A stretch of 36,054 nt of DNA, taken from the IMG/VR virus record IMGVR_UViG_3300024999_000244, positions 1-36,054 of that record; one strand, 5' to 3'. A program made the position numbers and the translations under genes. Positions 1 to 36,054 of the stretch are shown piece after piece (the stretch's first letter is position 1; every line of letters begins with the position of its first letter). The notes under the pieces were generated by a model. That model was given only the letters and a program-made list of their open reading frames with translations. It was not told where the DNA came from and did not search any database. This DNA is from a virus.

Positions 1-639
1 GGCATTCCAATATTTATTGATGATAATTTAAAATATAAGACTTGCGAGTTAATATATAAAAGTAATGATAATTTTTATGATGGAATTGTTAATAATCTTA
101 AACAAGAGGCAAAACATTTAAATGATAGACTTACTAAACTTAGAAATAGTCATGGAAATGATGTTATGAATGGATATATAGCAACATTAAAATCATTAAG
201 AGAAACATTAGATTTAATTAAAAAATATGATTGGAACTTAATGTATTCTGAGTATGGTGTAGAAAATGAAAAAGAAATTATGAGAATTAATGATAGTATA
301 GATGATGTAATAAATATTGCATTGGCAAATAATAAAACAAGAAATGAAATAAGAGATGAAATTGATTATTTAATTAAGAAAAAAGACAATTATATTACTG
401 AGATTGCAGTATGGGAACAGAATCATGATGGACAGATTAGGAATCATAAAGTTTGGAGAACAGATATTCCTTATAAGAAATTTATTACTGTTAGTAAAGA
501 TGGATTGGATATTTGTAAATTAACTTGTGATAATATTATTTTGAATGAAGAAGTTAAACATTTGAAGGGAATTAGGAATATGGAAAATGAATTTAATGAA
601 TATGAGAAAGTTATTGATGATAAATTGAAAAGTTTATAG
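1..639 (+). CDS. Unknown phage protein, 5' end cut by window
   Basis: The reading frame is open from the first base to the stop at 637-639, so the gene begins outside the window; the ATG at 166 is internal. At least 212 residues are visible. They are charged, rich in Lys, Glu, Asn and Asp, and probably mostly helical or coiled. I see no catalytic motif, no membrane segment and only scattered Cys, and I do not recognise the family. A clear hairpin terminator follows at 675-706, so this is the last gene of its transcription unit, upstream of the packaging genes. Confidence 0.7.
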   Translation, partial: GIPIFIDDNLKYKTCELIYKSNDNFYDGIVNNLKQEAKHLNDRLTKLRNSHGNDVMNGYIATLKSLRETLDLIKKYDWNLMYSEYGVENEKEIMRINDSIDDVINIALANNKTRNEIRDEIDYLIKKKDNYITEIAVWEQNHDGQIRNHKVWRTDIPYKKFITVSKDGLDICKLTCDNIILNEEVKHLKGIRNMENEFNEYEKVIDDKLKSL

Positions 640-674
640 ATATTAATATTTTAGATTAAGATTAAGATATATTG

Positions 675-706
675 AATCCACTTCTATTTATTTGAGGTGG
701 ATTTTA
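675..706 (+). terminator. Intrinsic terminator after first gene
   Basis: A 10-bp stem (675-684 with 694-703, one G-U pair) with a 9-nt AT loop is followed by TTATT. It ends the first transcription unit. Confidence 0.75.
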
Positions 707-798
707 TTATGTTTTAAGGTTTTAAGTTTAAATGAAATTGATATAAATGTAAGAATTGGTAATGATATTTGGTTTTTTGGTTTTTAAGTTAGTTTAGA

Positions 799-813
799 GA
801 TTATAAATATAAT
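799..813 (+). promoter_or_regulatory. Recurrent motif GATTATAAATATAAT (putative phage promoter)
   Basis: One of ten exact or near copies of GATTRTAAATATAAT, found only between genes. It lies 14 nt upstream of the structured RNA at 828-914 and the GIY-YIG gene. It resembles a T4-type late -10 box (TATAAATA). Promoter function is inferred. Confidence 0.5.
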
Positions 814-827
814 ATTGTTTGTTTTAA

Positions 828-914
828 AGAGAATGCGAATTATAGGGGTAGCTCCCCTATTCTCCTGTGCGTATTCTCTTTTTATTTTTATATGTAATGG
901 GTACACAGGAGAAT
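828..914 (+). ncRNA. Structured leader RNA, copy A (terminator plus pseudoknot)
   Basis: Outer stem AGAGAATGCG (828-837) pairs with CGTATTCTCT (870-879), followed by a U-run. Inside is hairpin ATAGGGG/CCCCTAT with loop TAGCT (842-860). The 11 nt at 859-869 are exactly complementary to 904-914, and seven of them also match the ribosome binding site ACAGGAG at 920-926. This copy lacks a separate second hairpin stem. It precedes the GIY-YIG gene at 939. Same architecture as seven other copies in the window. Confidence 0.7.
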
Positions 915-938
915 AAAATTACAGGAGGTTGATTATAA

Positions 939-1970
939 ATGGTAATTAGTGAGAAAGTAGAAGTTAAGCATAATGATAAAATTGGTGGTATTTATAAAAT
1001 AACAAATAAGATAAATAATAAATTTTATGTAGGTAGCACTAATTATTTTTATGGAAGATGGAAAAGTCATATCAATGATTTGAATGGTAATAGACATACA
1101 AATAGGTATTTACAAAATTCCTTTAATAAATATGGTAAAGATAATTTTGAGTTTTCTATTTTAGAAATTATAGACGATGAAAATAATTTGATTATTAGAG
1201 AACAATATTGGATGGATTTATTAAATTCTAATAATTCAAAAATAGGATATAATATTTTACCATTTGCTGGTAGAACATCTGGAGTAAAAAGAACAGAAGA
1301 AACTAAGAGGAAATTAAGCGAAGCAAAAATAGGTGATAAGAATCCTATGTTTAATAAAGAGGTTTCAGAAGAAACAAGAAAAAGACTTAGTGAAGCATTA
1401 ATAAATATGCCAGAAGATAAGAAAAAAGAAATGCTTAAAAAACGTGGAAAGAAAATTAGTGAAATACAAAAAGGAAGGAAATTTAATGATAAAACTAAAC
1501 AAAAAATGAGAGAAAGAAAATTAGGTGGTAAATTAACAGATGAACATAAGAAAAATATAAAAGAATCTTCAAATAGTATAAGAATAGTTCAAATTGATTT
1601 AAAAGGTAATTTAACTAGTGAATGGAATAGTATGATTGATGCTCAAAGAGAATTAAATTATGATTGTGGAGCAATATCTAAATGTTGTAATAAGATTAAT
1701 AAAACATATAAAGGTTATTTATGGTTTTTTGCCAGTGAATATTATTCTAAAGAATTTAATATTGATACATTTATAAATAGACCAAAAAGAGAAAATAGTA
1801 TAAAATGTGCTGTCTTACAAATTGATCCACATTCTAAAAACGTAATTAAAAAATGGGATAATATTGATGATGCAGTGAAAGTATTAAATTTAAATAAATC
1901 TACTTTATTATGTTGTTGTAGAGGGAAATATAAAACACATAAAAATTTTATTTGGAAATTTGTTGATTAA
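939..1970 (+). CDS. GIY-YIG homing endonuclease with NUMOD repeats
   Basis: Free-standing homing endonuclease. The N-terminal GIY-YIG nuclease has GIY at residues 17-19, YVG at 30-32, the catalytic-type Arg at about 40 and a Glu in IIREQYW near residue 88. A linker with NUMOD3-like segments (EETKRKLSEAK, EETRKRLSEA) runs from about 118 to 200. Two NUMOD1-type DNA-binding repeats follow (about 215-265 and 290-340), each ending in a Gly/Trp segment. It sits between the unknown first gene and the terminase genes. The nearest relative in the window is the endonuclease at 13883, with the same NKFYVGS and IIREQYW segments. Translation starts at ATG 939 behind ACAGGAGG. The leader carries the terminator/pseudoknot RNA, so expression is probably restricted. 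Confidence 0.92.
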   Translation: MVISEKVEVKHNDKIGGIYKITNKINNKFYVGSTNYFYGRWKSHINDLNGNRHTNRYLQNSFNKYGKDNFEFSILEIIDDENNLIIREQYWMDLLNSNNSKIGYNILPFAGRTSGVKRTEETKRKLSEAKIGDKNPMFNKEVSEETRKRLSEALINMPEDKKKEMLKKRGKKISEIQKGRKFNDKTKQKMRERKLGGKLTDEHKKNIKESSNSIRIVQIDLKGNLTSEWNSMIDAQRELNYDCGAISKCCNKINKTYKGYLWFFASEYYSKEFNIDTFINRPKRENSIKCAVLQIDPHSKNVIKKWDNIDDAVKVLNLNKSTLLCCCRGKYKTHKNFIWKFVD

Positions 1971-1975
1971 AGGGT

Positions 1976-3079
1976 GTGACTATTATTGCTAGACCTAAAA
2001 AAGCTACAACTAATATTATACAAGTAAAAAAAGAAAAAGTTATGTTTAAATGTGTTTGTTGTGGGATTGATAAAAATCAAGAAAAAGAATACTACAAATC
2101 CAATTCATTAATATTAAAATCAACAAATTCACGTATGGTCGTATGTCGTCAATGTGTAGTAGATTTATATACATATTTAGTAGGTAAACATAACGATTGT
2201 AAAATAGCATTATATTTTTTATGTAGATTGCTTGATGTATATTTTGAATCAAGTTTATATTATAGTGCAGAACAACAAGCAAATAATAGTAATAGTAACA
2301 TTGCACAGATCTACTTCCAAAAATGTAACAGTCTTCCACAATATTCTTCAAAAACATTTTCAGAATCTTCTCCATTAGAAGCTAATACTAATACAAATAT
2401 ATTTGAGACAGAAATTAAATTAGATACAAATGAAGAAGATAAAAAAAACAAAGAAGATGTAATTCGTATGGTTGGATATGATCCATTTGAACATGAAAAC
2501 GCAATAGATCAAAAATATTTACACAATATGTTAATTGATTATCTAGATCAGGATACAGTTGATGATAAATTTAAATTGATTGTTTGTGTGGAAATAGTTA
2601 AAAGTTTTAATCAGATAGATAAAATAAATCAAGCATTATCATTGCTAACTGCTGATGTAAATAATATTCAATCACAAACAGGTGGAGTTAAATCATTAAT
2701 TGAAGCAAAAGAAAAAGTATATCGTTCAATACTTGCTATGGCAAAAGATAATGGTATTTCTGTTAATCATAATAATAATAAAAGTAAAGGTGGAAATACA
2801 TTAAACGGGATAGTTAAAAAATTGAATGAGATAGGATTGTCTACTGCTGAAATAAATTTATTTGATTTAGAAACTTGCGAAGCCATGAAGCAGATTGCAG
2901 ATTTTAGTAATAAAAGTATTTTAGATCAGTTAATGTTTGATGAAAACGATTATGTTGATATGATTTCCCAACAAAGAGATTTAATTAAAAAATTAGATGA
3001 TGAATTAATAAAATTAAAAGAAGATAATAGATTGCTTAAAATAAATACTACAAATTTTAAAGATATTAAAGAATTGTGA
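1976..3079 (+). CDS. terS: Terminase small subunit (probable)
   Basis: Predicted DNA-recognition subunit of the packaging motor, placed directly before the large subunit. Near the N-terminus are two Cys pairs (CVCCG and CRQC) that likely form a zinc ribbon, followed by an acidic Asn-rich middle and a C-terminal coiled coil (about residues 325-360) suited to oligomerisation. The role is inferred from position and general architecture, because small terminases are poorly conserved. Start: the GTG at 1976 overlaps the ribosome binding site AAAGGGTG (1969-1976), so initiation there is unlikely. ATT at 1982 or 1985 has normal spacing, and a non-canonical AUU start is more plausible. Confidence 0.7.
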   Translation: MTIIARPKKATTNIIQVKKEKVMFKCVCCGIDKNQEKEYYKSNSLILKSTNSRMVVCRQCVVDLYTYLVGKHNDCKIALYFLCRLLDVYFESSLYYSAEQQANNSNSNIAQIYFQKCNSLPQYSSKTFSESSPLEANTNTNIFETEIKLDTNEEDKKNKEDVIRMVGYDPFEHENAIDQKYLHNMLIDYLDQDTVDDKFKLIVCVEIVKSFNQIDKINQALSLLTADVNNIQSQTGGVKSLIEAKEKVYRSILAMAKDNGISVNHNNNKSKGGNTLNGIVKKLNEIGLSTAEINLFDLETCEAMKQIADFSNKSILDQLMFDENDYVDMISQQRDLIKKLDDELIKLKEDNRLLKINTTNFKDIKEL

Positions 3080-3101
3080 TTATAGAGGTGATTTTGTTCT
3101 T

Positions 3102-5423
3102 ATGAATTTTTTTATAAGAAACTCCGAAGTGCAAATTTCTCAAAAAAAACTAGAAGGTTATTTAAAATTGGCTGAAATAATACAATGGGGTCGCAAATCA
3201 CCAATACATTTTTGTCAGCGTTTTATGGGGATCGAATTTTTAGATGCACAAAAATATGCGTTTATGAATTCTTGGTTAAAACCTTATAATTTATGGTGTA
3301 TTACAAGGAATGGCGGGAAAGCATTAGCTTTAGATACTAAAATTCCTACTCCAGATGGATTTAAAATAATGAGAGATTTGCGAATAGGAGATTATGTTTT
3401 TGATGAAAATAAAAATCCAACAAAAATAATAAATATATCTGATATATTTACTAGCCATGATTGTTACAGTATAGAATTTGAAGATGAAGAAAATATAATT
3501 TCAGATGCAGATCATTTATGGACAGTTTATGAAAATAATAATAATAAAATAAATATCAAAACATCTGATATATTTTTAAATTTTAAATTTGATAAATATA
3601 GTATTCCTTTAAGTAAAAATAGTAATTATAATAATTTTAGTAAAAAAATATTATTTATAAAAAAGATCAATAGTGTTGCTACAAAATGTATAAGTGTAGA
3701 TAATCCTACTAATTTATATTTATGTGGAGATAAATATACAATAACTCATAATTCAACACTTTCTGCACCATTTATTATGTCAAAAGGTATTTTAATAGGT
3801 GGTCATAATAGTTATATATTAAGTAATGTTTCTGCTCAAAGTCAAGATACATTTATGAAAATTGAACAAATTGCAAAAAAAGAAATTGCAAGTTTCTCTG
3901 GTTTAACAGATTTTTTTATGGGTGAATTAGTTAAATCTGCTGCTAATACAGATGGTTTTACTCATTCTCAAACTGGTTTTTATTACAAGTTATTTAATGG
4001 TAGTTCTGTAAAAAGTTTAAGTGGTAATATAACAAATAATAGGGGAAAACGCTCGTCGCTCAATGTGTATGATGAGAGTGGTTGGACTGAAGAAGATTAT
4101 GTAGTTGCCACAACGCCATTTTTATTGCAAAACTCAACATTTAGACTTGGTGGAGATATGGATGTAACTACTTTCCCTCAACAAATACCTAATCAAAGAT
4201 TATTTATTTCTTCTGCATCAAGTACAGATAGTTATTATTATACATTATATAAAGATTATGCTAAAAGAATGTTTATGGGTGATAAAAATTATTTCGTTTG
4301 TGATCTAAATTGTGAAATAATGATTAATGCTACATATAATGGCAAATTATATCCTGTACCATTAATTAATAAAGATGAAATAGATGCAGAAATGAGGAAA
4401 AATAAGGAAAAAGCCCTACGAGAATTTTTTAACAAGTTCTCTGTTGATGGAGGGGATAATCAACCTTTTAAAAGAGCAATGATTGTAAGAAATAGTGAAG
4501 TTAGATTACCAGTATTAAAAAACGAAGAGCAAGGAAAAAGAAAATTTTTAATTGCTTATGATCCAGCACATGAATATAATAATTCTGTTTGTATGGTTGC
4601 AGAACTTATTAATGACAAAGATGTAGGTGAAAAATTAAATATTTGTGGTGGAATTAGTTTTGTTGATATTGGTAAAAAAAAGAAAACTCCAATGAGGACA
4701 CCTGAACAAATTGCATTATTAAAATTAATGATATTGGATTATAATGGTAAAGGTAATCCAGATTATGAAAATATAGAACAGATTTTGATCGACAGTGGTG
4801 CTGGTGGCCATGGTACTACAATAGCTGACTATCTTATGGAAGATTGGAATGATTCTGAAGGAAGAAAACATAAAGGATTTATTGATAAAGAAGAATGTAA
4901 AGATCATATATCAAAATTTCCAAATGCAGTTAATATATTAAAATTATTAAGTCCACAAAAATATAAAAAGGAAATGTTTGATGCTTTGTTAGAAATGATA
5001 AATCTTGATTTAATATCTTTTACAGGTGAATATGATTCAAAAGGATATTTACAGATACCGTCATTAACTGGAAAAATGGTCGATATAGAAGATGATAATG
5101 GCAATATAGTTCAAGAAAATGAAATTGTTTATAAAAGAGTTAAACTTGATTTTGAAGAAGAATTGGTATTAAAAAATATTGACTTAGCAAAAGAAGAATT
5201 AATTTATACATATAGATATAAAAATGGTGATAATTATAGATATGATACATCTAAAGAAAAAGTAAATGATATAAGTTTTGATAGGGCGTATTGTTTGGCT
5301 ATGCTAGGATGGTATTTACAACAAGTAAGAAGAAAACATATAACAGGGAAAAAGAAAAATACCAACATCTCTCCCTCATCATATTTCGCAATAGCAAATA
5401 AATCATCAAGAGCAAGAAGATAG
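3102..5423 (+). CDS. terL: Terminase large subunit interrupted by a mini-intein
   Basis: ATPase-nuclease that translocates DNA into the prohead. The Walker A sequence TRNGGK-ST is split: GGK ends at residue 73 and ST resumes at 218-219. Walker B is VYDES (Asp324/Glu325). The C-terminal RNase H-like nuclease shows three acidic motifs: AYDPAH (Asp487), LIDSGAGG (Asp564) and SFDRAY (Asp727). Removing the 144-residue intein leaves 629 residues, a normal size. The gene lies between the small subunit and the portal, the classic packaging order. Because the ATP-binding loop is broken, activity must depend on protein splicing. Confidence 0.95.
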   Translation: MNFFIRNSEVQISQKKLEGYLKLAEIIQWGRKSPIHFCQRFMGIEFLDAQKYAFMNSWLKPYNLWCITRNGGKALALDTKIPTPDGFKIMRDLRIGDYVFDENKNPTKIINISDIFTSHDCYSIEFEDEENIISDADHLWTVYENNNNKINIKTSDIFLNFKFDKYSIPLSKNSNYNNFSKKILFIKKINSVATKCISVDNPTNLYLCGDKYTITHNSTLSAPFIMSKGILIGGHNSYILSNVSAQSQDTFMKIEQIAKKEIASFSGLTDFFMGELVKSAANTDGFTHSQTGFYYKLFNGSSVKSLSGNITNNRGKRSSLNVYDESGWTEEDYVVATTPFLLQNSTFRLGGDMDVTTFPQQIPNQRLFISSASSTDSYYYTLYKDYAKRMFMGDKNYFVCDLNCEIMINATYNGKLYPVPLINKDEIDAEMRKNKEKALREFFNKFSVDGGDNQPFKRAMIVRNSEVRLPVLKNEEQGKRKFLIAYDPAHEYNNSVCMVAELINDKDVGEKLNICGGISFVDIGKKKKTPMRTPEQIALLKLMILDYNGKGNPDYENIEQILIDSGAGGHGTTIADYLMEDWNDSEGRKHKGFIDKEECKDHISKFPNAVNILKLLSPQKYKKEMFDALLEMINLDLISFTGEYDSKGYLQIPSLTGKMVDIEDDNGNIVQENEIVYKRVKLDFEEELVLKNIDLAKEELIYTYRYKNGDNYRYDTSKEKVNDISFDRAYCLAMLGWYLQQVRRKHITGKKKNTNISPSSYFAIANKSSRARR
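3321..3752 (+). mobile_element. Ala1 mini-intein in TerL Walker A
   Basis: In-frame insertion covering residues 74-217 of the terminase. Block A begins at Ala74 (ALALDTKIPTPDGF). A block-B-like DADHLWTV follows. Block F (VDNPTNLYLCGDKYTI) runs into the terminal THN (block G), with Ser218 as the +1 nucleophile. At 144 residues there is no room for a LAGLIDADG or HNH endonuclease, so it is a splicing-only mini-intein. Ala at position 1 means splicing should follow the alternative pathway known for KlbA-type inteins, with direct attack by the +1 residue. Confidence 0.88.
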
Positions 5424-5437
5424 ATTGTATATATAAT
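5423..5437 (+). promoter_or_regulatory. Recurrent motif variant before portal gene
   Basis: GATTGTATATATAAT differs by one base from the commonest form. It begins at the stop codon of terL and lies 33 nt upstream of the portal start. Confidence 0.4.
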
Positions 5438-5470
5438 TATACATATATACCATAAGAAAGGAGGTTATCA

Positions 5471-7066
5471 ATGTCTGAACAAAACAATAACCAAAATAAC
5501 CTAAACAATCAAAACCTCTCCCCTACCCTATTCTCATTAAAAAAATCATGGGAATCAGCTAAAAACTTTTCCCTATCAAGAATAGGTGTTTTATTTAAAA
5601 ATAAACAAAAGAAATTAAATAATGTAACTATTGATAAAATAAAATTATGGCTTGCTAATCCACAAAAATATCAAAATGAGATATTGGATTTATCAGATAA
5701 TCTATATGCACCTGAAGGAATCTATAAAGTTTTAGTCAATCTAACTACAAATATGGCAACATTAGATAATTATCTTCAACCTGATTTTTATACAATGCAA
5801 AAATTAAAAGAAGAAATTAATAATCAAATTTCAAAAGAAATGTCTGAAGAAGAATCTCAAGAAGTAATAAATAAACTTTTAAAAAATTTTAATAATGAAT
5901 TTAATACTGTTAGAAAATATATTGATAATATAGATATAAAGAAAACAGGACGCAGAATTATAGAAAGTTTGGTTAGATATGGTGCTTATTGCGGTTTTGA
6001 AAAGAATGATGGCAATTTTCCTTATCTATGGGATTTACCTATAAAATATGTTAGATTATATTCGATAAAAAATGGACAATATGTAGCAGAATTTAACTTC
6101 AAATATTTTGAAGATTTAAATAGAGATAATGAATTATCTGAATTTGCATGGGATATTTATCCTGATGAATTTAAAATATTATACAATAAATATAAAACTA
6201 ATTCAGATAGATTAAGATATCCAGAATGGCAACCTCTACCTAGTGATAAAGTATGTTGTATTAAATTAGGTGGAGATAATGATACTTTCTTCTTGCCTTT
6301 ATATAGTCAATTATTTACTGAATTGTTTTTATTGAATGATTTAGTTGATGAAGAGATTGAAAGTTCTAGGGATGATTCGATCAAGCTTATCAATATTGAA
6401 TTTCCGCACGATAAGGAAACTGGTATACCCCTTGTAGAGCCAGATGTTGTGTCTCAATGGGTAAATGTGGTAGGTTCAGGTGTTTCTGATAAAGTTACTA
6501 TAACTGGTTCACCCTATCCTCTGAAAGAGATACCATTTAGAAGTATACAGAATGAAAAAACAAATTTAGCTGAATTTGCAAAATCAATGGCATATATGCA
6601 AGCAGGAGCAAATCCACTATTATTAGGAGGTTCTAGTACAAATTCATCTGTTGGTATAACACAGAATTTAATATATATACAATCTATTGTATTCTCAATG
6701 CTTGATAAGATTCAAAGTTGGTTTAACTATCGTATTAGCAATGTTAATCTTAGAAAGAAATATACTTTTAGATTAAATATATGGAAAACAACTTGGTATA
6801 ATCAACAAGAAATTTTTGACAGAGAATATAAATTAACTTCTATTGGTGGATCATTGAATGTTATTACTAGCATTAATGGACATAACGCAGATGATTATAA
6901 TAGCACATTAGACTTTGAGAATCTAATTAAATCAAAAGACGCATGGCGACCTCCTCTAAATATGAATCAAGGTTCAAATTTAGATGACAAAGGTGGCCGT
7001 CCAAAAACAGATGACCCTAGCGACAATACCATAATTTCGCAAGATAAAGAAAATAATAATAGATAA
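5471..7066 (+). CDS. Portal protein
   Basis: 531-residue protein immediately after the large terminase, in the standard position for the dodecameric portal. An Asn/Gln-rich N-terminus is followed by a long mixed alpha/beta body. Segments such as LPIKYVRLYSIKNGQY, the W-rich strand near WQPLPSDKVCCIKLGG, and the QAGANPLLLGGSSTNSSVG stretch before a long helix are typical of portal proteins. The C-terminus is hydrophilic (GGRPKTDDPSDN). Start ATG 5471 follows AAAGGAGG with good spacing. Assignment rests on position, size and these segments. Confidence 0.85.
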   Translation: MSEQNNNQNNLNNQNLSPTLFSLKKSWESAKNFSLSRIGVLFKNKQKKLNNVTIDKIKLWLANPQKYQNEILDLSDNLYAPEGIYKVLVNLTTNMATLDNYLQPDFYTMQKLKEEINNQISKEMSEEESQEVINKLLKNFNNEFNTVRKYIDNIDIKKTGRRIIESLVRYGAYCGFEKNDGNFPYLWDLPIKYVRLYSIKNGQYVAEFNFKYFEDLNRDNELSEFAWDIYPDEFKILYNKYKTNSDRLRYPEWQPLPSDKVCCIKLGGDNDTFFLPLYSQLFTELFLLNDLVDEEIESSRDDSIKLINIEFPHDKETGIPLVEPDVVSQWVNVVGSGVSDKVTITGSPYPLKEIPFRSIQNEKTNLAEFAKSMAYMQAGANPLLLGGSSTNSSVGITQNLIYIQSIVFSMLDKIQSWFNYRISNVNLRKKYTFRLNIWKTTWYNQQEIFDREYKLTSIGGSLNVITSINGHNADDYNSTLDFENLIKSKDAWRPPLNMNQGSNLDDKGGRPKTDDPSDNTIISQDKENNNR

Positions 7067-7091
7067 ATTTTAATTTAAGGAAGTGTTTAAT

Positions 7092-7262
7092 TTGAAACCT
7101 TTTTATTGTTATAGTAATAGACTTAAAAAGGAATTGTTATCAATTGGTGAAAGATATATTGCTAGAACATTGAATGAAAATACAAATAAATATTGTTGGG
7201 TGTTTATGAGAACTGAAACATTATGTGAATATTTAACAAAACGCAAACAAGGACTGATTTAA
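7092..7262 (+). CDS. Small protein, paralogue of the ORF at 8383
   Basis: 56 residues from TTG 7092, preceded by AAGGAAGTG. The sequence begins MKPFYCYSNRLKKELL and resembles the small phage family I associate with DUF5659: a K-F-x-C-Y/F-S start, then a helix with RLKKELLSIGERYI. A second copy of the same type lies at 8383-8559 (KFIHCFSEELKNKLLQEGFKLL). The two flank the endonuclease at 7310. Function unknown; the stop codon lies inside the following terminator hairpin. Confidence 0.7.
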   Translation: MKPFYCYSNRLKKELLSIGERYIARTLNENTNKYCWVFMRTETLCEYLTKRKQGLI

Positions 7263-7276
7263 TTATCAGTTTTTTA
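7253..7276 (+). terminator. Intrinsic terminator
   Basis: ACTGAT (7253-7258) pairs with ATCAGT (7265-7270) across a TTAATT loop and runs straight into six Ts. It precedes the endonuclease gene but, unlike the leaders of the other nuclease genes, lacks a second hairpin or a complementary downstream segment. Confidence 0.75.
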
Positions 7277-7309
7277 ATTTAAAATAATTTAATTTGGAAG
7301 ATGATGATA

Positions 7310-8386
7310 TTGAGTAATAAAGTTAATTGGACAGAAAAAGAAATACAAATTTTAAAAGAGAAATATAAAGATAATGACGTATTTGAATTATCATATATTT
7401 TAAAAAGAACAAGACAACAAATATGGACAAAATTAAATAATCTTAATTTAAAATGTAAGAAAATTAGTAGAACTGAATATCATAATTTAAATCAAGTATT
7501 TATAGATTATAAAAGATTATTAAGTAATAAAATTAGAAAATTCAAATCAGATTATAATTTAGAATATGATATATTGCTTTTTAAGTATTACCTAAAAATA
7601 AATAATATTCAAATAACAAAAGAATTTATATATAATATTTTCTTTTCAAAATTACTTAAAGATGCAAAATTATATAGTAGAATAAAGAAAAAATGGCATT
7701 CTTGTTTTGATTTTATTTCTAGATGTTTTCCTGAGATGAAACTTAAAGAATATAATTTTAATACTTTACAAGTAAGAGAAGGATTTTGGAGTAAGAATTA
7801 TAATTGTTTTGATATGATAAGTAACGGTATTGATTCAGCAATTAATGATAAGGTGATTAACGATCAATCTGAAGTTTTATTATTTGATTTAAAAACTATT
7901 TATAAATATTTTCATAAAAGCATGATATATTATCGTGGAGTTGGTATTATAAAAGAATATTTGATTTATAAAAATATAAAGATTGAAAATATTAATTATA
8001 TTGACAATATTAGATTTGATAGTAAAGAGGAAATAAATTTATATAATTTTTTAAAGAAATATTATAATATAATAAAAAATGATAAGATATTATTTAATAG
8101 TAATAATGGAAGATATAAACCTGATTTTTTTATATATTATAATGATATTATAATTATATTAGAATACTTTGGCATGTATAAAAATAAACCAAAACATTCA
8201 ATGTTTAAAAAATATAAAGAAAAAACTATTGATAAAATTAACTATTTTAATACTTTAGATGATTACAAGTTTATAGACCTTTACCCTACTGATTTAAAAA
8301 ACAATTTTGAAGGTGTTAGAGAAAAACTAACATCTTTTTTTATGTCTAATTTTAATATTGATTTAAAGGAGGCATCTAATATTTGA
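7310..8386 (+). CDS. VSR-like (EDxHD) homing endonuclease
   Basis: About 358 residues. The N-terminus (WTEKEIQILKEKY, then QQIWTKLNNL) is a Myb/SANT-like helix-turn-helix. The C-terminal nuclease has NGRYKPDFFIYY and IILEYFGMYKN, the PD-F/EYxG core of the very-short-patch-repair-like homing endonuclease group (I-Bth0305I type), followed by a Lys/His-rich helix and KFIDLYPTDL. It sits between two paralogous small ORFs, so it probably invaded between them. ATG 7301 and 7304 are too close to GGAAG (7296-7300); TTG 7310 fits best. The stop overlaps the start of the next ORF. Confidence 0.8.
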   Translation: MSNKVNWTEKEIQILKEKYKDNDVFELSYILKRTRQQIWTKLNNLNLKCKKISRTEYHNLNQVFIDYKRLLSNKIRKFKSDYNLEYDILLFKYYLKINNIQITKEFIYNIFFSKLLKDAKLYSRIKKKWHSCFDFISRCFPEMKLKEYNFNTLQVREGFWSKNYNCFDMISNGIDSAINDKVINDQSEVLLFDLKTIYKYFHKSMIYYRGVGIIKEYLIYKNIKIENINYIDNIRFDSKEEINLYNFLKKYYNIIKNDKILFNSNNGRYKPDFFIYYNDIIIILEYFGMYKNKPKHSMFKKYKEKTIDKINYFNTLDDYKFIDLYPTDLKNNFEGVREKLTSFFMSNFNIDLKEASNI

Positions 8387-8559
8387 AATTCATTCATTGT
8401 TTTTCAGAAGAACTAAAAAATAAATTACTTCAAGAAGGATTTAAACTATTGTCTCAGAACAATGGTTTTTTTATTTTTGAAAACTCCCCTACTATAACAT
8501 TTAACTTTAAACAAATAGATAAAAAACAATTTGTTTTTAGTAATAAAATGATTTTTTAA
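8383..8559 (+). CDS. Small protein, paralogue of the ORF at 7092
   Basis: 58 residues from TTG 8383, overlapping the TGA of the endonuclease by 2 nt and preceded by AAAGGAGG. The start MKFIHCFSEELKNKLLQEGF parallels the ORF at 7092. Its stop runs directly into the ribosome binding site of the protease gene. Same DUF5659-like type; function unknown. Confidence 0.7.
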   Translation: MKFIHCFSEELKNKLLQEGFKLLSQNNGFFIFENSPTITFNFKQIDKKQFVFSNKMIF

Positions 8560-8574
8560 AGGAGGTGAAAAATA

Positions 8575-10206
8575 TTGTCAAAATTACAAGAATTACAAAA
8601 TTTATCTCTTGCTACTACCTATGAAATAGATAGTAATTTTGATTCTGATAAATTTATCAAAATGAGGCTTAGGGTATGCCACGACCAAATTAACCCAAAT
8701 AAAAGCGAATTTGATGTTGAAAATATGGAGAAAACTAAAGATTCTATTAAAAATATACCAATATTAGCTAATGTAATTTTTGATGAAGATGGGATTCCAC
8801 AATTTGGTGGTCACGACATGGAAATAGAAGAAGATAAAGTTAATAATGGTGAGTATAGAATTATATATAAAGAGACTCCAATAGGATTAGTGCCTGAGAA
8901 TTGCAATCATACAATTGAAAAATTTAATGATAAAAATTATGTATTCTGTGATGCATATATTTGGAAAGAGTATTCAAATTATGCTCAAGATATTATTGAA
9001 AGAGACAAAGAAATTAAATTATCTATGGAGATATTGATTGATTCTTATTCTTACAATGCTAAAGATAAAGTTTATAATATCGCAGATTATAGATATCAAG
9101 GAATTACTTTTTTAAATAAAGATTTTGGTACTGGTATGGAGAATGCATTAGCAACAACTGGTAAATTTTCAGAAGATAATTTTAAAGAAAAGTTTATTAT
9201 TATGATGCAAGAGTTAAAAGATACTCTTACTCAATATGATAATATAAATAATTCTATGGAAGAAGGAGGTAATGTTTTGGACGAACAAATCAAAGAGTTA
9301 TTAGAAAAATTTAATTTTACAATTGATAACTTACCAATTGATATTGAAGGAATGAGTTTTGAAGATTTAGAAATTAAATTAAATGAATTTACTACTGAAA
9401 ATGTCGAAGAAGTAATTGAAGAAATTGTAACAGAAGAATCTAATGAAGAAGTTGTAACAGAAACTGAAGTATTTGAAGAAGAAGAAGAAGATATTGTTGT
9501 AGAGACAGAAAAATTTAAAAAAATATTTGAACTTTCTCATTCAGATATTAGATATGCATTATATCAATTATTATATCCTGTAGAATCAGCAGATAATGAA
9601 TGGTATTTTATTGATCAAGTATTTGACAATCGTTTTGAGTACGAAAATTGGGAAGGAACAAAAATATATCGCCAAGAGTATAAAAAAGATGGTGATAATA
9701 TATCTTTTGAAGGCGATAGAATTGAATTATTTCAAGAAAGACTTACTAAAGAGGAAAAAGCAGAATTGGATAAGATGAGAAGTAATTATTCTAAACTTCA
9801 ATCAAAAATTGAAAACATTCAATCAGAATTCAATTCTCTAAAGACAGAAAATGAAACAATTATTAGTTCAAATGAAATTCTTAAAAATGATAATACTTCC
9901 CTGTTAGAATTTAAATCTGAAATTATAAAACAACAACAAGAAGCATTTGAAGCACAACAATTACAACTTAAAGTAGAATTAATTGAAAACTTCTCTAAAG
10001 TATTATCTATTGAAGAAATTAAATCAGTAGAAGAGAAAAATTTATCACTTGAAGATATGGATAAAGAATTTAAAATTATGTATGCTTCAAAAGAATTATC
10101 TGCAAAATTTGCAAAGAAAACTAAAAAAACTGATACAGAGATTCCAATTTTTAATTTTTCACTTAAGAAAAAAGAAGATTGGACTTCATTAATACCTAAG
10201 AAATAA
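8575..10206 (+). CDS. Prohead protease fused to scaffold
   Basis: 543 residues between portal and capsid genes. Residues 1 to about 230 look like a phage prohead serine protease of XkdF/S78-like type: GGHDME (candidate His), then a strand with KLSMEI (candidate Ser) and GITFLNKDFGTG. From about 235 the protein becomes strongly acidic (runs of Glu near 300). It has a small insert domain (FELSHSDIRYALYQLL) and a long coiled coil (about 400-490), then a basic tail ending in KKKEDWTSLIPKK, typical of scaffolds. Protease cleavage of scaffold and capsid subunits would mature the head. Start TTG 8575 is set by AAAGGAGGTG seven bases upstream. Confidence 0.8.
   Translation: MSKLQELQNLSLATTYEIDSNFDSDKFIKMRLRVCHDQINPNKSEFDVENMEKTKDSIKNIPILANVIFDEDGIPQFGGHDMEIEEDKVNNGEYRIIYKETPIGLVPENCNHTIEKFNDKNYVFCDAYIWKEYSNYAQDIIERDKEIKLSMEILIDSYSYNAKDKVYNIADYRYQGITFLNKDFGTGMENALATTGKFSEDNFKEKFIIMMQELKDTLTQYDNINNSMEEGGNVLDEQIKELLEKFNFTIDNLPIDIEGMSFEDLEIKLNEFTTENVEEVIEEIVTEESNEEVVTETEVFEEEEEDIVVETEKFKKIFELSHSDIRYALYQLLYPVESADNEWYFIDQVFDNRFEYENWEGTKIYRQEYKKDGDNISFEGDRIELFQERLTKEEKAELDKMRSNYSKLQSKIENIQSEFNSLKTENETIISSNEILKNDNTSLLEFKSEIIKQQQEAFEAQQLQLKVELIENFSKVLSIEEIKSVEEKNLSLEDMDKEFKIMYASKELSAKFAKKTKKTDTEIPIFNFSLKKKEDWTSLIPKK
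9277..10206 (+). CDS. Nested in-frame scaffold protein (internal start)
   Basis: Inside the protease-scaffold gene, AAGGAGGT (9263-9270) stands six bases before an in-frame TTG (9277), exactly at the boundary between protease domain and scaffold region. Initiation there would give a separate scaffold of 309 residues beginning MDEQIKELLEKFNF. This mirrors the lambda C/Nu3 arrangement, where scaffold is made from an internal start in the protease gene. The signal is seen in the sequence; its use is inferred. Confidence 0.65.
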   Translation: MDEQIKELLEKFNFTIDNLPIDIEGMSFEDLEIKLNEFTTENVEEVIEEIVTEESNEEVVTETEVFEEEEEDIVVETEKFKKIFELSHSDIRYALYQLLYPVESADNEWYFIDQVFDNRFEYENWEGTKIYRQEYKKDGDNISFEGDRIELFQERLTKEEKAELDKMRSNYSKLQSKIENIQSEFNSLKTENETIISSNEILKNDNTSLLEFKSEIIKQQQEAFEAQQLQLKVELIENFSKVLSIEEIKSVEEKNLSLEDMDKEFKIMYASKELSAKFAKKTKKTDTEIPIFNFSLKKKEDWTSLIPKK

Positions 10207-10262
10207 TAAAATAATAAAATTAATAAAATAAAATAAAATAAAATTTAAGGAGGAATTTATTT

Positions 10263-10295
10263 ATGGCTAATGTAAACAACGTAGTAACTGGGAGT
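10263..10295 (+). CDS. Virion protein, exon 1 (11 codons)
   Basis: ATG 10263 follows AAGGAGG. The frame encodes MANVNNVVTGS and then hits a stop at 10305 if unspliced. The exon end is placed after T10295 because GGAGT (10291-10295) pairs with GCTCC (10348-10352), giving the group I P1 helix with the required U-G pair at the splice site. Joined to 12175 it keeps frame and yields a 189-residue protein. Confidence 0.75.
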
Positions 10296-10755
10296 AATAA
10301 ACAATAATTATCAATAAATACATATTTATATAATTGATAATCGTAAAGCTCCGCATATAGAGTAATCTGTATGTAGTGATAGATGACGTATAACAATCTA
10401 TCCCATATCTCAACAATTGCTGGCAATCCCTAAAGCTAGTTAAACTACAACGTAGGTATGAAACAAAACCAAACGTGAATGTTGCGAAAGCAGAAAAAAT
10501 TAACTAGATAGTGCATGGTTAAATCCTAAACACTAAAATAAAATGGGTCTTCAGCAGCATATGTCCGAATAGGATACTGTTCAACGACTATCCCTCATAA
10601 GGGGAGTAGGGTCAAGTGACTCGAAACGAGAGACTCCTTAGAAATAAGGATGATGATATAGTCTGTGCTTGCATGGAAATCATGCAGAAGTTCATTTTAA
10701 ACAATATTGTTTAATTGAGAACTGGTAGAGATTAACGACCTCTATTGAACACGTT

Positions 10756-10791
10756 AAAAACATACTTAAATATGTATATTTTTATTTATTT
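10756..10791 (+). repeat. Inverted repeat, left arm, around tnpB
   Basis: Thirty-six bases whose reverse complement matches 12149-12183 with a single deleted A. The arms close the loop that contains the leader RNA, tnpB and its 3' region. Confidence 0.85.
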
Positions 10792-10798
10792 AAATATT

Positions 10799-10881
10799 AA
10801 CAATGGGACAGAGGGTTGCTCCTTTTCTGATTACTGCAATAATCAGATTACCATTGTTTTTATATTGCCAACTTTTTGCAG
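10799..10881 (+). ncRNA. Structured leader RNA, copy G, before tnpB
   Basis: Outer stem AACAATGG (10799-10806) pairs with CCATTGTT (10851-10858), followed by Ts. Hairpin 1 is AGAGGG/CCTTTT with loop TTGCT. Hairpin 2 is CTGATT/AATCAG (10827-10846) with loop ACTGCAAT. Loop bases CTGCAA are exactly complementary to TTGCAG at 10876-10881, just upstream of the tnpB ribosome binding site. Confidence 0.7.
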
Positions 10882-10896
10882 AAAGGAGGTGAGGAT

Positions 10897-12027
10897 ATGA
10901 TAAGGTCTTATAAAATAAGATTATTACCAAATCAAGAACAAGAACAATTATTATGGAAACATATTAATACATCTAGATTTGTTTGGAATTTTGGTTTATC
11001 TCACCAAGAAGAATTATATAAAAATAATCAAAAACATCTAAGTGGTTATGATCTTAGAAAAGTATTAACAAATCTTAAACAACAAGATGGGTATATGTGG
11101 TTAAAAGAAGTATCTGCTTATACTATATCCGATGTTTGTTTAGATTTAGATAATGCTTATAAAAGATTTTTTAATAAACAAAATCACAAACCAAAATTTA
11201 AAAAGAAAAATAAATGTAAAAATAGTTTTCCTATAAGATCAGATAGGTTTTATTTTAATAATAATTGTGCTAACATTGAAAAAATTGGTAAAATAAAATA
11301 TCAAACTAATTATAATTTACATCAAGGTAGAAATATGTGTAAATTTACAAATCCAAGAATTAAATATAAAAATAACAAATGGATATTAAGTTTTGGTATG
11401 GAGTGTGATAGTCAAACACAAATATTTACTGATAATTCGATGGGAATTGATTTGGGAATTAAAGAACTTGCAATAGTTAGTTGTGGTGATAAATTTAAGG
11501 TTTTTAAAAATATTAATAAGACTAAAATAGTTAAAAAATTAAATAAACAATTAAAACATGCTCAAAGAAAGGTTAGTAGAAAATATTATACTAATAAATC
11601 TTGGAACAAGTCTAATAATATTATTAAAGCCGAAAAACGAGTTAAACAACTATATAATAAACTATCAAATATTAGAAATAATTATATTCATCAAATTACT
11701 AGAGAATTAATTAATATGCTTCCATATAGAATAGTAATGGAAGATTTAAATGTCAAAGGTATGATGAAGAATAAACATCTTTCTAAAGCAATCCAAGAAC
11801 AATGTTTTTATGAATTCAAAAGACAAATGCAATATAAATGTGAAGAATATGGAATAAAATTTGTTTTAGCAGATAGATTTTATCCTAGTTCTAAACTTTG
11901 TAGTGATTGTGGTTTTAAAAAGAATAATTTAAAATTGTCTAATAGAATTTATAAATGTGATAATTGTGGATTGATTATTGATAGGGATAAAAATGCAAGT
12001 ATAAATCTTATGAATTATAAAGGTTGA
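10897..12027 (+). CDS. tnpB: TnpB RNA-guided nuclease (intron-encoded)
   Basis: 376-residue TnpB of the IS200/IS605 and IStron type. The N-terminus MIRSYKIRLLPNQEQE and TSRFVWNFGL are canonical. The split RuvC residues are all present: Asp in GIDLGIKE, Glu in VMEDLNVKGM and Asp in IDRDKNASINL. Between the last two is the zinc finger CSDCG...CDNCG. The protein therefore looks catalytically complete. ATG 10897 is chosen because AAGGAGGTG lies immediately upstream; TTG 10876 would place the start inside the leader RNA. No tnpA transposase is present, so the protein probably acts as an RNA-guided homing nuclease for the intron. Confidence 0.93.
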   Translation: MIRSYKIRLLPNQEQEQLLWKHINTSRFVWNFGLSHQEELYKNNQKHLSGYDLRKVLTNLKQQDGYMWLKEVSAYTISDVCLDLDNAYKRFFNKQNHKPKFKKKNKCKNSFPIRSDRFYFNNNCANIEKIGKIKYQTNYNLHQGRNMCKFTNPRIKYKNNKWILSFGMECDSQTQIFTDNSMGIDLGIKELAIVSCGDKFKVFKNINKTKIVKKLNKQLKHAQRKVSRKYYTNKSWNKSNNIIKAEKRVKQLYNKLSNIRNNYIHQITRELINMLPYRIVMEDLNVKGMMKNKHLSKAIQEQCFYEFKRQMQYKCEEYGIKFVLADRFYPSSKLCSDCGFKKNNLKLSNRIYKCDNCGLIIDRDKNASINLMNYKG

Positions 12028-12174
12028 TTAATTAAAATTTTGAGGATTAATTGACTTTGTAGGACTTTGATGCATCCGAATATAATCCTTTGGAGAATTA
12101 TATCAAACAGAAGTAGTCTTTTGACAAAACTGGATTCTATGAATAAGGAAATAAATAAAAATATACATATTTAG
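12028..12174 (+). ncRNA. Candidate omega RNA / 3' end of intron
   Basis: In TnpB systems the guide RNA scaffold spans the tnpB 3' end and the right end of the element, with the guide copied from the adjoining flank. Here the 147 nt after tnpB contain a hairpin (ATATAAT with ATTATAT around 12079-12104) and then the right inverted-repeat arm. If the intron end is the scaffold end, the guide would begin at 12175, i.e. exon 2. No scaffold consensus could be checked. Confidence 0.4.
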
Positions 12175-12183
12175 TATGTTTTT
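12149..12183 (+). repeat. Inverted repeat, right arm, spanning the 3' splice site
   Basis: Reverse complement of 10756-10791 with one base missing. The last nine bases (12175-12183) lie in exon 2 under the splice site proposed here. Confidence 0.8.
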
Positions 12184-12711
12184 AGCATCAGATACGGTAT
12201 TGTAAATCTTCGTAAAGTAGCAGGTGTAAAAACAGGTGAACATAACATTCAATATGCTTTAAATGCAACTGATTTTGCTACTACTGCTTGTCAAAATGGT
12301 TTTCTTTTAGAAGAAGAGCATTATACAAAAACTCTTGGTTTACCTGGTGCTGCAACTACTAGGGTTGGTTTAGTTGCATGTGTAGAAAAAATGTATGATG
12401 AAAGTGATATGAGTTTGGGTAATTTTAGACTTAATCTTAATGAATATTTGCCTAGAATTTATCGTATGAAAATAGGTGATATGTTCGATACTAATAACTT
12501 TAAATATGATGATGGAGATTATGCTAACTATGCTGCTATCGTAGCTGCTATCACTGCTGGTACTGCTGTATATGCATATCCTTCCACTAATGGTCAGATT
12601 GAATTAGAACCTATTCAAAATGCAGGTGCTGCTGTTGAATTGCAAGCAACCAGAGTCGTAACTTTACCTGCTGGAGAGGCTGGATTAATGTTTGTTTGCA
12701 CAAAAAGCTAA
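12175..12711 (+). CDS. Virion protein exon 2 (head decoration/fibre-like)
   Basis: The frame is open from the intron end to the stop at 12709-12711 and continues exon 1. The ATG at 12391 is internal. The mature product would be about 189 residues, with IVNLRKVAGVKTGEHNIQYAL near the start and Ala/Thr/Val-rich beta strands and a TLPAGEAGLMFVCTKS end. It lies directly upstream of the major capsid gene, a usual place for a head decoration or stabilisation protein. The family is not firmly recognised. The alternative that translation starts at 12391 is unlikely, because there is no ribosome binding site there and the coding frame extends upstream. Confidence 0.75.
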   Translation, partial: YVFSIRYGIVNLRKVAGVKTGEHNIQYALNATDFATTACQNGFLLEEEHYTKTLGLPGAATTRVGLVACVEKMYDESDMSLGNFRLNLNEYLPRIYRMKIGDMFDTNNFKYDDGDYANYAAIVAAITAGTAVYAYPSTNGQIELEPIQNAGAAVELQATRVVTLPAGEAGLMFVCTKS

Positions 12712-12721
12712 GTAGTATAAA

Positions 12722-12734
12722 TTATAAATATAAT
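12722..12734 (+). promoter_or_regulatory. Recurrent motif TTATAAATATAAT before major capsid gene
   Basis: Copy of the motif ending 26 nt before the capsid start and just upstream of AAAGGAGG. A promoter here would give the capsid gene its own short-leader transcript. Confidence 0.5.
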
Positions 12735-12760
12735 AATATTAAAGGAGGAATTAATTTAAT

Positions 12761-13762
12761 ATGGAAAGAAAATACTTTGAATTATCAATGGCTACATATA
12801 ATAGAGATGATTCAGTAGTTGATGGTGTTACATATACTTCTGCTGAAAAAAATGAAGCATTGAGAAATGCTTTTAAAGATTTAGTACCTGATGGTAAAAA
12901 TAGATATAAGAGTTTCAGGAAAAATAAGAATGAGATTTTTGAATTAGTTGAAGAAAATGTTGATGAAATTCTACCAAAAAGAGTTGATGATGCTTATGGT
13001 GGTTTTGTTGAGTATCAGATTTTAGATCAAGGACAAAAACCTAAATTTAAGACTAAGAAAGGTAAAAGAGGCTTATTAAACTTTATTACCAAAGTTGGTT
13101 TGGGTGGTGTAATTGAAAGAACAAGATTAGATGTTGATTACATTAACATGACTATGGAAGCATATGGCGGTGCAGTATATGTCGAATTTGAGCGTTTTTT
13201 AGACGGCGTGGTGGATTGGACTGATTTAATTAATGCTATCGTAGATGGTATTATGGAAAAAATTAATCTTCAAATTCAAACTACTTTAATTGCTTCATTC
13301 ACTGGTTTGTCCGCTAATATGAAAGTACAAGCTAATTCTTTTGTTCCTAGTCAAATGGGACAATTAATTACCAATGTACAATCTTATGGTGATAACGTAG
13401 TTATTTTCTGTACTCCTACTTTTGCAGGTACTATTGAAGAAACTCCTGGATTTGTTAGTGATATGGATAGAACTGAACGTAGGGAATTTGGTAGAATTGG
13501 TAAATTTAGAGGTGCTAGTGTTATTGTATTGCCTAACGCTTTTGCTGATGATACTAATACTAGTAAAGTATTGAGTGATCAATATGCCATTATTGTGGCA
13601 ACTAATGAAAGTAAAATTGTTAAAGTAGCATTTGAAGGTGAAACTATTGTTAGGGAAACTGAAAATGCTGATATGAGTATAGATTTCGAATCATATCGCA
13701 AATTTGGTTTAACTATTGTTTACAGTAATTGGTATACAATGTATAGAAATACCTCACTCTAA
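12761..13762 (+). CDS. Major capsid protein (HK97-like)
   Basis: 333 residues, following the scaffold and decoration genes. The pattern fits an HK97-fold capsid subunit: a charged N-arm and E-loop region (FRKNKNEIFELVEENVDEILP), a long helix with AIVDGIMEKINLQIQTTLI, and A-domain strands (VVIFCTPTFAGTI, GASVIVLPNAF, YAIIVATNESKIVKVAFEG), ending with a YRKFGLTIVYSNWY strand. Codon choice is slightly less A+T-extreme than in the flanking nuclease genes, as expected of a highly expressed gene. Start ATG 12761 follows AAAGGAGG. A terminator/pseudoknot RNA follows the stop. Confidence 0.88.
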   Translation: MERKYFELSMATYNRDDSVVDGVTYTSAEKNEALRNAFKDLVPDGKNRYKSFRKNKNEIFELVEENVDEILPKRVDDAYGGFVEYQILDQGQKPKFKTKKGKRGLLNFITKVGLGGVIERTRLDVDYINMTMEAYGGAVYVEFERFLDGVVDWTDLINAIVDGIMEKINLQIQTTLIASFTGLSANMKVQANSFVPSQMGQLITNVQSYGDNVVIFCTPTFAGTIEETPGFVSDMDRTERREFGRIGKFRGASVIVLPNAFADDTNTSKVLSDQYAIIVATNESKIVKVAFEGETIVRETENADMSIDFESYRKFGLTIVYSNWYTMYRNTSL

Positions 13763-13785
13763 GGATTATTTTAAAATAAAGATAG

Positions 13786-13874
13786 GACAAATTGCGCTAT
13801 TTGTCTGATAAGAGGGTATCCTTTCTACCCTCTTTTTTATTTTTTAAAATTTTGAAAGGTTAATCATAGAAAGG
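13786..13874 (+). ncRNA. Structured leader RNA, copy B
   Basis: Hairpin 1 is GACAAAT/ATTTGTC with loop TGCGCT (13786-13805). Hairpin 2 is AAGAGGGTA/TACCCTCTT with loop TCCTTTC (13810-13834), running into Ts and doubling as the capsid-operon terminator. Loop CCTTTC is complementary to GAAAGG at both 13854-13859 and 13869-13874; the second copy is the ribosome binding site of the endonuclease. The outer stem is weak (AT pairs only). Confidence 0.7.
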
Positions 13875-13882
13875 GTGATAAA

Positions 13883-14704
13883 TTGGAACAAATTAATTCA
13901 ATAATTATTACAAATGACACTAATAATTCTGGGATTTATTTAATTATTAATTTACAAAATAATAAGTTTTATGTAGGTAGTTCAGTAAATGTAAAGAAAA
14001 GAAAGAATAAACATTTGCAACAATTAAGAAAAAACAATCATGATAATTCATATTTACAATATTCTTTCAATAAATATGGTGAAAGTAATTTCGTATTTAC
14101 ATTAATTGAAGATGTTCCTGATAAAAATAATTTAATTATAAGAGAACAATATTGGATAGATACATTGGATGCTTGTAATAAAAATATTGCTTATAATATT
14201 TTACCAAAAGCTAATAGTATGCTAGGATATAAACATGGTTCAAAATCTACTGAAAAACATCGTCAAGCAGGATTAAATTTATCACCAGAATCAAGACAAA
14301 AAATTGCAGAATCTAAATATAAATCAGTTATTCAATTAACTCTTGAAGGTCAATTTGTAAAGAAATGGATTAGCATTAAAGAAATATGTGATACATTGGA
14401 ATTTGATCAACCACATATTTCTACATGTTGTGCTAATAAAAATAATGTAAAACAACACAAAGGATTTATATGGGTATGGGAATATAATTATAAAGATTTT
14501 GATATTAACAATTATAAAAGACCATACAAAAACAATAAAGGTAAAATTACTTTACAATATGATTTAGATGGTAATTTTATTAAAGAATGGTTAAATGCTA
14601 AAACAGCATCTAGGGAATTAGGATTAGAATACATATCAATAACTGAATGTTGCACAGGGAGAATTAAAAAATCTCAAGGTTTCATCTGGAAATATGCATC
14701 ATAA
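13883..14704 (+). CDS. GIY-YIG homing endonuclease
   Basis: 273 residues from TTG 13883 (binding site GAAAGGG). The GIY-YIG domain has GIYLIINLQ at residues 18 onward and KFYVGSS, with Arg and Lys following; IIREQYWID holds the conserved Glu. Two NUMOD1-type repeats follow (about residues 165-205 and 228-270), each with an LxGxFxxxWxSxKxA-like start and a GFIWxW/KY end. It is clearly related to the gene at 939 but lacks the long NUMOD3 linker. It sits between major capsid and head-completion genes as an independent insertion. Confidence 0.92.
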   Translation: MEQINSIIITNDTNNSGIYLIINLQNNKFYVGSSVNVKKRKNKHLQQLRKNNHDNSYLQYSFNKYGESNFVFTLIEDVPDKNNLIIREQYWIDTLDACNKNIAYNILPKANSMLGYKHGSKSTEKHRQAGLNLSPESRQKIAESKYKSVIQLTLEGQFVKKWISIKEICDTLEFDQPHISTCCANKNNVKQHKGFIWVWEYNYKDFDINNYKRPYKNNKGKITLQYDLDGNFIKEWLNAKTASRELGLEYISITECCTGRIKKSQGFIWKYAS

Positions 14705-14778
14705 CAACCCTTAAACTATCATAACACTATTCAACAACAACAAAATAAAATTTTAAAATAAAAGGAATGGTTATTCTT

Positions 14779-15300
14779 ATGGCAAAATCAACTCAATCTA
14801 AAAATCAATTAAACGAATTTAACACAATTGATCCAGATAGAAAAGTTAGAATCATAAACAATTCTAATTCTAAAATTTATTGGACTCAATTAAATGGTAG
14901 ACCTATTAATTTAATGAAAATTGCTGCTCCTGCCTCATTGCCTTATGTGGAATTAGAAAATATGGCATATACTAGTGATTTAATTCAAACGGGAGATATT
15001 TATGTTCCTGATAAAGATGTATTCGATGCTTTAGGTATTGTAAATTTAAAACATGAAGATATAAAACTACATTCTGAATTAAAGCGCATGTTAGCAAATT
15101 TAAATGCAGAAGAATTAAAAGAAGAAATATCTAAACTTCCAGACGGTAATAAGGAATTATTAGCTGAATTAGCAATTGTTGATTACAATAATTTAAAAGG
15201 TTCTGTAATTGACACAATCGAGGATGAAACAAAAGTAAAAATTTCTCTTATAAAAGAAGATGAAAAAGCAAATAAACAAAATCAAGAAAAGAACAAATAA
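14779..15300 (+). CDS. Hypothetical virion-region protein
   Basis: 173 residues from ATG 14779, spaced properly from AAAAGGA; ATG 14767 abuts the binding site and is unlikely. The N-terminal half is beta-rich (RKVRIINNSNSKIYWTQLNG). The C-terminal part is helical and charged, ending in a Lys/Gln/Asn tail. Position between the major capsid gene and the neck genes suggests a head-completion or assembly role, but I do not recognise the family. Confidence 0.75.
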   Translation: MAKSTQSKNQLNEFNTIDPDRKVRIINNSNSKIYWTQLNGRPINLMKIAAPASLPYVELENMAYTSDLIQTGDIYVPDKDVFDALGIVNLKHEDIKLHSELKRMLANLNAEELKEEISKLPDGNKELLAELAIVDYNNLKGSVIDTIEDETKVKISLIKEDEKANKQNQEKNK

Positions 15301-15327
15301 AATAAATAATGAAAGTAGTTTGATATT

Positions 15328-15765
15328 ATGACTATTTCTTATGATTTAATTTTTCAGAAGTTTATGCATGAAATTAATGATTTTGATTTAACGTCTTTAA
15401 ATGAAGAGCAAATGTTGATAGAAAATAAATTAACTCTATCTAAAGCAGTGTCTTTATTTAAAAAATGCAAACAATCATTAATTAGAGATGATGAAGATGA
15501 AGAATTTACAAATGATTTAACAGAAGAAGAACAATGGATATTAGCAGATTATATGAGAAAAGTTTGGTTAGATGAAAAAATAAATAATGGTGAATTATTA
15601 AAATTAAGATTAACAGATAAAGATTTTAAAACTTTTAGTCCTGCTGATTTATTAGGAACTATGAGTAAATTAAAATCAATTTATGACAAAGAATTAAAGT
15701 TAAAAGTTAATGATTATTTGTATGATGGTTATTTATACTCTAAGTTTTACAAATCAGGTGGTTAG
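15328..15765 (+). CDS. Probable head-tail adaptor/connector protein
   Basis: 145 residues, all alpha by appearance, with an acidic middle (IRDDEDEEFTNDLTEEEQWILADYM) and a helix KVWLDEKINNGELLKLRL. Small helical proteins of this size after the capsid gene commonly form the adaptor ring below the portal. The residue pattern EEEQWILADYMxxVWL fits phage neck proteins I have seen, but this is an inference from position and fold type. Confidence 0.65.
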   Translation: MTISYDLIFQKFMHEINDFDLTSLNEEQMLIENKLTLSKAVSLFKKCKQSLIRDDEDEEFTNDLTEEEQWILADYMRKVWLDEKINNGELLKLRLTDKDFKTFSPADLLGTMSKLKSIYDKELKLKVNDYLYDGYLYSKFYKSGG

Positions 15766-15797
15766 GAGTGATTATATTTTAGAAGGGAGATTAGATT

Positions 15798-16427
15798 ATG
15801 AGTGAATTTAATTTAAAGACAGTTAGTGAAAATTCAATAACAAGTGATATTGTGCAAGGAACAATTAAATCAAAGATTAAATTTTTACCATTAGCTTCTT
15901 CTGCGATTTCAGGTGTTGATTTCCATAAATTATTTGCAATTGGTGATGTAACAGGAACAACAGCTTATGGGTTTGGTGATCCAACAAAACCGACTACAGG
16001 TATTATGGGTAGTTTTGGTAGAACAGCTATTGCAACAGGAACACCAACTGATACAGGTTTAGATATTAGAGTTATAAATAAACTTGTAAATACAGGAGCG
16101 AATACAATTCAAGGTGCTTATATCAAAGCAAAAAATTATACTGGTGGAACTGTAGGTATAGTTAAAGGTTTATTTGTAGAAGTTGTTAATGATGGAACTG
16201 CAACAACTGTATTAGGTATAGAGATTGGTTCTGATGGTACTGTACCTACAGCAGATGTTAAATTTAGTAATGGTGCATATTTAGTTGCTTTATCAACTGC
16301 AATTACAGTAAATGTAACTACTACAACTGCTCCTGCTGGATCTCTTGGATTTACAACTAACGCAACAGGTTTAGGGAAATTATTTATGTCTGATGGTTCA
16401 AAATGGCAATACGCAGTAGTAGCATAA
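15798..16427 (+). CDS. Hypothetical beta-rich structural protein
   Basis: 209 residues starting at ATG 15798 behind AGAAGGGAG. Composition is rich in Gly, Thr, Val and Ala with short strand repeats (TGGTVGIVKGLFVEVVNDGTA), and the C-terminus reads GLGKLFMSDGSKWQYAVVA, a common end of phage fibre- or decoration-type proteins. Probably a virion surface component. No catalytic motif. Confidence 0.7.
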   Translation: MSEFNLKTVSENSITSDIVQGTIKSKIKFLPLASSAISGVDFHKLFAIGDVTGTTAYGFGDPTKPTTGIMGSFGRTAIATGTPTDTGLDIRVINKLVNTGANTIQGAYIKAKNYTGGTVGIVKGLFVEVVNDGTATTVLGIEIGSDGTVPTADVKFSNGAYLVALSTAITVNVTTTTAPAGSLGFTTNATGLGKLFMSDGSKWQYAVVA

Positions 16428-16460
16428 TATAATTTTAATTAATATAAGGAGAAATTAAAA

Positions 16461-16622
16461 TTGAATATTGAAACATTAAAAGATAGACTTCAAATTCTTA
16501 ATACACAATTACAAGATGTTAATGATAGAGTTAATCAAGCTATTGCTGATTTAAATATAATTAATGGAGCAATTTTAGAAACAAATTATTGGATTAATTT
16601 TATAAATAGTAATGTTGAATAA
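16461..16622 (+). CDS. Small coiled-coil protein (53 aa)
   Basis: TTG 16461 follows ATAAGGAG. The product, beginning MNIETLKDRLQILNTQLQDV, has heptad-like Leu/Val/Ile spacing through residue 35 and is probably a short coiled coil. It immediately follows the beta-rich structural gene and precedes leader RNA copy C. Function unknown. Confidence 0.65.
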   Translation: MNIETLKDRLQILNTQLQDVNDRVNQAIADLNIINGAILETNYWINFINSNVE

Positions 16623-16646
16623 AATTAATAAATAAATTTTAAAATT

Positions 16647-16719
16647 AGAAAACTAGGCTGACGAGCCGAAAAGTGGAATCCTACCACCTGTTTTCTTTTT
16701 ATTATCTTTATTAGGGATT
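16647..16719 (+). ncRNA. Structured leader RNA, copy C
   Basis: Outer stem AGAAAAC/GTTTTCT (16647-16653 with 16690-16696), then a U-run. Hairpin 1 is GGC/GCC with loop TGACGA, then linker GAAAA. Hairpin 2 is GTGG/CCAC with loop AATCCTA (16673-16687). Loop bases AATCCT can pair with GGGATT at 16714-16719, with one G-U pair. It precedes the endonuclease at 16735. Confidence 0.65.
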
Positions 16720-16734
16720 TACTAATGAGGTAAT

Positions 16735-17732
16735 ATGAGAAAATTAAAATATGATATTATTGAACAAATGTTTTTAGATAAAGGTTTTATAATATTAGAA
16801 TACAATGAAATATCTTCAAAAACTAAAATTAAATGTAGAGATAAATTAGGTTATTTATATAAAACTGATTATAAAAGTTTAAAAAATAATAATTTACCGC
16901 AAAGATTTAGTAAATCAAATCCATATACTATACAAAATATAAAATTATGGTGTAAATTAAATGATAAACCATATGAATTATTAAGTGATAAATATGAAGG
17001 TAATAGTAAATATTTAAAATGGAAATGCTTAAAAGATGATTGTGGTGAAGAATTTGAAACAAATTGGAATGATATATTTTATAACAAAGGTTGTTCTTAT
17101 TGTGCAGGTAAAAAGTAGGAATTTCTAATTGCCTTGCAACAAAAAATCCTGAATTAGCAAAGGAATGGCATCCTACAAAGAATGGTAGTTTAACTCCATT
17201 TAAAGTAACAACAGGCAGTTGTAAACATATTTGGTGGTTATGTATAATATGTGAACATATATGGAAAACAACAGTAAGTGAAAGAAATAGGAAAGATGGT
17301 AAATCTTCTGGTTGTCCAGAATGTAATAAATCTAAAGGAGAAAAAGAATGTAAAAGAGTTCTTATGTCTAAAGATTTAATGGAAATATTATATGAAGAAT
17401 ATGAAATATTATCAGATATAGATAAAAATAAATATACATATTTCATACCACAAAAAGAATTTGAAGGATTGTTAGGATTGGGTAATGGTTTACTATCTTA
17501 TGATTTTTATTTACCTAAATTAAATCTACTTATTGAATATCAAGGAGAACAACATGAGAAATATACACCAGGATTACATAAATCTTATGATGATTTTTTA
17601 AAACAACAAGAACATGATCGTAGAAAAAGAGAATACGCACAAAAACACAATATAAATTTACTTGAGATTTGGTATTATGATTTTAATAATATAGAATCTA
17701 TTCTTGAAAAAGAATTGAATCTTATTAAATAA
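16735..17732 (+). pseudogene. EDxHD homing endonuclease with one frameshift
   Basis: A single gene in two frames. The first part (16735-17118) has a DNA-binding N-terminus and a zinc-ribbon repeat ending in GCSYCAGKK. The frame then stops at TAG 17116-17118. The -1 frame continues without a gap from 17115 as VGISNCLATKNPELAKEWHP, a second zinc ribbon (CIICEHIW...CPECN), then the nuclease core LSYDFYLPKLNLLIEYQGEQHE and HDRRKREYAQKHNINLLEIWYYD. These are the E-D-x-H-D residues. The break is at a run of five A (GGT AAA AAG TAG). It may be a decayed gene, a homopolymer sequencing error or programmed slippage on AAA AAG. Confidence 0.8.
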
Positions 17733-17773
17733 TAAATATAATAAATTAAAATTTTAAAGGGGGAATAATTATT

Positions 17774-18052
17774 ATGGCAAATGTAACTGGGTATGTATCC
17801 AAAGAATTAACTGCAAATTTAGCAGAACAAAGTGTTACTCTAGATGTGAATGAATTTTATCTTATTAACAATACTTCAGCAAACATAGTTACGATCAATT
17901 TAGATAATTTGACCACAGAAGATAATACTATTAAGTTAGCTGCTGGTCAAAGCATTGAAAATTTTAAAGAGTATTGTAAAGTATTATATTATAAAGCAGC
18001 AGCAAATGGTTCTACATTACAAGTTATTGCTAAGAGAGAAAAATCTTATTAA
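17774..18052 (+). CDS. Small structural protein, 92 aa
   Basis: ATG 17774 follows AAAGGGGG. The protein is beta-rich (YLINNTSANIVTINLDNLT) with an N-terminus like that of other small virion proteins (MANVTGYVSK). It lies between the endonuclease and the neck genes and is followed by a terminator. Possibly a decoration or neck component; family not recognised. Confidence 0.7.
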   Translation: MANVTGYVSKELTANLAEQSVTLDVNEFYLINNTSANIVTINLDNLTTEDNTIKLAAGQSIENFKEYCKVLYYKAAANGSTLQVIAKREKSY

Positions 18053-18055
18053 TTT

Positions 18056-18085
18056 AAAAGGGAGGTATTTCACTCCCTTTTATAA
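18056..18085 (+). terminator. Terminator-like hairpin
   Basis: Perfect 9-bp stem AAAAGGGAG/CTCCCTTTT (18056-18064 with 18073-18081) with an 8-nt loop. The U-run is short, so termination may be partial. Confidence 0.6.
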
Positions 18086-18122
18086 CTTGTAGAATTTAAA
18101 ATTCAAAGGAGTTGATATTTAT

Positions 18123-19064
18123 TTGACTTGGTGGGATGATTATCAAGCAAGAAGATGTTTAGATAGGAAAACTTTATATGTTAACAATATGAAAAATATA
18201 ATATCAACTGAATTTAAAAATTCTACAAGTTATAATTTAGTTAAAATTAATAATGTTGATAGAGATGTTCGTATTGTTGAAGAAAGTTCAATTATAAAAA
18301 ATCCAAATAAAAAGAGATTATTATGCTACCCAGATGAAACTATAAGTGTTGGTGATGTTGTTTTATGGAATAGTGATAATTGGATATGTTCTGAAATAGA
18401 TAATACTTCTGAAGTTTCAGATGTTGGATTGATTAGTAGGTGTAATAATATTTTAAAGTTTTATGATAAAACACAAAATCAAAACAACATCCTACATGAG
18501 ATTCCTTGTATTATCGTTGATAAAATTACTACAGACATACAAGAAAATAAATTTCTACTAACAATTGATTGTGACATATTAGTTATGATTGCAAATAATG
18601 ATACCAACAATTTAATCTCACCTAACGACATTTTCAAAATTGGTAGATATAGTTATTACACAATAAAACCAGATGATATAAGTAAGTCAGGATTGATCAT
18701 ATTACCAATGAAATTTACTGAAGAAATGCAAGAAGAATATGTAGATGATTCAGAAAATGATTCAGAAAATGATGATAACGACAGTAATTATATCTTAACT
18801 TCTGAAAGTTTACCTGACAATGAGATTATATTAACACAGACAAAAATTTATGAAGTTAATAAATATGTTGATGGTGTTATTGTTGGGCAGGAATTTAGTT
18901 TCGATGTTGTTGGTGATGTGAGTGTTTATCAATTAGTTGTTTTAGATGGGAATAGTTGTAGTATTAAATGTTTGAAAAGTGGTAGTGTAATTACTTTGAA
19001 AGCAATTGATGATAGTAATGGTGAGATTGTTTTGAAGGATATTAAATTGAAGAATTTATTCTAG
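18123..19064 (+). CDS. Probable head-closure (neck) protein with Ig-like C-terminus
   Basis: 313 residues from TTG 18123 (binding site AAAGGAG). The N-terminus MTWWDDYQARRCLDRKTLYVNNMKNI, followed by short beta strands (VRIVEESSIIKNPNKKRLL, DETISVGDVVLWNSDNWIC), resembles head-closure/stopper proteins of siphophages. An acidic linker (about residues 205-225, repeated DSEN) leads to a C-terminal domain of about 80 residues. Its pattern (VDGVIVGQEFSFDVVGDVSVYQLVVLDG...KSGSVITLKAI) is Ig-like. Role inferred from order: adaptor, closure, terminator, tail tube. Confidence 0.6.
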   Translation: MTWWDDYQARRCLDRKTLYVNNMKNIISTEFKNSTSYNLVKINNVDRDVRIVEESSIIKNPNKKRLLCYPDETISVGDVVLWNSDNWICSEIDNTSEVSDVGLISRCNNILKFYDKTQNQNNILHEIPCIIVDKITTDIQENKFLLTIDCDILVMIANNDTNNLISPNDIFKIGRYSYYTIKPDDISKSGLIILPMKFTEEMQEEYVDDSENDSENDDNDSNYILTSESLPDNEIILTQTKIYEVNKYVDGVIVGQEFSFDVVGDVSVYQLVVLDGNSCSIKCLKSGSVITLKAIDDSNGEIVLKDIKLKNLF

Positions 19065-19075
19065 GAAGTGTTGAA

Positions 19076-19600
19076 ATGTCAAATATAATTAATCTTGATA
19101 AGATAGGAAATATATTATCAAATATTGGAAATAAACTAATAGAAAATAAAACTTTGATGCGTTGTATTACATATGATACACCTAATGCATTATCATCTTC
19201 CCTTCCAGATATAAGTATTGAAGAAATTATAAAGCTTACAGGTAAAGGTGTTAATCCTTCAAATGAACAAAGGATTTATAAATGTCCTTTCAATAATAAT
19301 ATCATAGATGAAATTAGATCAGAGATTAGATTTTTCATCCCTAAGTTAAAACCAGAAAATCTTTATATTTCTAAAATTAATATAGGTTTTGAAGTTATTA
19401 CTTATAATACTTTAGTAGATTTAGAAGATAATAAACTCAGGTATTTAGTAATGATTCAAGAAATTTTAAATTCATTAAATGGGTATGATTGTGGAGGAAT
19501 TGGTTTATTATATCTTACAGAAAATTCATCTATTAATATTGTTAATTATAATCATAAATTTTCTGGATATACTTTCTTTTTGTCTACTAGGGTAACTTAG
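19076..19600 (+). CDS. Probable tail-completion/terminator protein
   Basis: 174 residues, ATG 19076 behind TAGGAAGTG. The first half reads SNIINLDKIGNILSNIGNKL; the second half has alternating strands and a helix (LRYLVMIQEILNSLNGYDCGGIG). It lies between the neck gene and the major tail protein, where tail terminators or joining proteins are found. Sequence identity to a known family was not recognised. Confidence 0.55.
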   Translation: MSNIINLDKIGNILSNIGNKLIENKTLMRCITYDTPNALSSSLPDISIEEIIKLTGKGVNPSNEQRIYKCPFNNNIIDEIRSEIRFFIPKLKPENLYISKINIGFEVITYNTLVDLEDNKLRYLVMIQEILNSLNGYDCGGIGLLYLTENSSINIVNYNHKFSGYTFFLSTRVT

Positions 19601-19645
19601 ATTAATAATATAAATTTTTATAATTACATAAGAGCAATATCAATT

Positions 19646-19677
19646 AAAACTATATTATGAATGTAGTTTTTTTATTT
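19646..19677 (+). terminator. Intrinsic terminator before tail-tube gene
   Basis: AAAACTA (19646-19652) pairs with TAGTTTT (19664-19670), followed by further Ts. Confidence 0.65.
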
Positions 19678-19701
19678 TAATTTAATAAGGAGGAATATAT
19701 T

Positions 19702-20472
19702 ATGGCTCAAAAAAGCGTTAAAGGATTTGTTGTGGATGCTCCTCAAGTTTTAATTACTACTGAAGTTGGAGATAGTCATCTTGTAACTGCTTCATCTGGG
19801 GAGATTAAACTAGGAGGAGAATCTATTGAAATAGCTGGTGGTTGGAGTTTCTATAATTTGGCTGAAATAGATACAAAAAAATCAATTGAAATAAACTTGA
19901 CAGACACCCAGTGGGACTTGGATGCTATGAAATTAGTATCTGGTGGTACTAGAACAGTTGCAGCAGATGAAAGATATTATTTTGGTACTCCATATACTAT
20001 TGCTGCAAATAAATTTACTATTCCTTTTGCTGTTGTAGCAAGTTCTATTAGAATTAATGGTTTTACTGAAACTGCTAATGCTCCTGGAGCAAATGAATTT
20101 AAAGTTACTATTACTCCTGGTGCCCCTGGATCTACTGAAGTATTGTTTGTTGAAAATACAACTGGTAAATTATATCCTGCGTATAAAGTTGCCACTGCTG
20201 CAACTACTGAAATCTTAACAGTTAAAACAACTGACTTCCCTAAAGCTGCATCACCTGTTGTAGTTCAGTTTCCTATATATTCTGATGCTGATGCCACTAA
20301 TAGTACCATTGTTGGTTATGGTCAATTAGTTGTATACAAGGCGAAACTAATGCCAGAATTTGGATTTAGTGGAAGTTATAAAGCTGCCAGTGAATTTTCT
20401 TTAAATCTTAAAGGTTTAGACCCACGTAGGACTGATCAGGCAATGTGGAAATGGATTTATATTGCTGTTTAA
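19702..20472 (+). CDS. Major tail (tube) protein
   Basis: 256 residues, ATG 19702 with AAGGAGG. N-terminal beta sandwich (VKGFVVDAPQVLITTEVGD, GGWSFYNLAEIDTKKSIEINLTDTQWDLDAM), an Ig-like insert around residues 85-180, and a C-terminal strand set (KLMPEFGFSGSYKAASEFSLNLKGLDPRR). This pattern and its place just before the tail-assembly chaperone fit the siphovirus tail tube. It is less A+T-biased than neighbours, consistent with high expression. Confidence 0.82.
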   Translation: MAQKSVKGFVVDAPQVLITTEVGDSHLVTASSGEIKLGGESIEIAGGWSFYNLAEIDTKKSIEINLTDTQWDLDAMKLVSGGTRTVAADERYYFGTPYTIAANKFTIPFAVVASSIRINGFTETANAPGANEFKVTITPGAPGSTEVLFVENTTGKLYPAYKVATAATTEILTVKTTDFPKAASPVVVQFPIYSDADATNSTIVGYGQLVVYKAKLMPEFGFSGSYKAASEFSLNLKGLDPRRTDQAMWKWIYIAV

Positions 20473-20490
20473 TTAAATAATATATAAGAT

Positions 20491-20536
20491 ATAAGATATA
20501 AGTAGAAATAATTTTAAATTTCTACTTATATCTTAT
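20491..20536 (+). promoter_or_regulatory. Perfect 19-bp hairpin upstream of the 20552 gene
   Basis: Bases 20491-20509 pair perfectly with 20518-20536 across an 8-nt loop. There is no U-run, and the ribosome binding site AGGAGG follows 5 nt later. It could be an RNase III-type processing site, an mRNA stabiliser or a weak terminator separating tube from chaperone expression. Confidence 0.6.
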
Positions 20537-20551
20537 AGATAGGAGGAAATT

Positions 20552-20749
20552 ATGTTAAAAGATAAAGAAGTTAAAGAAAACAAAGAAATTAAACCTTTTG
20601 AAAAAGGTCAAAAAGTTATAATTTATAATATGGAAAGAGAAATTATAGATATGGATATAGATAATAATATTTTAGTTGAAGTTCAAGTTATTGATAATCA
20701 AGGTATTTATAAAAAAGTTAAACAATGGTATTCACTTAAATCTTCATAA
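20552..20749 (+). CDS. Small hypothetical protein, 65 aa
   Basis: ATG 20552 with AGGAGG. A charged N-terminus (KDKEVKENKEIKPFEKG) leads to a small beta-strand region (QKVIIYNMEREIIDMDIDNNILVEVQV) ending in KVKQWYSLKSS. It lies between tube and chaperone genes. Function unknown. Confidence 0.7.
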   Translation: MLKDKEVKENKEIKPFEKGQKVIIYNMEREIIDMDIDNNILVEVQVIDNQGIYKKVKQWYSLKSS

Positions 20750-20770
20750 TTAATTTAAAGGATGATAAAA

Positions 20771-21103
20771 ATGGAAGAAAGACAAATACCTATTAAAGAA
20801 AATGAATTTGAAATATGTGAAAATGTAGTAGTAAAAATAAAACCTATTAAAATGAAATATATTGTTGATGGGTTTTATGGTTATTATGTTATATTGAAAA
20901 AATTTGGATTAATGAAATTATTATCATATGTAGATGGTAAAGAGGTTCTTAATAATTTTTTAGTTGCTGTATTTGATGATAATCAAGAAATAATTATTAA
21001 ATTATTGGAAGAATTAACAGAATTAAAAATGAAAGTATTAGTAATTATGGTTAAAAATATTAATGAATTAGAGGATGAAGAAGATGACTTAAAAAACGTG
21101 TAA
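20771..21103 (+). CDS. Tail-assembly chaperone, short form (G-like)
   Basis: 110 residues from ATG 20771; ATG 20762 abuts the binding site AAAGG. Small helical protein with a hydrophobic core (KLLSYVDGKEVLNNFLVAVF) and an acidic end (NELEDEEDDLKNV). Placed after the tube gene, it corresponds to the G chaperone that coats the tape measure during tail assembly. Its last codons contain the slippery site that produces the longer form. Confidence 0.8.
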   Translation: MEERQIPIKENEFEICENVVVKIKPIKMKYIVDGFYGYYVILKKFGLMKLLSYVDGKEVLNNFLVAVFDDNQEIIIKLLEELTELKMKVLVIMVKNINELEDEEDDLKNV

Positions 21104-21423
21104 AGGATGGTAAATCAGTTGAAGAATTTACCATCCGAAGAGGTATTTCATTAATATTTACTCATGTTGGAGGATTAACTGAAGACAATATTTTAGATAT
21201 GTCTTTTATTTTGTATAAAGATGTTATTAGAGAATTAGGCATTAAATTTAATTATGATGCAGTTGTTCATATATTATCTAATCCTTATGCCGAAAAATCT
21301 AACAAAGTAGTAGATGAAGCAAATCCCTTTAATGTTAGTGTAAATAAAATTAATAATAAACCAAAAAGATTGACTATTAAAGATTTATCTGATTTTGGTT
21401 TAGATGTTCCAAATGATTTATAA
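20771..21423 (+). CDS. Tail-assembly chaperone, frameshifted long form (G-T-like)
   Basis: A -1 shift on A AAA AAC joins the short form to an overlapping frame with no initiation site of its own. After the shift the protein continues with RVKDGKSVEEFTIRRGISLIF to the stop at 21421-21423. The ATG at 21199 inside the second frame is not a likely start, because the frame is open and coding-like back to the slippery site. As in lambda G/GT, the extension should contact the tail-tube subunits. Confidence 0.85.
21091..21136 (+). promoter_or_regulatory. Programmed -1 frameshift site
   Basis: Heptamer A AAA AAC (21091-21097) lies in the zero frame TTA AAA AAC. After a 7-nt spacer comes a perfect 10-bp stem, GGATGGTAAA with TTTACCATCC (21105-21114 and 21127-21136). 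Slippery heptamer, spacer and stimulatory hairpin all match the classical design. The zero-frame stop TAA is at 21101. Confidence 0.92.
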
Positions 21424-21438
21424 AAGTAAATAAAAACC

Positions 21439-21467
21439 TTGACAGATTAGAAATATAATAGTATAAT
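21439..21467 (+). promoter_or_regulatory. Sigma-A-type promoter before the 824-aa endonuclease
   Basis: Perfect TTGACA (21439-21444), 17-nt spacer, perfect TATAAT (21462-21467). The spacer contains GATTAGAAATATAAT (21445-21459), a variant of the recurrent phage motif, so two promoter types may overlap here. The predicted start falls within the first bases of leader RNA copy D. Confidence 0.8.
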
Positions 21468-21469
21468 AC

Positions 21470-21553
21470 AAATAGGGATAGGTAGGAGTAATTACCCTAC
21501 TGATAAGAGCCTCACCTCTTCCCTATTTATAATTTTTGTGAGGAAAAGTGAGG
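21470..21553 (+). ncRNA. Structured leader RNA, copy D
   Basis: Outer stem AAATAGGG/CCCTATTT (21470-21477 with 21521-21528), then AT plus Ts. Hairpin 1 is GTAGG/CCTAC with loop AGTAATTAC, identical to copy E. The linker is TGAT. Hairpin 2 is AAGAG/CTCTT with loop CCTCAC (21510-21515). The loop is exactly complementary to GTGAGG at 21538-21543 and again at 21548-21553; the second copy is the ribosome binding site of the endonuclease. Confidence 0.75.
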
Positions 21554-21561
21554 TAATAAAT

Positions 21562-24036
21562 ATGTTATTAACTAAAAAATTAAAAGTAAAATGGAATCCA
21601 ACAACTAGAAAATACTATGAAGTTTTAGGATACAAATATACTAAACACAATGATGAATTTTTAATACCTATAGAACATTTACATCATGGTTCAAACACAG
21701 ACATAGAATTTCAATGTGACGAATGTAGTGAAATTGAAACTAGAATATATCGAGATTATGTTTTATTAAAAAATAAATATAATAAAGATATATGTGGTAT
21801 ATGTCTTAATAGGTTAAATATGAAAAATAGAAGTTTAAAAGCAAAAACGAAAGAAGATTTTGGGTATTATGCTAATCATGAAAATAGAAAATATGAATTA
21901 AATAAATATTTAAAAAAGTATAATGAATTATCAAATATGATTAACAATACAGAAGGAAAAAGATTGTATGATAACTTTCATAGCCATAAAGATGATATTT
22001 ATGATACTGCAATAGAATTAGGTTATAAAATAGAAGATATTTGTAAATCATTGCCTAAAAATTATTATATCAAGTATCCTGAAATATTAAAAGAAAAATT
22101 ATTAATATTCATAGAAGAAAATAAAAGATTCCCTAAAAGTAAGGAAATAGAAAAGATATTACATGTAAGCAATAAGTTTATTAGTAACTTTGGTGGTATT
22201 AATGAATTTAAAAAATTGTTAGGATATGATGATAGTAAAGATTTAATAGATCTTCGTGGAGACTATAACAAATCTTTAGGGGAATTAATTTGTGCAAATT
22301 ATTTTTGTTCACAAGGATTAAAAGATAAATATAAAAGAGAACAATATCCATTCAGTAAAGAGAATAGATATTTTAGGTCTGATTTTACTTTTTATTTAGA
22401 AAATAATAAAGAATTACATATTGAAGTATGGGGATTTAAAAAATCAGAAATTAGTTCTGAAAGAGCAAAAGAATATCATAAAGTGAGAAATGTAAAAGAA
22501 AATTTATACCAAAAATATTCAAATAATATGATATTAATTGGTATTGATTATGAGATATTCGACTTAAAATATGATGAAATACAAAAATATTTATATAGTT
22601 TAATTTCACCATACATTAATTTAAAATTTAAAGATGTGTCATATAAAAAGTTACTATCTCCATCCCTTATTAGTGATGATGAAATATTTAATGGTATTAT
22701 GGAAATTAGTTCTGATGGAAAAACATTCCCTACAACAATTGAATTATGTTCATATAATTCTTGTTTATATAGTCAAATATTAAAACGTGGTTACAGTTAT
22801 AATGAATTTGCTAATAAATATAGTGTTAAAACAAAATTAGATAAAAAAGAATGGACTAAGAAATTAGTATTTGGACATTTTAGTAATATTTTAAACGAAG
22901 GAAAAGTTATTAATAAAAAATCATTAAATGAAGAATATAGTGGTTTATCTGAAGCAACAGAAAAATTTGGATACATGACAAAATTAAAATTAGAATATTT
23001 TATAAAATTAAATGAAATACCTAATCAGGAATTAGATTGGGTGATTAATTTAGCAAATAATACAACAAAAACAACATCTAATTTTTCTAAAACAGAAGTA
23101 AATAATGCCAAAAAGTTATTAGATAAATTATATATTAATGTAGAAAATAATGTTTGTTGTAAAACTTGTGGTAAAGAATTTACTCAATATCATATTTATG
23201 AATTGCATTGTCAAGAATGTATTTCAAATTCTAATGGGAAATCAAAATATGCAAAACCATTATATACTGAAACTGAATACAATGATAACTTTATTATTAA
23301 AGCAATAAAACCATATTTATTAACTAGTAAAGGATTTAATAATGTGTCTGATATTAAAATACAATCTTATAGAAATTATTTTAATATGAAATGGATAGAT
23401 ATTATAAAGAAATATAATAGATTCGATGATTTATATGATTATATTATTAATGAATTTAAAATTTATTGCAAGATAAATACTAAAAATAAAGACATACATA
23501 GATTTGCAAATAATCATGATTATATAACATATGATATTCTTACTAGAATAGGATTAGATAAAATTTATAAGGATATGGGAATAGTTAAACAAAAGTATAC
23601 AGAAGATGATTATAAAAATAATTTCTTAAATATAGTTAAAAATCTTGGGTATATACCAATATATAAAGAATTTATTGACAATACTAAAATAAATATTGTT
23701 TCTTATTCTAATAAATTTAACATACATAAAAATATATATGATGAAATTGTTAAAATGTATTCTTCAGAAATTGATTATGAAGATTATATAAAACGTAAAA
23801 AGGAACATAAATCAAATATTGGTAAAGAAACTGGTAAATTAGCAAGAATTCTTAGCGATGAATATTTACAAAAAGAATTTACTGATACATTTGATAATTA
23901 TTTTGCACAATATAACAAATATCCTTCTAGTAAAGTATTTAGTTTAGTATCTAATCATGATAGTAGTGTTTATAGGAAAAGATATAAAAAATCATGGAGT
24001 GAAATTTGTGAAATGTATGGTTATTGTAGTAGTTAA
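21562..24036 (+). CDS. Large VSR/EDxHD-like homing endonuclease, 824 aa
   Basis: Start ATG 21562 is seven bases after GTGAGG; GTG 21538 is itself part of the leader pairing. The N-terminus (VKWNPTTRKYYEVLGYKYTK, then FQCDECSEIETR...CGICLNRL) is the zinc-ribbon module common in phage endonucleases. A restriction-like nuclease core follows at about residues 235-330: SLGELICANYF, RYFRSDFTFYLENNKELHIEVWG, then LIGIDYEIF. The rest is a series of helical DNA-binding-like repeats (FPKSKEIEKIL, KTFPTTIELCSYN, YIPIYKEFIDN, YPSSKVFSLVSNHDSSVYRK) and a further zinc knuckle (CCKTCGKEFTQYHIYELHCQEC). Unusually long for its class. It lies where a tape-measure gene would be expected. Confidence 0.75.
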   Translation: MLLTKKLKVKWNPTTRKYYEVLGYKYTKHNDEFLIPIEHLHHGSNTDIEFQCDECSEIETRIYRDYVLLKNKYNKDICGICLNRLNMKNRSLKAKTKEDFGYYANHENRKYELNKYLKKYNELSNMINNTEGKRLYDNFHSHKDDIYDTAIELGYKIEDICKSLPKNYYIKYPEILKEKLLIFIEENKRFPKSKEIEKILHVSNKFISNFGGINEFKKLLGYDDSKDLIDLRGDYNKSLGELICANYFCSQGLKDKYKREQYPFSKENRYFRSDFTFYLENNKELHIEVWGFKKSEISSERAKEYHKVRNVKENLYQKYSNNMILIGIDYEIFDLKYDEIQKYLYSLISPYINLKFKDVSYKKLLSPSLISDDEIFNGIMEISSDGKTFPTTIELCSYNSCLYSQILKRGYSYNEFANKYSVKTKLDKKEWTKKLVFGHFSNILNEGKVINKKSLNEEYSGLSEATEKFGYMTKLKLEYFIKLNEIPNQELDWVINLANNTTKTTSNFSKTEVNNAKKLLDKLYINVENNVCCKTCGKEFTQYHIYELHCQECISNSNGKSKYAKPLYTETEYNDNFIIKAIKPYLLTSKGFNNVSDIKIQSYRNYFNMKWIDIIKKYNRFDDLYDYIINEFKIYCKINTKNKDIHRFANNHDYITYDILTRIGLDKIYKDMGIVKQKYTEDDYKNNFLNIVKNLGYIPIYKEFIDNTKINIVSYSNKFNIHKNIYDEIVKMYSSEIDYEDYIKRKKEHKSNIGKETGKLARILSDEYLQKEFTDTFDNYFAQYNKYPSSKVFSLVSNHDSSVYRKRYKKSWSEICEMYGYCSS

Positions 24037-24052
24037 TTAATCAACAAACATA

Positions 24053-24092
24053 AATAGGGAATTTAGAAGAAAACACTTCTCCCCTATTCTAT
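24053..24092 (+). terminator. Bulged hairpin after endonuclease gene
   Basis: AATAGGG pairs with CCCTATT and AGAAG with CTTCT around a short loop (24053-24088). No strong U-run. Probable 3' end structure. Confidence 0.5.
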
Positions 24093-24190
24093 AAATTATA
24101 TTATATTCTAAAAATATCTAATAAAAAACTAACAAACAAAAACCAAAATATCAAACAAATCCACAATTTCATCACAATATCCGATCCCAC

Positions 24191-24222
24191 AAACCCTTTA
24201 TTTATAAGGGTTTTTATTTTTG
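24191..24222 (+). terminator. Intrinsic terminator
   Basis: AAACCCTT (24191-24198) pairs with AAGGGTTT (24206-24213), followed by TTATTTTT. It closes the endonuclease cassette before the tail-fibre genes. The rest of 24093-24297 shows no gene. Confidence 0.8.
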
Positions 24223-24297
24223 CTAAATTTAATAAAAACAAAACAAACCCTAAATTCTCAAAAATCCAAAATAATATAAAGAAGGTGATTCTATTAC

Positions 24298-26409
24298 ATG
24301 TCAATAAAAAGCACATCTCACTATAAACATCTACAACATTATAATATCACATCTATTAATGATTTCCCTACTAACGCAGATATGAATGATAAATGTCGTT
24401 TATTTAAAGAAGATGACACTGTAGAAGAATATATTTGGAATGGTACTAAATGGATACCTGATACTCCCCTCCCCGTCTCTCTAGCAGATGATCAACTAAA
24501 CATATCACTAAACGCAGAACAAATAAATCTAAATACTGACGGAATCGAAGAATCTTTAGGTGAACCTGTAGAAACTCCTGCTCAATATTCCATGTTAGGC
24601 AGATTAGTTAGTTTAGCAAATATATTAACTACTTTATCTGATTCTAAGAATTTATCAAATATAATCACTGCAATAACTAATTTAGAGGGAGTAAATAGTA
24701 AAACAATAACTGATATTATCAATCAATTATCAAATGTAACAATAACTAGTTCTACATTACCTACAGGAGCATCTACTTCTGCTAAACAAGATACAATTAT
24801 ATCTCATGTAGATGGTGTAGAAACTTCTTTAACAAATATTATAACTAATGGTGTATCAGTAAATAATACTCCAAATGTAAGTGTGACATCAACAGTTAAT
24901 CCTAGTAATTTAGATATCTCCCTCTCTACTCATAAAAATGATATTTTAGGTATTAATAGTAAAACATTAACAGATTTATTTAATGATTTAGAGACAATTA
25001 AAAATATTGATTTTGGTTTAGGTGGAAATAAAACTTTATCAGATATAGTAACAGAATTATCAAATGTAAGTGTTATATCAAATGCTAATCCTTCTAATTT
25101 AGATATTCAATTATCTGCATTAAGAGATGCCTTAACTAAAACAGGTGAAAATAGTAGTACATTAGAAGATATTAATACAACTATTTCAACTTTGCAATCA
25201 GCATTAACCACAACAAAGAAAATTGATGATTTGTATACAATATTAAATACTATATATGCAAATAAAACTTTGTCTGATTTAAATACATCAATTGTTAATT
25301 TGGAAGGTTCTGGAAGTAAGACATTAACAGATATTGTTACTCAATTAACTTCAATGGCTAATACTAAAACTCTTGCTGATATTGTAACTGCTTTATCTTC
25401 TGTAACTATTAATAGTTCTGCATTACCTACTGGTGCATCAACATCTGCAAATCAAGATACTATAATCACTCACGTAGATGGAATAGAAACAAAATTAGAT
25501 ACTACTAATACTAATCTATCTGATATAAAAACTTTAACAGGTGAAGTTTCTGCTACTCCAACAGCAAATACAGAATTAGGTAGATTAAAATCTATTGAAG
25601 ATAAGTTAGATAGTTTGTCTACACTTGTTACAAATTTAAAAGATATTGATGGTATAAAGAAGATTACTGATAATATTACAATTAATACTATTCCATCAGG
25701 AGATAACAATATAGGAAATGTTGATATTGCTACTTTACCTAGTATACCAGAAGGAACAAATAATATTGGTGATGTAGATATAGTTTCGTCTGTATTACCT
25801 AGTGGTGCATCAACAGAAGCGACATTAGCAGAGATACTAGTAAAATTAATATCTGAACCTTCTACTTCTGCAAATCAAAGTACAATAATTGATCATGTAA
25901 ACGGAATTGAAACAGCATTAACTACTTTAAACGGTAAAGATTTTGCAACACAAACAACCTTAGCAGCAATTTTAAATAAAATTATAGAATCACCAGCAAC
26001 AGAAGCAAAGTTAGAAGCTGTTCGTGCTTTGTTAGCTGGAACTATTACCACTCAATCAACAGGTAGTTTAACTCCTGTAAAAACAGTAACAATTGCATCA
26101 GGTGCAACAGGTTTATCAGATATAATCGACCTTGAAGGTTATCAACTATTTGGTATTCAAATGCCAGCAACATGGGTAACTGCAAATATAACTTTTCAAA
26201 CTTCATTTGATGGAACAACTTTCCAAGATGCATATGATGATTCAGGTTTAGAAATAACATTACAAGCACTGCAAGGTAAAAATATTTCAGTAGATATTAA
26301 TGCTTTGAAATTAGCACCTTGGAAATATGTAAAATTTAGAAGTGGTACAAGTGGAACACCAGTTGACCAAACAGCAACAAGAGTATTAAAAATTGTTGCG
26401 AAGGTATAG
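24298..26409 (+). CDS. Repetitive distal tail/fibre protein
   Basis: 703 residues, ATG 24298 behind AAGGTGAT. The N-terminal 60 residues (NDFPTNADMNDKCRLFKEDD, EEYIWNGTKWIPDTPLPVSL) are a small attachment domain. A long repetitive stalk follows, with NKTLSDIVTEL-type units and two long copies of LPTGASTSAxQDTIIxHVDG (from about residues 156 and 378), plus partial copies near 500. The C-terminal domain of about 110 residues (ASGATGLSDIIDLEGYQLFGI, FQTSFDGTTFQDAYDDSGLE) is a beta sandwich like those found on virion appendages. Probably part of the tail tip or a fibre. It is not a tape measure: there is no long hydrophobic or helical tract. Confidence 0.75.
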   Translation: MSIKSTSHYKHLQHYNITSINDFPTNADMNDKCRLFKEDDTVEEYIWNGTKWIPDTPLPVSLADDQLNISLNAEQINLNTDGIEESLGEPVETPAQYSMLGRLVSLANILTTLSDSKNLSNIITAITNLEGVNSKTITDIINQLSNVTITSSTLPTGASTSAKQDTIISHVDGVETSLTNIITNGVSVNNTPNVSVTSTVNPSNLDISLSTHKNDILGINSKTLTDLFNDLETIKNIDFGLGGNKTLSDIVTELSNVSVISNANPSNLDIQLSALRDALTKTGENSSTLEDINTTISTLQSALTTTKKIDDLYTILNTIYANKTLSDLNTSIVNLEGSGSKTLTDIVTQLTSMANTKTLADIVTALSSVTINSSALPTGASTSANQDTIITHVDGIETKLDTTNTNLSDIKTLTGEVSATPTANTELGRLKSIEDKLDSLSTLVTNLKDIDGIKKITDNITINTIPSGDNNIGNVDIATLPSIPEGTNNIGDVDIVSSVLPSGASTEATLAEILVKLISEPSTSANQSTIIDHVNGIETALTTLNGKDFATQTTLAAILNKIIESPATEAKLEAVRALLAGTITTQSTGSLTPVKTVTIASGATGLSDIIDLEGYQLFGIQMPATWVTANITFQTSFDGTTFQDAYDDSGLEITLQALQGKNISVDINALKLAPWKYVKFRSGTSGTPVDQTATRVLKIVAKV

Positions 26410-26420
26410 GAGGTGTTAAT

Positions 26421-28151
26421 ATGTCACTTCCTTTAAAACCAAAAAGGTTAATTCAAAATGGATTAGTTGCTCATTATGCACCAATTAAACAAAGAAATTT
26501 GTTGAAGTGGAGTGAAGATTTTAGTAATGCTGTGTGGGCGAAAAGTGTAAATGGGACTGGTTCTGCTCCTGTCGTAACATCTAATTATGCTGTTAGTCCA
26601 GACGGTACAAATACAGCAAGTAGAATACAACTGAATAAAGGCATAGGAAATACAACTTCTGATTTGAGTTATGTAGACCAACTTCTAGTCAATTTTACTA
26701 ACCCTCATAGTATTACTAACAGTGTGTGGCTAAAAAGCAATGATAGTAATAATTATATAGTTGCTTTACGAGAAGGAACTTCTACTACACTTAAGTTGAT
26801 AACTATTACGAGTACATGGCAAAGATTTTTTTTAAATGTTACACATTCTTCAACTACCGCATCTCTACAAATTATGCTTAGGGGTACTTATGGAACAAGC
26901 AATTCAGCAGATATACTTGTTTGGGGTGCTCAACTAGAACTAGGCACATCAGCAACAACATATCAGAAAACTACTGATATGCAGACATTATGGAATCAAA
27001 AGCAAGAAAATATGAGTGTGACGAATATTGTGCAGAATGGTAATTTTGCTAGTGGGACTAGTGGGTGGAGTGCTGCTGGTGTTACTGCTACTGTTACCAT
27101 TAATAATGGTACACTGAATATTACTGGTAGTGGTACGTCTACAACAGTAGTTGCTGAACAAGTACAAATAAACTCTATAACACCATTAATAGGACATAAA
27201 GTTTATGGTAAGATTAGGTTTAGAGTTACAAATTCTAATTGCACAAACATAGGTTATCAGATAGACGGAAGTAGTGGTGGAACAAATAATTATTTTGTTA
27301 ATGTTACTAATCCTGTACAAAATAATTGGTATCAAAGCAGTGGAATTGCTACTGTTGGAAGTGACTTTACAGGAAATGTACGATTAGTTTTATTACATAT
27401 TTATGCAGACGCAGCAACAGCAAACGGTAAAGTCATGGAAGTACAGCAAGTATTAGTAATAGACTTAACTTCCCTCTTCGGTGCAGGAAATGAACCAACA
27501 ACACAACAATGTGATGAAATGTTTAGTTGGTTTGATGGTAGTATTAGAATGAATTTGAATAGATATAATGGAATGTTGGGTAGTACAAGTGCGGTTGATA
27601 ATAATGACCCATATTTTGACGGACAAGGGTTAAGTTTTTTGACGGATGATTATGTTAATATAGGTAATAGTAGTACATTTAATGTTGTAAATAATGACTT
27701 TACTCTTTTCGTTGTTTGTAAACCAACAACTACAAACCTTGAAGCAATCATCGGAAAAAATACATTCGTAACACATGGATGGGGTATATATCAAAATGCT
27801 GGAAAATTCAACTACTTAATTCGTGGTATGAGTGCTGGAAAATTTGTGTCGGCGAATAGTACGTATTCTGTTAATAATAATTATCTTGTAGTTGGCAGAA
27901 GGATGTCAAACGTAATAAATTTATTCATAAATAGAAACAAACAAACTGCTGAAGCAACAATAGAAGAAACAGTAGACAATTCAAGTTTGAATTTTCTGAT
28001 TGGAAAACCTGCAAACAGTGATAATTACCGTTTTAACGGTAATGTTGCTTTTGCATTGATGTATAATCGTGCATTAACAGATGCAGAAATAAACCAAAAT
28101 TACCATGTAATAAAACAAGAATGTGCAAGATTGGGGGTGATGTTACCATAG
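26421..28151 (+). CDS. Tail protein with LamG/concanavalin-like domain
   Basis: 576 residues, ATG 26421 after AGGAGGTG. Three beta-sandwich segments can be seen. Residues about 25-190 contain NLLKWSEDFSNAVWAKSVNG and end VWGAQLELGTSATTYQ, a carbohydrate-binding-like phage module. About 200-345 starts IVQNGNFASGTSGWSAAG, a second jelly roll. About 400-565 has DDYVNIGNSSTFNVVNNDFTLF, then FNGNVAFALMYNRALTDAEI, the hallmark of LamG/concanavalin-like domains. A host-surface binding role is likely. Its stop lies beside the non-canonical start proposed for the next gene. Confidence 0.8.
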   Translation: MSLPLKPKRLIQNGLVAHYAPIKQRNLLKWSEDFSNAVWAKSVNGTGSAPVVTSNYAVSPDGTNTASRIQLNKGIGNTTSDLSYVDQLLVNFTNPHSITNSVWLKSNDSNNYIVALREGTSTTLKLITITSTWQRFFLNVTHSSTTASLQIMLRGTYGTSNSADILVWGAQLELGTSATTYQKTTDMQTLWNQKQENMSVTNIVQNGNFASGTSGWSAAGVTATVTINNGTLNITGSGTSTTVVAEQVQINSITPLIGHKVYGKIRFRVTNSNCTNIGYQIDGSSGGTNNYFVNVTNPVQNNWYQSSGIATVGSDFTGNVRLVLLHIYADAATANGKVMEVQQVLVIDLTSLFGAGNEPTTQQCDEMFSWFDGSIRMNLNRYNGMLGSTSAVDNNDPYFDGQGLSFLTDDYVNIGNSSTFNVVNNDFTLFVVCKPTTTNLEAIIGKNTFVTHGWGIYQNAGKFNYLIRGMSAGKFVSANSTYSVNNNYLVVGRRMSNVINLFINRNKQTAEATIEETVDNSSLNFLIGKPANSDNYRFNGNVAFALMYNRALTDAEINQNYHVIKQECARLGVMLP

Positions 28152-28435
28152 TTATCATATTTGACACTAAAGAAATTGCGAATGAAATTAAGTTAGAATT
28201 ATATGACGGAACTCCTGCTTTAGAAGGTGGTGTTGGTAACGTCATTCTTGGAGATTATGCTGTAGATGGTGAAGGTAGATGTTGTGTGATGTGTCATGCT
28301 TGGAGTGAGCAGGATAAATTAGTATTACAGGATTATTTGAAAGATGTTGAAGGTGTAAGAGTATTGGATGAATTGCCTAGTGATTGGAATGTTGGTGGAG
28401 AAATAGTGGAAGAAATAATAGAAGAAGTTAGTTAA
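28148..28435 (+). CDS. Small tail-region protein (start uncertain)
   Basis: About 95 residues. The ATG at 28121 lacks a binding site and overlaps the previous gene by 31 nt. An excellent binding site GGGGGTGAT (28133-28141) points instead to ATA 28148, overlapping the previous stop by 4 nt, so a rare AUA start is proposed. The product begins VIIFDTKEIANEIKLELYDG and has a strongly acidic C-terminus (EEIIEEVS). Family unknown; position suggests a virion or assembly component. Confidence 0.65.
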   Translation: MVIIFDTKEIANEIKLELYDGTPALEGGVGNVILGDYAVDGEGRCCVMCHAWSEQDKLVLQDYLKDVEGVRVLDELPSDWNVGGEIVEEIIEEVS

Positions 28436-28447
28436 TGTAAATATAAT
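28433..28447 (+). promoter_or_regulatory. Recurrent motif TAATGTAAATATAAT
   Basis: Copy of the recurrent intergenic motif overlapping the stop codon of the tail gene, upstream of two strong hairpins. Confidence 0.4.
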
Positions 28448-28480
28448 TTATTTATTCATTTTTATACATACTAGTAAATC

Positions 28481-28555
28481 AAAATAAGGATTATTTCATA
28501 CCAACACATTAATTTATGCGTTGATGTGGAGTAATCCTTATTTTTTAGTTTTATT
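28481..28555 (+). terminator. Large hairpin terminator after tail genes
   Basis: Perfect 13-bp stem AAAATAAGGATTA/TAATCCTTATTTT (28481-28493 with 28532-28544), followed by TTAGTTTTATT. The 38-nt interior can fold further (CAAC with GTTG). The bounding 28436-28703 contains no gene. Confidence 0.75.
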
Positions 28556-28584
28556 GTGACCAAACTGAGATTTGGTCACGATTT
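28556..28584 (+). terminator. Second hairpin terminator
   Basis: Perfect 9-bp stem GTGACCAAA/TTTGGTCAC with loop CTGAGA (28556-28579), then GATTTTG. Tandem with the preceding terminator. Confidence 0.65.
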
Positions 28585-28703
28585 TGTAAATTAGAAACCC
28601 TTATTTTATAGGTGTTTAGTGAGTGTGTGATTTTTGATAAATCTGTGATTTTTGAGAGATTTAATGATTAATTAGTAAAATAAAATTTTAAGGAGATGTT
28701 AGT

Positions 28704-29285
28704 ATTTCTAATGTATTAAAATTGGTAAGTGACGTTGGGATCAGTGTGAACCACTATTTGAAACCACGTAGTTTTTTGATTTATAAAAATGGGGAACCTG
28801 TCCCTCAAGTTACGATGTATGAAACTAAAGAAGCAAAAGATTACAAGAAAAAATTTATTAAACACATTAAAGAACAAGTTAATCTTCAAGGATGGGAAAA
28901 ATCAGATAATAAGTATCAGAAATATTTCGTTGATTGTACGTTTTTCTTCCCACGTATAGATATGGATAGTAATAATATGTATAAATTACTTCTGGACTCC
29001 CTGACAGAATCAGAAGTTTGCTGGATTGATGACACACAATCATGTGAAAGGACACAAGGTATATTCTATGATTCTAAAAATTCAAGAATAGAAATTGAAA
29101 TACGTCCTGTCGATTTTGTAGGTATCTTCCCTACTAACGAACAATTACAAATATTTAAAAGTAATTGCATCACATGCAATAGATATAAAGATGGCAGATG
29201 TAGTATTTTAGTAAAAAGTTTAGAAGGAAGGATAATTGATAATGTAAAAAATTTAATATGTAGTAAGTTTAAATTAAAAAAGTAA
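28704..29285 (+). CDS. RusA-like Holliday junction resolvase
   Basis: Predicted dimeric endonuclease that cleaves four-way junctions. The RusA signature is visible: RIDMDSNNMYKLLLDSLTES and then CWIDDTQ, giving the Asp pair, the Asp before Leu and the DD motif. An N-terminal region (KPRSFLIYKNGEPVPQ) and a strand EIEIRPV complete the fold. An extra C-terminal part has CITCNRYKDGRC, perhaps a small metal site. The TTG at 28722 has no binding site. AAGGAG (28690-28695) is spaced 8 nt from ATT 28704, so an AUU start (SNVLKLVSDVG) is proposed. Confidence 0.8.
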   Translation: MSNVLKLVSDVGISVNHYLKPRSFLIYKNGEPVPQVTMYETKEAKDYKKKFIKHIKEQVNLQGWEKSDNKYQKYFVDCTFFFPRIDMDSNNMYKLLLDSLTESEVCWIDDTQSCERTQGIFYDSKNSRIEIEIRPVDFVGIFPTNEQLQIFKSNCITCNRYKDGRCSILVKSLEGRIIDNVKNLICSKFKLKK

Positions 29286-29290
29286 TAACA

Positions 29291-29305
29291 AATTGTAAAT
29301 ATAAT
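29291..29305 (+). promoter_or_regulatory. Recurrent motif AATTGTAAATATAAT
   Basis: Ends two bases before the outer stem of leader RNA copy F. If it acts as a T4-like late -10 box, the transcript would begin at about the first base of the stem. Confidence 0.5.
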
Positions 29306-29307
29306 TA

Positions 29308-29383
29308 TCAGAGGATAGTGATTGCAACATGATAAGTAGTTTTCCTAGACTACTTCCTCTGACTTATTTTTATTTTAGGAAAA
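29308..29383 (+). ncRNA. Structured leader RNA, copy F
   Basis: Outer stem TCAGAGGA/TCCTCTGA (29308-29315 with 29355-29362), then U-rich. Hairpin 1 is weak (GTG/CAT around ATTGCAA). The linker is GATA. Hairpin 2 is AAGTAGT/ACTACTT with loop TTTCCTAG (29334-29355). TTTTCCTA (29340-29347) is exactly complementary to TAGGAAAA (29376-29383), and five of its bases also match the ribosome binding site TAGGAGG at 29396. Confidence 0.75.
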
Positions 29384-29411
29384 GAAAATATACTATAGGA
29401 GGTAATGAATA

Positions 29412-30164
29412 ATGGAAGAAAATATTGAAATTATAAATCCATATGGTTTTATTTATATAACAACTAATTTAATTAATGGAAAGAAATATATTGGTCAAAA
29501 ATTATTTATTAAATATTGGCAAAATTATTTAGGTAGTGGTATTCAGTTAATTAATGCAATTAAAAAGTATGGGAAAGAATATTTTAGTAGAGAAATTATT
29601 GCTATTGCTTATTCTGAAGATGAATTGAACAAGTTAGAAAAAGAATCTATTAAAATTCATAACGCTGTAAAAAGTAATGATTATTATAATATTACACATG
29701 GAGGAGATGGAGGTTGGATTGGATTAAAACATTCTGAAGAATCAAAAATAAAAATGAGTCAATCTCGTACTGGTCTACATCCTTCTAAAGAAACTATAGA
29801 AAAACTTAAACAACGTACAGGTGAAAATAATCCTCATTATGGTAAACATCATACAGAAGAAACAAAAAGAAAGATAAGTGAAAAGAAAAAAGGGAAAGTA
29901 TATACAGAAGAACGAAAACTTAAAATGAATTTTACATGGTTAAAAGGAAAAAATAATCCTAGATATGGTATAAAGACATCTGAAGAAACTAAATTTAAAC
30001 AAAGTGAAGCAAAAAGAAAATTTGATAATGAAAATGTAAATGAAATACGTAATAAATATGCAACAGGAAAATATACAATTACAAGTTTAGCACAAGAATA
30101 TAAAGTAGCAATTTCATTAATTAGTAATGTAATTAATCATAAAAGAGCTTACAAATATATATAA
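29412..30164 (+). CDS. GIY-YIG homing endonuclease with NUMOD3 motifs
   Basis: 250 residues, ATG 29412 with TAGGAGGT. The catalytic domain reads GFIYITTNLINGKKYIGQKL, so the canonical GIY is GFIY here, followed by YIGQ. The Glu lies in LEKESIKIHN. The middle contains four NUMOD3-type segments (GLKHSEESKIKMSQ, GLHPSKETIEKLKQR, HYGKHHTEETKRKISEK, RYGIKTSEETKFKQSEA). The C-terminus is a helix-turn-helix (YTITSLAQEYKVAISLISNVINHKRAYKY). A different subtype from the two GIY-YIG genes at 939 and 13883. Confidence 0.92.
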   Translation: MEENIEIINPYGFIYITTNLINGKKYIGQKLFIKYWQNYLGSGIQLINAIKKYGKEYFSREIIAIAYSEDELNKLEKESIKIHNAVKSNDYYNITHGGDGGWIGLKHSEESKIKMSQSRTGLHPSKETIEKLKQRTGENNPHYGKHHTEETKRKISEKKKGKVYTEERKLKMNFTWLKGKNNPRYGIKTSEETKFKQSEAKRKFDNENVNEIRNKYATGKYTITSLAQEYKVAISLISNVINHKRAYKYI

Positions 30165-30170
30165 ACATAA

Positions 30171-30266
30171 ATTTTTCTATCTTTAGATGTAAAAGTAATT
30201 GAAAAAGGAAGAAAAGAGAGAAAGAAAGCAAAGGAAAAGTTGAAGAATAATTTAAATAGTGATTAG
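30171..30266 (+). pseudogene. Possible gene remnant behind the endonuclease
   Basis: An open stretch of about 31 codons directly after the endonuclease encodes a charged peptide (LDVKVIEKGRKERKKAKEKL) and ends with TAG. It has no recognisable ribosome binding site or standard start. It could be the tail of a gene displaced by insertion of the endonuclease, or chance. Confidence 0.25.
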
Positions 30267-30280
30267 ATTATAAATATAAT
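30266..30280 (+). promoter_or_regulatory. Recurrent motif GATTATAAATATAAT
   Basis: Exact match to the copy at 799. It lies 135 nt upstream of the coiled-coil gene. The intervening sequence has no clear hairpin. Confidence 0.5.
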
Positions 30281-30345
30281 TATACATAACTATAACACTT
30301 CCCTCCTTCCACTTTATTTAGACAATATTCGTTTTATATTCACTC

Positions 30346-30374
30346 TTTATTTTATCATTTATCTATAGTATAAT
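30346..30374 (+). promoter_or_regulatory. Possible sigma-A-type promoter
   Basis: TATAAT (30369-30374) with a weak -35 (TTTATT, 17-nt spacing), 41 nt before the start of the coiled-coil gene. Confidence 0.4.
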
Positions 30375-30415
30375 ACTTTAGTATAAAACATATATTATAT
30401 TACAGAGGTGATAAG

Positions 30416-31855
30416 ATGAATATTAAAATGATGTCAGAAGATCCTAAGATTAAATTTGCAGACACTTATAAAAATGATAAAGATAAAACTGTAGACAAGA
30501 AGAAAAAATTATTAGAAAAATTCATAAATGTAACAAAAGTTGAAGATGTGAAAGATTCTGAAGAATTACAAGAATTTATTACTCCTGAAAAATTAGTAAA
30601 TGATAAATCTACAGATAAAACTAATAATGATAAGGAATATTTAAAAGATTTAAAAAGTAAAGATAAACAGATTGATAATTTACAGAAGGAGTTAGTATTA
30701 AAAAATAAAGAATTAAAAGACAATAAATCTACTATTTCACTTTTAAAGAAAGAAATTTATGATTTAAAACAAAAGAATATTTTAGATGAGAATGCTGAAA
30801 TATTATCATTGAGAAATAAAGTTTCTGAACAAGAAAATATTTTAGTTAAAATTCAAGAAGAAGTATTAGATAGATTACCTTATAAAGAAAATTATAAAAA
30901 CTTAGTAAAAGATAATAAGAGTTATAGAAGTACATTTGCTATAATGAAATTTGAACATCAAGAATTACGTATAAAATATGAAAAACTTAAAACTGCCTTA
31001 ACACATATTAATACTTCTAGTATAGCAAAAGATTTGCAGAAACATAAAGAAATTATTAATAATATGAGTATTGAATTGCAACATTTTAAAAACCTTGCTG
31101 AAAATTATAAAAAATCTTTAACAGTAAAAGATTTAATAGATGAATTAGTGGAAAGATTTAATGATAAGAATTATATGGAATATGAAAAAATTTATAATTT
31201 GTATAAGTTATATTTTAATAAAATGAAATTTGGTGTAGGTTATAATTATAAATCCGAAGAACAGAAAGTAGAAGAAAATGTTAATATTGAATTTGGTTGG
31301 TTAAGGGTTATTGATGATAGATGGTTTTTTGTTGGAACAAATTATAAAACTTATCCTATTATTAATACTGTTCCGTATATGAAAAATGGAATTCCTGCAA
31401 AGGCAATTGTAGAATTTGGATTAGCAAATTTAATTAAGGCATTTCAGAATTATAGTTTTGATTATGATATGTATGAAGAAAATTCATTATTTATCAATAA
31501 ATATAAACGTAAAAACACTAATGAATATGTTAATTTTGGTAATTTTACAGTTTTAATTGTTGGTTCGTTATATAAAAATAGATATATGGACAGATTAAGA
31601 AAACATGGATTAGATGTATTATGGTTTAATCCATTTGAAGAAAATGTGAGCAAATTAGAATCTATGATTGGACGTTCTGATATAGTTATTATTTGTAGAA
31701 GACATACAAAACATTATGTTAATGAATTAATAAAAGCGTCTTTTAGCAATGATGATAAATTTCAATTTATAGAAAAAGATAATGAAGATAGTATTGTTGG
31801 AAGAGTAAGATTTGCTGGAATTAAATTGGGATTGATTAAAATTGATAGTGATTAA
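30416..31855 (+). CDS. Coiled-coil protein with DUF2325-like C-terminus
   Basis: 479 residues, start behind GAGGTGAT. Residues 1-70 are highly charged. About 70-240 form a long coiled coil (LKDLKSKDKQIDNLQKEL, LLKKEIYDLKQKNIL). The middle (about 255-370) is a small mixed domain with FGWLRVIDDRWFFVG. The C-terminal 100 residues (FTVLIVGSLYKNRYMDRLRK, HGLDVLWFNPFEE, GRSDIVIICRRHTKHYVNELIK) follow the DUF2325 pattern: a Rossmann-like VLIVG start, then a strand ending in an SH/KH motif. Function unknown. The domain pairing suggests a filament-tethered regulatory or nucleic-acid-associated protein. Confidence 0.7.
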   Translation: MNIKMMSEDPKIKFADTYKNDKDKTVDKKKKLLEKFINVTKVEDVKDSEELQEFITPEKLVNDKSTDKTNNDKEYLKDLKSKDKQIDNLQKELVLKNKELKDNKSTISLLKKEIYDLKQKNILDENAEILSLRNKVSEQENILVKIQEEVLDRLPYKENYKNLVKDNKSYRSTFAIMKFEHQELRIKYEKLKTALTHINTSSIAKDLQKHKEIINNMSIELQHFKNLAENYKKSLTVKDLIDELVERFNDKNYMEYEKIYNLYKLYFNKMKFGVGYNYKSEEQKVEENVNIEFGWLRVIDDRWFFVGTNYKTYPIINTVPYMKNGIPAKAIVEFGLANLIKAFQNYSFDYDMYEENSLFINKYKRKNTNEYVNFGNFTVLIVGSLYKNRYMDRLRKHGLDVLWFNPFEENVSKLESMIGRSDIVIICRRHTKHYVNELIKASFSNDDKFQFIEKDNEDSIVGRVRFAGIKLGLIKIDSD

Positions 31856-31910
31856 TATTTGATAGATATGATTGTGGTATTAGTATGGTAATTTAATATT
31901 TATAATATTT

Positions 31911-31944
31911 AAGAATATAGATAAAATTCTATATTCTTTTTTAT
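31911..31944 (+). terminator. Intrinsic terminator
   Basis: Perfect 11-bp stem AAGAATATAGA/TCTATATTCTT (31911-31921 with 31928-31938) and six Ts. Confidence 0.85.
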
Positions 31945-32000
31945 GTTCAGTTTTAAGATAAAAAACAAATAAAATAAAAAAATAAACGGAGGTATCTCTT

Positions 32001-32444
32001 ATGTCAAAAGTAAATAAACTAACTTCTTCTATTCTCCTTCAGGAGCAATCCAAATTATTCTTAACGAAAAAAGTAATTGTAAATATCAATAAAAAAGATT
32101 ATGAAGTATTGGTGGATCAGAAATTCTTACCCACAAAACTAAATCAGTTAATTTTAGAATCTGTTAGTAATTATGATAATCTTAAAGAATTAGATGAATC
32201 TGTTAAAGTTTCATATCTAATGCTACTAGCAATAAAATATTTTACGAACGTGGAAATTGCTAAAACGGATTCTTTTGAAGATCAAATTAGGATACTTAAT
32301 GCACTAATCAATCTAGAAATTTTGGATAAGATATTAAGTGAATTTCCAGAAAGTGAATTAGAAAAAATTAATGATTATATGTTGAAATTTAATAGTAATA
32401 TTGATAAATTTATGAAAGACGAGAAAAGGTATGGAATATTTTAA
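32001..32444 (+). CDS. Hypothetical helical protein, 147 aa
   Basis: ATG 32001 about 12 nt after CGGAGG. A short beta hairpin (VIVNINKKDYEVLVDQKFLPTK) is followed by helices (VSYLMLLAIKYFTNVEI; RILNALINLEILDKILSEF). Size and layout resemble phage tail-assembly chaperone-like or small regulatory proteins, but no family is recognised. Its end overlaps the small ORF at 32431. Confidence 0.7.
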   Translation: MSKVNKLTSSILLQEQSKLFLTKKVIVNINKKDYEVLVDQKFLPTKLNQLILESVSNYDNLKELDESVKVSYLMLLAIKYFTNVEIAKTDSFEDQIRILNALINLEILDKILSEFPESELEKINDYMLKFNSNIDKFMKDEKRYGIF

Positions 32445-32553
32445 GAAGATTATGGGTGAAGGTTTAGTGGATGTGGATGGTGAATTAGCGGATAAAGTAG
32501 ATGAAAGTGAAAATGAATTATTTAATAAAATAGAAATTACTGATACTGAATAA
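32431..32553 (+). CDS. Small acidic ORF overlapping the previous gene
   Basis: 40 codons from ATG 32431 (+1 relative to the previous frame), with AAAAGG directly upstream, encoding an acidic peptide (MEYFKKIMGEGLVDVDGELA onward). The 14-nt overlap with the preceding gene suggests translational coupling. A frameshift fusion is a less likely alternative, as no clear slippery site is seen. Confidence 0.45.
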   Translation: MEYFKKIMGEGLVDVDGELADKVDESENELFNKIEITDTE

Positions 32554-32579
32554 TAAAACTATAGAATAATACAATAATA

Positions 32580-32594
32580 GATTGTAAATATAAT
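32580..32594 (+). promoter_or_regulatory. Recurrent motif GATTGTAAATATAAT (first of two)
   Basis: Exact consensus copy. It is followed at once by TTAAATATAATTAATAGAGT, and AATAGAGT (32613-32620) pairs with ACTCTATT (32677-32684) as the outer stem of an imperfect hairpin. No gene lies between this and 32918. Confidence 0.5.
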
Positions 32595-32612
32595 TGATAA
32601 TTAAATATAATT

Positions 32613-32684
32613 AATAGAGTCAGGATTGATATGTATACCATATATTTTATATTTTGTTTGCTATCATATTTCTCCTACTCTATT
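32613..32684 (+). other. Imperfect hairpin region without gene
   Basis: Outer stem AATAGAGT/ACTCTATT plus AGGA/TCCT, with an inner hairpin ATATG/CATAT. It resembles the leader RNA family in outline, but has no U-run, no clear second hairpin and no clear downstream complement, so it is not counted as a member. Confidence 0.4.
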
Positions 32685-32710
32685 TAATTATGTAATTAAT
32701 AGATTTTACA

Positions 32711-32725
32711 GATTGTAAATATAAT
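32711..32725 (+). promoter_or_regulatory. Recurrent motif GATTGTAAATATAAT (second of two)
   Basis: Identical to the copy at 32580, 131 nt downstream, and preceded by TTTACA so that TTTACA-GAT-TGTAAA forms a short dyad. A terminator follows at 32754. Confidence 0.5.
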
Positions 32726-32753
32726 TATTAGAATTAAATATTTCAATAGATTA

Positions 32754-32785
32754 AAGACATCTCATAAATCAAGAGGTGTCTTTTC
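32754..32785 (+). terminator. Intrinsic terminator
   Basis: AAGACATCTC (32754-32763) pairs with GAGGTGTCTT (32773-32782, one G-U), then Ts. It lies between the second recurrent motif and leader RNA copy E. Confidence 0.75.
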
Positions 32786-32811
32786 TTGTGTTGAAATATA
32801 GCACAAATTTT

Positions 32812-32943
32812 ACTAGATGCTTAATGGAGTAATTACCCATTAAAAAGGAGAGTTGTCCTTTCTCTCTGCATCTAGTTTTTATATTTTATATATAAAAAAT
32901 AAAAAAGGATGATGTTAATGGTTAAAAATAAAATGAAAAGGAC
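32812..32943 (+). ncRNA. Structured leader RNA, copy E, before primase
   Basis: Perfect 9-bp outer stem ACTAGATGC/GCATCTAGT (32812-32820 with 32868-32876), then a U-run. Hairpin 1 is TTAATGG/CCATTAA with loop AGTAATTAC. Hairpin 2 is GAGAG/CTCTC with loop TTGTCCTTT (32848-32866). TCCTTT pairs with AAAGGA at 32904-32909 (binding site of the leader ORF). GTCCTTT pairs exactly with AAAGGAC at 32937-32943 (binding site of the primase). Confidence 0.78.
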
Positions 32944-32959
32944 GTGGTATGAATGTTAG
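32918..32959 (+). CDS. 13-aa leader ORF before primase
   Basis: ATG 32918 behind AAAAAAGGATG encodes MVKNKMKRTWYEC and stops at TAG 32957-32959, overlapping the primase ATG (32953) by 7 nt. The overlap and dedicated binding site suggest a translated leader coupled to primase expression. Confidence 0.5.
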   Translation: MVKNKMKRTWYEC

Positions 32960-34770
32960 TTAAATGTATGGTTGATAGAAAAACTTTTGAAAACAAACCA
33001 AGTGGAGATCAATCTAAAGGTATCCAATTTAGATTGGCACAAACAGAAATTGAAATTGAAGAATTAGCAAATTTATTAAGTAATGGTGCAACATTTAAAC
33101 CTGCATTACTTAAAGGTAGAAAAAGTGCAGATTGGATCAATCAACAATTATTTGCTCTAGATTTTGATGGTGGTACTACTATTGAAAAAGAATTAAATAA
33201 TTGTAGAGAATTAAATATATTACCTGTGTTTGGTTATAAAACTTTTTCATATACTCAATATAAAGAAAAATTTAGATTAGTATTTTGTAGTAATATAGTA
33301 ATAACTAATGTGGAAACAAGAAATAAATTTCAGAAATTATTAATTGCATTATTTCCTACTAGTGATTCTGTAACTTTTGATCCTACAAGGTTATTCTTTG
33401 GTGGAAAAGAATTAATTAATTGTGATTATAATAATAGAATAAATATTAATAATATTATGATTAAATTTAAAGATATATTAAAAAGTATAGTTGATTCATC
33501 TACTTTGAGGTTAATCAATACTAATACAATAAACTCTTCTTCTATTAGTATGCAGAAAGCTCAAAGTCCCCGTCCTGTAAGGGTTTACGAGGAATTTTCC
33601 CATTTTAATGCAATAAAATATTTAGATGTAATTTTAATGAAACATCTTCTTCAAATAAATGGTGACAAAATAATTTGTGTAAACAAACAAGAAGTTTATG
33701 ATTTTATTAATGGAATAGATTTATGTGAATTTACAGATATACATAGTATGGTAAATTGTATATTACCTGATCATCAAGATGATACTCCTTCAGCACATAT
33801 TTATACAACTGACAGTGGAACACAAATATATAAATGTTTTGGTTGTGATGCAAAATATACAATAATATCTTTAGTAGAAAAATTAGCAAAATGTAAAAGA
33901 ATTAAAGCAATTGAATTTATTAAGAAAGTATATAATATTGAATTACAACAAACAGAATGGCAAAAACAACAATTAGAAATACTTGATATAAATATTGAAT
34001 TATTATTATCTGATGAATTTAAAGAAATATATCCTCAACTACATTCTTTAATAAGAACAAGAAAGAATAATCTAATTGCATTAAATAACTATGCAAAAAT
34101 TAATATAAAAGATGAAGATTTTTGTGTAGATGAAAATCCATTGTTTTTTGCTTCTCTGACTAAAATTATGGATATTTTTGGTTCAAAAGATAGAACTAAA
34201 GTATCACAAAGTATTACATTATTTGCTCTATTAAGTTTATTAAATAAAATACCACATGAGAAATTACCTAAAGAAACTTTTAATAAAGCAAAACATATTG
34301 CTGCAAAATATGGTCTTACTAAATTAGTTAATTTTTATAGTATTGATCAATATGGTGTAGATTCTTTAGAAGAGAGCAATAAAATTGCTAAAACATTAAA
34401 AGATAACAATATATCTTTAAAAGGTATTTCTAGAGAATATTTATTAAGAACATTTGGTAAAGAATTAACAAATAAAATATATCCTCAATATATTTATGAA
34501 AATGAATTAGGCACTTCTGAAAAATCTAATGAAAATAGTAGTAAAATAGCATCTTATATTTTAGACGAAATAGAGAAAAAAGGTTATGTTTTAGAAAAAG
34601 AATTGAAAATTGATAATATAACAGAAACACAGTGGAAACGTAGTATTCAAGAAATATTGGATGGTTATGGATTAATTAAAATAACTGCTAATAAAGAAAT
34701 AAAATTAAAATATAATATTGATGTTGCAGAAAGAAGTTATCCAAAGATTATTGTTAAAGGAGGTGAATAA
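32953..34770 (+). CDS. Phage DNA primase (AEP/PrimPol-like plus zinc finger)
   Basis: 605 residues. The N-terminal 170 residues look like an archaeo-eukaryotic primase/PrimPol-type domain: FALDFDGG (candidate metal-binding Asp pair), FGYKTFSYTQYKEKFRLVF and DPTRLFFGGKE, which recalls plasmid and phage primases. At about 275-300 is a CHC2-type zinc finger: CILPDHQDDTPSAHIY, then YKCFGCDAKYTI. The rest is helical, ending in a winged-helix-like segment (EKKGYVLEKELKIDNITETQ). Probably synthesises primers at the phage fork. ATG 32953 is preceded by AAAAGGAC, which is also the target of leader RNA copy E. Confidence 0.8.
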   Translation: MLVKCMVDRKTFENKPSGDQSKGIQFRLAQTEIEIEELANLLSNGATFKPALLKGRKSADWINQQLFALDFDGGTTIEKELNNCRELNILPVFGYKTFSYTQYKEKFRLVFCSNIVITNVETRNKFQKLLIALFPTSDSVTFDPTRLFFGGKELINCDYNNRININNIMIKFKDILKSIVDSSTLRLINTNTINSSSISMQKAQSPRPVRVYEEFSHFNAIKYLDVILMKHLLQINGDKIICVNKQEVYDFINGIDLCEFTDIHSMVNCILPDHQDDTPSAHIYTTDSGTQIYKCFGCDAKYTIISLVEKLAKCKRIKAIEFIKKVYNIELQQTEWQKQQLEILDINIELLLSDEFKEIYPQLHSLIRTRKNNLIALNNYAKINIKDEDFCVDENPLFFASLTKIMDIFGSKDRTKVSQSITLFALLSLLNKIPHEKLPKETFNKAKHIAAKYGLTKLVNFYSIDQYGVDSLEESNKIAKTLKDNNISLKGISREYLLRTFGKELTNKIYPQYIYENELGTSEKSNENSSKIASYILDEIEKKGYVLEKELKIDNITETQWKRSIQEILDGYGLIKITANKEIKLKYNIDVAERSYPKIIVKGGE

Positions 34771-34771
34771 A

Positions 34772-35269
34772 ATCTCCTCTTTACAACAACAATTACAACG
34801 TATTGAGCAACAAATAAAAAAGCAAGTTAATGATTGCTTACGAAAAGAATTAGCAAAGCACGTTAAAGAGGAAATCCAAACTGCCGTAAGTACAGAGATT
34901 TACAATTCAGGAACACCTGAAGTCTACAATCGTAGGGGTGGTAATGATTATGGTGGTATGGGTGCTGTAAATGGTAGTGGTTCTCTTGGTGATGTTCAAC
35001 AAATGAATCATAGTGTATTGAATATGACATTGAAAGTAACTGATGATGCAAAAAGAAATGATGATTATGATTATGCTGGTTATGGGTATGATTTAGGTAA
35101 GAGTTTATTAGAAAATATGCAAATGGGGTACGGGAATAAGATATTTTGGTGGAATAAACCTCGTCCTATACTTTCTGTAGCAAAACAACATATGAGAGAA
35201 ACAGGTGTTCATGTTGAAGTAATGAAAGATGCATTACAGAAGAGATTTGGAAGGAAGAATGTTTTTTGA
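34772..35269 (+). CDS. Hypothetical protein, probable AUC start
   Basis: About 165 residues. The full Shine-Dalgarno AAAGGAGGTG (34756-34765) is six bases before ATC 34772, with no ATG, GTG or TTG at the right distance; the in-frame ATG at 34718 lies inside the primase gene with no binding site. An AUC start is therefore proposed, giving MSSLQQQLQRIEQQIKKQ, a coiled coil. A Gly/Asn-rich linker (RRGGNDYGGMGAVNGSGSLG) follows, then a C-terminal domain (MTLKVTDDAKRNDDYDYAGY, IFWWNKPRPILSVAKQHM). Family unknown. Confidence 0.65.
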   Translation: MSSLQQQLQRIEQQIKKQVNDCLRKELAKHVKEEIQTAVSTEIYNSGTPEVYNRRGGNDYGGMGAVNGSGSLGDVQQMNHSVLNMTLKVTDDAKRNDDYDYAGYGYDLGKSLLENMQMGYGNKIFWWNKPRPILSVAKQHMRETGVHVEVMKDALQKRFGRKNVF

Positions 35270-35302
35270 TTTCTCAAAAATATTTTCAATTTCCTATTAA
35301 CA

Positions 35303-35317
35303 CATTGTAAATATAAT
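35303..35317 (+). promoter_or_regulatory. Recurrent motif CATTGTAAATATAAT before HU-like gene
   Basis: Copy of the recurrent motif. A sigma-A-like pair also exists here (TTAACA at about 35297-35302, 17-nt spacing, TATACT), the same overlap seen at 21439. A hairpin CCTCA/TGAGG (35334-35354) follows in the leader. Confidence 0.55.
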
Positions 35318-35395
35318 AGTATACTTACGTTAACCTCAGAAATAAGAACTGAGGAATAAAAAATAAATTATAAATTAAAAGGAGAAATGATTTTT

Positions 35396-35725
35396 ATGGA
35401 CAGATTTGAGACAATTAGTAGCATGAGTGAAATTAGCGGTATGACAAAAAAGGACTCAGAAATTGCATTGGATGCATTTCTAACAAGTGTTGAGAAAGCA
35501 CTAGGTAAAGGTGAAAAGGTAAAATTAAATAATTATCTTACTCTTGATCCGACTGTAAGAGAAGGTAGGAAAGGTAGAAATCCTCAAAATGGTGAAGAGA
35601 TTCAAATACCTGCCTCCAACTTCGTTAAAGTAAAAGTAGGTAAAAAGTGGAAAGATGCAGTTGTGGATATTGTAATTCCTAAGAAGGTTAAGAAGTCTAG
35701 GAAGAAGAAAGATGTTGTTGAGTAG
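35396..35725 (+). CDS. HU/IHF-like DNA-bending protein
   Basis: About 109 residues. The helical N-terminus (ISSMSEISGMTKKDSEIALDAF, SVEKALGKGEKVKLNNYLTL) and the arm region GRKGRNPQNGEEIQIPASNF, with the intercalating-type Pro, are diagnostic of the HU family, followed by VKVKVGKKWKDAV and a Lys-rich tail. It probably compacts or bends phage DNA. AGGAG (35380-35384) is too close to ATG 35387, so ATG 35396 is preferred. Confidence 0.9.
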   Translation: MDRFETISSMSEISGMTKKDSEIALDAFLTSVEKALGKGEKVKLNNYLTLDPTVREGRKGRNPQNGEEIQIPASNFVKVKVGKKWKDAVVDIVIPKKVKKSRKKKDVVE

Positions 35726-35794
35726 GGATTAGTATATCGTCTACATAGAATATAGTAGATAACAATTAAATAATTGAATAGGATTAAAAATGTC

Positions 35795-35814
35795 GAGAGT
35801 CTTTGCTCACTCTC
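35795..35814 (+). other. Small hairpin
   Basis: GAGAGT/ACTCTC with an 8-nt loop after the HU gene. No U-run; possible weak terminator. Confidence 0.35.
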
Positions 35815-35885
35815 TTATGAAATAATTTATGTTTTCAAGTAATAATTGATAACTAAATAGCACCTAACTAAATAGTAAGATGATT

Positions 35886-35917
35886 AGAGAGTAGATTAAA
35901 TATCTGCTCTCTTTTTT
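35886..35917 (+). terminator. Intrinsic terminator
   Basis: AGAGAG-T-AGAT pairs with ATCT-G-CTCTCT (35886-35912), followed by Ts. The 35726-36054 stretch has no gene, only hairpins. Confidence 0.8.
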
Positions 35918-35948
35918 ATTTTATTTGTTACATATTTTATTGCAGAAC

Positions 35949-35983
35949 AATACCTATCACATTTATTTGTGGTGGGTATTTTT
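35949..35983 (+). terminator. Intrinsic terminator
   Basis: 13-bp stem (35949-35961 with 35968-35980, two G-U pairs), loop TTTATT, then Ts. It directly precedes leader RNA copy H. Confidence 0.75.
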
Positions 35984-35996
35984 GTGTGATGATATA

Positions 35997-36050
35997 AAAA
36001 CAGTCTAGGGTCGCTCCCGAAAGTAGTAATCCTTAACTATTGACTGTTTT
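35997..36050 (+). ncRNA. Structured leader RNA, copy H (runs off window)
   Basis: Perfect 9-bp outer stem AAAACAGTC/GACTGTTTT. Hairpin 1 is GGG/CCC with loop TCGCT, linker GAAA. Hairpin 2 is GTAGT/ACTAT with loop AATCCTTA. The expected downstream complement (about AAGGATT) and the gene it serves lie beyond 36054. Confidence 0.65.
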
Positions 36051-36054
36051 ATCA

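Follow-up and report, generated by a model that had tools for sequence, protein, structure and literature searches.

The window (the whole stretch of DNA that we analyzed, a virus record of 36,054 bases) belongs to an AT-rich phage. It contains genes for terminase, portal and major capsid proteins, and its capsid protein is closest to those of large Firmicutes phages. Eight elements (A to H), all on the + strand, lie where a first-pass annotation had placed them, and each is more stable than shuffled sequence (fold z -2.0 to -5.5). Every copy is sense to its next gene and lies at a fixed position with respect to that gene's start codon and Shine-Dalgarno sequence (SD). In the following list, hp1 and hp2 are the first and second hairpins, sites are leader segments matching the antisense loop, and R1 and R2 are the covariance models discussed below.

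826..881, +, copy A: closing stem 826-837/870-881, single hairpin 842-860, U run after 881; fold z -5.5; not matched by R1 or R2
858-869, +, antisense linker/loop of copy A: TATTCTCCTGTG
904..915, +, site 1 of copy A: CACAGGAGAATA; 12 bp with the loop, top of the 36 gene leaders of the window
921..928, +, site 2 of copy A, the SD of the GIY-YIG gene: ACAGGAGG; 7 bp with the same loop
939..1970, +, GIY-YIG/NUMOD3 homing-type endonuclease gene after A (Pfam PF01541, 2e-15)
10799..10858, +, copy G: closing stem, weak hp1, hp2 loop CTGCAA (10834-10839); fold z -3.5
10876..10889, +, sites of copy G: TTGCAG (6 bp with the loop), with the SD AAAGGAGG right after it; own leader first among 36
10876..12027, +, TnpB (RNA-guided nuclease) gene after G (PF07282, PF01385)
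13775..13844, +, copy B: closing stem that uses the U run, hp1, GATA linker, hp2; R1 E=1.5e-4, R2 E=8.7e-10
13818-13827, +, hp2 loop of copy B: ATCCTTTCTA
13854..13859, +, site 1 of copy B: GAAAGG
13867..13876, +, site 2 of copy B, the SD region: TAGAAAGGGT; up to 10 bp
13883..14704, +, GIY-YIG endonuclease gene after B, TTG start (PF01541, 3.2e-13)
16646..16703, +, copy C, an int-alpA RNA: Rfam RF02996, 48.4 bits; R1 E=5e-4
16676-16684, +, hp2 loop of copy C: GAATCCTAC
16712..16719, +, site 1 of copy C: TAGGGATT
16735..17732, +, EDxHD-type nuclease gene after C, split into 16735-17118 and 17364-17732
21439..21467, +, promoter upstream of D: perfect sigma-70 TTGACA-17-TATAAT (12/12), its end 3 nt upstream of copy D
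21470..21528, +, copy D: closing stem, hp1 loop AGTAATTAC, GATA(A) linker, hp2; R1 E=1e-7
21510-21515, +, hp2 loop of copy D: CCTCAC
21538..21543, +, site 1 of copy D: GTGAGG
21548..21553, +, site 2 of copy D, the SD: GTGAGG
21565..24036, +, large nuclease-like gene after D: N-terminal module common to the homing-type proteins of L247, L284 and L290; PD-(D/E)XK-like motif
29308..29362, +, copy F: closing stem, weak hp1, GATAA linker, hp2; R1 E=1.6e-5
29340-29347, +, hp2 loop of copy F: TTTTCCTA
29376..29383, +, site 1 of copy F: TAGGAAAA
29396..29402, +, site 2 of copy F, the SD: TAGGAGG
29412..30164, +, SegE-like GIY-YIG endonuclease gene after F (PF19835, PF07460)
32812..32876, +, copy E: closing stem, hp1 loop AGTAATTAC, hp2; R1 E=1.2e-7
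32853-32861, +, hp2 loop of copy E: TTGTCCTTT
32904..32910, +, site 1 of copy E: AAAGGAT, doubling as the SD of a 13-codon ORF
32937..32944, +, site 2 of copy E, the SD of the 605-aa gene: AAAGGACG
32953..34770, +, DnaG-type (CHC2) primase gene after E, a non-nuclease target (PF01807, 2.5e-7)
35997..36050, +, copy H, int-alpA-like: RF02996, 32.2 bits, E=0.005, sub-threshold; target past the window end
36028-36035, +, loop of copy H: AATCCTTA

The genes that follow the elements in the window encode GIY-YIG endonucleases (A, B, F), TnpB (G), a split EDxHD-type nuclease (C), a nuclease-like protein (D) and a CHC2 primase (E). The proposal that six of the seven downstream genes in view encode nucleases thus stands, with the primase as the exception and with the gene after D, whose protein has no Pfam match, counted as a putative nuclease by its shared modules and motif only. 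The relatives, which we gathered from viral contigs via nuclease and capsid genes, mostly carry EDxHD, GIY-YIG, HNH, DUF7487 or PD-(D/E)XK-like genes next to the element, many of these records having been picked by a nuclease query; the exceptions are primase-like (L276 and L278 among the few) and in one case structural (L259). In the records found by capsid only (G002-G015, G051) the assignable next genes are nucleases except for three primase-like genes, one weak match (G004, 13404) being left out of the gene assignment. Near-identical F-type elements precede the GIY-YIG gene in the window and, in L133/L270, an EDxHD gene, and therefore the element is common to several nuclease types.

The elements are about 60-75 nt long and begin with a closing stem of some 7-12 bp, mostly followed by UA. 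Next come the first hairpin, a GAAAA/GATAA linker and the second hairpin; the closing strand then leads into a tail rich in U (T 0.65 vs 0.32 in the later leader). The loop of the first hairpin is specific to subgroups (GACG, AGTAATTA, TNGCT or GTTCGAAA) and forms, together with the linker, the most conserved part of the sequence; the loop of the second hairpin is variable. One correction to the first-pass annotation concerns copy B, in which the outer stem is present (AAUAAAGA / UUUUUAUU) and makes use of the U run. Copy A is a one-hairpin variant without the second hairpin, and its antisense stretch sits in the linker. A homologue in L003 (68% protein identity) keeps this architecture with changed stems and a changed loop and target (matching pair CTCTGCACA~TGTGCAGAG). 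Because both the stems and the matching pair differ from those of copy A, the match has been kept through compensating change.

The seed of R1 was a structure-padded alignment of nine relatives and contained zero window sequences. This model recovers copies D, E, F, B and C (E values from 1e-7 to 5e-4, as listed), and the next match in the window has E = 2.5. With R2, elements are found in the whole records of 43 of the 50 relatives, so that the covariance-model search proposed earlier does return copies elsewhere, with covariation. In an alignment of 29 sequences 91.9% of the cells are paired, compared to 45-49% for slid partners, and each of the 19 base pairs in the nested fold has compensatory changes on both of its sides, in agreement with the earlier remark that the stems change while pairing is kept. 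The covariation score is 0.714 vs 0.224 in shuffles, for an alignment that was fitted to the structure and leans towards it; the difference is nevertheless a large one. Covariation, whole-record matches and downstream genes together support the idea of a shared, selected control RNA in front of mobile nucleases. An alignment of the raw copies with MAFFT was discarded because it misaligned the hairpins, and generic structure descriptors (outer stem, hairpins and pseudoknot) were not used as sole evidence, since two such descriptors gave similar counts in shuffled windows.

The RNA class had been considered unrecognized, and this did not hold up: copy C is a member of the Rfam family int-alpA (RF02996; 48.4 bits, curated threshold 35.8), described as an sRNA, and the remaining copies share its fold. 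RF02996 scores above threshold in the records of seven of the 50 relatives, and the six window copies other than C and H have no Rfam match. The int-alpA layout (closing stem, UA, first hairpin, GAAAA or GATAA, second hairpin, short linker, closing stem) is found in B, C, D, E and F with the window-free model and in H with RF02996; A and G show it only in part. Copies B to F are supported by the window-free model, C and (below threshold) H by Rfam, A by one relative and G by its own sequence only. Most window copies, however, score below the Rfam model, and they precede homing-type nucleases or a primase in Firmicutes-like phages, whereas int-alpA loci place the RNA between an integrase and an alpA gene. 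This location gave the family its name and is absent from its model. The element is therefore a known but unexplained RNA class, with most copies outside the curated int-alpA model. The class reportedly goes back to Weinberg 2017; the literature that we searched, which did not include the original description, mentions int-alpA without describing a function.

A target rule that is new here can be proposed from the sequences: the next gene's leader would offer two pairing sites to the loop of the second hairpin. Site 1 follows soon after the U tract, site 2 lies on the SD, and both are present in most elements. In relative L231, for example, CTCCTAC matches GTAGGAG at -72 and -15, and in L230 CTCCTAAA matches TTTAGGAG at -62 and -17. 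The first-pass annotation had the loop complementary to one downstream segment; the match is real, but the pseudoknot picture is incomplete, since there are usually two partners, the second being the SD. With start codons chosen by rule, we kept the leaders and exchanged loops among 42 non-redundant elements, a test that separates the rule from mere SD/anti-SD likeness. Swapping destroyed the match: loops fitted their own leaders much better than foreign ones, with z = 11.5 in the site-1 region and z = 11.0 in the SD region (0 of 20,000 permutations reached these values), although loops common to related elements mean that the z values overstate the number of independent events. Control regions inside the ORFs stayed within +-1.4, the reversed loop gave a weak z = 2.3, and no upstream target site was detectable (z = -0.5). 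At least 5 bp are possible at both sites in 37 of the 42 elements.

When the 36 leaders of the window are ranked against each loop, copies A, G, B and F fit their own leader best, and D does so in a tie. The top rank for E goes to the gene at 32953, jointly with others, and C has its own leader at rank 10. Site 1 of copy C carries an extra G compared to the close relative L273 (TAGGATT, 7 bp), and this one-base insertion reduces it to 5 bp; the nuclease of L273 is intact (332 aa). The rankings suggest that the copies may carry mostly separate addresses within one genome. A phage may thus tolerate many selfish nuclease genes through a separately addressed off-switch for each gene, as these data suggest. 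Copy G is the weakest copy and was fitted by eye; its SD AAAGGAGG is able to pair with the 3' arm CTCCTTT of the first hairpin. Relatives of the TnpB gene that follows it have no such element, and we therefore regard copy G as a probable member only.

The layout and target geometry match those of the C4 antisense RNA of phages P1 and P7 (RF01695). In P1, C4 is closed by a stem and has a constant hairpin followed by a hairpin with loop TTCACTAAC, which pairs with GTTAGTGAG at -18 of icd; according to the annotation of the P1 record, target a2 begins 4 nt after the RNA, b2 lies on the icd leader, and translation is repressed. In C4 it is the b' loop that covers the ribosome-binding site, specificity comes from a', and P1 C4 acts as a separate processed RNA (PMC5320573). 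The int-alpA elements share the geometry of sites a2 and b2; however, C4 uses two stretches (a' and b') where they use one loop for both sites. The C4 model finds no match in the window at E<=10, with P1 as positive control at 68.8 bits, and R2 does not match P1. We therefore do not claim that the element is C4; by analogy, it would work like C4. Another likeness is to the CI RNA of P4 (seqA-seqC) and to IsrK, processed antisense RNA that pairs with two complementary sites (PMC4825925). CI differs in that it has one site upstream and acts on transcription termination, whereas no upstream site is detectable here. The first-pass annotation had compared the element to the RNA hairpins of T4 endonuclease genes. 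In the leaders of homing endonuclease genes in T4 and Aeh1 (I-TevI, mobE, segB), structure at the ribosome-binding site represses a mobile nuclease (PMC3014915). This comparison captures the likely outcome but not the architecture: those leaders form local hairpins that include the ribosome-binding site in a stem, whereas here the SD lies outside a separate, stem-closed RNA and is matched by its distant, covarying address loop.

We consider it likely that the element is a divergent int-alpA RNA, stem-closed and with two hairpins, which controls the next gene downstream as an antisense regulator similar to C4. The closing stem and U-rich tail would mark the probable 3' end of the RNA, formed by intrinsic termination or processing, and the released RNA would accumulate. 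The loop of the second hairpin would serve as the address. It would pair with site 1 and with site 2 over the SD, in cis when a transcript reads through the element, and the released RNA might do the same in trans. Pairing would block ribosome access and keep the mobile nuclease (or primase, or antirepressor) low; we infer repression of translation as the direction of the effect from the occlusion of the SD. A sigma-70 promoter that ends three bases before the RNA is perfect in copy D, L248 and L263 and matches 11 of 12 positions in L284, and because of its placement the RNA could start its own transcript in these cases. An obvious own promoter is found for some elements only; overall, counts of consensus promoters are not above those in shuffles, and these four stand out alone. 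The proposed regulation would give a concrete candidate job to a structured RNA that has been an orphan and occurs in phages and many bacterial phyla. Antisense control of the C4 type would then reach beyond P1-like immunity to TnpB, phage primases and homing-type endonucleases from three or more unrelated families.

A pattern built from the first hairpin of int-alpA was scanned over bacterial and viral collections and yielded at least 200 loci, with the full architecture in at least 142 elements. Judged by record title, the matches listed come from Proteobacteria, Firmicutes, Chloroflexi, Acidobacteria and other phyla. Among the matches listed, the U-rich tail is again present (T 0.50 vs 0.21), and 84 non-redundant int-alpA elements give z = 18.3 at site 1 and z = 9.7 at the SD (0 of 10,000 permutations), with one of three control regions at 2.6 and the others at 0.2 and -1.8. 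The 14 loops without CCT, TCC, CTC or CCC among these matches still give z = 6.0 and 4.8. The idea that the loops are mere mimics of the anti-SD is thus rejected by the loop swaps. We give about an even chance to the wider reading that int-alpA RNAs as a whole form an addressable antisense system that is widespread in phages and satellites. In this reading a constant scaffold would carry one interchangeable loop, which would specify its own gene's address two times (site 1 and the SD); toxic mobile-element genes could be doubly locked in cis and in trans, and a genome would hold many differently addressed copies. This scaffold-plus-address logic is simple and could perhaps be reused as a translational regulator.

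An alternative explanation, possible but rather doubtful in our judgment, is a switch that acts purely in cis and releases no free small RNA. The loop would form a pseudoknot with either site 1 or the SD of the same mRNA; site 1 would be a decoy that frees the SD, and folding kinetics or a trigger would set the ON and OFF states. The close and regular spacing between element end and start codon in the broad set (median 34 nt, IQR 30-37, among the matches listed) fits this explanation, as does the mean loop fit in the loop-swap set, which is about equal at the two sites (6.55 and 6.57 bp). However, the U-rich tail and the precedent of P1 C4 (PMC5320573) suggest an independent RNA, and a decoy role does not account for the stronger conservation of the site-1 contact among the matches listed in the broad set.

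The strong conservation of the first hairpin's loop and of the linker could also point to a sensor for a ligand or protein, similar to a riboswitch or leader, with the second loop as expression platform. The loop of the first hairpin indeed finds no targets in the leader (z = 0.8), and the conserved parts pair with nothing there. This explanation is nevertheless unlikely, as the loop varies between subgroups and the regulated genes are mobile-element genes rather than members of one pathway. It is still less probable that the element is a plain intrinsic terminator or attenuator that separates an operon from an inserted nuclease gene, with incidental anti-SD-like matches. Most window copies do have a closing stem with a U tract; however, a simple terminator scan recovers only copy B of the eight, the match is lost on swapping even those loops that contain no anti-SD trinucleotide, and a terminator has no need for a conserved first loop and linker. 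A feature of the DNA itself, such as a transposon end or a homing target that folds as single-stranded DNA and travels with the nuclease cassette, would agree with the placement of nearly all relatives' elements just upstream of a mobile nuclease and with the near-identical elements before different nuclease types (F and L133/L270), but is very improbable given the G-U pairs that are frequent alternatives inside the helices, the fixed position relative to start codon and SD, and the sense orientation of every copy.

The next genes among the matches listed in the broad set, many of which have no assignment, include HNH nucleases, endonuclease VII-like genes, DUF927 primases and an AntA antirepressor. 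The E. coli member of int-alpA lies between an integrase gene and the next ORF, and its loop has the site-1 match GCCTTA~TAAGGC; the Rfam model contains no two-site rule beyond a conserved 3' UAAGGG.

The EDxHD homing-type nuclease gene downstream of copy C of the int-alpA-like element (16735-17732) is split into two ORFs; its relative at L273 is unbroken, at 332 aa. The target site of copy C, the leader stretch complementary to the element's loop, carries an insertion of one base, and the regulator and its nuclease gene may be undergoing joint decay. The leaders of other EDxHD nucleases (L131, L144 and L149) contain a terminator-like element with one hairpin, whose CCTCC arm lies opposite the AGGAGG Shine-Dalgarno sequence; possibly, this element represents a reduced form of the same control.

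In viral contigs, int-alpA elements are also found repeatedly 5' of an 858-aa DUF927/primase-like phage gene (L455, L459, L461 and others), and there the target site is often near the start codon. Directly 5' of several elements (window 32780-32811, before copy E, and loci L275, L297 and L268) lies an inverted repeat, TTGTG-N10-11-CACAA or similar, which is itself preceded by a terminator-like hairpin. This stretch resembles an operator or a promoter.

The arrangement around copy G and TnpB (10264-12391) is IStron-like, with the following order:

10583-10687, td-like sequence, similar to the 3' portion of the group I intron in T4 td
10799-10858, + strand, copy G
10876-12027, TnpB
12087-12150, RAGATH-18 guide RNA (69 bits)

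No Rfam match to a group I intron was found at this locus.

Elsewhere in the window, an unannotated 361-aa ORF (7301-8386) sits between the portal gene and the next gene. It has no Pfam match, and no int-alpA element is evident upstream; its N terminus resembles the nuclease-associated proteins L282 and L291. The terminase large subunit (3102-5423) seems to harbor an intein-like insert at the Walker A motif (...NGGKALALDTKIPTPDG ... YTITHNSTLSA...).
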